From Siphonodentalium dalli (taxonomy: Eukaryota; Mollusca; Scaphopoda; Gadilida; Siphonodentaliidae), in contig CP136066.1 of NCBI GenBank assembly GCA_032622095.1, positions 200,406,978 to 200,470,977 on the forward strand: a stretch of 64,000 nt of DNA, given 5' to 3'. This document shows positions 1 through 64,000 of this stretch, piece by piece (within the stretch, counting starts at the first letter, position 1; every line of letters starts with the position of its first letter). The notes under the pieces are model-generated. The model saw only the letters and a program-made list of their open reading frames with translations. It did no database searches and had not been told where the DNA came from. Both the position numbers and the translations under genes were made by a program.

Positions 1-1090
1 GCAGCGAGTCTCATCCGAGATCTCACATTCTCAACGACACGTGATGTGGAGACCAATATCACTTTACTGTAGCGATAATGCATTTATCATATGACTTTTC
101 GGTCTATGGGAAAGACATTCAGCAAAAATGCTGAAAGCGTGTATGAAGAATAACAAACACGAACGACCCAAACAAAAAACGAGAAATCTAGTAAACGCTA
201 CGACGTCACTTTTTGAAAGGCGCTAGCAACGTCATCGCTGAAAGCACATTTAGTATTCAGCGAAGTAGCGGTGCTAACGGTATAGAGTTTGACACTTTAC
301 TCTGAATTTCCTGGTATTGAAAACCAACAACTGAATAATTGAGTCTTGATTAGACTATTGAGTGAGGGTGTTTTCACTTTCATCTTATCGTTTTCTTAAT
401 ATCATCGAGTGACAGAGGGATTATTTTTTATCGATCCCGGAATGAAGAAAAGTCGCTTGGTGTTCGGAATTCAACGCAATTCACGGAAAAGCTGGAATTT
501 CAAGATATATAATGATGTGACTGATAGAGCGACCGTTTTATCCCTTTTTGTAATTAATGTCGTCACCATGGAATAAACTTGAGTTAACAATGTCATTTTC
601 TGTGATTTGAATAGCACAAATTCTTCGCTTGAAATCACGGTCGATCGCGGAAGAAAATAGAAAAATGCCGTAATTTAGTTAGAAACACACTCATATAAAA
701 ACTAAACATGCATTAATATGAAATCTCCGATCTAAAAATGTTCTGCAATTTGTCTAAAAAACCCTCTTGTATCTGTTGTCAATGAAATATGTTTAAACTT
801 AATGATGTTTGTGCTGGTCGTCAGAAAGAATACAACGTTCTTGTGCGTCCGTGTCACACAAGCGGTGTGTTGTATTGTATTTACATAGTCTGCGTGTGTT
901 ACACTAAATCCTGGTTGGTGATTGGTCAAATTGGATAATGCATCTCATATCAAAATAAAAACTCCCCATAACAGGAACCGATGTCACTCCATGTTGACCT
1001 AGATGACCAAATTTGGTTGATAGAATAACTGAACGTGTTTTAGTACCCGGGTATAGACTATGCGATCGTTAATTTACAGCTAGAATATAT
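1..1090. other. No gene or repeat recognised
   Basis: AT-rich sequence with scattered stops in all frames. Nothing with splice-site and coding support was seen. Confidence 0.5.
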
Positions 1091-1097
1091 TGAGCTA

Positions 1098-1600
1098 ACT
1101 TACGAACGAACGAACGAATATTTTATTATAGTGACATGTGTGTATAGTGTATAAAACATATCACATACAGGTGATAACAACGTCGAGTAACAAAATAAAA
1201 CACACCGGCAAATAAGGCCTATATATCAGTCACTCTAAACAAAATAATAAAGAAAATTGTTGTGCACATTCATGGGATAGAAAAGGTTTTGCTAAGAAGA
1301 TCTTGTCTTTTTTGATAAGCGCTATGAAGAAATTTAGCTACTTGAAGAGGATACCGATTCATTAACCGCGTAAGCAAGCCGACGTCACTAAATTGTGTCC
1401 GTCTATATTCAATCGCTATGTATGACATCAGTTTTGATCGCTTGGCAGTTAAGGAGAAAGTGTGTCTCGTCTTCAACTTGGCTACAATCACACGCAGAAC
1501 ATTATCTCTTGTCGGAGTCTTCCTTATTATACCTCCCAGTCTCAATATTCAAGGGGAGAACACCCATCGAAATTGTGCCACAATCGATCTTTCAGCTTTT
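1098..1600 (-). pseudogene. LINE ORF2 C-terminus and 3' tail, degenerate
   Basis: Minus strand reads GVLPLNIETGRYN, then a stop, then C-x2-C...VEDETHFLLNC, the C-terminal cysteine/histidine knuckle common in LINE reverse-transcriptase proteins. After a frame change it continues QVAKFLHSAYQKRQDL and ends. The 3' side holds AATAAA and short TTCG repeats (1098-1115), like the microsatellite tails of CR1/L2-group elements. Confidence 0.65.
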
Positions 1601-2154
1601 TATGTGTGTTTAAAGAAAATATAAGTTCTCAATTTAGGTGATTATTTTGTATCTGCAGACAAAGTTTTCTGAAAATGTCTCTTAAGGGCTTCGTGGCACT
1701 CATCAAGATTACACATTCGTCTATCGTCAAATATGTTATTCAGGTTCAGTATATGTGTGATTAATTTAAAGTGGGCAGCCCAACTATCTTTCTTACAGTG
1801 CAGCATGGTATAATATCCAAACTGCAGATAGATTTAATAGGGAAAAATCAGCTGAGTTTGTAAAAATTAATTATGAAAAAGAAATATAAATATAACAAAT
1901 TAATGTAAGTTTGAGGGTGTTTTATTGAGGTATGTAGCTGTGGCTATTTGGGGCACATTTAGTGCGATCCGATTCATTGTTTACACAATGTGCACAACGA
2001 CCACAGCGCTATACAATAAAACACTCAAACTACACTACTTTCTTACATGCAGTGAAGCCCCTTTGATGTGTTACTGCTTGTACCGAGTTAACTTTGCGAC
2101 AAACCTATACGACACTTATGTTACAACGATGGAATAATAACAGTTAACCGCTAA

Positions 2155-2836
2155 TGGCTGCGGACACACGTATCACAGTAGCGATGGCATAGTAGGTGTG
2201 ACAATTTATTATGGTGCAGTTTGGTGACAACTGGTTGCCATAATTAATATGCCATAGCTAGCTATGTCGCCTGCTGCATATTCGCACAATGAACCCTCCA
2301 AAGTTCGTTATAATCAGCCTTTTTCTTTTGTAGTTCGCTTTGTTTATTCCAGATATTTTCTTGCAGCTGCATTTCCTACAACACAGCTTCATCTGTCCAC
2401 CTGATAATATTAGTGGAATTATGCGTAGAACTAAACGTCGCAAAATAAAAACGTAATAGGGGAACTGTCTTATAATACGCATGAAATTAATATAAGTGGA
2501 TAAACATGAATTGAGATCATATCAACAAAACGTACTGCGGGCATGATATGTGAGTGAATGAGGGATTGCCACTGTCAAACACAATTCTGGACGATCGAAC
2601 GTGCAATTATATATATCGTAGATAACAATGTAGCAAAACGTAATGAGTAGAGTTCAACCTTGGTGAAACGCAATGGGTTAATTGGTCATTGGTTAAGTCG
2701 ACTCATTGTGCGGAAACTCGGCGGGCAACATGGCTATAGCTATGGCACAGAAATATGACGGCCAATTGTACCCAAACTGCATTATAATAAATTGTCACAC
2801 CTACTATGCCATCGCTACTGTGGTACGTGTGTCCGC
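2155..2836. mobile_element. TIR element, family E (TGGCTGCGGACAC), copy 1
   Basis: About 90-bp inverted ends: left arm TGGCTGCGGACACACG..., right arm ending CGTGTGTCCGC. Internal open frames are arm translations. No transposase. Confidence 0.75.
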
Positions 2837-2904
2837 TAAAATCAGTTCCAATTGTGAGATAACCGACCTCGGTACAACACGGAGTCTATGATTATTTCCT
2901 GATC

Positions 2905-3230
2905 TTTAAATTTGACTTGACTTGACTTGAAACATATTTTATTTGCATAATATACAAAAGGGATTGGGGCAATAGTTTTTGCAACTTATAACACAATATT
3001 ATAACACACATGTGATCAAGATGACGGTACAAACGTATTTACATGGTGATAAGTTATGAGAGATATAATGTGTAGCGCCTTCCAGAGATGGTCAGACATG
3101 AGGTTGTTTCTTGGCTGAGAAAAAATTTGTGTTTAAAGAATGTCACTGCTTTATGAATGTTTGGTATGAATGATTGACAAGACAAGACAAGACAGACAAG
3201 TGCTAATATATTACCTATTCTTAGTACTAC
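2905..3230 (-). repeat. Probable LINE 3' tail
   Basis: Minus strand shows AAATAAAATATG followed by TCAAG repeats; further CAAGA repeats lie at 3175-3200. No coding part is preserved. Confidence 0.3.
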
Positions 3231-3239
3231 TTGTATGTT

Positions 3240-5160
3240 GGCTGTAAAATATATGGTATATGGTATATTTGATTTGTATTCTATTTTTGTTTTTGATGTG
3301 CTCTGGAAGGCAATACAGCTACTAAATCAGAATGAGATGTTTGAATGGGAAGTTTATCCACATGTGAGGTAAATGCCACACATCAAGTCGAAATTCCGGA
3401 AGTTTTTTTTTATGATGTTTAAATTCGCAAATAAAATAAAATATATATAATAAATATATATGTATTTATCTTTAGATACATCCAGGAGAGTGGAAACGCA
3501 GTAATTTCCTGTATCATTTTTGTTTTAATACATGTTAAAGATGTCCTGTCCGATTTGACACTATTTTATTTTCGGACACAAATGCGAAGGTAACAATCTC
3601 CAAGGCTTCCAGTGACATGGCTAGAGGGTCTCCGATTGGTGTAAACAGTATTTATTCCATATTATTCGTATATTACAAAAAAACAAGACAAAGATTAACA
3701 GTGATATGAAGGGATTCGACAACAAGCTTTAAGCTTTTGGGAGTCGTTTCCGAATGGCTAATGACAAGGTCCATCCTGTGAGAGTGATTTTATAACATTT
3801 CAGATTGTTTCAAGTAGATAGGGGCTTCATGTTTTAAATTGTTGACGTTTCATCGCGTGTACTATAGTCTACTCACATGATGGGCCGGTTCGATAGGTGT
3901 TTCAAGATAAGGTAGTTTCATATGGAATGATTTGGGTTATGTGGGAGTATGTTGGAAGGGTATGGCGGTTGTCAGATGACTATAAAATAGTTTTATATGG
4001 AATTATTTTGTTTATGTGAGAATAGTTTAAGGGGTTAGGATGGATGTCGGGTATGATAAGGAACGTGTTAGGTGGAATGATGAAATATCTTGTTGGCAGT
4101 ACAGGGGATTTTGAGGAGTATGGATAATCTGTTGTGTCAGATTATGCACTGGTTGGGAATCTGACCTTGCTTCTGATCCAACGTCACATCATTAGGGGAC
4201 GCACTTGTATTGTCTATTCTTCTAAGCTGTATAACATTCCGTGATAATAAGTTGCTGTGGTTTTGCCACAGTGTCCAATGTGTAATCCATTAACGTATCA
4301 TATCGTTGACTAACATTAATGCGTTTAATACCAATAAGTGTGGGGCTCAGCGGACAATTATTTGGTGTCGTTTTGCCGTGTCCACCTTAGAATTTCCAAC
4401 TATACCCCCTTATTGGCCCAGTGTGAGATATCAAAATTGCTCATTTCTAACATATAATGGTCTAACTGCAGCCATATTCAGCCCCGGAATGTTTTTTTCT
4501 TTCTCCTGGTGTCTCCCCCATAGTTTTGATTGGCCACGGGGGGGGGGGGGGGGGGGGGGCAGTGCCCACCGGGCCGATCATGGTTTGTGCACATCTTTTT
4601 AAATCTAAACCTGAACACTGTAAAATCACAGCATCTAGTGTTCTAACTGCAGGAATATTCAGAATCTCTCATCTCCAATGCCATCTCGAGTCCAAAAAAC
4701 AACTCCTCATCTAACGGTATTAGTTGGTATTTTAAACCATTGTTTAAGGTAATTATACCGAATTTATTATTGTCACATATGGATATTTGCATGATTGTAA
4801 ACATACTCGAAACTGTGCTCACTTGGGGAGACTGAATGGGTCATCTCTTGTTGCACATTTTGATAAATATTTTGTCACTGGGAATTGACTTTTCAGGATG
4901 AGCAATTGTGCACGACTTTCAGAATCGACTATAAACACTAATACTGTGATAACAGTCAACACCCGTTCTTGCTTTATGAGTAGTTAGTATTACATTGCAT
5001 GTGTGTTCAATGAACAATATGCTGATAAGTTTGACACTAAACATGCCGTATAATAGCTATTTTTAACGAGATGACCAAAACGAACTGGAGTCCCAACAGG
5101 AAATTGACTCTACTCAGCTTATATTCACGTTATCACTTTGTGACACAGGGAAATCAGTTT
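3240..5160. other. No gene recognised; 22-nt poly-G tract
   Basis: Unique-looking AT-rich DNA. A run of 22 G at 4538-4559 produces artificial glycine-rich frames. Confidence 0.5.
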
Positions 5161-5166
5161 GACCTA

Positions 5167-5681
5167 GATCGTGCCATGAATCTCTACTCTGGCTAACACC
5201 CGCAGAGATCATATTCCACCAGTATCAAACCTGGGAACTTTTTGAAGTTTTGACAGGGAATCTTATAAAATCGAAAATATAACACAGGGAATATATTTCT
5301 TTGCCATTATCTGTTTCTTAATAATGTACTTCACTGTAGGTGAAAGTTCCAACTCGAAATTTCACGATTTAAGTGACTTTGTGAGCGATTTTTCTTTGCG
5401 TTTCTTACAATTATGGATTTTTTCCTGGGTAATTAATTGAATGTTTATTGCGATAATTGGCTCTCAAAAGTCACAGAAAAGCATGCAATTTTCAGTTGGG
5501 ACCTTCACATATAGTGAAGTACACTATTAAGGAACAGAAAATCATTAAGAAATATATTCCCCGTGTTATTTTTTCGACTTTATAAGATTCCCTGTCAAAA
5601 CTTCAAAAAGTTCCAAGGTTTTATACTGGTGGAATATGATCTCTACGGGCGTTAGTGAGAGTAGATATTCATGGCATGATC
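5167..5681. mobile_element. Foldback MITE, family C, copy 1
   Basis: Inverted ends GATCGTGCCATGAATCTC and GATATTCATGGCATGATC; arms of more than 100 bp include CTAACACCCGCAGAGAT and CAAACCTGGGAACTTTTT. Confidence 0.8.
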
Positions 5682-5689
5682 GAAGTTTG

Positions 5690-7180
5690 ACCATGAACTT
5701 ACCGCATGTGACGACTTTCGTTTCCGATCCGCGGAGCACTTCCGGAATGGCGCCCGGGTCTTGTTTCTGAAACTCGTGTGGACTTCCTGGTTATCATTGC
5801 AGCATGCTTGACATAAGCATAAAAACGTCAAGGAGGTAACAATCAATCAAACCGAAACGAAGTAATGGTAATCCAAATTAGTATTCCGATCGCGAGACAA
5901 ACATTTTTGTGAGCTAATTTCGGGTATACAATATCGTGTAAACTGTTCAAAGAATTAACATTCCTTACACAGAGGCCAACATGCTATGTATATGTTACGG
6001 CACAGCCTCTCAGTACACCTTGATTAATTGCACGTCAATTTTGAAACAGACAGCAATAAAACAAGGGCGTATGCTTTGATTTAAGTCGAATTTGAATATC
6101 GTCATTCAGGCTTGCCGACATATAGCGGTATTTTTATGACTCCGTTAGGCCAGCTTTTATATGTTAGTTTACGGATGATTTGTCTTGAAATATGGTAGGA
6201 AAAAACATAGCTGATTTTTGTTTCATCTACCATTTAATACAATTATTGGAGGAGGAGCAGGAGAACAAATCATAAATTGAATCTAAGATATGTCAACATT
6301 AGACGGACAAATGCATTTGCCCAACTAAATATTATATATATCGTACATTCGATTTAGTCTTTGTCTTTAATGGAATGCATAGAACACCACAATGAGCCTG
6401 TATTCCAGAGAGTACAGGTATATACTTCCGATAACCCTTGTACATATGTTCCATGATGGTTATTATTTATTTATTATTTATTTAATTATTTGTACTATTT
6501 ATTTATATTCTTATATCTTCATTATATATGGAGGACAATTAAAGCTATATGATCCATACAATTATAACGAATTGTAGTTCCCTTTAGAATTGTTCTGATA
6601 ATAAGTTCAACAAGCGACCTTCATTATTATCTGAACATTTCCCACCAATAAATATGAATCATTCAGAACTTATATTAACTTTTCGTCTGACTGTCGTCTG
6701 CTAATTTATCCCTGACACCCCACCAAATGAATAGTAGACCATTCCAATGTATACTTTTAAAACTGAATGGAAGAAACCATTTAGTATATATAGAAATGGC
6801 TAAATAATGGAGGAAATAAAACAAGAGCGAACTGTTTCTATTCTGATGATTACTGGTTTGAGGACCCGTAAACGAACATACACAGAGGTGGCCTTATCCG
6901 CTGAATACCGGCCGAACAACAATTTGTTTTTGCCGTATGGAAACTGTTGCACACACGAGCCACATTGTTCTCTTTGGTGTCTGATTGCAATGAAGATTGT
7001 TGCTGAAACCCGGCGTACTTTGATGTACTGTTTCAAAAGATCGAGCGCCCTGGGCGGAACATCGAAATGTACAAACTAGCAAAGTAAAGTGGCGCACGAC
7101 AGCGGCCATAAAATATTACGTCGAAACGTCCACGATGTGACATGCATGCATTAAGAGACTTACGTGAACTTTCACTTACC
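5690..7180. other. No gene recognised; family D MITE remnant
   Basis: 6589-6643 is a hairpin piece (GATAATAAGTTCAACAA ... ATTATCTGAACATTTCCC), and 6645-6790 its flanking arm (CCAATGTATACTTTTA). Overlapping short frames at 6800-7109 on both strands have no recognisable domain. Confidence 0.45.
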
Positions 7181-7182
7181 AC

Positions 7183-7512
7183 AAATTGCACTTAGTGACC
7201 TAAACTTTGATAAATATGAAAACTACATATCAGCTCATTCAAACTGCATATACTTGTGGAAATTCATGTGAAGACGCAAACCATTTTTTCTTCAGTTGTC
7301 CTCTGTACGCAGAATAAAGAAATCGGATGTGGGCTCGTTTGGATGACGTTAACGTGACCATCGTCTCCGAAAAAGATATCTTGTTTGGTGTTCAACACAA
7401 CAGTGAAAAGCTGAATGTGCGCCTGTTTGAGACAGTACAATCATTTATCTCATCGACAGACCGTTTCTCCCAATCTCATAATCACCATAATTATCATAAT
7501 TCTCTCTCATTA
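7183..7512 (+). pseudogene. LINE ORF2 C-terminal fragment
   Basis: Plus strand reads TCGNSCEDANHFFFSCPLY, a C-x4-C-x5-H-x4-C LINE knuckle, then an in-frame TAA, then RNRMWARLDDVNV and LFETVQSFISSTDRF, typical of LINE C-termini. A likely 1-bp shift lies near 7250. 3' flank to about 7760 holds GGGTCACAATAAATATG. Confidence 0.65.
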
Positions 7513-7769
7513 TAGTTTCTCTTACCCCCAATCTGCGAGACATAGCCACTCCAACAACCACAATTAAACAGCAACTACTGCATTACACCTGAATTAGAAA
7601 CCATCTCCGATACTTATATTTATTAGCAATTGAATGCCAGGGGAGAGGAGCTCCGATATGTTCGACAACTTGTGCCCCGATCCTCTGTGCCCACACATAT
7701 ATCATCATTGTTATATATCACCTGCGTAATATATATTGTATATTGTGGGTCACAATAAATATGTTCAAA

Positions 7770-8530
7770 TCATAAGAAAAATCACAAATTAATATCAGCT
7801 ATCCGCAACTCTGAGAAAGACACTGCTTTACACAACGTATAAGCATTTTTTTTGTTGAAATAATGAATAATTTATTCCTTATCCCATATCATAATATGGA
7901 ACATGAGACAAAACATTATTTACAAATATATAGAAAAGTTGATACATGCTAAGAAAACTAAATAGTTTTTCCCACACTTGTTGATGTGTTTATGTATTGG
8001 GCCCCTGCCACGAGGACAATGAGTCCTGATTTCTGAAACGTTCTTTCTATATATGATTAGGGTTCGCGCTTCACATTTGGTAAACAAATAGTTTCATTTT
8101 GTCACAATATTTGGCAAATTTCTTCCCACTCTACACATATGCATTTAAAAATGAAATCATCAACGTCGCGAAAGGCCAATGCCACAGTCTCGTTTTAGTG
8201 GCTTGGTATCAACATGTAATAAACACAAATTACCTTTGACCCTAAATTCGACACCGGGAGCACGATCTGGACCACAACAAAGCGCTTGGTGCAGTAAACT
8301 CGAAACAGATTTCTGGGTAAAAATTAAAAAAATCCTACACTTCCCTTCAACAATAAAATATCGCTAAAGTCCAGCGGTATCTTCGAAAAGGTAAAAAACA
8401 ATGATCCAAAATTCGAGATGGGGAGCACGAATTGTGCCACAACAAACAACTTGGGGCAAAACAAGTTTGATTTTGATTTTTAATCTGAATTTCGAATTTC
8501 AATATAACTTCTCGAACCTGTTAAAGACAT
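7770..8530. other. No gene or repeat recognised
   Basis: AT-rich sequence. Two short similar phrases (GGGAGCACGATCTGGACC at 8257 and GGGAGCACGAATTGTGCC at 8420) hint at an old local duplication. Confidence 0.4.
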
Positions 8531-8769
8531 ATTATGCGCTTGTTCGGGTGCGTGAACCTGATCAGTTAGTATCCAGGCGCTATGCCAACTGGAGGAATGT
8601 AGCATTCTACCAACAACGCCGAAAATCTGAAGGAAATCAACCGTACCACTCCATAGAAAACATTGTCTGAACAAAGCTCAATTGTAAATAGTTACTACTC
8701 GATTCGGGACGCATCTATTGGCGGTAAACTCACGAAAACGAGTAGACCATCGAGAGAAACTGCATTTAA

Positions 8770-9567
8770 TCTCATATATATTTTGAAGACCTCTGTCTGT
8801 ATGTATGTTTGTTTGTTTGTCTGTCTGTTTGTCTGTCTGTCATTTATACAAATCTACGATTCTCGACCGATCCGGACGAAACTTGGTACGTGTGTGTAGT
8901 TTGACCAGGCGGTGAACGTTGTCGTATTGGCGAGCCCGTGCGGTGCCCGCTTCGCGCATGCGCAGACGAGATCTCGGAAACGGGTGGAGCTATCGAATTG
9001 AAATTTGGTATGTGAATGTATCTTGCCCCGGATGCGAATTTTATCGGGTCGCCGAGCCCGTGCGACGCCAGCTTCGCGCATGCGCAGCCGAGATCTCGGC
9101 AACGGGTGGAGCCATCGACTTGAAATTTGGTATGTGAATGTGTCTTGCCCCGGATACGAATTTTATCGGTTCGCCGAGCCCGTGCGACGCCAGCTTCGCG
9201 CATGCGCAGACTAAATCTCGGAAACGGGTGGAGCTATCGACTTGAAATTTGGTATGTGAATGTATCTTGCCCCGGATACGAATTTTATCGGGTCGCCGAG
9301 CCCGTGCGACGCCAGCTTCGCGCATGCGCAGACTAAACCTCGGAAACGGGTGGAGCTATCGACTTGAAATTTGGTATGTGAATGTATCTTGCACCGGATA
9401 CGAATTTTATCGGGTCGCCGAGCCCGTGCGACGCCAGTGTCGCGCATGCGCAGACCAGATCTCGGAAACGGGTAGAGCTATTGACTTGAAATTTCGGGCT
9501 GGGTAGAGCTATCGACTTGAAATTTGGTTTTTGAATAGCCCGGACAACGTCGGGCTCATCGGCTAGT
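8770..9567 (+). mobile_element. Non-autonomous Helitron
   Basis: It begins TCTCATATATATTTT and ends CTAGT, with a hairpin at 9537-9556 (AGCCCG...CGGGCT) six bases before the terminal CTAGT. It sits between host A and T. Two uninterrupted copies of the host repeat (37262-37632, 59577-59932) show the empty site (ATTTAATTAAT, CTAATTAATAT). These are the hallmarks of rolling-circle Helitrons: 5' TC, 3' hairpin then CTRRT, A/T target, no duplication. There is no Rep/helicase. Confidence 0.8.
8935..9500. repeat. 122-bp GC-rich tandem array inside the Helitron
   Basis: AAATTTGGTATGTGAATG recurs at 9001, 9123, 9245 and 9367 and partly at 9489, period 122. Units carry CGCGCATGCGCAGAC. Overlapping open frames on both strands here come from the repeat and are not genes. 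Confidence 0.9.
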
Positions 9568-9699
9568 TAATGTATATAAGAATGACGGTGCGTGTTGTCA
9601 ATTTGGATATAATATTTGTAAAAATTACTACTTTGAACAAGATTATTCTCCTTTATATTTGATCACCATACCGGAGTGTTTCACATCAATTTAAAGTAA

Positions 9700-10080
9700 T
9701 CCACGTGAGGCAGGGAGTATATCATTCATATCATATATTATCATGATGGCATACTAGATTGACCAAAGTTAATGGAGATCTACTGGCAGGAGTTGATGGG
9801 ATATTAGGTTTCACCTTGTTTGAAATCGACCCCATATGAAAGCCCCCAGGTGTGATGTGTATTCATATGGGGTCGATAGACGCCATCTTGCTTTTTTTTC
9901 TTGGAACTCTGCCGCCTCAGGCATAATACACAGTATCTTTTTATCGCAACGGAAAGGGATATCTGTCGTCGGAAATAATTTTCTACGACTTTAGAATCAT
10001 AGTACCATGTACTAATACCGGCATCTGTTATATTTGACGAATATTAAAGACGCATAAATCAACTATGAAACTCAATTTGT
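9700..10080. other. No gene recognised
   Basis: A short inverted pair around CCCCATATGA / ATATGGGGTCGAT (9828-9875) is the only structure noted. Confidence 0.4.
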
Positions 10081-10084
10081 TTCC

Positions 10085-10860
10085 AAACTATTGAGCAGAG
10101 AATCAGCTCAGAGCTTATCAAACTTAATGCTTGATTTATAGATATAAACTATCTATTAATTTGGAGAAAACTGAATTGATCTTATTTGACACAGCTAGAA
10201 AGATTAAGCGGTACTCTGATATGGGTGTCAGCGGTAATGGGGTGCAAAAGAAACCAGTCAAGTACCGGGGGCAATAGTGGACCAGTTTGAAATGGGAACC
10301 TATGGACGAAATTGCTATTGGAAAAATTAATTCCAAATTAAAGTTTCTATACCAGAAAGCAAAGTATCTAAATGAAAGAATGTCGTAAACTTCTTGTAAA
10401 TGCACTCATTCAATCATTCAATGCCATTTCGATTACTACAGCGATTCCTGGTACTCAAGTCTTACTGGTAGATCGAAGAAGCTTCTCAAAACAGACTGAT
10501 CAGATTCATTCTCAATTTAAATAATATATACCACATAGGCCTTTCAGAATTTGCTGTAGTGCAGTGGCTCCCATTGCAGGACAGGGTGAGCTTTGGTATG
10601 TTGGCGATGGTGCTAAATTTGTCAAGGGCTCTGCGCTACCTTACCTGGATGAAAATTTAACTATGGCAATGTTAATTCCATTGCTCATAACAGACACGCT
10701 TCGGAAATTCGAAAAATTCAACCCCATCAGTCATAGCATTTGGTCATAATAGTTTCTTCTATACAGGTAATATACTGTGGAATGGGCTCAATAATGTATA
10801 TCATACATCTTCTGATATCAAACAATGAAAGTATTATATACAGCATCAATTACTAGAAAA
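10085..10860 (+). pseudogene. LINE reverse-transcriptase fragment (palm end to thumb)
   Basis: Joined over stops and shifts, the plus strand reads INLEKTELILFDTARK, then a VKYRG segment (VKYLG-like), LKWEPMDEIAIGKINSKL, KFLYQKAKYLNERMS and HFDYYSDSWYSSLTGRSK. This is the region after the YADD box in CR1/L2/jockey-type LINEs. Further on, SFFYTGNILWNGLNNVY near 10750-10800 matches the later WN-L motif. Many stops: dead copy. Confidence 0.7.
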
Positions 10861-11050
10861 TGTGAAGAAAAATTAACTTAATCCACTTAACTTCTATGTT
10901 ATTAATTGGGTCAAATGGACTTTGTACTTCATTGTGTCTAAAAATTCCGGAGTTACTTATACTCTAATACCATTTTCTGTCAGAATGAGCTTTCCAAGCT
11001 ATACTGATCAGAGCACATGTATCTTCTCAACTTAATAAAACGTTCCGTAA

Positions 11051-11735
11051 TGGCTGCGGACACACGTACCACAGTAGCGATGGCATAGTAGGTGTGACAA
11101 TTTATTATTGTGCAGTTTGGTGACAATTGGTCGTCATATTTCTGTACCATAGCTAGTAATGAGTTTCCGCACAATGTGTTGAATGGATAAATTAACCCAT
11201 TGCGTTTCACCAAGGTTGATATCTACTCATTACGTTTTGCTACATTGTATTCTCTACGATATATATATTTGCACGATCAATCGTCCATAATTGTGTTTGA
11301 CCGTGGCAATCCCTCATTCACTCACATATCATGCACGTAGTACGGTTTGTTGATATGATCACAATTCATGTTTATCCACTTATATTAATTTCATGCGTAT
11401 TATAAGACAGTTCCCCAATTGCGTTTTTTATGTTGCGACGTTTAGTTCTACGTATAATTCTGCTAATATTATCATGTGGGCCGATGAAGCTGTGTCGGAA
11501 CTGTTGTAGTAAATGCATCTGCCAGAAAGTATTTGGAATAAACAAAGCGAACTATACAAGGACCAAAAACAAGAAATAGGCTGATTATAACGAACTTCGG
11601 ATGACTCATTGTGCGGGCGACATAGCTTGCTATGGCATATTAATTGTGACAACCAATTGTCACCAAACTCCACCATAAAAATTTGCCAAACCTACTATGC
11701 CATCGCTACTGTGATTCGTGCGTCAATCCGCAGCC
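11051..11735. mobile_element. TIR element, family E, copy 2
   Basis: Same ends and interior as 2155-2836, interior in the opposite orientation. Right end reads CGCAGCCA. Confidence 0.75.
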
Positions 11736-11739
11736 AATC

Positions 11740-12490
11740 TCAGAAATGCAGAATAACTTATAACTTATAATAATTAGTATTGGTTTTCACTTTAATAAGT
11801 GATACACATGTATACATATCGATTTTTTAACGAAGTTGCTTTAATTTATCTGGTTGGGATTTTTCAGTGTTTTCCCCCCACTCATGTGGCTGAGAGCCCC
11901 AAGGGGGCCGCAATGGAATTAATTTATCATTCATTTGAACAGTGTTGGCGCTATCCTCAATGACTCTCATGCGCATGTTTGCTTTACTATCGAACTATCC
12001 GCCGCCAGCCTCAGTCTTAAAATTCCGAAACGGTCACAAAACTAAACTCTTGCCGCAGCAAGCAACTAATTTAATAGAGTGACGCTTCTTGAAGTGGAAC
12101 TAGAATCCACATTTAAAAAATGTCGGTGGATTAGCTCCGAGGGGAAAAGTTCCTTGGCGAGAAAAGATAATAATACTGTACGTAATATGGCAATCATTTT
12201 TTGTATAAATAGTCATGCATGTGGAGTCTACCGGGGCCCCGTTGTTGTGGAAGGGGTCTAAGTATTGTTATGCTGCTGATTTTTGTGCAGAAAGTGGAGT
12301 GGCTGTGGAAATGAAATATTTTAATTTAGAAAAAAATACCGAAATCAATCTTTTTGTTTTTACCAAAATGGTGAATGACGTGTTGTTCTAATGGAAAATT
12401 TACAACTTTAAGTTCAAATAGGCCTAAACCATCTTAAAGTTAACGCTCCCGCAAATGGAAAATAATTGGTTGTTTGTAACTTACAGATAA
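11740..12490. other. No gene recognised
   Basis: AT-rich DNA. The open frame at 12079-12261 has no domain and no splice support. Confidence 0.4.
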
Positions 12491-12494
12491 ATAA

Positions 12495-12700
12495 ACTTAA
12501 CCCTTTCTATGCTAATTGGATTCTCCCATTCAGTTAAAATGGGATTGGGATGGTTCATTATTCACTTGGGGGGATACTAAGGTGATGAAAGTAAACGACA
12601 GAGAAATAAAAGTGCAGAAGGAGCCCTATTTATTGAGGGAAATGCTTAGATAATAAGTTCAACAAGTTTGTTGAACTTATTGTCTGTTTCTTCGATAACT
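12495..12700. mobile_element. Family D MITE remnant
   Basis: Arm at 12495-12640 (AACCCTTTCTATGC..., GGATGGTTCATTATTCA) followed by a hairpin at 12649-12685 (GATAATAAGTTCAACAA and its inverse). Related pieces: 6589-6790, 19375-19450, 21000-21320, 29228-29460, 61740-61800. Confidence 0.6.
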
Positions 12701-12837
12701 ACTCGTCGATGATGCTTTAGTATATAAATGGTTAATAGTATACGGGGAAGAAAGGTTACAAGAACCTGTGGTAGTTTACCTCTAACAGTTCGTAATTATA
12801 AACCTATTCCGACGTTCCGGAAGCCACATAAACGACG

Positions 12838-13247
12838 TTAACCCTTTACCAAACAGAACGGCCCTGTGCCAATGCATTCTCTTATATATGCGAGTCGACC
12901 ATAGGTCGCCTCGCATATATAAGAGAATGCTTTGGCTTAACACATTAAAAATTATAAAATTGTTAAAAAATGTAAGAAAATATTGTAAAAAGTGTTTAAA
13001 AAAGATTTTGTTTAGGCCAATGCATTCTCTTATATATGCGAGGCGACCTATGGTCGGCTCGCATATATAAGAGAATGCATTGGCACAGGGCATAACCGTA
13101 ACCATCACAATGTGGTCAATGAGCCGGTTCCAATGATATCCATATTTGTATGGTTTTATTGAGACAGACCCAAGATAATTTAGGCTGTTGCAGCTTTATT
13201 TGGCCGTTTTTGTCCGTTTTTGGCCGGTTTGTTGGGAAAAGGGTTCA
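12838..13247. mobile_element. TTAA MITE, family I, copy 1, with double hairpin cassette
   Basis: Left end TTAACCCTTTACCAAACA, right end TGTTGGGAAAAGGGTTCA (TTAA decayed to TTCA). It holds two hairpins (12868-12935 and 13017-13085). Confidence 0.75.
12865..12940. repeat. Hairpin cassette unit (left, copy 1)
   Basis: Inverted arms CCAATGCATTCTCTTATATATGCGAG around a ~17-nt centre GTCGACCATAGGTCGCC (arm split here for length: CCAATGCATTCTC then TTATATATGCGAG). The same unit recurs at 13017, 19740, 25497, 26539, 26824, 28439, 28713, 31138, 56390, 60283, 60402, 62261 and 62546. Confidence 0.9.
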
Positions 13248-13340
13248 ACTCAATGGTTGGCTTGTCCTCTTCTTTCATAAGTAGCGATCACACCACGTAT
13301 GTCCACCGTGAATGTACCAATGTCGTGTTTTATAGTTTTA

Positions 13341-13439
13341 TGGTGCCCATATTCAGAATGAGCAATGGGTGATGCCACAGTGTCCTGTTTTATGGTGCCC
13401 ATATTCAGAATGAGCAATGAGTGATGCCACAGTGTCCTG
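13341..13439. repeat. 52-bp tandem duplication
   Basis: TGGTGCCCATATTCAG starts at 13341 and 13393. The upstream phrase CACACCACGTATGTCC (13298) recurs at 13875. Confidence 0.8.
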
Positions 13440-14160
13440 GGCCCAAAAACAAGGTACCCTGCCTTGCTCGCCGGAAGCTTATATTATGCTAATGATGAAC
13501 AGACAGTCTGCCGTAGGAGCAGTTTTAGCCTCGGTACAACACCACATAATGCGCACGAGTGTAGACTATAAACGATATCTGATCCTACTGATGATAACAT
13601 AGGTTTTGATATGCGATCTTTATCTGTTTTTAGTGATTTCATATGAAGGGTAATAAACTCTATAAAGAATGTCCCTTTACTTAAATAACGGCGATTTGTG
13701 TGAGAAATTACAACTCCACAATAGATCAACTATTAAAACACTTCTTGGGGGAGGTTTGGGGTACGCTCTTTAAAACACTTCTTCAAATATCTCCGTCATT
13801 TAGTTAATAACAATATTTTCTTATTTTAGGAGGATCACATATTGTTTGATATCTACACCAGTGCGCGTGGCCTGATCACACCACGTATGCCCACCATAAA
13901 TGTACCACCGTCGTGTTTTATAGTGCCACCATGCTATGTTACGTGGTCGTGCTAATTTCTTATGTAATTGGTTGGTCCTGCAAATTTACTATGATGTTTT
14001 GGAGGCGCATGCTGATTTGCCATGTTGGTGTAGGGCAAACCTATTCTGATAAGAAAAAGTACCGTTATTTTTATTTGCATTTTCGCTATATTTGGCTAAG
14101 TTGAATGAATTTAGGAAAAGCCATATGTGTATAAATCATTCAACAATATGCATATAGTTA
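13440..14160. other. No gene recognised
   Basis: 13960-14060 resembles, inverted, part of 14740-15050 and the start of the 37845 duplication (GTAGGGCAAAC), so it is probably a dispersed repeat. Confidence 0.4.
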
Positions 14161-14653
14161 GATCATACCATGGATCTCTATACTGGCTAACGCCCGTAGA
14201 GATCAAATTCGACCAGTAAAACCTGGGAAGTTTTAGTGTTAAAGTTAAAAAAACAATGCAGGGAATATATTGTTTTGTTAATACGTGTTCCCCAATAATC
14301 TACTTCACATTAAGGGGTGGTCCCAGCTCAAGATTACATTCTTTTCTGTGACTTTTGTAATCCGATATCGCAATAAACATTGAATTAATTACCCAGGATA
14401 AATTCCATAATTGCAAGCGACGCAAGAGAAATCGCCCGCAATGTCACTTAAATCGTACAATTTCGAGTTGGGACCTTCACCTACAGCGACGAACATTATT
14501 GAAGAACAGGTAAAAACTAAGAAATATATTCCCCGCGATATTTTTTCAACTTTATAACGTTCTCTGTCAAAACTTAAAAAAGTTCCCAGGTTTTGTACTG
14601 TTGGAATATGATATCTACGGGCGTTAGCGAGAGTGGTGATTCATGGCATGATC
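14161..14653. mobile_element. Foldback MITE, family C, copy 2
   Basis: Same arms as 5167-5681 (CTAACGCCCGTAGAGAT, CCTGGGAAG); ~493 bp. Confidence 0.8.
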
Positions 14654-14699
14654 TATCATATAGTAAAATGTTATCATAATGGTTGTGTTTGTTGTTGCA

Positions 14700-15690
14700 A
14701 ACCGATCACAATTTAGATGATTATACATGTCGATTTACAATCACCAGCGCAACCATTATTAAATTATGTTAAAATATATATGTTATTGACTGTTTCATGC
14801 CGGCACTGGCTTTTTTCAAAATCGCTCGGATTAGTCAAACATCCAGAAAATGACAACTTCAAAAAACTAATGGTACTTTTACTTAACAGCATCAGTTTGC
14901 CCTACCAACATCATAGCAATTCAGCAGGACTGCCAGCAGCATAGCATACTAGCAGTGCCCATCAACAAGATAGCAATTCAGCAGTTCCCATCAACATCAT
15001 ATTATAGCACATGCGCGGGACTACTTAACCAGGGGTGGGTCAAACTCTGATCAGATAGTACTGATATAATGCTATATAGTGTTGGTAAAAGTTGTTCCTG
15101 TTGGTTTAGCTATATGCTATTGGAAAAAGTGTGTTTAAAGTGGTAATGTACGCCATTTTCAATAAATTAACGATCTAATATCGATAATATATAGAAAAAT
15201 AAGTAATTTGAGTCGAAGATGTATTCTGTGAACGATCAGGTTAATATGTTATCTTAAAATCAAAGTTAATAATTTGATATAAATTTAATTTATGGCTGGA
15301 GCGATAAATTAAAGTACGAATGTTCGTGTACCAGACGCGATCAAATTAATTAAAGGACAGTGGATTGGTGAACGCACGGCACACATGATCGTGCAAAACA
15401 GTATGTTGATACGGGGAGTAAACTCAAGACACTAACAGACTAGACTAGTGACTATACAGTAACTTAAATGAGTATGTGGGGCTATTATGCATATAATATA
15501 ACTTTTATTTTATACATTTGCTTGAAAACTGTACAAAAATTATTCGAAAACGAAAATTTGTATTTTCGCATTCCGACTAATTTGCTATCTGTAACATTAC
15601 TTCGTACTCAACAGACTTTCAAATAATGGACAAATGGTTACCTTATTCTACGACCCAGAGACTATAGAAATCAACAACAACATTTGAGTA
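14700..15690. repeat. Dispersed repeat piece plus unannotated DNA
   Basis: 14740-15050 is an inverted relative of 37845-38160 (CAGCGCAACCATTATT, AATCGCTCGGATTAG, TTTGCCCTACCAACATCA). The rest, 15060-15690, shows nothing recognisable. Confidence 0.45.
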
Positions 15691-15700
15691 CAGTATCCCT

Positions 15701-16167
15701 TTAAAGATGCATAATCCGATTAATAAGCGCCCCTTAGTTACTATTTATTTGGTTTCGGTGGTACTACATATTTGGTTTGAGTCGAGGAACCAACCTATCA
15801 AAGCTCAGAGTTATTAGATATTGATTTTTTAAATCTATTATTTTTGACCATCGAGACTTAATAGTGGCCCAGTAAAAAGTCGACGATCCGACGCTATATG
15901 ACCAAATTGCGGATGAAGATGGATAACTCTAAAATCAAGAGGCTTTGTGTTGATAATAAGGCCAAATTTCGTCGAACAACATGTTGATGGATAACACGTT
16001 TCGGGCAATTTTATATTATAGTTGACAGCGATTAGCATTATTTTTGGGCAATTAATCGATTCTGATCATTGAAGCAGCATTTCTAATAAAGCAGTTGTTG
16101 TTGTTGTCGACGTCGCTGTTGGAATCTGATTATATGCGGACCATCAAATCGGATTGAGTACCTTTAA
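15701..16167. mobile_element. TTAA MITE, family F, copy 1
   Basis: Bounded by TTAA at both ends, with right end CGGATTGAGTACCTTTAA. Interior landmarks: GAGTCGAGGAACC, CTCAGAGTTATTAGATAT, GTTGTTGTTGTCG. Confidence 0.7.
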
Positions 16168-16169
16168 CA

Positions 16170-16700
16170 AAAGGGGCTAACAATAACAATAAATACTGTC
16201 AATATTCTCCAATTCAGTTCCTTGGTCTTTGGTATAGATAAAACATTTTCAAGGAAAATCCAATATCAGGGAACTATGGTGATGCATTCTCACTCAGTTA
16301 TTGTTGGTATGAATTCAATATATATATAATTTGATTTGGTTGAGTGCTCCAACGCGCGCCGACTTGCCATGCATGAATTTGTATGTGACCATGAAACATA
16401 TAACAATGCGTGTTGACCAGAGGTCAATCGAGTGATGATGGCGTTGTTGCATGACAGGAGATTTGCAGAGTTATTGGGCAAGAAAAGTAATCGAGGCGAC
16501 ATGCCTTTATGTAGCCATTATTGATTGTATTTTGTCATTCAGGGGTGCCGGGTAGACGGGCATTATAGGCCACGGCACTCCACACAATACACATATAAAT
16601 TAACTTATATTATATTGTATTAATGTATAATGTATTGTATTGTGAAATAAAATATTATCCTATTAATATTATCCTAACTGTGCCATAATAACTGTAGAGG
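16170..16700. other. No gene recognised
   Basis: AT-rich, with short TA-rich palindromes near 16600-16660. Confidence 0.4.
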
Positions 16701-16708
16701 ACAATTAC

Positions 16709-17404
16709 TGGCTGCGGACACACGTATCACAGTAGCGATGACATAGTAGGTGTGCCAATTATATATGGTGGAGTTTGGTGACAATTGGTTGTCATAATTA
16801 ATATACCATAGCTAGCTATGTCGCCCGCTGCATATTCGCACAGTGGGTCCTCCAAAGTTCGTTATAATCAGCATTTTTCTTGTTGTTTTGTTCTTGTATA
16901 GTTCGCTTTGTTTATTCCAGATACTTTATCGCAGCTGCATTCCCCCCAACAGTTCCAACATAGCTTCATTGGCCCACATGATAATATTAGCGGAATTATG
17001 CGGAGAACTAAACGTCGCAAAATAAAAACCGCAATTGTGGAACTGTCTTAATACGCATGACATTTATATAAGTGGATAAACATGAATTGAGATCATATCA
17101 ACAAAACGTGCTGCATGCATGGTATGTGAGTGAATGAGGGATTTCCACGATAAAACACAATTCTGGACGATCGATCGTGCAATTATATATATCGTAGAGA
17201 CTACGCAAAACGTAATGAGTAGATATCAACCTTGGTGAAACGCAATTGGTTAATTTGTCGAGTCGATTCATTGTGCGGAAACTCAGCGCGCAACATGGCG
17301 AGCTATGGCACAGAAATATGACGACCAATTGTCATCAAACTGCACTATAATAAATTGTCACACCTACAATTCCATCGCTACTGTGGTACGTGTGTCCGCA
17401 GCCA
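16709..17404. mobile_element. TIR element, family E, copy 3
   Basis: Same ends (TGGCTGCGGACACACG ... GTGTCCGCAGCCA); ~696 bp. Confidence 0.75.
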
Positions 17405-17419
17405 TTGTCACCAAAATAT

Positions 17420-19160
17420 AGCATAATAATACGACACACTTATTGTAGCAACTAAGTTAACTTAATTAAGGACTATAATTATATACTCATTTTTGGGGGG
17501 GAAATACCGGATAAACTTCAATGTATAGATATATTTAAATAATCATAACTAATATGTGCCTTTTACTTCTTGGCTAATCAATATCAATTATATAATATAT
17601 CTGAAGAAAATTGTATCTGCATGCCCAAATTGGCAATCTCCAATTTCAAGTTGCCTATCTCTGAGGTAAACTTGTGCTTGGGTGGAAACATGTAGAGAAT
17701 AATTTGAGTGTCAGTCAGACATTTTATTTACATGTATACGAAAGGTTATTCCAGCATATACACACGATATACACACGATAAAACAATTGGGTATAGTTAA
17801 TTTACATGGACGTATGCAGGCTAACAACACATTTCTTGCAATAAACAAGAAGGCACACGTAAACGTTCACACGAAATATCAATATTTGTCCTTGGAAACT
17901 TAGCATCGTGTTGAGGGGAGGAAGTTATTTTAGATGACGCATATTACCCCGACTAAACCGGATAGTCCTGTTGTCGAGAGGTAATGGTAGATCATGTGTG
18001 TGACTTGCTCGTTGACCGGGACACGCAGACAAGCTGAGAGGTGGGATCAAGTTAGGCTATTCGCTGTTGTCGAAATCCACGATGACGTCATCTTTAGCAC
18101 TATTTTATGGACACGTCGTGTTGGTGTAGATGTAGAAATGCATGAGTTAGATATTACTCCTAACGGTTAATTGAATTTACTTCCCTGAATCGTCCGAATA
18201 ATAATCAAAACTGCTGAGTCTTGTTATGTGTTTTTTTCACGATGGTGAACAAATGCCTCATACACAACGATTGTCTTAATATGTAACTGTATTGCCTCAG
18301 AATTCAGATCCAATATTCCCGGGTTTTTGCCGTTATCTCCGAGAAAATCCTAACCAAGGCAATGAACACACAACAGCACAAGCTCCAGAGAATCAATTGT
18401 CCGAAATGCTCCTAGATTCGTAGTCAGGCATATCATTTGTCATATGCATTGCCCCAGGTTTTGCTGAAAATATATTTTTTTCAAAAATCACATCACTGTA
18501 AACAACACAAATAAGATGTTACAACGACATTCAATATAATGTACTTCTATGTCTGTTCAAATGTGCTGTATATTCCATTCTTTGTTTATCGCCAAATAAA
18601 ATATAAATCAATAAAATATCAATAAACAAAAAAAAATAACACTGTTGGGATTTAATCTCCTCTTGACCCACAAAAAGACTATTTGGTAAATACGAAATCA
18701 CTTTATGTTGGGTTCGCTTGTGATTACGTCATTTAATTCAAGTCTATGTTCGAAGAGTGGAAGGTATTTCTAGACTTCCATGGTGCGCAATGATTGTTAC
18801 TAAATAGGGTCAAACGGAATTCTAGAACGCAGCGTACGTGCCATCAAATCAAATAGAAATATTGGAACGCCTATGTGTGATGAAATACATAGAATTGTTC
18901 CCCTTAGATGCAAAATGAAATGTTAAATGGTGGTTATGCGAAATAAAATATTTTATCTGTATCATCATAATTACCACAACCGCCATCTCTATTTTGGGAA
19001 CGAAACCACGATTAGTTCCCTCTTAACTTACATAATTACACATTAACTCTTTATTTGTACTAAACTAGCTGTAACATGCTTCGGGGCCGTTATTCAGCGT
19101 CGGGGAGGCATTCGTCGCGTCACGCACATGACAGACAGATCCTACTCTTTTATATATATT
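17420..19160. other. No gene recognised
   Basis: No frame, splice pair, TIR or tandem repeat was found in this 1.7 kb. Confidence 0.4.
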
Positions 19161-19697
19161 GGTCATATTATTATGCCACTTCAATATCTCCTCGGGCAAA
19201 TCGGTTAATATTGGACTTATTTCGTTCTGATATAAGCAGATAGTGGACTTATACCCGTTATTCTTTTATTTATTTGGATGGCGCGGGGCATAGCGAAAAC
19301 ACATCTATAAAGAGCGTATAGCTGGTGCTGAGTTATACCCACAGTGCACAGCTTTTCTTCTGCCTGCCTGAACATCCCTCCACATGAATATTAGACAATT
19401 CCAATGTATACTTCCATAACAAGATGGGAGAATCAATTTAAAAAAGAAAGGGTTGAAGTCAAACATATGTTTCCCGTGTATTATGGTCTAATCGAAAGTA
19501 TTTTTGCAAATTGTCTCCCTTTTCTTTAAATACTTTTCTTCGTTTACTTCTGCCATTGCGTGTTTTGAACGTATACTTATTAGACATGACTAATAAACTT
19601 ACATTGGTCGCCATAGGAATGGATCTCGCCCGTGAAGCATTGCGTTCCTGTGAATAAATAACGTCATATAAGGTACAATACAACTCATTTATATCAG

Positions 19698-19893
19698 TTA
19701 ACCCTTCCATGACTGGAGCTTCCTGATTTTTACGAAAACCCTGTGCCAATGCATTATTGTATATATATGCGAATTTCCCATAGTGAGCCTCGCATATATA
19801 AGAGAATGCTATGGTCTAACAATATTTACATTGACCTCATTATCCATGATAGTTAATGCTGCACCAGCGCAGCTCCCGTCATTGAAGGGTTAA
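19698..19893. mobile_element. TTAA MITE, family J, with single hairpin
   Basis: TTAACCCTTCCATGACTGGAGC at the left (shown here as TTAACCCTTCCATG then ACTGGAGC) and TCATTGAAGGGTTAA at the right. Contains one degenerate hairpin at 19740-19815. Confidence 0.7.
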
Positions 19894-20234
19894 TCGGGTG
19901 CACGTATTACACTGATCGTGGCAGTCACTGGACACAATCAGAAGTTGCTTCGCAAGCCCTTTTGTTAGTTTCATGTGTGGAACACATGAGTAGGATATAT
20001 TTATGTTCTGGTATACTAAGCGTACTATTGGTAGTTTTATGATGTAAAATCGGATGGATATCTTTAAGGTTTTCTAATGGTAGAGTATTTCAGGGTTAAT
20101 CCAACTTGAATGAGATAGAATAATAAATGCACGGCCGCGTTACTTACTTGTTAACGTTATCCAGATCCGTCTTGAAATAATGTCTATCTAACCAGTTTCC
20201 GTCAAATCTGAAAAGTTAATTACGAAAGTAAGGT

Positions 20235-20487
20235 ACAATCCATAGGGAGTCACGCATATATAATAGAATACAATGGCCTAACAATATTTACCTTGACCTT
20301 GTAGGTCATTATATTCTCTAATATATGCGAGAATACATTGGTCAAACAATATTGCCTTGATCTTGTAATCCAGAGTATTATCTTATATGTGAGATGCTCC
20401 CTATGGGAGAGTAGCATATATAAAAGAATAAACTGACACAGGATCATTAAAACTGCACCAGCGCAGCTCCCGACATGAAAGGGTTAA
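20235..20487. mobile_element. Decayed family J element with several hairpin remnants
   Basis: Right end CATGAAAGGGTTAA at 20474-20487 and GCGCAGCTCCCG shared with 19698-19893. Three degenerate CATATATAA...AGAATA hairpin arms. Left end not found. Confidence 0.5.
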
Positions 20488-20698
20488 TATCATCTTGAAC
20501 CTTGATGTCGACCCGGGTTTCATATGAATAGGTAAGATATTGTAACAACAAGCTCGCGCGACGTTACTGTCTAGCAATAGGTCAGCTTGGTCACATGGTT
20601 TTCCGACGGTGTCCGATCAAATTATCCGTATCTAAATAGACAACTAACTGATCTTGCTTAAACATTTGTCGGTTTGGGTTGAACATATTCTGTGCAAT

Positions 20699-20841
20699 CC
20701 TTGAAATAGGATGCCTGTCATTTGCAGAATGAGGTTCCCAAAGGGTCAATTTGGTGATGCTAGCCCGCTATGCGGGGTAGCATCACTAAATTATCCATCT
20801 GGGGACCTCATTCTGCAAATGACAGACACACTATTTCAAGG
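20699..20841. mobile_element. Foldback MITE, family B, monomer
   Basis: CCTTGAAATAGG...CTATTTCAAGG; arms carry TGTCATTTGCAGAATGAGG; loop contains GCTAGCCCGCTATGCGGGG. Confidence 0.85.
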
Positions 20842-20999
20842 CTTGATTCTGTGTCCATATTGCTCTTAGGTGGATGAGAACACAATCGTGTTTAGAAGAA
20901 CAGACGAACAAGAGCGACAGTATGGGGTTTAAAACCTGATGCAAAACTTGGAGGACATGGAAAGTCATCTTATAAAAGAGTTATTGTTTTGTTTTACTT

Positions 21000-21320
21000 A
21001 GATGTTGACATGAGCAATAGGTTAAACCTTTCTATATTAAAGCATCATACGTGAGTATAGTTATCCCATGGGAAATGTTCAGATAATAAGTTCAACAATC
21101 CATTGGTCTCTCGTATATCTCCGTAGGTCCCATAGGTCCCATAGGTCGTTTGTTGAACTTATTATCTGAACATTTCCCATCAATGAATAATTGTGAATCC
21201 TTCTGCTCTTCTGTCTGCCATCTGCTTTTATCACTTGAACATCTCTCCAAATAAATAATAGACCTTTCCAATATATACTTTTATGAGTGAATGGGATAAT
21301 CCATTTATAGAAAAGGTATG
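21000..21320. mobile_element. Family D MITE
   Basis: Central hairpin 21070-21179: GGGAAATGTTCAGATAAT ... ATTATCTGAACATTTCCC. Right arm 21180-21320 matches 6645-6790. Confidence 0.65.
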
Positions 21321-21385
21321 TGATATTCGGGTTGATAATTCCTCATATCATCCCGAATCAATACAATAAGTCAACATATCCTCTA

Positions 21386-21819
21386 GATCATGCCATGCAT
21401 CTCTACTCTGTCTAACGCCCGTATAGATCTCTACTCTGTCTAACGTCTAACGCCCGTAGATATCTCTACTCTGTCTAACGTCTAACGCCCGTAGAGATAA
21501 TATTCCACCAGTACAAAACCAAGGAACTTTGGCCGCTTACGATCTAATCTGCAGACTTTGGGTGACAGGGAATAAAATAAATATTTATCGCGGAATCGGG
21601 TGTCAAAAGTCACGTACATAATGTAATCTCGAGCTGGGAACTTCACGTACGGGTGAATAAATTATTAAGCAACAGGTATTAACAAAGAAATACATTCCCC
21701 GCGTTATTTTTCCGACTTTATAAGGTTCCTTGTCAAAACTTTAAAAAGTTCCCGGGTTTTGTACTGTTGGAATATGATCTCTACGGGCGTTAGACAGAGT
21801 AGAGATTCGTGACATGATC
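21386..21819. mobile_element. Foldback MITE, family C, copy 3
   Basis: Same ends; the left arm carries a local triplication of ATCTCTACTCTGTCTAACG at 21400-21490. Confidence 0.8.
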
Positions 21820-22380
21820 TACATATCCTCGTGCAAATAGGTTCATATTGGACTGATTTCATTCCAAAATAAGCTGATTATGAGCTTATATCCGATATTC
21901 CGTTGAATGGCGCGGGCTGCAGTGGAAACACATTATAAAGAGCGTGAATCTGGTAAGTCGTGTCGATGAATAAAGATAGATTCAATAATGCCAATATGGG
22001 CTTATTTCGTATGGAGATAGTCCCATATTGGACTGTTTCACAAACCACGTTATATGTCCATATGGAGCGTATAATTGAGGTTAAATGACGTCAATATGGG
22101 CTTATTTCGTACACTCACAGAAATCGGGGTCCTTATAGCGACTATATAGTGCCTATCGTAGCTATAGTGCCTATCTATGTAACACATATTGGTTATTGGG
22201 GTGATATATTAGCTATATCGTAGATAGTGCCTATAGCGTGGAACTTATATCGCATTCAGGATAAACCAAATTACGCCCACCTGTTATTTGACAGACGCAC
22301 CCGCCAGAGGGCATATTCGCAGGCGGCGTATCTAATTTTTCGAGCAGCCATTTTTAATCGAAGAATTAAGACAAAGTAAA

Positions 22381-22480
22381 ATGGACGCTTCCAATGACTC
22401 TGTTGAACTTTGGACGGAAGATGCTGTTGAGAAATGGCTGGACGACGCGGGATTGTCTGAATTAAAATCGGCATTTAGAG
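22381..22480 (+). CDS. First coding exon of a SAM-domain protein, inside a TIR element
   Basis: ATG in a strong Kozak context (aaaATGG) opens a 33-codon exon ending at AGAG|gttagt. The residues WTEDAVEKWLDDAGLSELK followed by SAF match the first helices of a sterile alpha motif (aromatic start, xDVxxWL, GL, F). SAM domains mediate protein-protein or RNA contacts. The exon lies within the element 22112-23585, so it is either element cargo or a captured host first exon. The upstream 120 bp are free of the element's repeats and could hold a promoter. Confidence 0.6.
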
Positions 22481-22716
22481 GTTAGTATTAGCACCACATT
22501 TGTTGGAAATTATTATCATTATATCAACATCAAATGATAAACACACACACACCGTCACCATTACTTCAATAATAATCCAACCTCTTGTTAATTTTGTTTT
22601 CAAATTAACCAGCGAAGTATTTTGTTCTCATTCCACAAAGTTGAGTTCCAGAACATTGACACTTGAATTAAAAAAATTATTGAACTTTATTTAACTTTTT
22701 TAATTCTTCTTTTCAG

Positions 22717-22760
22717 CTCTTAGCAGAGATGAACAATCAGAGGTCTGCAAATGTGGATGA
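22717..22760 (+). pseudogene. Second exon of the SAM-type reading frame, truncated
   Basis: A good acceptor (long pyrimidine tract then TTTTCAG) follows a 236-nt intron. In the frame set by exon 1 the protein stops after ALSRDEQSEVCKCG, total 47 residues. In another frame the same DNA reads SDLRYKILNKA, like the last helix of a SAM domain, which suggests a frameshifted, decayed copy rather than a working 47-residue protein. Confidence 0.4.
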
Positions 22761-22799
22761 GTCGGTGAAGATGAGTTTATCAGACCTCCGTTATAAAAT

Positions 22800-23570
22800 A
22801 TTGAATAAAGCAAGCTATATATTACCTAAAGTTAGGGACTATATAATACCTATTTGCTTTATAGCTACTATATCATAGCTAATTAGGTACCATATAATAT
22901 CTAATTAGGTACTTTATAGTAGCTATATCATGTATAGGTACTATATAGTGCCTAAAGTTAGGCACTATATAATACCTAATTGCTGTATAGCTACTATATA
23001 GTAGCTAATTAGGTACAATATCATATCTAATTAGGTTCTTTATAGTAGCTATATCATATAGGCACTATATAGCACCTAAGTTAGGCACTATATAATACCT
23101 AATTATGTACGTTATAGTAGCTATATCATATAGGCACTATATAGCACCTAAGTTAGGCACTATATAATACCTAATTAGGTGCGTTATAGTAGCTATATCA
23201 TATAGGCACTATATAGCACCTAAGTTAGGCACTATATAATACCTAATTAGGTGCGTTATAGTAGCTATATCATATAGGCACTATATAGTACCTAAAGTTA
23301 GGCACTATATAATACCTAATTAAGTACGTTATAGTAGCTATATCATATAGGCACTATATAGCACCTAAGTTAGGCACTATATAATACCTAATTAGGTGCG
23401 TTATAGTAGCTATATCGTATAGGCACTATATAGTACCTAAAGTTAGGCACTATATAATACCTAATTAGGTACGTTATAGTAGCTATATATTATAGACACT
23501 ATATAGTACCTAAACTTAGGCACTAACCCAGTGGCAAGGATAGTGCCTATATAGGTACTATATAGTAGCT
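22800..23570. repeat. ~72-bp minisatellite of palindromic TAGGCACTATATAG motifs
   Basis: The motif ATATCATATAGGCAC recurs about every 72 bp (23051, 23123, 23195, 23267, 23340). Units consist of inverted motifs such as CTATATAGCACCTAAG and TTAGGCACTATATAA, able to form many hairpins. The array fills the 3' half of the TIR element, and related motifs occur near its 5' end. Confidence 0.85.
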
Positions 23571-23961
23571 GTATTTTTAAGAGTGTATGGAGATAGTCCC
23601 ATATTGGACTGTTTTAAAATCCACGTTATATGTCCGTATAGAGCGTATGTTGAGGTTAAATGACGTCAATATGAGCTTATTTCGTATGGAGATAGTCCCA
23701 TATTGGACTGTTTCACAAACCACGTTATAGGTCCATATAGAGCGTATATTGAGGTTAAATGACGTCAATATGGGCTTATTTCGTATGGAGATAGTCCCAT
23801 ATTGGACTGTTTTAAAATCCACGTTATATGTCCATATATAGCGTATGTTGAGGTTAAATGACGTCAATATGAGCTTATTTCGTGCTCATTACAAGAAGCC
23901 CGTTATGTAGCGCTGTATGCTTATTTTCATGAGATCAGGCTGAATAAATGTATAACAACAC

Positions 23962-24361
23962 TCACTTCTTCTTAGGGGCATATTCGGCACCTTGTCTTGA
24001 GAGGCTGTAGTGCTCGATGTTATCTAGAGGTTCTCGGTGCGATTGACTGCGATCAGGGTATGGAAGGGAGCTGGGGCTCATAACAAGCCTGTCATCATAT
24101 GACCTGGTTCTATCCAGGCCTTCATAACGCTCCACCCTGTCTTCATACGGTCGCTCTACAATCCGCTCGAATCTCTCCACGCGATCATTCATTGGTCTCT
24201 CTATCCTCTCATATCTTTCCGTACGGTCTTCCATTGGTCTCTCCATCCTCTCAATTCTTTCTTCGTATTGTCTTGGTCTTTCCATTACTTCGTATGAACG
24301 GGGTGGTCTTTCTATTTCTTGAACATATGTCCTCACTCTTTCCGGCTCTCGAATATACGAA
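23962..24361 (-). CDS. Terminal coding exon: repetitive Arg/Glu/Tyr tail
   Basis: Acceptor gaatttcag, phase 2 entry, 132 residues and a TGA stop. The exon is built from degenerate repeats of about 15 residues of the type ERPMEDRTERYERI, seen about four times (ERPMEDRTERYERI, ERPMNDRVERFERI, ERPYEDRVERYEGL and a weaker earlier one), followed by a Ser/Pro-rich segment and a basic end (APKKK). YERI and YEGL match YXX-hydrophobic sorting motifs. The strongly charged repeats could form a helix. No canonical AATAAA was seen just downstream on this strand. Confidence 0.88.
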
Positions 24362-27300
24362 CTGAAATTCAACATAAGCTTTTCGTTTAACATATATAAA
24401 CATTAAGCATGAGTATACACAAGCCTTGAAATAGGGTGTCTGTCGTTTTCAGAATGGGGCCACCAGTGGGTGAATTTAGTGATGCTATCCCGCATAGCGG
24501 GCTAGCATCACCAAATTCACCCTCTGGGAACCTCATTCTGCTGATGTGTAAGCAGAAGGAGGTCCCCAGAGGGTGTGCAGGCTAGCATCACCAAATTCAC
24601 CCTCTGGGGACCTCATTCTGCAAATGACAGACACCCTATTTCAAGGCTTGAGTATACACTGTGACCTGTCAATCTATTTTATATTAGGACAGCATATCAT
24701 CGTGCAAATAAGTTCATATTGGACCTATATGTATTCATATAGGTTCATATTGGACTTATTTGATTTTAAAATAAGCCCATATAATGGACTTATACCCGTT
24801 ATTCCGTTTTATGGCGCGAGCATCTGGTAAGTCTATGTAGGTTCATAGGCGACAATTGCAAATGTGTCATTATCGATATTAGAAATAAACTATATTATGT
24901 TTGTTATTATGTTGTTTATGATATATATGTTCGTTATTTTCAATTGTTCAGCTGCCACAAATTGGTGTATTGGAATACATATATCTATCTATCTATAGAT
25001 CGTACTTCAGATTTAAATAATGCCGATATGGGTTTATTTGCGTGTTTGAAATAAGTTCATAGGAAGCTTATTTCCAGAATAACAGGCTGATTAGGGACAG
25101 ACTAATGTGTTCTAGTTGTGGGCTGACATCCAACCCGAGCTCTTAATCAACACAAAAAGATAGTCTTTTTATTTAAAGGGGTATTGTGCCCTAAATCCGG
25201 TCATTTATGAGACCATCTCCTTTTAACACTTTCAGTGCCAGGGGCCGATCTCATCGGCCCTAATTTACGGTCTGTAAAATCAGCGAATTTAATAACAAAC
25301 TGGATAAAACCTTAGGGGCATGTTATAACTCAAAACTATCAACACGTATTCATAGTAATAATTTTGATGCCCATGAAAAACTTAAGATTCCCTGGCACTA
25401 AACCTACAAAATAAGTCTGTTAAAGAATATAAGAAAAGATTATTAAAATTGTAAAAAATTGTAAAAAATAATAACAAATGATGAAAAATTGTTAGGCCAA
25501 TGAATTATCTTATATATATGCGAGTCGAACTATGGTCGACTCGCATATATAAGAGAATGCATTGGCACAGGGTATATGGGTTGATACAATAATCGGACCT
25601 GGCACTGAAAGGGTTAAACTCAACATAATATATGCAACAAATGAATAATTACCACTTTGTTTGCATCGTTCATAGAGCACATGAGTGTTCTCTGCAGTAG
25701 TTCATGGCTCGAATTAATTCATTTGTTGCATATATTTTGTTGTATATAAAAGGAGATGGTCCCATAAATGGCCGGATTCAGTGTACAGTCCCCCTTTTAA
25801 GATTTTGGTCCGTTACAATTCATTCTGCATTATTCTAAGAAACCGATTGACCCATATTTATTTGGAAATTGGCCAGATCAAATCCACAGAAATAGTAACA
25901 AACAAAAGTCTTATATAAACAATGTTAGATTTATTGACATTATACATACGTGACCGAACATAAACAATTAGGAGCGCAATCATTGAATGTGTCATAACCA
26001 CAAATGTTTTACTTAATTGAATTTACTTTAACGTTGGGCGTAACTTGTAAGTCACTTTGGGCGAACTCCGTGTCGTAGTTAAGGTCGAGGTGGTGGTCTC
26101 GTGGGGTAATCACATACAGACCGGTAAAGTTGGGCGTAATTTGTACAGTAGTGAGGTGGATTGATGGGTTTAGTCTATACTCACCGTTCACGTTGGGCGT
26201 AATTTGTACTGTAGTGATGTGGATTGATGAGTTTAGTCTGTACTCACCATTCACGTTGGGCGTAATTTGTACTGTAGTGATGTGGATTGATGTGTTTAGT
26301 CTCTACTTACCGTTCACGTTGGGCGTACTCAGGTTGCGGTGGTGGTCTGGTGGGTCTATCCTCTGGGATGTAGCTGTGTCCTGGTAAGACTGGATATTTC
26401 CTGTCGTCATAGTATTCATCTCGTCTATATCCTTGGTTATTGTAAGGAACCATGTCCTTAGATCTGGAGATACATTCAAATACATATGTGACCCGCCATA
26501 TCAAATCCAGTCGTAATTCGGGATTTTTTTTACCCTGTGCCAATGCATTCTCTTATATATGCGAGTCGACCATAGGTCGCCTCGCATATATAAGAGAATG
26601 CATTGGCCTAACAATTTTTATCATGTTTTTAAAATAAATGTTTCTTACAATTTTTAGGATGTAAAATAAAAAACATCCATTACCCTGCAGGGAGCCCCAC
26701 ACATATATAGAAGCATATAGAAGAGTGTCGTCTGCTCATGTTTGTCTGGGGCTCTGTATGGGTGAAATTATAAAATTGTTAAAGAATACAAGAACAAATT
26801 ATTAAAATTGTAAAAAATTGTTAGGCCAATGCATTCTCTTATATATGCGAGGCGACCTATGGTCGACTCGCATATATAAGAGAATGCATTGGCACAGGGT
26901 AAAAAAAATCCCGACTTACGACTGGATTTGATATGGCGGGTCACATCTTAGGCTGTATGTGAGCTGTCAGCCATTCGACTATTACTAGTCACAATACAGA
27001 TTATATATTAGGCTACATGTGAGCTGTCAGCCATTCGACTGTTACTAGTCACTTCTTTTTTGTAATGGATTCACGCAAAACCTTGAGGACGTAATCGGCG
27101 GAAATATTGGTGTATTCTTCTCTTTTTTGTTCTTCTTTTTTTTATTGAGAATAGAGAATAACAAAGGAAGAAGACAAAATGCATGCACGCAATCATTCTC
27201 TCAATCCAGGTCATGGAAAAGCGTAACTCTTCCATGCCCTGACCTACTTTCTTGCTTGTGACATGTAATTATAAAATATTAAAGGCACATACTGTGTTCA

Positions 27301-30300
27301 GAAATTGTTTACAGATCCTATATATTACCTTGACATATTATTGTCCGAAAAGGGCTTTCTTTAGCAAAACAATTGTGATAGATAATACTAAATTAATATT
27401 TTGTCATCAGAAGATCTTTAAATTTCGCTAAAGTGGTCGATTGTAATATTTAAGATTTGCAGAATCAGAGTTCCAAACACTATGTGCAGCTTTAATTAAT
27501 TTAAGTTCTGAGGTTACCATAACTAATATAATTAGTAAACTTAACCACATTGAAACTGTATTGTAAATATTGAAAATATTGGTTCGACGACAATCGGAAA
27601 ATACACAACGCTCGCTTCGTTTGCGTTTCGGACTGTGGCTGAAAACTGCTGTGATGTGGTTTATTCTGTCAGAAATATATAACTAGAATAAAGTTGCAGG
27701 CTTATATCAAAATGACAAGTTACTTCGTGGTCTTCGGAAGGAACTTAAAGGTACTCAACCCGATAAAACTCCTCTCAATTACTATTTCAATGGCTTCGGG
27801 GGTCAAAAATATTTTATTCGAGTCGAGGAAGTCACCCATCAAAGCTCAGATTTGTTAGATATCGATTTTAGAAATCTATTATTTTTCATTATCGGGAATA
27901 CTATATGGCCCAGAACGTTGTCTGTTTGAATAGATTCGGAGAACACATCCAGAGCAGATTACGGCAGTTAGTAGTACTGATCTCGAGTTTATAACAAATT
28001 TCAAAAATCAATATCTAATAACTCTGAGCTTTGTTTGATGGGTTCCTCGACTCGAATCAAATTTTTTTTACCCCCAAAGCCAAAGAAATAGTAATATAGG
28101 ACCCTCCGATCGGATTGTTGTTGTTGGAATCTGTTGAGATGGGGACCCTCTTTACGGGTTGAGTACCTTTAACTTGTTCTATAACAGAATGTTTGTCCTA
28201 ATTCATCTAATTCGCAGCACTAACTTTCAGTTTTCTTTGATCTTTGAATTTATTCAACTACTCATTTTCGCTTTTCTCCTTAAAACGTGTCACATGCATT
28301 CGACGTATCCGTTGTCGTATTTAAGGGGAGGTCATGTGACCAATTTTGAATGGGGATTTCCATGCAAATTTCCGGAGCAAATTTTATGTATGAAGTAGTT
28401 GTTCGGAAACTTCGGGAATCACTGCTTTTTTTACCCTGTGCCAATGCATTCTCTTATATATGCGAGTCGACCATAGGTCGCCTCGCATATATAAGAGAAT
28501 GCATTGGCATAACAATTTTTATCATGTTTTTTAAATAAATGTTTCTCACAATTTTTAGGACGTAAAATAAAAAAACATCCATTACCCGCAGGGAGCCCCA
28601 CAAATATATAGAAGCATATAGAAGAGTGTCGTCTGCTCATGTTTGTCTGGGGCTCTGTGTGGGTGAAATTATAAAATTGTTAAAGAATACAAGAACAAAT
28701 TATTAAAATTATTAGGCCAATGCATTCTCTTATATATGCGAGGCGACCTATGGTCGACTCGCATATATAAGAGAATGCATTGGCACAGAGTAAAAAAAAT
28801 CCCGACTTCAACATTGAACAGTGATAACGTTTTAACTGGCAGGTGCGCTAGGTAAATTATAAATTTTTGCAATAAATACACTTTTGAATTTTTTTTGCTG
28901 GAATTACATCACACGACCTACATTTGAAATATCCATATAAAATTCAAAAATAAATACACCAACACTATAATGGGACATGTTACATGCGGATACCACACCA
29001 AGTCACACACAGACGTATGTGCAACTCTGTAACTTTTCCTCCGCAGATTTGCATGGAAATCCCCATTATAAATTGCATGGTCACTTGACCCCCCCCCCCC
29101 TTAATTTGAACCACAAATGTGTCTATAGTTCGGGAAAGAAATGTAGCTTAGGATAATTGCAAATCAATGGCATCAATTGCTGCAAATTTATAGAAAGGGG
29201 CCAAATTCATACGCTGAGATCAGTTATAACCCTTTCTAAATACAAAGTGGATTATCCCACCGAGTTATAAGAAGATATATTGGAATGGTCTATTATTCAT
29301 TTGGAGGGATATGTTCAGGAAAAATGAGCAGATGACAGAGATACGAAAAGATAATAGAAGTGCAGCAGGATTACTACTAACTGATGGGCAAATGTTCACA
29401 TAATAAGTTCAACAAACGACAGGTGGTCGTTTGTTGAATTTATTATCTGAACATTCCATAATGGATATACATAATCGTCATTCGTCAATGAGTAGTTCGT
29501 ATAGAGAGGGCTTAACTAAACAGGTAATCAATGTGAACTTTTGCGATATGAGACATTTTTGGGAATTATTGCGGGTAACGAGTTGGCTCAATATATACCT
29601 GTTGTAATCCGAAACTATGGAATCTTCTTTGTATTCGATAATGGACCTGAAATTAACACATACATTTAAGATATGCACTTACGCGCATGTACAAAGGTAG
29701 TCAAAGTTGATATTGGCAATGTATTTTAATACATCAAATGCCGTCAGCCAATGAAATCGCTTCTATAAAAAAAACTCAATTGACAGTGTATTGTTTGAAA
29801 CATATTACCCACTGCATGTATGTCATATATGTATTGAGATTTGCATATACTCTGCTCTATTTTGTAATGCCATGTCATGAAGAACATTAACATTTCTTCG
29901 GCTTCGGGGGTAAAACAATATTTGATTCGAGTCGAGGAACTCACCATTCAAAGCTCAGAGTTATCAGATATAGATTTTTGAAGAAAAAAAATCACCAAAT
30001 TGCGTTGAACAAAATGTTGATATATAAATATAGTTTTGGCAATTTTATACTATATAGTTGACAGTGGTTAGCAATATCATTTTTGAAAATTTATCGATCC
30101 TGATAACTGAAGCGATATTTCAAGAAATGTTGTTGTTGTTGTTGTACGACATACCTTGGTTGAGCTGAATTCGGATCATTGGTTACCCTCGGAAGCTGGG
30201 GTGACTGGGATACGTTAACGACCCTCGGAATAGCAAATGAATTCATCCTCACGTCACCCAGTACGTGTAGGTTCCGAATGAACTTTCACGACAGTATCTT

Positions 30301-31016
30301 TATGTTTAGGACGTGGTTTGACTTTGTATACATATCCACATTCCATATCGTCGACTTAATGTCATGCAAATCCTAATGACAAATTATTGTTCTGGATTCA
30401 TTGCTAGTATGCGCTCTGCTGCATATGAATGGCCGGATACAAGTTGCTTTGTGTAATTATATATATGGAGTATACTCCGTGCCAGTCCTGGTGACGATAG
30501 TCACGACCCCATCACTGAATGAGTACCTCTTCAGGAGACTCCATTCTAATAGAGTCATTATAGACCTTAAGTTATCGGAATTTCATAGATGTAGATTGAT
30601 AGCGAGTATATGTGGCCAATTAATTTTGAGGTTCGTGTCATAATTAGGAAACTCGGTCGAGCGATCGATCGCATTAAGTCCACTTGATCCACCTAATAAT
30701 CAGTTTATTGCAAAATCTATGATTTAACATAGAACATGCGAAATATATATCCATTATCAGGCAACTATAATGGCCATACTATTATACTCATGCCACGTCC
30801 ATAATACATATATTATGTATATGTTATGCAAGGTTTGCGCTGCCGCCTGTCAAATGAAAAAATAATTCACATTGGGCAATATTTAATTAATTATTTTCAT
30901 TTGCAAAAGGTTTTCGCTACTGAGTTCTTATGTATGCAAGAAAGTATAGACTATTTCTTTTAAAAAATTACTGGAGCTTCCTGAAGTTTTGCGAAAACCC
31001 TGTGCCAATGAATTAT

Positions 31017-31081
<65 letters not shown>

Positions 31082-34000
31082 GAGTCTCCCATATATGAGA
31101 GAATACATTGGCTTAAAAATATTTACCTTGACCTTGTTAGCCAGTGCATTCTCTTATATATATGAAGCTCCATATGGGCTCGCATATATAAGCGAATTCA
31201 CTGCCACATGATTTGTAATGCTACACAAATGTTGTTGATATTATTTTGTGGTTAATAAGGCCAACATGTTGCTCTGTTCGCTTAGTATATATATTTATAT
31301 CGCGGAAGTCCACCAAATGTGGGTAACATATCGCCGTAGCAGCGATCTTCGCGTCACCAAGGGAGGTAAACCCTGCATGGAGTTTAGCATGTACTTACGC
31401 TCTTCGTCGCCGCCTCCGATGGTCGAGACAGAGAGCCACGATGATGATGGCCAGGACTATGAGAACCAGACATGCTATGCCCACCGTGACCCCGACGATG
31501 AGTTTCTGTTTTTCAGTTAGAGCCATCCCGCTGTCTTCTGGTTCGTCAACAGCTTTCGCTATGATTGAAATATGGTTTATGTATTAATAAATTATAAATA
31601 TGTTTCATGGATCCCAATTGCATATAATAATTGAAAAAAACTATTGAACTAAATACCATATGACTTGCCGACAAATTTCATGAGTTTTTAATATTAATTT
31701 TTATCGGGAAACACTGTTTAAAAGCAACTGCACAATTTGAAGACGTGACAAATCACTGCACTGTTTTCTATTTAATAGATAGAGCACGGCTTGGTGTTCA
31801 CTACTCCGGTATAGTGCCCAGTGGGGTGGGTATAGTTCACGAATCGAAGCGAGTTAATGATCAGGGGACCTCAATTTTCCAGAAATATAATCCAGTATGT
31901 CACATTAAAGGCACGGTTGGCCTTAGTTGTCGAAAATATTCATATTTGTTCCAAACACCATAAACAGACAAACATTAAAACGCATACAGTTTCGTTCATA
32001 TATACCATTACCATCGCGTAAACAGCATGCTATCATAAAGACTTACTATATTTTACATAAGCAAGAGCCTGATTATGTTACAGAAGACAACACAGTGTCA
32101 CTGGCTAATCACACACAAATGATATAAACGCTCTTTATTACTTCCATATCAGGAATTCAGCAACAAAGAACGCTCTTTATGTTTACCATCATAATATAAA
32201 CAAACACCAGAAAAGTAACTTGTTATGCTTTTATTTACATAACAATGGTCAAACAAATGACAATAACATACTGTTTATGCGATATTTCTTATTTGTATAC
32301 GGACAAAGTCTGTCTAAATTTTGATGTTCTATCTGTTTGTGGCGGTTTTTGATGGGTGGAAATATTTTCACAGGATACCCACCGCCAAGGCCAACCGTAC
32401 CTTTAAAGGTGTATACCGTACACTAAATCCGGCCATTTATGGGACCATCTCCTTTTATACTCAACAGAATATATACAACAATTGAATGAATTTGAGCCAC
32501 GGATTAGTGCAAAATGCACTCTATGAACGACGTAAACAACATGGTAATTATAATGAAAATGAATTTATTACTCCAGCCGTTTATTCATTTTCATTACAAT
32601 TACCATGCTGTTTGCATCATTCATAGAGCACGTGAGTGTATTTTGCACTAATCCGTGGCTCAAATGCATTCAATTGTTGTATATAGTCTGTTGAGTATAA
32701 AAGGAGATGGTCACATAAATGGTCGGATTTAGTGTACAGTACCCCTTTAACCTCTTCGCTGCTATGACGTCCGTAACTATTACGGACGTAAAAGTGCACG
32801 CCGTGTGCTATATGGTCCGTAGGTACTACGGACCTACTTCAGCACACTAGCAGTAGGCCATTATACATAACTGGAACTCAGAGATTGGTGCATCAGAATA
32901 ACTGTATCTCCAAGTTTCTAACAGTGTATGATGTTCCACGATTGTGAACGATAATAGTCTTTCAACCGAGTCAGTTTTATGGTTCTTGTGGTATTCCCGT
33001 TATAGTTTCCCATTGGAAAATGACAATAACGTCAACAGCCCAGCACACGACGTCATAACGTCATTTAGCAGCGAAGGGGTTAAGAATCATCTTCTTGCCT
33101 GACATCTTGTTGCTGTGGGGGATTATTACTGGCTGTGCATGTAGAACTAATCCTATGATTACCGGGAATGATGTTATGGTCACTCAACATGTTGTCTGTT
33201 TGTTGTGTTGTTGACAATGAACATTGGGTTTTGGTTCTTTTGTGACAATTATACCTGATTTGGTGAGATCATGTGTATCGGAGGAGATTTGAAGTTTCAT
33301 CGTCTTTAATTGGGATTAAATTCCTAATTTTTAGGTTCAACTATGGTGTTGATATTGCATGCATATACAACAGTTTAGTGGAATATGCATGGCTCTGTGC
33401 CCTAAGGTTGTTGGTCCGAAACAAAAACCTTTTCACCATCACATAATTTCTGCACATCAACTTGTTTGAACCTCACCCGCTCTGGTCATAAACCCGTCCA
33501 GTTTCGTCGAGAACGCGTAATGTCAGCACCGGTGTTTTTAAATTTAATTAAACGACAAGTAACCAATACAAATCGCACATCAGTGACATCACCAGATTAA
33601 TTTATGTCCTTCTCGTAACGCGCGTAACAATCCTTAAAGTACTGATTTATTGATGATTGATTGAATGATTGATTGATTGATTGTCGTTTTAATCGATGTG
33701 CCATATCACCGACCAATAACATAATCATGTGCAAAAAAGATCACAGCGAAGCAACTGTGCAGATAAAATTAATGCGATTCTTCTCGGCAACATCAGCACA
33801 TTTCTTTCTTTCGAGAATGACACTTGGGCACAGTTAATTGTATTATCTTACGCTTTTCTGAACTACGGCTCACAGCTCATATATACGAATTCGCTTGGTC
33901 ATGGACAGACACATTCGTGAAACGACTCAAATCGCAGCTGAAAGCTAAAGCTGAGAATGTGCATTACAATATGAAAAGGACATGTATAATAACTCTCGAT

Positions 34001-34455
34001 GTTTGAGAACGGTGACCTGACACTTATTGTGTCCATCGCATCACAAATAGCGTGTACATGCAGTGTACAATTTTTTCTCTTTTTTCCCCCACTTCTTTGT
34101 AAATAATCAAATTTACAGATACCATGTATTGGCAATATTATCGACAGGGCATAATACTTTTGCAAAGGAGGTCAATAAGTAAATAAATAAATAAAAAAAA
34201 TAAAATAAAATAAAAAAAAAATAATATGCTGTACGTATAGCTAACCTTTGCAGAAGGGTTCTTTGTTGAAATCCCACTGAGATGTTGTCAGACAGCGTAT
34301 AATCTGATTCCCCTGGAGTTCGAACCCGTTACGACAGTTGATCTCAACGACGGTGCCAGGTCTCCTTGAATCTGTCGACACTAATGTGTTCCCGAATGTC
34401 TCGAGTGTTATGATAGACGACGTTGTGTTGAAAGCATTCTCGAGGCGCGGACACT
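23962..34455 (-). CDS. Sushi-domain single-pass membrane protein, 3' part of gene (five coding exons)
   Basis: Five exons join without a frame break: 34455-34246, 31558-31399, 29646-29599, 26463-26311 and 24361-23962 (stop TGA). Intron phases in order are 1, 2, 2, 2, and each exon length fits. Encoded order: one complement-control (sushi) module, a short stalk, a ~26-residue hydrophobic helix, a basic stop-transfer stretch (DHRRRRRR), then a ~200-residue cytoplasmic tail rich in Arg, Glu, Tyr and Pro. Sushi modules are extracellular binding modules of complement regulators, adhesion proteins and receptors, so a surface receptor or adhesion molecule is inferred. Tail sequences YERI and YEGL fit the YXX-hydrophobic endocytic motif. 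Upstream exons (signal peptide and any further modules) were not identified; the first exon seen enters in phase 1, so the gene continues toward higher coordinates. I do not recognise a named orthologue. Confidence 0.85.
24421..24648. mobile_element. Foldback MITE, family B, partial dimer
   Basis: AAGCCTTGAAATAGGGTG ... ATTTCAAGGCTT, with two internal hairpins around GCATAGCGGGCTAGC. Lies 60 bp upstream of the terminal exon of the sushi gene. Confidence 0.85.
25173..25800. mobile_element. TTAA MITE, family G, carrying nested elements
   Basis: Outer ends TTAAAGGGGTATTGTGCCC and GTACAGTCCCCCTTTTAA; arms match 32403-32750. A second TTAA element (25223-25616) sits in it and holds a hairpin cassette. 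The outer element is in a sushi-gene intron. Confidence 0.8.
25223..25616. mobile_element. TTAA element nested in family G
   Basis: TTAACACTTTCAGTGCCAGG at the left, CCTGGCACTGAAAGGGTTAA at the right. Removing it restores the family G arm CTCCTTT-TTAA-ACTCAACA. It contains one hairpin cassette at 25497-25572. Confidence 0.8.
26185..26208 (-). CDS. Candidate 24-nt cassette microexon B
   Basis: Second copy, exactly 63 bp from A, with intact cactacag acceptor and ACG|gtgagt donor, phase 2-2. If A is skipped the intron from the parent exon is 102 nt, a workable size. A third copy at 26122-26145 has lost both the acceptor AG and a good donor and looks dead. Confidence 0.35.
26248..26271 (-). CDS. 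Candidate 24-nt cassette microexon A
   Basis: Tandem copy of the end of exon 26311-26463, with its own acceptor (cactacag) and donor (ATG|gtgagt), in phase 2-2. It would insert TNYAQRE plus one junction residue. The intron to the parent exon would be only 39 nt, very short for an animal spliceosome, so direct use is doubtful. Confidence 0.3.
26311..26463 (-). CDS. Cytoplasmic-tail exon with a duplicated 3' edge
   Basis: A 153-nt exon in phase 2-2 with acceptor atctccag and donor GAACG|gtaagt. It encodes 51 residues rich in Tyr, Asp, Arg and Pro (YRRDEYYDDRKYPVLPG near the middle; RPTRPPPQPEYAQRER at the end, a proline run of SH3-ligand type). The acceptor lies only 23 bp from the end of a MITE at 26487-26945. 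The last 24 nt and the following intron start are tandemly copied downstream at 26122-26271. Confidence 0.85.
26487..26945. mobile_element. MITE, family A (TGTGACCCGCC), double hairpin cassette, beside exon 26463
   Basis: Inverted ends TGTGACCCGCCATATCAA and its complement; arms continue into ACCCTGTG and the hairpin. Hairpins at 26539-26608 and 26824-26893 are mirror images. The left end is 23 bp from the sushi-gene acceptor at 26463. Confidence 0.85.
26944..27052. repeat. ~56-bp tandem duplication
   Basis: AGGCTGTATGTGAGCTG and AGGCTACATGTGAGCTG start two copies ending ACTAGTCAC. Confidence 0.75.
27745..28172. mobile_element. TTAA MITE, family F, copy 2
   Basis: TTAAAGGTACTCAACCCG at the left and CGGGTTGAGTACCTTTAA at the right: matched ends and intact TTAA duplication. 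Lies in the intron between exons 29599 and 26463. Confidence 0.85.
28319..29104. mobile_element. TTAA element, family R, with internal double hairpin cassette
   Basis: TTAAGGGGAGGTCATGTGACC on the left (read as TTAAGGGG then AGGTCATGTGACC) and GGTCACTTGACCC...CCTTAA on the right; arms share GGGGATTTCCATGCAAAT. Hairpins at 28439-28506 and 28713-28783. Confidence 0.75.
29228..29460. mobile_element. Family D MITE, left half
   Basis: ACCCTTTCTAAATACAAAG arm, GGAATGGTCTATTATTCA, then the TAATAAGTTCAACAAACG hairpin. Lies 139 bp from exon 29599-29646. Confidence 0.65.
29599..29646 (-). CDS. Small 48-nt exon of the cytoplasmic tail
   Basis: Phase 2-2 exon, acceptor aatttcag, donor AACAG|gtatat. It adds 16 residues including IIEYKEDSIVSDYNR, with two tyrosines in acidic surroundings, the kind of site often phosphorylated in receptor tails (inference). 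Its reality rests on flanking splice sites, phase match with both neighbouring exons, and composition like the rest of the tail. Confidence 0.75.
29893..30150. mobile_element. TTAA MITE, family F, truncated copy
   Basis: Interior landmarks present (GAGTCGAGGAACTCACC, GTTGTTGTTGTTGT); both termini missing. Confidence 0.6.
30968..31213. mobile_element. Truncated family J element with a TA-expanded hairpin
   Basis: TACTGGAGCTTCCTGA matches family J at 19711. The first hairpin arm contains 62 nt of pure TA (31019-31080); a second hairpin lies at 31138-31203. Confidence 0.65.
31399..31558 (-). CDS. Exon: stalk, transmembrane helix and stop-transfer
   Basis: A 160-nt exon entering in phase 1 and leaving in phase 2 at a consensus donor (GC|gtaagt). 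It encodes a short acidic stalk (AVDEPEDSGMALTEKQK), then about 26 uninterrupted hydrophobic residues starting LIVGVTVG, then DHRRRRRRA. The basic run after the helix predicts an extracellular N-terminus and a cytoplasmic C-terminus (type I topology). Confidence 0.88.
31905..32406. mobile_element. TTAA MITE, family N
   Basis: TTAAAGGCACGGTTGGCCTT ... AAGGCCAACCGTACCTTTAA. Other copies: 42309-42695 and 44526-44912 (same element, duplicated), and a truncated start at about 63946. Confidence 0.85.
32403..32750. mobile_element. TTAA MITE, family G, intact foldback
   Basis: Arms of about 170 bp: TTAAAGGTGTATACCGTAC ... GTACAGTACCCCTTTAA. It shares its left TTAA with family N and its right TTAA with family H. 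Confidence 0.85.
32747..33083. mobile_element. TTAA MITE, family H
   Basis: TTAACCTCTTCGCTGCTATG ... TAGCAGCGAAGGGGTTAA, with inner palindromes of the type ACGTCCGTAACTATTACGGACGT (written here as ACGTCCGTAA / TTACGGACGT). Confidence 0.85.
33725..34220 (+). pseudogene. Possible LINE C-terminus and tail
   Basis: Frame containing LLGNISTFLSFENDTWAQL and VLSYAFLNYG resembles the final helix region of LINE proteins; a 3' region ends in AATAAATAAATAAA (34180-34215). Weak. Confidence 0.3.
34246..34455 (-). CDS. Exon: sushi (CCP) module
   Basis: A 210-nt exon in phase 1-1, the usual symmetric phase class of sushi modules. Acceptor is ttttgcag and donor is AAAG|gttagc. The 70 residues contain the four cysteines of the fold (CPRLEN, EINCRNGF, IIRCLT, PFCK), the Gly before the third cysteine and the conserved Trp (SQWDF) between cysteines 3 and 4. 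No other sushi exon was found in the window by eye. Confidence 0.9.
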
Positions 34456-34616
34456 CTGCAAAATAACAAATAAATCCGTTCAGGGCTCTATACTATAAAA
34501 CTATAGGTTGGACTGTCATATTGGGAATAAGGATATATACCCACTTTGTATGTATGCTTTAATTGTCAACGCTGTAAATTAATGCAGAACATGGATATAT
34601 ACAATGGGGTCACTTA

Positions 34617-34985
34617 CATCATCATCCTCATCACCATTATCATCATCTTCATCGTCATCATCATCGTCGTCGTCATTATCATCATCATTACCATCATCAT
34701 TATTATTTTTATCACCATTATTATCATCATTATCATCACCATCATCATCTTCATCATCATCATTATCTTCAACATCATCGTCGTCATCACCATCACCATC
34801 ATCGTCATCATCAACACCATCAGTATCATCTTCTTCATCGTCATCAGCCGTACCATCACCACGTCGACATTTTGTCGCCGTATTTATCAATCTTCGTCAT
34901 CGTCCATCGTCATCATTTTCCCATCATCAGCATCGTCGACGTTATTATCGTCGTCGTCAATTGTCATCATTGTAGTCGCTGTCAT
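34617..34985. repeat. ATC/ATT/GTC trinucleotide microsatellite
   Basis: About 370 bp of imperfect triplets. The long isoleucine/serine/aspartate frames on both strands come from this repeat. It lies 160 bp upstream of the sushi exon. Confidence 0.9.
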
Positions 34986-35219
34986 CTTTAACCTCATCAC
35001 CCCCACAGCAAAAGATAGCCATATCAACATAATTGTTTTTCTTAATAAAAAACACGCAATGAATACCAGGTCGGACAAGAATATGCAAGTTGAGAAAAAT
35101 TTCTCCGAAAAGTGGAAAACTCCACTAAAAAAGAGTCTGACAGACGTCATAATCGTAGTTGCACAGGTTCCCATGGTACTAAATATCTGTGCCAAGTTTC
35201 ATAATAATGGACCGAAAAA

Positions 35220-35360
35220 TGTAGGAATACAAGCTCGCACATAGGTGCGTCCATGGATGGACGGACATACACACTGACATACAGACGGGCATATGGACAA
35301 TAAGCTAAATACTATATAACCCAATAACCTCGCTACGGGGGTATAATTACAAATACGGTG
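35220..35360. repeat. Dispersed repeat tail
   Basis: GTGCCAAGTTTCATAA ... ACGGACATACACACTGACATACAGACGG; a phrase found around many invertebrate repeats. Class unknown. Confidence 0.35.
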
Positions 35361-35385
35361 ATTTGAGCCGTGTAGCATCGATTAT

Positions 35386-35839
35386 TTAAAGGTACCCAAT
35401 CCAATCAGAGGGTCCCTATATCATCAAGATACAACAATAACAACATTTCTTCAAAATACGCTTTAGTTATCAGAATCGATTAATTCCAAAAAATAATGCT
35501 AACCACTGTCAACTATTGTATTCAATTTCCCAAAATGTGTTATTGATCAACAGTTTGTTCAACGACATATGGCCGTCTTATCACTTGAGTATTCACGAAA
35601 TTTTGCCGTATTACTACTTGTTTTAGAGATATCCATCTTCATCCGCAATTTTGACCGAGACCATCCATTTGACGGCGTGTTTCTGGGCCACAAACAATTG
35701 AAATAACAAACTTCAAAAATTGGTATGTGATCACTCTGAGCTTTGACGGGTGGGTTCCTCGACTTGAATCAAATATTGTTTACTTCCGAAGCCAAATAAA
35801 TCGTAATTTAGAAGCGTTAAATCGATTGTGTACCTTTAA
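35386..35839. mobile_element. TTAA MITE, family F, copy 4
   Basis: TTAAAGGTACCCAATCC ... GATTGTGTACCTTTAA; interior has opposite-strand halves (AACAACAATAACAACA on the left), showing the foldback nature of the family. Confidence 0.75.
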
Positions 35840-35849
35840 TAATGTACGC

Positions 35850-36900
35850 GAATTTTTGTAAATCACCAGAATATAGGCTAATTGAGTACTATCGACATCA
35901 AAAGACGTCTACATGGTCTGTTCTCCCACAAATGCAAAGAGTTTGTAAATAAATTAATCCCAGTAAATAGATGGCTCGACGAAAAGATAAAATAAATCAT
36001 TTCTCGTCGACGCATGTTGTAAAGTAAGAATTATCGACATATACTAAATCTCAATCAATAATGAAACAAATAAACTGGTAGAAAATCGGTCGAATACTAT
36101 GAAACACAAATGTTGTATTTCCTACAAAATTATCAATATAGTAATAAAGCCGATAATCAATTATACATACCAGATTTATCTGAAAGTTATCACGAATGAG
36201 AGCATGCACCCACACAAGTCAGAACGTTTAAGGTAAGCCATTGATGATGTTATTAAACACCAAACGATGACATAATATTAACAATTCAACCAATAAAAAC
36301 CAACCCAGTCCACACACCTGTGTGAGGCGCCGTGTTTGTATTTATTGTTCCCCGAGGTGAAATCTCGGCAATAATCAAATAATACACACCCTAATTTTAT
36401 TAACCATTTCGAACTAAGATATTAGTTGTTATAATGATATTAGCCAATCTACATATGTAGGAGACTATAATATCGCCATAACGGGTCACAGTATGATTTT
36501 ATCCAATTCAACGGACGCGACCCGTGACGAAATAAGTGTGCAATTAACGTTACCGTCTACGATGCAATCATTCTAAAAATCTTGTTCCCACTAATGTGAA
36601 TTTATACGTGTATACCTACTAGTACAAGTACGCCTTATTCGTCATGCACTAGCAATGCATATATTATGATTATCTAGAAAGCGAAGATCGTAAAGATCAC
36701 CATTGTCAGGATTAACCCTGTCTATACTAAATCTATTTTCACACTCAGTTATAAAAGTATATGCAGTCGAATAATAACTATAAATTTTAACCAACAGAAA
36801 ACAAAGTAACATTCTTATTGGAAATGTTCGGCCAAATGGACTTCTTCCGCCAAAACAAGTCATACAGGTACATGTATCATTAATATTAATGTTGACTCCA
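35850..36900. other. No gene recognised
   Basis: Searched for sushi-like exons on the minus strand; none seen. Confidence 0.4.
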
Positions 36901-36929
36901 ATTTAACAAGTCCGTTCAATAGTCACACA

Positions 36930-37180
36930 TTTGTTACGTTGTTATTTGTTGGATCAGTATGAAGTCCCTTTGGGCTAGATTATCTATTGTATTACAAAAT
37001 AACTGTTTGTATTCTTAGTGTTTCGCGTTACGTTGTTATTTGTTGGATCATTATGAAGTCCCTTTGGGCTAAACTATATCTATTGTATTACAAAGTAACT
37101 GTTTGTATTATTAGTGTTTCGTGTTACGTTGTTATTGGTTGGATCATTATGAAGTCCCTTTGGGCTAGACTATAACTATT
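36930..37180. repeat. ~95-bp tandem repeat, 2.6 copies
   Basis: GTTACGTTGTTATTTGTTGG recurs at 36936, 37029 and 37126. The open frame across it is a repeat artefact. Confidence 0.85.
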
Positions 37181-37261
37181 GTATTATAAATTTGAAATAA
37201 TAGTTTTTATTGTCAAATCATCGGGAGTTAGTTTTGAGCGCATGTATGTAAACTCTAACGA

Positions 37262-37632
37262 CATAGTATGTACTTATTCGGGTGCGTGAAACTAATAAGT
37301 TAGTATTCAGGCACTATGCCAGCTGGAGGAATATAGCATTCTAGTAACATCGCCGAACATTTCAAACAAATCGACCTCACCACTCCTTATAAAACATTGT
37401 CAGAACTACGCGCAGTTGTAAATATTTACTTCTCGATTCGGGACGCAACTATCTGCGATAAGCTAACAAAAACGATTTCGACATCGAAAAATTATGTATT
37501 TAATTAATCTATAAGAATGGCGGTGTTTGTTGTCAATTTTGATATAACTTTTGTAAAAATTACTACTTTGAGCAAGATTATTCTCCATTTATATTTTATC
37601 ACCCTACCGGAATGTTTCACATCACTTTAATG
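37262..37632 (+). repeat. Interspersed repeat copy without Helitron
   Basis: Same family as 8537-9690. It supplies the empty site for the Helitron. Confidence 0.75.
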
Positions 37633-39819
37633 TTGGTGTGACAATCACGTCAAACGTCTAATTATATAAGGGCATGGTGAATAATTGAAGCAATGAACAC
37701 CCATACTGAGTTCGTGCCTCCATGTATAAGATATGTATATTTATTTATCTCCATGAAGCCACGAAATGTCTATCGTTCGACTAGGTATACAGCGAATTCA
37801 CCCCTGGTCGCGTGGTCCTGCTAATGTGTTATGATGTTGGGAGTCCAGCTGAATTGCTATGATGCTGGTAGGGCAAACTGATGCCGTTACTAAAAAGGAC
37901 CTATTATTTTTTTCTGAAGATGTCATTTTCGCGGTGTTTGGCTAATCCGAGCGATTTGAGAGAAAAAAAAAACCAGCGCATGTATGCAACATTTAAGAAC
38001 ATATATATTAAAAAAAACAAGTAATAATGGTTGCGCTGGTGTTTGCGAAAATGGCAACTTTAGAAACAATAATGGTACTTTTTCATTACAGCATTTATCA
38101 GGACCTACCAGCATCATGGCACATTACCAGGACCACTTGACCAGGGGTGGAATTGTGCCGAGTCGTAAGTTAATCAGAAACATATCGAAACAGTTATGTA
38201 GCCTACAACTTATAATAAATAAGATTCAAACAACAAATATGTGTGAATTAATTGAGACATGGTCGATGCATGGCCATTTCGCAGTCTGGACTCCTCGACC
38301 TATATGACCTCTGGGGCCTAGATCTCGGGTGTAATTAGAATTAATTTTTCGCGGAATGATATATCCAGATCTGGAAGAAAAGTATCACCACCGTACAGCC
38401 GACGTCCGCATAAAATGGTCCGATTACTTGTATTGTTATAACTTATTGACGATTTATTCGATCTAATAATTATGTATGCATGGTTCATGATCTTTGATCA
38501 CAAATTATCCTGAAACATGGACCAATCATCCTATTTGAATGCCGTTGGTAGCACCGATTCACGGTTTCTGTTATCGACAACGCCGGCACATCGTCGACGC
38601 ACCATTGTTGAATGTTGTCACCTCGCAACAATAGCGCTATTTGTCGTGTCTGGAACATTCAATTTAGGCCACGCGGTAATTTCATTCATATATATATTTT
38701 ATAGACTATTCTATATCATTGTTGTAAAACAAAACTTAAATAATGCTTAAATAATTAATATTAAATGTAAATGTTTTCGTACCCACGAATCGACGAAATA
38801 CAACTAAATTCAAAAATGCGCGCCTATCCTTGACCCAGTCACCCAGCTCAAAATAACGTGATACAGTTCGAGCCAACCATATGTATGGCGTTGCATTGAA
38901 GCTGAGTCTGAAACGGAACGGAATCTGACATTTGTTCGCGCTCACTGAAGCAAGCGCATTTGAACCAATGAACGCTCATAAACTGAGTCCGTGCCTCCAT
39001 GCATATGATGTATATTGAAGAAAAGGAAGGGCGTTCGAGCGATATGAGATCTAGTCCGCAAATCTGACTTTTATTATCAGAGCATGGCTCCATAAAAGTC
39101 AGCCAGGTATATCACTGAAAGCAGTACTCCGTCACCAATCATTGGTATGGACATTTACTCGACTTTTCACAAGCGATAACACACACTAAAAAATATTATT
39201 TAACAACCAAAACTCCCACATACTTGTAGATCAGAGCTTCTAGTACATTTCTAGTGTGTTGTCAATGCATGTTTAAGATGTTAGTCGTGTCATTCTTCGC
39301 ATAAAGCGAGAGCATATTTCTACCGCCTCGAACTTTCAGCCATTTTGTATTTGCAAAAATCCGTCAAAACAGTGAATTAGGAATCGGAAACGGAACGAAC
39401 ATAATTGGATTCCGGCTATAACATGTTCTTGTTTGTTTCGAGTTTATTTTCGATTCAAATATTTATAAACATGAGAAATAAACTTAATGATTATATATGT
39501 ATATATGCATGTAACCATTTCATAATCACCATCGTCATCATCCGACATCAACATATTATTATTAAAATCATCATCGCCATGATATCATCATAATATATCA
39601 TCAAATCAATTTTGTTCAAGGGCGTGGCTAAAGTGTCTTATTAAGTGTCCAAATTATTATTCCAACCTCTTTCCATCCTAATTGAGTGAGAATTTTCCAA
39701 ATTGACACCTTAACTTACCAACTGTCGTCAAATTGTAATATAAGGTAGCCATACGGTCACTTATCGGCGTAGGTAATCGGCTTTAACTAATTGACGACTC
39801 TAAGACTATAATATTCAGA

Positions 39820-40913
39820 TAGTGATGGGCGGTTAACCGAGAAAACAACTCAGTTTCGATTTTTAACAATAAACCGAAAACCGACCCACGCGATTCTGCT
39901 CAAACCGATATTACGTTTTTTTGTTATGTTTATTTTTCACTTAAATCAACTTATTATACCTCCCCAGGTACTTATTAGTTGATATTGTTATCAAATTATC
40001 GGCCTCATTGATCAATATTATATCGGAATGTGTCCATTTCGTCTCAGATATGTGTTGTTATAATATCGTATAGGCGACTGTTTTTGTTCTTTTTCAAAAC
40101 ATATGGCCGAACAAAATAACGAACATGGTTCAACAAAAAGCCCTGTTTGGAGTTATTTTACGCGTCTAACTGGAGACGACTGCAAAAAAAATGTCGCTGC
40201 TTAATATGTCATAAAAACGTCGCTTAAACCAGAGTCCGGCTAACTATATGAATGCCGAACGTACACAAGTCCAAATAAGGCGATAATCGCCAACCAAAAA
40301 AATGGAAGCGTCTGCTAACTCGAAAACTTAAGTAAATGGTATGAACACTTTGGTCGTCTGGACATTCCGATGTGACGTAATCTGGTAGAAGTTTGCAGCC
40401 ATTGTGCAGCTTGTAAAATATGTCGCAACATCACACACATCAAAGCGATCACACCGCAGTCATTGAATGTGGGTCAATCATACACGTGTCAATAATTGTT
40501 ACACAGTCAGGTCAAGGACGCCCACTGTTTGTGAATTTGCTGCTGTTTGTGGTTGAATTCTCAGACACTAATCAATGCATATAATATGATAAATATGTTT
40601 TAAACATGTCAGAAAGGGATAAACAGTGAAGATGGGGGTGTTTATTTTTTAAAATACCGAATTGTATCATCTTATATATCGCGTTGGATTCAGTTTGCGT
40701 CGGCATTTTGTCCCGTTGTTTACCTGTGATCGCATTTCCTTCCTAAAAAATTGAACGTTATTGGGACATTATTGACTCTAATTGCGGTTACTTTGAAAGT
40801 ATATTCATTTCAGTATAATTTCACTATCTAGTAAAAAAAACGAACCGAAACCGATGTTTTTTCTCCCAGAAAAACCGAAACCGAACATAAAAAATCAAAA
40901 CCGCCCATCTCTA
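39820..40913 (+). mobile_element. hAT-type element, internally deleted
   Basis: Ends TAGTGATGGGCGGTT and, inverted, TAGAGATGGGCGGTT (14 of 15). Inside, 40103-40229 encodes the start of a BED-finger transposase. No matching 8-bp target duplication was seen. Confidence 0.7.
40103..40229 (+). pseudogene. BED zinc-finger fragment of a hAT transposase
   Basis: ATG start, then SPVWSYFTRLTGDDCKK; after a 1-bp shift in an A run, KCRCLICHKNVA. The aromatic pair, C-x2-C and H match a BED finger (DNA-binding). Catalytic parts are absent. Confidence 0.6.
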
Positions 40914-42308
40914 ATCGGTTTCGACTCCATATTGTCGCTAATGCTTTGTCAACGTTATTGGCACGTAAATCTTATGTAAGCATAGCGATGGCGACGTGGT
41001 CGGAACTTGGGCGTTTGATACCGAGACCACTATTTGAATATTAATGTGTGTTCCAGAACGAAAAAATTGACAAATTTGTGAATTTAAAAACAGTTCAAAC
41101 GTTAGTGTATTCCATGCCTCAGCCCGGACATATATACAAAATTTCATTAATATCCATTGAGAAACAACGGTCCAAACATATAACACCCCGTTTACACATT
41201 TTATTTGGAGCCGGCCACGGCCTTGGCTTACACTTTATATTGTGTCCCCGCACATATCGCCACGCCCTTGGTCATTGTTTCTTTGAAATCAAACTCCATT
41301 GTTTATTAAAACTTAAAATTCAAAAATGATTTGTTGCTGTTGCTTTCACTCGGTCGATCGTTCCCGTAATTATCTGATCTTCTTTCCGGTTATGTAGTTG
41401 AAAGTTCGTTCCGCCTTTTCCGTTCCGTCAATTTACTACAGATCAAGTTTTAAATGTTGACAAATTAACGGTCTCGGATTTATCTCAAAGTTCGGATTAT
41501 ATTTCAAGAGTCAGGTATTGTACACAATGACTTCGTAATCTGCCACTATCACTTGACCTTACAACATAATGGTAGCAGATAAAACCATCTAGTTATATGT
41601 GAATTTGGTGATTGAAATGAGGCGGGGTAGTGTCTATTTTTTCCCGAAATAGTTTTTCGGCAAGCAGTCTACCATGTATTTTTAAAACAACTACAAATGT
41701 CACATTTTTATTTTTTTCGTCGGGTAGCTTGTTGATACTCACTCAGAACAGATTAGTCTTCAACATAATTTATATACAATGTTTGTATTTTCATGTTATA
41801 AGTGGGAACAAAATTCATAATAATGGAAAAGCACTTGGAGGTCGTGAATAAAGCTACGGCGGCCCAACTATTCGAGAGCGTCTAGCTCTGTTTGAATAGT
41901 TGGGTTCACCAACTATATGAGATCATGCAATGAATATCCACTATAACGGGCGTCAGCCACATATAGCTGCATGGCAAGGTCTAGAGCGGTATGAGCAATC
42001 CAGTCCATGTGTCACTGAGATTTGTATTGTATATAGTGTCGTATCGTATACTGTGCACCAGACGCAGCTTCTATAAAGACATGTTACACAAAGTCCTCTC
42101 AGTCAATTTATAATTATCAGATAACACAGAAATCATTTATAGCATTTTCCTTTCAATTAAGGCGTTATTTTGTTAATGGAAATATGCATTGGGTCGGAAA
42201 GATGTAGGCTGGAAAGGTGAACGCCATTCACGAATACAATATAATGCACGTAAAATTATGAAATTATTTTGAATATAATTGTAATAAAATGATTGTGTTT
42301 ATTTTCGT

Positions 42309-42695
42309 TTAAAGGCACGGACGGTGTTCATATTTGTTCAAATCGCCATCAACAGAAGGAATATTAAAAAAAAAATATATTTGTTCACGGCATATGCCAA
42401 ACATAATCAGCGCGTAAATAGTATATTGTCGTCAAGACGTACGATGGTGTACGAAAACAAGAGCCTGCTCGTGTTGCAGAAGTTGTGCTTCTGTTTACAT
42501 AACACAGCGCAATTATATTGGTTAATCACAAACAAACGATATAAACGCTCTTTACATTTTCCATATCAGGAAAACAGTAACAAATAACGCTCTTTATGTT
42601 TACCATATCCGGATATAAACAAAAGCCAGGTAACGTAACGTCGGAGGTGAATATTTTAACAGCATACCCACCGCCAACGCCGCCCGAATCTTTAA
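42309..42695. mobile_element. TTAA MITE, family N (in block B)
   Basis: TTAAAGGCACGGACGGTG ... ACGCCGCCCGAATCTTTAA; duplicated with block B at 44526-44912. Confidence 0.8.
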
Positions 42696-42714
42696 TTCAT
42701 AGCAAAGTATATAT

Positions 42715-42939
42715 GGTCTAGCAGCGTGAATTTAGTTACTTATTCCTTATTCCTTATTCAAAAAATTTGGGGAAATGTGGCAAATGACCATGGCAACGTC
42801 TTAAGTAGGGCGAGACAAAACTTCCTGTGAATTTTTTTTTTCTAAAACAAGTTCCAAAATGCACGAAATTAGGCAAAGTCCGAAAATGAACGGAAATTGG
42901 CCGAAACAAGTGCGGTGCCATAAATGGCCACCTCGGCCA
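42715..42939 (+). repeat. End of block B: boundary of the ~390-bp satellite family
   Basis: TAGCAGCGTGAATTTAG then TTATTCCTTATTCC, then satellite sequence. Its inverse closes the array at 51065-51105. Confidence 0.7.
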
Positions 42940-45156
42940 CCAGCTGAATTGCTATGATGCTGGTAGGGCAAACTGATGCCGTTACTAAAAAGGACCTATT
43001 ATTTTTTTCTGAAGATGTCATTTTCGCGGTGTTTGGCTAATCCGAGCGATTTGAGAAAAAAACCAGCGCATGTATGCAACATTTAAGAACATATATATTA
43101 AAAAAAACAAGTAATAATGGTTGCGCTGGTGTTTGCGAAAATGGCAACTTTAGAAACAATAATGGTACTTTTTCATAACAGCATTTATCAGGACCTACCA
43201 GCATCATGGCACATTACCAGGACCACTTGACCAGGGGTGGAATTGTGCCGAGTCGTAAGTTAATCAGAAACATATCGAAACAGTTATGTAGCCTACAACT
43301 TATAATAAATAAGATTCAAACAACAAATATGTGTGAATTAATTGAGACATGGTCGATGCATGGCCATTTCGCAGTCTGGACTCCTCGACCTATATGACCT
43401 CTGGTGCCTAGATCTCGGGTGTAATTAGAATTAATTTTTCGAGGAATGATATATCCAGATCTGGAAGAAATGTATCACCACTGTACAGCCGACGTCCGCA
43501 TAAAATAGTCCGATTACTTGTATTGTTATAACTTATTGACGATTTATTCGATCTAATAATTATGTATGCATGGTTCATGATCTTTGATCACAAATTATCC
43601 TGAAACATGGACCAATCATCCTATTTGAATGCCGTTGGTAGCACCGATTCACGGTTTCTGTTATCGACAACGCCGGCACATCGTCGACGCACCATTGTTG
43701 AATGTTGTCACCTCGCAACAATAGCGCTATTTGTCGTGTCTAGAACATTCAATTTAGGCCACGCGGTAATTTCATTCATATATATATTTTATAGACTATT
43801 CTATATCATTGTTGTAAAACAAAACTTAAATAATGCTTAAATAATTAATATTAAATGTAAATGTTTTCGTACCCACGAATCGACGAAATACAACTAAATT
43901 CAAAAATGCGCGCCTATCCTTGACCCAGTCACCCAGCTAAAAATAACGTGATACAGTTCGAGCCAACCATATGTATGGCGTTGCATTGAAGCTGAGTCTG
44001 AAACGGAACGGAATCTGACATTTGTTCGCGCTCACTGAAGCAAGCGCATTTGAACCAATGAACGCTCATAAACTGAGTCCGTGCCTCCATGCATATGATG
44101 TATATTGAAGAAAAGGAAGGGCGTTCGAGCGATATGAGATCATGCAATGAATATCCACTATAACGGGCGTCAGCCACATATAGCTGCATGGCAAGGTCTA
44201 GAGCGGTATGAGCAATCCAGTCCATGTGTCACTGAGATTTGTATTGTATATAGTGTCGTATCGTATACTGTGCACCAGACGCAGCTTCTATAAAGACATG
44301 TTACACAAAGTCCTCTCAGTCAATTTATAATTATCAGATAACACAGAAATCATTTATAGCATTTTCCTTTCAATTAAGGCGTTATTTTGTTAATGGAAAT
44401 ATGCATTGGGTCGGAAAGATGTAGGCTGGAAAGGTGAACGCCATTCACGAATACAATATAATGCACGTAAAATTATGAAATTATTTTGAATATAATTGTA
44501 ATAAAATGATTGTGTTTATTTTCGTTTAAAGGCACGGACGGTGTTCATATTTGTTCAAATCGCCATCAACAGAAGGAATATTAAAAAAAATATATATTTG
44601 TTCACGGCATATGCCAAACATAATCAGCGCGTAAATAGTATATTGTCGTCAAGACGTACGATGGTGTACGAAAACAAGAGCCTGCTCGTGTTGCAGAAGT
44701 TGTGCTTCTGTTTACATAACACAGCGCAATTATATTGGTTAATCACAAACAAACGATATAAACGCTCTTTACATTTTCCATATCAGGAAAACAGTAACAA
44801 ATAACGCTCTTTATGTTTACCATATCCGGATATAAACAAAAGCCAGGTAACGTAACGTCGGAGGTGAATATTTTAACAGCATACCCACCGCCAACGCCGC
44901 CCGAATCTTTAATTCATAGCAAAGTATATATGGTCTAGCAGCGTGAATTTAGTTACTTATTCCTTATTCCTTATTCAAAAAATTTGGGGAAATGTGGCAA
45001 ATGACCATGGCAACGTCTTAAGTAGGGCGAGACAAAACTTCCTGTGAATTTTTTTTTTCGAAAAAAAATTCAAAAATGCACGAAATTAGGCAAAGTCCGA
45101 AAATGAACGGAAATTGGCCGAAACAAGTGCGGGGCCATAAATGGCCACCTCGGCCA
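42940..45156 (+). repeat. Segmental tandem duplication, copy 2 (blocks A'-B')
   Basis: Head-to-tail with copy 1, lacking M. Very few differences from copy 1 (for example tctgg/tctag at 38651/43741), so it is recent. Confidence 0.9.
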
Positions 45157-45500
45157 AAATATTTGGGCCGAACAAAATTTGGGTCGAGTCCGAAAAAGTG
45201 GGTCGAATCCAAGTTTTCGCTCTGCTCGGTCGGGAAAATTTCGGAAAATGTGGCAAACTGTCACATATTAAAAAATGGCCACCTGGGCCGAACTTTTTGA
45301 GCCGAAAAATATTTGGGCAAAATCACCATGGCATCGTCTTTTTCTGTGTCGAATTTTATTTTTAATTCCCGATCTGTCTCGAAAATATGCGAGGTCTGAA
45401 TATTTTGTCTTAGGTAAAGTCCAAGCCGAAGATATTTTCGGTCGTCCCAAAAGGGGATTCCCACTCCGCTCGACAAAATCGGGGACAGTGTGGTAAATGA
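45063..45500 (+). repeat. Satellite family K monomer
   Basis: Same sequence as one unit of 49050-51065, opposite orientation, with a diverged end after 45330. Confidence 0.75.
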
Positions 45501-46200
45501 CCGGGTAGTATTTACATAAGCCTGAGCTCAACACGGTATCATAAATGCGCTATATAAATTAACCCGTTATTAGCTGGCCAAACATTGTAAATGAGCATAA
45601 ATTTTTATAATTCAATTTGCATGACTGTGTGACTGTGGCACAGCATGTTTTGATGATTATCGACATTTCGAATTCAGTCGCTAGGCCACGTGCACACCAT
45701 TGTCAGTTTTACGGTCGGGAATTAAAATATCATGGAGCTCAACCGTTAATTTCAATTGGCATTCACGCCACCGGTTGTATACACCCCGACCCCAACATTG
45801 TTTCCACTCTTTGTGAAGTTATCGGGTACAATAACAAGTTTGTTTCTTCTAGAAAACATACGTCGTGCGGATCATATGTGACGGAATTCAACACCAATCT
45901 GACAGACCTTTTCTTTCCACGCTGGTTAGGTTAGAGGCAACTTGTGTTGACACTGTCATGCAGAAATACAAACGATAATGTATACTTTGATGTATTGACA
46001 ATTGTGTCGTTGTTTCACATAAAAAAAAAGGTTCAACGGCTAACACAGTATGGGTCTTATCAGATTGGTGTCCATGGTGTGTCGGTTAGAGGGCCTTTAT
46101 TGAACGTTCACGCTCGTCACACATTCACCACATGGCGATACTTTTATTTTTTAAATAATAAAACAAATTATTTCAGTAACATATCAATAAAATAAATTGA
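45500..46200. other. Unidentified; one 105-codon frame
   Basis: The plus-strand frame 45617-45934 (contains HPDPNIVSTLCEVIG) is the longest here not explained by a repeat. No domain or splice signals support it. Confidence 0.2.
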
Positions 46201-46212
46201 AATTTTGGGACT

Positions 46213-46556
46213 AAGTGTACGTTCAGACGACCACGATATAATCGTAAGTTGAAAGATTTCCGTCGTAGGAAGTAACCGATAGTTCAACTGCGCATGTTCA
46301 CGTCAAAATCGTAGGTCATAAAATAATATCAAGCGCTGTTTGATTTTAGATACGAAATCGTGGCGTATCATTGGATACCTCCACTTGCGACGTAATTGCA
46401 GCCATATGTACGTAAAAATCGTAACTGGAAATGATCGTAGGGTAGTCAATCACATGCTTTAGAACAACCTACGATATCATAATGTACCACGACATCGCAA
46501 TCGCGTAAACAAACTATCCACGATCTCGACGGCCCGATTCCTCCACTTACGATTTA
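46213..46556. mobile_element. Foldback MITE, family L
   Basis: GTGTACGTTCAGACGACC start and an inverted arm GACGGCCCGATTCCTCC near 46555; the same start recurs at 49011-49053. Confidence 0.45.
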
Positions 46557-46578
46557 TCCAATTATGGCCGAAGGGGGC

Positions 46579-46917
46579 ACTCTCACCAAAAAAAGCGCTG
46601 AATGGTACACAGGGTTTGGAAAATGTGCTGAAGGTTACACAGGGTTTGTGATCGGCACTGACACCATTTCTAAAACTGTATTTCTGATAGTCTGAAGCGC
46701 ATTAGCAGTTTGTTTCCTCTTCATTTTAATGTTCATTGGATGATTGGAACGTAAACAATCATTCTCTAACAGAAGTCATGCAGAAACAAATACTAAACGT
46801 CATTTTAAATGAGATTTCAAAACCTGTGTACCCTTCGGAACATTTTAAAACCCCGTGTACACTTCAGCACATTTTGAAAATCCTGTGTACCCTTCAGAAC
46901 GTTTGTTTGGTGAGAGT
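46579..46917. mobile_element. Foldback MITE, family P
   Basis: ACTCTCACCAAA ... TTTGGTGAGAGT, with repeated AGGTTACACAGGGTTT and its inverse within the arms. Confidence 0.7.
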
Positions 46918-46989
46918 AACCAATTCAGCCCAATTATGTGTATACGGACGCTGTCTAGTTCATTGGTGTCTGTCTCAAATCCGCTAGTG

Positions 46990-47460
46990 CAGTGACCGAC
47001 AATATGGTTATTCTTAACCATTATGGACAAACTACATTCAATTTTGAATTACGTTTATGCACTTTATCTGGAATTATATTATTTTCCGGTATATAGTTAT
47101 GGATTGTTCGATTAATACTGCTGTCAGTGTCGTTAATGGATATATTTGTTCGATCAACAAGGCTGAATATAGCAAATTTACTCACACTCACACCAAATTC
47201 AGAAAACTAAACAGCATAATAATTTTAAATACAAACCCACATGCCACGAGCATGTATATACGGATCTTCTATATGTGGCAGACACCTTTATTTGCGATAT
47301 CAACTGTTTTGACAGTTGTTCCACTGATACCAACTCGGGATATTACTTAGTTTGTTCGTGTACTCAAGTACAATATTTTTTGTTAGGATTTATTATAATA
47401 ACAATCGATTATAGTGAAGAATAATACTCTAATTAAGAACATGCCTGTATTCAATAACGC
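46990..47460. other. No gene recognised
   Basis: Open frame 47057-47350 has no domain or splice support. Confidence 0.35.
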
Positions 47461-47467
47461 CTCCAAC

Positions 47468-48257
47468 ACTCTCAAATAAAGCAATTGATTTAGGTACCCC
47501 ATGGAACCAAAAGCCGCGATAGTACCAGACAGTTTGGTACTATAAGCCTTTAGAGCCTGTTTAGCATTATAGAACCACATGAGTTGGTACTCCACAGAGG
47601 GCCAATCGTTGGCTCCATGCTGATTGGTGAGACCGTGGGTGCGTCAATATCGAGTGCCGTGTGCAAACGATTAAATTAAAGTGAAAAATGGCCGCCCGTC
47701 GACTCGCGGTCGTAGATCTGTCGGATTATTTCATTTAGCACTATGCAAGGGAGTCTTTGTGGTTTTGTACTTAATTGGATGTTTAAACGCGGCAGCATAA
47801 TTTGGAATCTAACATGTAACATTGTTAAATTTGCCGGTATCAGGGCTGTTTTGTTCTCTGGAGTATCAAATTGCTGGATCTATGCGTAGTACCTAAATAC
47901 TTCAGAGTACCTGTCTTGATATTTTGGTTCTTCAGATAATATATAGGGCGTATCATGAAAGCATCTATTTCTTAGCACCTCATATCGTGAGCGCCATGGC
48001 TTCGGTGACATAAATGCGGGGTGGGTATTATATGCACAATGCCCGGGTAGAACTTAAATAATTATTAGGTAATCCAGAGTACCAACAATTTGGTACTCTA
48101 GAGTACCAAGAAGTTGGTACTCCAGAGTACCAAACATTTTGGTACTCTAGAGTACCTAAACGTTTGGTACTCCAGAGTACCAAAAAGTTGGTACTCCCCC
48201 TGGGACAAAGCTTAGTACCTACATAGGTACTCTGAAGTACCTATATTTTTAAGAGTG
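47468..48257. mobile_element. TIR element related to 22112-23585
   Basis: Ends CACTCTCAAAT and, inverted, CACTCTTAAAAAT; the 3' third is an array of GGTACTC/GAGTACC palindromes. A short ATG frame (47688-47738) follows a free upstream segment, the same layout as the SAM-bearing element. Confidence 0.6.
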
Positions 48258-48259
48258 AA

Positions 48260-49010
48260 GAGAACAACAATCTAACATTTTGACACCAAAAAAAGGGCAT
48301 TTTTCAACTCGCCCCGAATATTGTCGGAAACTCAGGGTTTGTTCTATTGTTTATAGTGTTAGTGATTGCCTTGGTATATCGCAACAGCCATTACATGCTA
48401 GCTGAGACGTATATGTTGAGTCTATTTTTCTTGTGATTATTATGTAAGTTTCCCTTCAAAGTCAGGTGAGTTTTCTTTCGAACCACATATATGTTGTTGT
48501 CATGTTGATCCATCACGTTAAGGACTATATATACTAATTTTAGAGTAGGTAGTAGTAGCATGCCTCCTTGACAACACAGGATTATTTACTGCAAAGGTCA
48601 CTTTTTACAGAAATATAAACAGTAAAATACTTAGTTCAAAATAATATAAAATCTACTGGCAGTATTGACAACAAATTCCTCTGTAGAAAACCAAACTGGG
48701 TTAATATAAAATATTTTCACATGAGAACTTGTGTAAACATTATTTAAATTTATCTTATTTGGCCAAAACTTGAGGCACATAATTAATTGTGATAGGTATA
48801 TACAATTTCTTTACACTTTGATAATCCAATAGTTCTCCGGAATTGAGTACATACATTCATTAACATTGAGAAACATATAAATGCTGATGATCGATATGTT
48901 ATATTATTTGTATTCATATGAAAGTGTTATGTTTCCGTTTATACATGCATAGCCGCACCAGAAGCCGATGGCCGGTATATCTTATTTTGAAATAAAAGGA
49001 TCCTTAGTGT
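48260..49010. other. No gene recognised
   Basis: AT-rich DNA without visible repeats. Confidence 0.4.
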
Positions 49011-49049
49011 ACGTTCAGACGACCACGATTCAATCGTAAGTGGCGGAAT

Positions 49050-51065
49050 CGGGCCCGTCGGCCAATTTCCGTTCATTTTCGGACTTTGCCTAATTTCGTG
49101 CCACATTTCCCCCAATTTTCCTGACCGAGCAGAGCGGGAATTTCTATTTGACCCACTTTATGGGACTCGACCCAAAAACTTTTCAGCCCAAAAAGTTCGG
49201 TCCAGGTGGCCATTTTTTAATATGTGACAGTTTGCCACATTTTCCGAAATTTTCCCGACCGAGCAGAGCGAAAACTGGGATTCGACCCACTTTTTCGGAT
49301 TCGACCCAAATTTTGTTCGGCCCAAAATATTTGGCCGAGGTGGCCATTTATGGCACCGCACTTGTTTCGGCCAATTTCCGTTCATTTTCGGACTTTGCCT
49401 AATTTCGTGCATTTTGGAAAAAAAAATTCGAATTTTATTTTTCACAGGAAGTTTTGTCTCGCCCTACTTAAGACGTTGCCATGGTCATTTGCCACATTTC
49501 CACATATTTTCCTGACCGAGCAGAGCGGGAATTTCTATTTGACCCACTTTATGGGACTCGACCCAAAAACTTTTCACCCCAAAAAGTTCGACCCAGGTGG
49601 CCATTTTTTAATATGTGACAGTTTGCCACATTTTCCGAAATTTTCCCGACCGAGCAGAGCGAAAACTGGGATTCGACCCACTTTTTCGGACTCGACCCAA
49701 TTTTGTTTCGGCCCAAATATTTTGGCCGAGGTGGCCATTTATGGCCCCTTACTTGTTTCGGCCAATTTCCGTTCATTTTCGGACTTTGCCTAATTTCGTG
49801 CATTTTGGAACTTTTTTTCGAAAAAAAAAAATTCACAGGAAGTTTTGTCTCGCCCTACTTAAGACGTTGCCATGGTCATTTGCCAAATTTTCCTGACCAA
49901 GCAGAGCGGGAATTTCTATTTGACCCACTTTATGGGACTCGACCCAAAAACTTTTCAGCCCAAAAAGTTCGGTCCAGGTGGCCATTTTTTAATATGTGAC
50001 AGTTTGCCACATTTTCAGAAATTTTCCCGACCGAGCAGAGCGAAAACTGGGATTCGACCCACTTTTTCGGACTCGACCCAATTTTTTTCGGCCCAAATAT
50101 TTTGGCCGAGGTGGCCATTTATGGCCCCGCACTTGTTTCGGCCAATTTCCGTTCATTTTCGGACTTTGCCTAATTTCGTGCATTTTGGAACTTTTTTTCG
50201 AAATATTTTTTTCACAGGAAGTTTTGTCTCGCCCTACTTAAGATGTTGCCATGGTCATTTGCCACATTTCCCCAAATTTTCCTGACCGAGCAGAGCGGGA
50301 ATTTCTATTTGACCCACTTTATGGGACTCGACCCAAAAACTTTTCAGCCCAAAAAGTTCGGCCCAGGTGGCCATTTTTTAATATGTGACAGTTTGCCACA
50401 TTTTCAGAAATTTTCCCGACCGAGCAGAGCGAAAACTGGGATTCGACCCACTTTTTCGGACTCGACCCAATTTTGTTTCGGCCCAAATATTTTGGCTGAG
50501 GTGGCCATTTATGGCCCCGCACTTGTTTCGGCCAATTTCCGTTCATTTTCGGACTTTGCCTAATTTCGTGCATTTTGGAACTTTTTTTCGAAAAAAAAAA
50601 TTCACAGGAAGTTTTGTCTCGCCCTACTTAAGACGTTGTCATGGTCATTTGCCACATTTCCCCAAATTTTCCTGACCGAGCAGAGCGGGAATTTCTATTT
50701 GACCCACTTTATGGGACTCGACCCAAAAACATTTCAGCCCAAAAAGTTCGGCCCAGGTGGCCATTTTTTAATATGTGACAGTTTGCCACATTTTCCGAAA
50801 TTTTCCCGACCGAGCAGAGCGAAAACTGGGATTCGACCCACTTTTTCGGACTCGACCCAAATTTTGTTTCGGCCCAAAATATTTGGCCGAGGTGGCCATT
50901 TATGGCACCGCACTTGTTTCGGCCAATTTCCGTTCATTTTCGGACTTTGCCTAATTTCGTGCATTTTGGAACTTGTTTTCGAAATTATTTTTTTTACAGG
51001 AAGTTTTGTCTCGCCCTACTTAAGACGTTGCCATGGTCATTTGCCACATTTCCCCAATTTTTTTG
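49050..51065 (-). repeat. ~390-bp satellite array, family K, about five copies
   Basis: TGGGACTCGACCC recurs at 49161, 49552, 49933, 50322 and 50712 (spacing 391, 381, 389, 390). Each unit is itself two diverged halves (CTGACCGAGCAGAGCGGG and CCGACCGAGCAGAGCGAA). The long frames on both strands are repeat artefacts. Confidence 0.9.
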
Positions 51066-51109
51066 AATAAGGAATAAGGAATAAGTAACTAAATTCACGC
51101 TGCTATATG

Positions 51110-53200
51110 GTCTAAAGATATTTTCCGCGACAAAAAGTGACATTGCTTCATAGAACACATACCTTTAGTTCCTTATAACTCCGAGAAAATATGCACATAA
51201 TGACTAATTTTTAGTATAATCGGGCGTGATAAATTATAATCTTTATTCACACATGCACACTCATGGCATGTCACATCTACATGTGAACAATAGACCATTG
51301 ATGTGTCCATTCATTCATTCAATCGTTCTTGAATCAACGCTATAGCGATTAGCTTTTTCTTCAAATGCACCCATGCACGCACATGAATGTAATGTAAATA
51401 TAAACCTAGTTCGTTTTAACAAACGTCGAATTCCCATTGATCACGCTGTATATTGGGTATGTGCATTATATTCGTCAGTGTTAAAACATGCAGTGTTCTT
51501 ATTTAACAATACATAATTTCCAGCAACTGCACGTGGGCAACCTGGGAGGGGGTGCTGTACTTCGAATCTATACCGCGCCATTATCTTTGGCATAGGTCCC
51601 ATCAAGCATGTTTTATTTTCTACAGAAATGTTAGGTGTAATTAAATATATGTCGTTTAGCTTCTTCGTAAATTGTGTCACTGTGTATTGCCCCTTTTGTT
51701 TGCCCACACAAACACTTTATGTTACCCATTTAAAAAAAATGAAATTGACAATTTTCAACACAAAAACAGACCATGACAGAGCTAATGTCAGTACATAAGC
51801 CTCTTCCACCCAATCGAGCTATGTCAGAGCTGAGCAATATTTGAAATAGAAAAAAGTTATCGTAGCAATTTAAAAATATGTCTTACAGACGCAAGAATTC
51901 AAGGAACAGAACAATCGGGCTATTTTCCTATAACCACATAGCCCTTAAAAGAAGAAAATATGACATCGAAAAAAAACACCAACCGCAATTTTTTCGTACA
52001 CTTTTCATCTATTTATTGACCATTCAGCGTCCAGAATTGTATTATGCTGATCCTATATTGGGGGTTCCAGGGAAATCAGTCTACTAATTTGTATTTGGTG
52101 AATTATAATCTGTACGTTTTCTATACCAGAAAATAGTTACGAACTTGCCAAGCCACCACCAAGTCCGCCCGCTTTATACACCTACTACTACATTAATTAC
52201 ATAAACTAAGACACCGTCGACCCCATCCTGCCACAAAAGTCAAAATACCACACCCACATACACCATATGATCAAACTGTGACATTGTGAACTTCATAATT
52301 ACATGTGATGGCCCCCGTCCCCAAACAACTACCAAACTCGGAAGCTAGCGTCACGAGTCGGCATGCATACTTACCATGCATCCTTACTATTAAATCGCGA
52401 GTTCTCTCCATCTAGAACATCACCGATATCAAGTACACATAAACATTGACAAAATCCTGCGAACTTTAAGTGTTCTTGCTTTTAGAACCGGCTGTTTACT
52501 GTTCACAACGAGCATCAGGTCACGCTAACACATGACCCATTTCCAGACGCGAACAGTTGGTCAACAATTAAGGGGGTTATCCACATCCAAATCTACATAA
52601 CTTAGCTATGTCATTGCCTGGCAAATGTTAATTACAACACCCCACCCACCCCAAGTGTAACGGATTGCTCATTCTTTTAAAATAATATCCATCCCGAGTA
52701 CCCTATTTGAACATATATATACCCTCGCTTAAAAACCCCAATTCTCCCATTGAAACTTGTATGCTTATTTTGTGCACTTATGAATACGTCACCAAGCCTA
52801 TAGTATGCACCTGAGACTGATCCATGTCTTATATTGATGAGAATCCTGACACACCTCAAAGGGCAACAACTGCCAGAAAGTCCAAACTTTTGATCAGTGA
52901 AACAACCCATGTGAGTTGAAATAACAATGCATAAAGTGGCCGTTGGAATTTCTACAATCGCTTGAACCACGGCCGCCATAGATTATCGAAAACAAACGTG
53001 TGCCTCGGGCTAAACGAAGTGGCCTCGGGCTAAAACACTTTAACTTGAGACATGTCATGGCATCAGCCCTCACTTTATATTTCTTTTGTTACTGATCTCA
53101 CGTAACGTCCATTCAAATCCAGGACCAAAAGACGTACTAACAATATCTACAATATCTATTTTATTGTCCACTACAATTTTCGGAGTTTATACGACACAAG
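51110..53200. other. No gene confirmed
   Basis: A 100-codon minus frame (52979-52677, start context ATGGCGGCC) is the best coding candidate, with five cysteines and no recognised domain. Nothing else was supported. Confidence 0.3.
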
Positions 53201-53218
53201 CTTGAATCGTGCACATTA

Positions 53219-53900
53219 TTGAAGAATACGAATGCGTCCTTCACTGAGATACACCTTCTCAAACCACCAAATTCTAATCCCATGCATACTTGTCATTGCC
53301 CATCCGGCGCGACTAAACAGAGGACAAGCGTTGGGTCAAGCAAGGTTTCTCATCGGTCACTTTCTGAGCTTCAGTTTGATGACGGTGTGTTACGGTTCGA
53401 AGTAAATGACCGATACAAACTCATAGTTTGTGTGAAGATCGGAACGCGAATGCACAACTAACAACTTGGAGTCGCTGCTGTCTTTACTATACCTAGCATT
53501 ATCGCTAAACCCCTCTATTGCCGTAGTCGGAGACTTGAATTGTGACCTCCTTAAGCCGACCGGTCAACCACAGGATATCATGGACGAGCTGACACTAAAT
53601 AATGTCATCGACGGGACGCCTCGCGTGGTCTGAACAACTCGCACGATGATTGGACCGACGATTATTATCTCCGATACCGTATCGGCCTTAATCCGTCAAC
53701 GCTTGAGCCCGGTGTAGTCTGATCGTTGACATAAAAATGCAGGCTCAACCCAGGACAATTTTTTAGTAAAGCGTGTTTGGTATCAAAACATGTGCAAATG
53801 GGTGTTTTGCCCGAGTCGTAAATTAGAGTGCCCTGTAGATGCGGAAGAACATACTCATTTCTTGCAACAAATTGGTGACATTCATTTCTGACTTTCCTTC
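53219..53900 (+). pseudogene. LINE remnant: endonuclease piece joined to C-terminus
   Basis: 53500-53630 reads IAVVGDLNCDLLKPTG and DELTLNNVIDGTPRV, the GDxN motif of LINE apurinic endonucleases, then stops. At 53810-53890 a knuckle-like CPVDAEEHTHFL follows. The reverse transcriptase between them is missing. Confidence 0.6.
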
Positions 53901-54570
53901 TGGTGGTGATACCATGACATATTTCATTATTTAGTTTTCTTTAAAATCTGTACATTAATTATTATACAATGTAATTATCAGTATAAGTGACTTATAAGAT
54001 GTTAACTATACATATATGTCACTATAATAAATACATATCATTCATTCACCCAATGGATCATGTTTACTGCTGTGTTAATGTATATCCACTTGAAGATTTC
54101 AAAACCTGTCAAGTCCTTTTAATTATTTTGGATCAGTGCAGACCGACTCACATATGTTATGCGTCAGAAGGTGTGCGCATGCGTGAATCAGTATTTAATC
54201 CATCTGCCCCCACGATGCGTGATTTCTGAGGTGATATTGAAGTCACGGTATGATTATATGCATTCATACTCGCTGTCGTGGAACGGTAGCTTCAAAAAGC
54301 GGGGAGTCGCCCATGAATTTCGGTCTATGAATGTTAAGAATAAAATTTCAAAGGGCTATCCACCTAAATGTGTGATATGCAAAATTAAGTTCGTAAGTAT
54401 AGTTCTATAAATAATTATATGTATGTTTAAAAGGCTGCGAGCAATGACCCTTTGTGTTGTAAAATGAATTTTCGAACCGAACAAATTTTACAGTTACAAA
54501 CAGATCTGATTCGTCATCGAAAGTTTAAACAACGTTTAAACCTGGTTTTGCAGTAATATATACCATGTTT
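53900..54570. other. No gene recognised
   Basis: Short overlapping frames only. Confidence 0.4.
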
Positions 54571-54972
54571 TTAAAGTTACACAATCCGAGTAGATGGTCC
54601 AAATAGCATCAGATTCCAACAACAATATTTATTGAAGTGTCGCTTCAGTTATCAGAATCGATTAATTGCCAAAACAATAATGCTAACCACTGTCAACTAT
54701 AGTGTACAATTGTCCAAAAAGTGTTATATATCAACATTTTGTCAATGCAATTTATTATCGAGAGTATGTCGGTCGGCATTTGTCGAATATTTGTTTGCCA
54801 GGCAGCCAGATATTCGAAATGGTGAGAAATAACAGATTTAAAAACTCGGAATCTGATAACTCTGCGTTTTATGATGCTGGGTGGGTACCTCAACTAAAAT
54901 CTAATATTTTGTTTTACCACCGAAGCCTAAGAAATAGTAACTTAGGGCGTTAAATCTCATTATGTATCTTTT
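54571..54972. mobile_element. TTAA MITE, family F, inverted copy
   Basis: Left TTAAAGTTACACAATCCG, interior CAGATTCCAACAACAA; right terminus decayed near 54972. Confidence 0.65.
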
Positions 54973-55292
54973 CCAGATAAAAAAAGCTGAATAACTATAG
55001 AACGGAAATCCCGAGAAAAAAAAACCATCGAACGTTCAATTGAATTAGAATGCCCTGCCGTACTGTATTATTGTAGAGTCTGACTGCAGGCCCATGGGGG
55101 GGGATAACACATATACCAATACTACACTAGTGATAAGGTTCACATGTAAGTCTGATTTTTGGCAATTAATTTGGGCATTATTGTATCTTTTACCATTTAA
55201 CTCGACAAAATAAATGGAATCTAACTCGAAATTTCATATTGAAAACTTGCAAATTTTACTTGACTTTTCAGGACTTTTGGGGGTAAAACCTA

Positions 55293-55540
55293 GCCTTGAA
55301 ATAGGGTGTCTGTCATTTGCAGAATGAGGTCCACAGAGGGTGAATTTAGTGATGCTACCCCGCATAGCGGGCTAGCATCACACAATTCACCCTCTGAGAA
55401 CCTCGTTCTGCTTACTCTTCAGCAGAATGAGGTCCCCAGAGGGTGAATTTGGTGATGCTAACCCGCTATGTGGGGTAGCATCACTAAATTCACCCTGTGG
55501 GGACCTCATTCTGCAAATGACAGACACCCTATTTCAAGGG
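55293..55540. mobile_element. Foldback MITE, family B, dimer
   Basis: Two ~120-bp hairpins in tandem inside one pair of ends (GCCTTGAAATAGGGTGTC ... CACCCTATTTCAAGG). Confidence 0.85.
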
Positions 55541-55544
55541 TTGG

Positions 55545-56210
55545 GTAAAACGGGTCGTCCTGTCTGGGTGTCCGCCTAATATCCTCAATAATTATAAAAA
55601 AATGTCAACTCAGCCGAATATCTCCCAGTGTATCTTATAGACCACAAAATGTCCTTATTTTTATATATAACTTGAGAGAGTCATTTGAAGCGAAGTCCAC
55701 ATATTCATTATGAAATCGAGCAGCCAGAACTAGTTGGGATGGAAGCCCGCTGTCAGCAGTTGTCGTTTTCGGTGCCACCATTCTACGTGGATCGTGGACC
55801 TTGGCCCAACGTTATCAAAATGGTACCACTTAATTCTTCCGTGGTCGCCCTCTACCCAAAAGGTTGTCATATATAATCTGTGAACTACGTTACAGTAGTG
55901 TCGACTAGTGTCCAGATGTTTAGAACTCGAGCCGCCATCATTACGAACATTTAATTTATATATCGGCTGTCAGTCTTTGTGAATGGTGTTGTACCTGGTT
56001 GTATGGGGTTTCACTGGTATAGCCTAACTATATTTTATTAGGCATGTGAATCTTTCACCGCAAGCTGAACGGGGATATACAAGGTTTTATCTAGTTGGCC
56101 ATAAAACTGTCAGAAGCATCCGGCGACAAGGAACTAAAATAACTTGGATAACTTTGTGTTCGTGACTCGGCACAATGTTACCAGGAGTTAAAGATGCGCA
56201 TTCCGATTTA
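55545..56210. other. No gene recognised
   Basis: A 63-codon frame at 55685-55876 has no recognised domain. Confidence 0.35.
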
Positions 56211-56212
56211 TC

Positions 56213-56465
56213 CATTACCCTGCAGGGAGCCCCACACATATATAGAAGCAAATAGAAGAGTGTCGTCTGCTCATGTTTGTCTGGGGCTCTGTATGGGTGA
56301 AATTATAAAATTGTTAAGGATTATAAGAAAAAATTATTAAAATTGTAAAAAATTGTAAAAAATAATAACAAATGATAACAAATTGTTAGGCCAATGCATT
56401 CTCTTATATATGCGAGGCGACCTATGGTCGACTCGCATATATAAGAGAATGCATTGGCACAGGGT
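56213..56465. mobile_element. Half hairpin cassette (interior plus one hairpin)
   Basis: Starts CCCTGCAGGGAGCCCCAC, the interior segment shared with 26680, 28590 and (inverted) 62395-62475, then one hairpin 56390-56460 and ACAGGGT. Confidence 0.75.
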
Positions 56466-56466
56466 A

Positions 56467-56812
56467 TTAAAGGTACTCAATCCGATCAGACCCTCCTAAA
56501 TTACTATTTCTTTGGCTTCAGGGGTAAAACATATTTTATTCGAGTCGAGGAACCCACCGATCAAAGCTCAGAGTTATTAGATGTTTGAAATCTGTTAATT
56601 TTCACCACCTGGAATATTTGGCGGCCTGGCAAATATTAGACGAATACCAAACGCCATACGCTCGATACCAAAATGTTGATATATAACACTTAGTGGTCAG
56701 CATTATTTGCTGTCAATTAATCGATTCTGATAACTGAAACGGCATTTCAAGATATTGTGTTGTTGTTGGATCTGATTATATTGGGACCATCGAATCGTGT
56801 TGTGTACCTTTA
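56467..56812. mobile_element. TTAA MITE, family F, copy 6
   Basis: TTAAAGGTACTCAATCCG ... GTGTACCTTTAA. It directly abuts the hairpin cassette ending at 56465. Confidence 0.8.
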
Positions 56813-56814
56813 AT

Positions 56815-57350
56815 GTTCTGAAAAATCCAAATCGATGCGCGTTACGGTTCTTTCCTTTCTAAACTTGCAATTCGTTTAATTTCGCAGATTCGCACGTTAT
56901 TGCGGCATCTTCGATATTCAGATAACAAGCCACATATGTTAGCTATCAGGAAGCAGGTACATATCTGACAATTGAGTCTTAAAGATGTTCAAATCCCTAA
57001 ATCACATTATGTAAAAAAAATATTATATAGTGTATAAATTGACCTTTGAAAGAGGAAGCTCCAAAATAATGTATTATCAACTAATCCGCGGCCAAATAAA
57101 CTGTGAACACTATCTTTATGTTATTAGTAAATTAATCTCGATGTTGGAGGGGTGATAACTCGATCTCCTGGTGTTGAATAATAATTTAAAAAATCTATAT
57201 TCAACATGGTGGTGGCGGTTTTTTATCAACACCTCACTATTTACGATCATGAATCACGGCAACACCCCATGAATCATCGGAAACCACCGCGAACAGTCTA
57301 TATTTGCACAAAATGTCAATAGAAGTTTGAACAAGACAAGTCAAGACAAT
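56815..57350. other. No gene recognised
   Basis: CAAGACAAGTCAAGACAA at 57333-57350 is a short tail-like repeat. Confidence 0.35.
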
Positions 57351-57359
57351 TATCGATAT

Positions 57360-57642
57360 TTAGTTAATACTGTTATAAAGTAAATACCAATGGCTTAATG
57401 GTGTAAAAATTATTTGAATCGAGTCGAGGAACCCGCCCATCAAAGTTCAGAGTGATCAGATATCGATTTTTCAAATTTTTTATTTCTCGAGATATGTAAT
57501 TGTTTCCGCCTGAAAAAATTCGTAAAGGCGACGGTCACGGACCAAATTGCTGATGAAGATGGATAACTCGCTGCATTTCAAAAAATGTTGGTGTTGGAAT
57601 CTGATGATGTGGGGACCATTGAATCGGATTGAGTATCTTTAA
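57360..57642. mobile_element. TTAA MITE, family F, left-truncated
   Basis: Right end CGGATTGAGTATCTTTAA; left end not found. Confidence 0.6.
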
Positions 57643-57661
57643 ATTATTATATGTGATTGTC

Positions 57662-58165
57662 GATGTTTTTGACGATTCTCAGTGGTTTGTTGTGATTCTC
57701 TGTGTTTTGTGACGATTCTCCGTGGTTTGTGGTGATTCTCGCTGGTTCGTGGTGATTCTCGGTGTTTTGTGTCAATTTTCAATGGTTCCTGGTGATTCTC
57801 GGTGTTTTGTGTCAATTCTCAATGGTTCGTGGTGATTCTCGGTGGTTCGTGGTAATTTTCGGTGTTTTGTGACGATTCTCGGTGGTTCGCAGTGATTCTC
57901 GGTGTTGTTTGGCGATTCTCTGTGGTTCACTGTGATTCTCGGTGGTTCTCGCTGATTCTCGGCGTTTCGGGTGATTCTCGGTGATTTTCGGTGGTGATTC
58001 TCGGTGATTCTCGGTGATTCTCAGTGGTTCGCGGTGATTCTAAGTGGTTCGCGGTGCATGATTCTCAGTGGTTCGCGGTGATTTTCAGTGGTTCGCGGTG
58101 ATTATCAGTGGTTCGTGGTGATTCTCAGTGGTTCATTGTGATTCTCTGTGGTTCATGTTGATTCT
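57662..58165. repeat. ~20-bp minisatellite (GTGATTCTCGGTGGTTCG)
   Basis: About 25 imperfect units of a ~19-21-bp motif. Confidence 0.9.
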
Positions 58166-58169
58166 TGGT

Positions 58170-58750
58170 GAGCCCTAGTCAGTCTCAGGGATTGCTGTCC
58201 TGTCGATTCATATTAATCCGCTCCACGCCCACACCACTTCGCCGTGGATCACCGTAAAAACACCACCGTGAATCCCAGTTATCCACAGTGGGCGTATAGT
58301 CGGTGTCCCACCGGTGTTGAGTGTTTTTATTATCGCACACTCTTTACGTTATGTACATATTTCGTATGACTTTTCTAATAAACTTACAGCCTGGTTGATG
58401 CAAGTTTGTTCATCATAATTATCGGTGCGCAGAGAAAGGGCTTACCGCGTCAGATGGTTAACCACAACATAAACAATTTACTTCAATTTAATACTAGAAT
58501 TCAACTCACCCATCGTGTGTGTTGATTTCTTAATCTGGCGTGCGAATAACTCCGAAATAACGATGCGAAATAACGAGTAGCCAATTAATCCGATTTGTGT
58601 GACAATATAGGTACTTTATTATCAACTAGTAAACTGGTTGATACCAATTCGGTCCTCGTATCCGGGAACATGTCGTCTCATTGTGGGGCTGAAACTGCTT
58701 ACCACTACATATCGTAGGCAATACATAAATACCGGATTTAATCGACCAAG
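58170..58750. other. No gene recognised
   Basis: A minus-strand ATGG|gtgagt donor-like site at about 58513 resembles the one at 62690; no exon could be defined. Confidence 0.25.
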
Positions 58751-58751
58751 A

Positions 58752-58985
58752 TCAAATACAAATACTTTTATTAGTTTGTGAGGTGAATTACCCAAAATGA
58801 AAAGAACGTCTATCAGGTTCTCGGGAATGTGGATTATGTTCCAAATACAAATACAAATACTTTTATCACCATTATACAATGGCATTTCAAGAAAAAAATA
58901 CAGCATGATTATACACTGGCTGCCCTTCCCAATAATAACAAAGCACATAAACATGAAAATGGCAAAAGTATGTGTACGATGCAAA
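58752..58985 (-). repeat. LINE 3' tail, two overlapping copies
   Basis: Minus strand ends GATAAAAGTATTTGTATTTG and again AATAAAAGTATTTGTATTTG: short-repeat tails like those of CR1/L2-group LINEs. Confidence 0.45.
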
Positions 58986-59061
58986 CAGAGCCACCAGTCA
59001 GGGATGGGGTTGAGGCTACCAGACTAGTGTACATGTATACACGACAAATTTAACGCATTCG

Positions 59062-59310
59062 TTAAAATTGGCAAGCATGCACCGCTACAAATTCATCGAT
59101 TATCGACGTAGTGTTAATGATATACATTTTATTAGAGCACAGTCCCATTGTTGCAGTCGTTCCCTGGTTTTTGGTAAAGCACACCAATTCCCAAGGCTGG
59201 CGAAGGAATAATTCAGTGATTATCTCATTGTTAGGCACACGCAACTCATAACAGACAATTCGCACGGGCGCTTCAAAATGGGGCCTGTCGTGTTGTTTCA
59301 GACATATTTA
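59062..59310 (-). other. Unidentified ~75-codon frame
   Basis: Minus frame containing APVRIVCYELRVPNNEI and LFLRQPWELVCFTKNQ, ending in a stop after AVHACQF. Composition looks protein-like, with an acceptor-like cacgacag before it, but no domain is recognised. Confidence 0.25.
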
Positions 59311-59576
59311 TTCAGTCAACGGCGATCAGTTCATGTTAATGACGTTGTTGGGCGTGGCTAACCCACTATTGTGTCCAATCGCGGTCAGCTCACGGATTGT
59401 GCGTCGTGGTCAAAACACGCTCAATGGTACATTTCCAGTTGATTGCATTATGTGGGATCAATTGTGCTCTAAGACGGTCAGAGCACGCGAATAGTTATTT
59501 ACCAGAATAAATCTCGTCTTCGACTCGATTGATTCTGGTCAAGAACAGTTCTTGTGCTCTAACCATTACTTATGGA

Positions 59577-59932
59577 CTTGTTCGGGTTCGTGAAATTGAC
59601 AAGTTAGTACTCAGGCGCTATGCCAACCTGGGGAATGTAGCATTCTACTAACATCGCCGAATATTTCATCGATATTGGTCATACCACTCCATAGAAAACA
59701 TCGTCTGAACTACGTTCAATTGTAAATATTTACATCTCGATTCGGGACGCAACTATCGACGATAAACACACACAAATGATTTCGCCATCGAGAATCATTG
59801 CATCTAATTAATATATAAGAATGACGGCATGTCAATTTTGATTAATAATCGTAAAAAAATAACTACTTTGAGCAAGATTATTCTCACTTTCTATTTGATC
59901 ACCCTATACCGGAGTGTTTCACATCACTTTAA
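59577..59932 (+). repeat. Interspersed repeat copy without Helitron
   Basis: Third copy, also uninterrupted, of the family at 8537 and 37262. Confidence 0.75.
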
Positions 59933-60139
59933 ATATATGGATGCATTAATTCAGTAACTGCATATTGCTCGTATGTCGATTGGGGTTGAATCAGTGCATG
60001 GGAGTTGCGCCTGGGAGGGATGCTGTATCGCGGGAGATGGAGGGGTGTGTAGGTTGTTTGCGGGGGTAGAGAGGTATTCATCATCATCATCATCATCATC
60101 GTCGAATAAGGGGATTAAGTCGCAATGACTTCTACCCCG

Positions 60140-60497
60140 TTAACCCTTTACCCAACAAACCGGCCAAAATCGGCCAAATAAAGCTTCAACAGCTTCGGTC
60201 TGTCTCAATAGAACCATACAAATATGGATATCATTGGAACCGGCTCCTTGACCACATTGTGATAGTTACAGTTATGCCCTGTGCCAATGCATTCTCTTAT
60301 ATATACGAGTCGACCATAGGTCGCCTCGCATATATAAGAGAATGCATTGGCATTTGTTCTTACAGTCTTTAACAATTTTATAATATTTAATGTGTTAAGC
60401 CAATGCATTCTCTTATATATGCGAGGCGACCTATGGTCGACTCGCATATATAAGAGAATGCATTGGCACATGGCCCTTCTGTTGGGTAAAGGGTTAA
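60140..60497. mobile_element. TTAA MITE, family I, copy 2, with double hairpin cassette
   Basis: TTAACCCTTTACCCAACA at the left, TGTTGGGTAAAGGGTTAA at the right, intact TTAA both sides, hairpins at 60282-60353 and 60401-60470. Interior flank (GGTTCCAATGATATCC type) is inverted relative to copy 1. Confidence 0.8.
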
Positions 60498-60619
60498 TAT
60501 ATAGAGTTATGGTATTGAATTATAGTAATTCGAGTTTGTAAGCTGGGTACGATATGATTTATTAGTCGTAGTTGTATTTGTTCTGGTCCCAGAAAATGTT
60601 GTCAAATTGTTCTTTGAAC

Positions 60620-60942
60620 GTCTTCAAATTTCCCAAAACGTGTTATTTATCAACATTTTGTTCAACGAAATATGGCCGTATTATCACTTGAGTATCACGA
60701 AATTTGGCCGTATTACCACTTGTTTTTAGAGTTATCCATCTTCATCCTCAATTTTTACCGAGACCATACGTTTGAAAGCGTGTTTCTGTGCCACAAACAA
60801 TTGAAATAACAAACTTAAAAAATCGATATCTGATCACTCTGAGCTTTGATGGGTAGGTTCCTCGACTCGAATCAAATATTTTTACCCCCGAAGCCAAAGA
60901 AATAGTAATTTAGGGGTGTTTACTCGGATTTAGTATCTTTAA
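60620..60942. mobile_element. TTAA MITE, family F, left-truncated
   Basis: Right end CTCGGATTTAGTATCTTTAA, interior TCCTCGACTCGAATCA. Confidence 0.6.
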
Positions 60943-61051
60943 ACAAGATGACGGGGGAATATATACATGATGAGGTTGCATCAATTGTGTGTAAAGAGTG
61001 TGTGATAGCCCGGTTTCATATTTGTATATTTCGAGCGTTCTGTCGGTCATA

Positions 61052-61181
61052 TCTCTCTATCTATCTATCTACTTATCTCCCTCTCTCTATCTCTCTCGCA
61101 ATCTCTATCTCTTACCCCCTCCCTCTCCCCCTCTCTCTATCTCTCTCGCAATCTCTATCTCTTACCCCCCCCCCCCCTCTC

Positions 61182-61246
<65 letters not shown>

Positions 61247-61261
61247 CTCTCTCCTCTCTCT

Positions 61262-61300
<39 letters not shown>

Positions 61301-61329
61301 CTCTCTCCTCTCTCCTCTCTCCTCTCTCT

Positions 61330-61371
<42 letters not shown>
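61052..61371. repeat. CT microsatellite
   Basis: About 320 bp of CT/TCTC with runs of C; gives long Ser/Leu and Arg/Glu frames. Confidence 0.95.
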
Positions 61372-61373
<2 letters not shown>

Positions 61374-61564
61374 GCATTTATTTACTCAATATTGTCTTTT
61401 TCTGCATTCTGCATAAGACTCGGTGGCCGGATATGATGTGAACTAACTATACGTGAGAAGTAAACACTCATTAGTTTCACCTGCATGTGCATGGCGATGC
61501 TACCGAAATGTGTCTGTAAATACCATTCAATTAGCTCACAAGAATCAATCATGGAGGTACTTGA

Positions 61565-61675
61565 AGGCAAATTCATGGCTCAAATTCATTCATTGGTTGC
61601 ATACATACTGTTGAGTATAATATGAGATGATCCCATAAATTGCTGGATTTAGTGTGCAGTACCGTTTTTAAGATT
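61565..61675. mobile_element. TTAA MITE, family G, half copy
   Basis: Only the right arm (GGCTCAAATTCATTCATT ... GTGCAGTACCG). Confidence 0.6.
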
Positions 61676-62208
61676 TCCTACTAAAATAAACGATTCCTTC
61701 TGCACTTGTATTAATGTATTATCTATCGTCTGCTTACATTTCCTGAAAACCCCTCCTGATAAATAATAGACCATTCCGACGTATATAGAAAGTGTATATT
61801 GCTTGCTGCCAAGTCATCATATCGGACCGTGAACCAGTTGACTATAATTGTGTTGCTGAAAGTGTTTATCACGACACATATTAAGGGCGTGCGCCAATGC
61901 ATTATCTCTTTCTTTACTAAATGGATCACCCCATCAGTTATACGTTGGAGTGGTCAATTTTTCAACAGGATGGATGTTCAGGAAATATAATCAGACGACA
62001 GGCAGAGGAACATATTATGAATGTGTAGATGCTGTATAATAATTTGCGATGTAGATCATAGACCTATAGCAGATCGTATATTGTCGCGCTGCATTGAAAC
62101 AACTAAACAGTTGCAGTGTGTGGCTAATATAACATCAAATGTGTCTCAGTTGTGTGACTACACATAAGTATATCACTAACAGTGTCGAAAATATTTTATT
62201 TGAATATA

Positions 62209-62645
62209 TGTGACCCGCCATATCAAATCCAGTCGTAAGTCGGGATTGTTTTACCATGTGCCAATGCATTCTCTTATATATGCGAGTCGACCATAGGTCG
62301 CCTCGCATATATAAGAGAATGCATTGGCCTAACAATTGTTTACAATTTTAATAATTTTTTCTTGTATTCTTTAACAATTTTATAATTTCACCCATACAGA
62401 GCCCCAGACAAACATGAGCAGACGACACTCTTCTATATGCTTCTATATATGTGTGGGGCTCCCTGCAGGGTAATGGATGTTTTTTATTGTATGTCCTAAA
62501 AATTGTAAGAAACATTTATTTAAAAAAAAAGATAAAATATTGTTAGGCCAATGCATTCCATCGGTCGCCTCGCATATATAAGAGAATGCATTGGCACAGG
62601 GTACAAAATCCCGTCTTACGACTGGATTTGATATGGCGGGTCACA
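62209..62645. mobile_element. MITE, family A, copy 2
   Basis: Same ends; TA-rich flanks (ATATA on the left, TATATA on the right). The right-hand hairpin has lost most of one arm (CCAATGCATTCCATCGG). Confidence 0.85.
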
Positions 62646-62649
62646 TATA

Positions 62650-63940
62650 TAATAGCATTTACAGAAACCTTGCTATTAATTTGACTCACCCATTGCCATG
62701 ATTGCTGTTTTAAAGTTTTCCGACCAATATATCCGAAATGAACGAGTGCTAGCCCGACCGGTGCGAGAATAACACCAGTTTGAAGTGGTCTCTTGAGTCC
62801 TTCAGTTGGTAGCACGAAAAGTAAAGATAAGATAACCCTCTCTGTTTGAGATGCTCGTATCCCTCAAACAAAACAGCAAACAATAGTGAAATTTACAGAG
62901 TGTGAATTTCGCTATATCCTGTACATATTTACTCCAACTGAGAGATGCTGGTAAGTACTACAAGATCCTAAGAAAACATTAAAATCTCCGATGTTCGCGA
63001 GTTATCCCTCCGTCCACCGTGCTGATGGCGCACACGAAATTATTTTCTACATCCAAAGAACCGTGTCACTTTGCGTGATGAATAATAATCCAAGGTGATA
63101 AAAGTCACATTTTGACGTATGTTGGCTTGGTTAAGTTTAACCAGAAGCTAAAACAATAACTCAGGCAATAAAAAGTTAGAAGTGTAAATCCACGAACGAG
63201 CAAGGAATTGCACAGATGCTACCGATCGGGCTTAGCTTTCCCCAAATGAAGAAATCTTGAAACACCGGTTGCGCGTGACATCTGGCCACGTGAATAATTT
63301 ACATCACGTTGACTCTGGCTCTCCGAAGTCACCAGCGTCGCACATCTGGCATTATTAACCGATTATCTTGCCGATTTTGCTCATCAAAATTGCGAATTTG
63401 GAAAGTGGTCGCCATCTTAAAGTATATGTATTTGTTTTTAAATTAGTTTGACTGTTTTTGTTTGTATTTGATAATAATTAAACTCGCAAGTTCCAGAGTT
63501 AAAGGTGAATAATAGGTTTAATTCAGCCGACCGTGACCAGCAAGTCATGCGAGCGACGACGAAGAAAATTCATGCATGTCGAGTTTATATTTAATTTCAT
63601 TTCAGCATCAGTGATTTTGAAATATGTCATATACAATGTGAACACTACTCTAATTCTATAGGCACTGAGCCTGTTAAAAGTACTACAGCTTTGTACGGGG
63701 TCATGACCCCAAACTCTTTATGAATTGGTCATTCAGAATATCAATGTATGACACTTTCATCACTTCAAACGCGTTCCTTTCGAAATACATCCAATGTATG
63801 TTAATCAACAAAATAGTAATGAAGATTTTCGCATCAGGTTCTTAGTTTATAGTTGTTCAGATTATCGCAAAACCTGCTCAGGATTATGTTTCTATCCTCC
63901 ATTAGGCTCCATACTGATCTTCCGCATATTATTAAAGTGA
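62650..63940. other. No gene confirmed apart from a possible 5' exon
   Basis: Contains the weak exon candidate at 62690. No promoter element was recognised. A family N MITE begins near 63946 and runs off the window. Confidence 0.35.
62690..62699 (-). CDS. Possible 5' coding exon end (ATG GCA ATG G|gtgagt)
   Basis: On the minus strand a short ATG-led sequence is cut by a strong donor in phase 1, the phase needed by the sushi exon 28 kb away. Direct joining would give no signal peptide, so intermediate exons would be required. It could equally belong to another gene or be chance. Confidence 0.2.
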
Positions 63941-64000
63941 ATCATAAAGGCACGGGCGGCGTTCGTTGCAGAAATATTCTTATTTGTTCAAATCGCCATC

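Follow-up and report, generated by a model that had tools for sequence, protein, structure and literature searches.

A palindromic core common to MITE families with different outer ends in Siphonodentalium dalli, possibly spread by recombination and nesting

MITEs can be nested or composite, a short element lying within another and the composite then being amplified, and the ends of piggyBac-like MITEs start with CCC after TTAA. To our knowledge, how new MITE families with new ends originate is an open question. Nested, multimeric and composite MITEs are described, for example, in the part of PMC5907723 that deals with TE arrays in guayule and rice. Kolobok elements are characterized in the corresponding sections of PMC9587614 by a TTAA duplication with 5'-RR ends, and the same sections present KolobokP as a composite-like, protein-coding element with direct terminal repeats of ~450 or 660 bp, for which the authors propose that unequal crossover leads to multimers.

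The DNA analysed here, a 64,000-nucleotide stretch of the genome of the scaphopod Siphonodentalium dalli (the window), contains elements that differ from nested and composite MITEs in that one hairpin core is common to several families, with a common edge, and in that one exchange of outer shells at the hairpin could be read. Families I, J and N are like piggyBac-like TTAA MITEs in having TTAA ends and beginning with CCCTT, and unlike them in that each carries a palindromic core near its end. The likeness to KolobokP, as portrayed in those sections of PMC9587614, lies in the composite-like architecture, whereas the core is built of inverted 75-bp hairpins and showed no gene inside. We regard the chances as roughly balanced that these elements hold one ancestral core whose shells were exchanged by recombination and nesting.

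The original prediction, made from the letters of the window, described a near-perfect palindrome of ~75 bp in more than a dozen copies, and this was borne out far above the level of shuffles. A profile built from 12 window hairpins gave 17 separate matches in the window, the arm CCAATGCATTCTCTTATA matched 30 times with up to 3 mismatches (shuffle expectation 0.11) and the hairpin centre 11 times (0.03 expected). All five of the predicted mirror-image pairs were found; they comprise 10 of the 17 hairpins, with arms starting at 12869/13017, 26540/26826, 28441/28717, 60284/60400 and 62261/62546, the last of these hairpins (62546 arm) having ~20 bp deleted. A lone hairpin folds at -36.1 kcal/mol (z = -13.9), with 32 paired bases per side, one T-C mismatch and a 3-base loop. 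Searches returned no Rfam family at the gathering score, no Pfam match for 10 ORFs searched out of 65 listed, no match for one exact 24-mer in viral contigs and none in phages, and a literature search, judged by titles and abstract openings of the records listed, found no publication on this hairpin.

Intact hairpins are polar, with CCCTGTG on the outer side and CCTAACA or a near variant usually on the inner side. Because CCCTGTG lies outside in the pairs, each "double hairpin" forms a single core whose inverted ends are themselves palindromic, arranged as hairpin, AT-rich spacer and mirror-image hairpin between the bounds CCCTGTG...CACAGGG. The window has 16 core ends, of which 11 have the exact CCCTGTG, 4 differ from it at one base and 1 has degraded further.

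The I elements of the window lie at 12838..13247 on the reverse strand (TTAACCCTTTACC ends, one mutated; hairpins 12862-12936 and 13016-13090; I12 below) and at 60140..60497 on the forward strand (hairpins 60277-60351 and 60399-60473; I60). The J elements are all on the forward strand: one at 19698..19893 has TTAACCCTTCCATG / TTAACCCTTTCATG-like ends and one old J-type hairpin (19739-19814), the second hairpin being absent; another at 20240..20487 is without its left end and has degraded hairpins, the last at 20370-20442; and in a remnant at 30967..31210 one hairpin (30998-31112) has been expanded by a (TA)n run, with the second at 31140-31210. The N element (25223..25617, reverse strand; N25) has TTAACCCTTTCAGTGCCAGG ends and a single hairpin at 25496-25572. 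The A elements, both on the forward strand, occupy 26487..26945 (TGTGACCCGCC ends; hairpins 26533-26607 and 26825-26899; A26) and 62209..62645 (hairpin 62254-62328 and a second, partly deleted one ending at 62601; A62). The Kolobok-like R element at 28321..29104 (forward strand) has TTAA-GGGGAGG ends and contains a captured, truncated A fragment at ~28426-28808, with hairpins at 28434-28508 and 28716-28790. Finally, a half core at 56210..56464 on the reverse strand (S56), with its shell unassigned, consists of one hairpin (56390-56464), the other part being absent.

The outer ends originally proposed for I, J, R and A were found as described, while the "nested" end, read from 25617 downwards, is TTAACCCTTTCAGTGCC and not TTAACACTTTCAG; we have renamed this family N. 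J, I and N begin with TTAA-CCCT, with TTAA-CCC present in all three shells apart from single-base variants, A begins with TGTGACCC, and R begins with TTAA-GGGG. TTAA stands at both ends in 6 of 8 aligned I copies (of the exceptions, one is altered and truncated at the locus edge and one is mutated at one end) and in 7 of 12 N copies, the other 5 having one end altered or not reached; in J, TTAA ends are present and often decayed. To judge by end sequence and TTAA, I, J and N are piggyBac-like MITEs. The Kolobok-type end of R reads TTAAGGGG in 6 of the 8 other copies that reach it and is altered in 2, and its TTAA and 5'-RR ends would make R Kolobok-like. A Tc1/mariner-type MITE would have a TA target duplication; the two bases flanking A, read by eye in six copies with both ends, were TA/TA in 2, TT/TT in 2 and mismatched in 2.

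The genome comprises 2,226,750,531 bases in 9 contigs. The 18-base arm occurs in it 322,838 times as an exact match (161,504 forward and 161,334 reverse), compared with no exact match to the reversed arm used as a control. In 230 kb sampled from 30 places (L009-L038, the only spread samples), 30 hairpin matches were confined to 7 of the 30 stretches; extrapolation gives ~290,000 hairpins per genome, a rough figure since hairpins cluster. Taking these 230 kb and the window together, 47 hairpins were found in the shell context of J (14), I (13), A (9) and N (2), with 8 unclassified and 1 cut by an edge; one A-labelled end among them belongs to the R copy, which has 18 bp in common with A. The remaining loci were chosen by exact matches to the arm (L001-L008 and L039-L058), to N ends (L059-L078) or to J centres (L079-L098), in each case from the first listed places on C1, or as 9 of 36 other R places (L099-L107) from a search in which 40 out of 192 candidates were scored.

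The original prediction placed the cassette inside unlike vehicles, and the core is indeed common to families with different ends; in R, what is held is a captured fragment only. The core looks integral to I, N and A. Among the ends listed, long I ends led into the core in 9 of 9 cases and A ends in 7 of 7, and an A palindrome lacking the core had no match in the genome by exact pattern. The 20-mer at the N end has 13,508 exact genome matches, and among 20 places fetched all 19 readable ends lead straight into hairpin sequence, some of it partly deleted; L063 and L064 retain a longer part of the core than the other N copies covered end to end, which have part of the core besides the hairpin.

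For R, the search that gave L099-L107, made with the joined flanks (40 out of 192 candidates scored), yielded 42 match rows: two core-bearing copies account for 4 and the 36 other places for the rest. All 9 of these 36 that were fetched are free of the hairpin, and R is rejected as a hairpin-owning family. The insert in the window R reads T7A-core-TA8TCCCGACTT, a truncated A piece that replaces ~9-15 bp of R, the figure varying with the alignment used, so that the core in R is a capture. It does not provide the solo cassette with its own target duplication that had been suggested as a check, being a fragment of A without a duplication. The only other core-bearing R copy among the matches listed, on C5, was considered as proof of transposition and rejected: its flanks match as well (1,251 bp at 99.4%), which makes it a segmental duplication.

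Two hairpin types can be told apart, the J-type centre TCTCCCATAGGGAGC and the A-type centre TCGACCATAGGTCGC differing by two compensating base pairs. The J-type centre occurs as 10,119 exact 21-mers genome-wide, and all 20 loci picked by it have, on by-eye reading, a J shell or a decayed J remnant. The A-type hairpin accompanies the A, I, N and R shells, and also occurs with a few that are J-like (L041, L019 3404); in L041 a J shell is joined to an A-type hairpin. The exact 75-bp A-type sequence was found in at least one copy each of A, I, N and R, and both hairpins of the solo candidate L011 are one base off it.

Exchange between the two types was read at L010, which has a 608-bp repeat (offset 520 bp, identity 97.5%) whose junction falls inside a hairpin. 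The shell at this hairpin agrees with A at 46 of 46 positions and with J at 10 of 46, and of the 8 informative sites within the hairpin, site 30 is that of A and sites 36, 37, 46, 52, 59, 68 and 72 are those of J. L010 thus shows a crossover inside the hairpin, near its tip, after which an A shell sits on a J core. The pattern fits unequal crossover of A and J hairpins, and a template switch during replication would look identical. Of the moving, converted or selected module originally envisaged, its presence in families with different ends is supported, and exchange by recombination was read directly once; upkeep of the arms in single copies by conversion or selection is not supported.

Under a single ancestral core with exchanged shells, the ancestral element would have contained a hairpin, an AT-rich spacer and a mirror-image hairpin bounded by CCCTGTG...CACAGGG. 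The most diverged, and presumably oldest, form of this core would be the inside of the piggyBac-like J family. The younger I, N and A would have all or some of the core, the hairpin centre changed yet still palindromic and the shells different, and would multiply as whole elements, core included. Hairpin exchange, nesting and internal deletion may have brought the core into each shell, and I, N and A may have arisen from a J-like core by repeated exchange or nesting. Against shell exchange, a single crossover has been fully read, and homologous exchange alone leaves the first joining of shells at the same CCCTGTG unexplained. A more specific and more doubtful proposal is that the hairpin acts as the joint, breaks or stalled forks at the common palindrome letting unrelated MITE families trade outer ends; if this were true, new MITE families would arise via shell swaps onto a common core, not by mutation. 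With ~323,000 exact arm copies, at least 4 shells plus a capture, and a readable crossover, end-swapping is testable in one genome by counting discordance of shell and core.

The edge of the core bears on a tentative alternative, to which we give rather low credence, namely that the core is or was a TA-inserting MITE of its own, bounded by palindromic inverted repeats (CCCTGTG...CACAGGG), that inserted itself into other MITEs and was from then on spread with them. The CCCTGTG edge is common to J, I, N and A, and an exact edge is typical of a transposon end; that the shells join at the same CCCTGTG points to an old transposon end, and this explanation draws most of its strength from it. TA also flanks the core in A, in N, at the 56464 end and in the solo candidate (L011 6944-7305), but the I edges and left J edges are without TA, and the TA beside T-runs in A and L011 may be part of A. 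It is further weakened by the R copy, with its 18 bp of A shell and no duplication, and by the hairpin-free A palindrome, which had no genome match to the exact pattern (a gapped pattern run without a positive control, which mutated empty copies would escape).

A single ancestral core with exchanged shells was also weighed against an unlikely explanation in which selection acts on the hairpin in the source elements, where it might for instance bind transposase, start replication or give rise to small RNAs. The two compensating pairs between A-type and J-type centres favour it, as does one further compensating pair between J hairpins 1 and 2 (columns 11/78: A-U in 7 and G-C in 6 of 18). However, covariation over 18 hairpins (1 A-type, 17 J or J-like) was by no measure clearly above shuffles, the observed values being reached by 28, 34, 79, 144 and 167 of 500 shuffles, and template switching, in the part of PMC8794818 that concerns hairpins, can create compensating changes too. 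Hairpin maintenance by template switching, as outlined there, could explain compensating changes in both arms. Unlike the outcome of complete template-switch correction, the T-C mismatch beside the centre persists in both hairpin types, so hairpin correction is incomplete here.

Divergence speaks to selection as well. Arms had been predicted to match better than their surroundings, and several comparisons between families and subfamilies agree: A26 and I12 are 98.7% identical in the hairpin against 76.4% in the spacer (72 aligning positions, p about 1e-7), A26 and I60 98.7% against 72.3% (47 aligning positions, p about 1e-7), and A26 and R 99.3% against 92.3% (p=0.0016), this last contrast favouring a selected hairpin. 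The corresponding figures for A62 and R, 95.4% and 90.8%, do not differ significantly (p=0.14) and count against it. The prediction failed for A26 and A62 (96.2% and 96.3%) and for S56 and N25 (94.7% and 93.8%), with no significant difference in either pair, and within J.

In J copies, changed sites made up 127/1,634 (7.8%) of the arms and 137/1,678 (8.2%) of the rest (p=0.70), or 6.9% and 7.4% without CpG (p=0.58), over 16 of 20 loci (L082, L088, L089 and L091 were dropped for short alignment) and with the 21-base centres excluded; equal divergence of arms and flanks had been named beforehand as one of the outcomes that would refute the original reading. J copies therefore decay freely, which argues against a selected hairpin and means that families resemble each other so closely in the hairpin on account of their source elements and not through maintenance of single copies. 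Private changes in I likewise showed no significant difference (hairpins 12/1,118, rest 32/1,882, p=0.21), while changes shared by at least two I copies are fewer in hairpins (4/1,118 vs 25/1,882, p=0.011), in favour of selection.

Private changes in N are fewer in the hairpin (0.76%) than in the AT-rich inner part (1.98%, p=0.001), a point against shell exchange, although the set of 25 copies is biased, some having been chosen by exact arm match and T-runs aligning badly. Among 20 N copies chosen regardless of the hairpin, indels occur in 4 hairpins, and the remaining 16 carry 9 substitutions in 1,200 sites. That N copies covered end to end contain just one hairpin is a further argument against selection. 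Conversion or selection acting on every copy is rejected on the J divergence and the private changes in I, with N pointing the opposite way in its biased set. Conservation thus lies mainly at the level of the source elements, most clearly in J, through recent common spread or constraint there, and a palindrome that is well preserved between families need not imply maintenance of each copy.

Descent of all families from a single element through mere decay of its outer ends is highly improbable: J, I and N do start with TTAACCCTT or close to it, but A does not, the shells are different all the way to CCCTGTG, with an almost identical core inside, and end decay is refuted for L010, where the shell swap is recombination, and for R.

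One J element, at L043, contains a tandem array of hairpins with a 97-bp unit.

Near the start of contig C1, one of the nine contigs of the 2.23-Gb genome, matches to the 18-base hairpin arm between about 727,000 and 926,000 recur at a spacing of ~14,558 bp and then of ~11,175 bp, which suggests long tandem duplications carrying hairpin elements. Within the window, two pairs of 300-bp stretches are 100% identical (37966-38265 and 43056-43355; 41915-42214 and 44132-44431), and both are possibly recent duplications.

Outside the hairpin elements, the window contains a tandem repeat with a unit of ~390 bp, present in 5 copies at 49036-51054; a minisatellite of ~10-bp period with GATTCTCGGTG-like units occupies 57626-58211. 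The J hairpin at 30998-31112 contains an expanded (TA)n run of ~60 bases within its arm. At L010, a stretch from the spread genome sample, A-type hairpins at 6345 and 8899 flank ~2 kb of internally repeated sequence (6430-8600); its units resemble GGCGCGGGCTACAGGTCGTA, and it may be a satellite that was captured.
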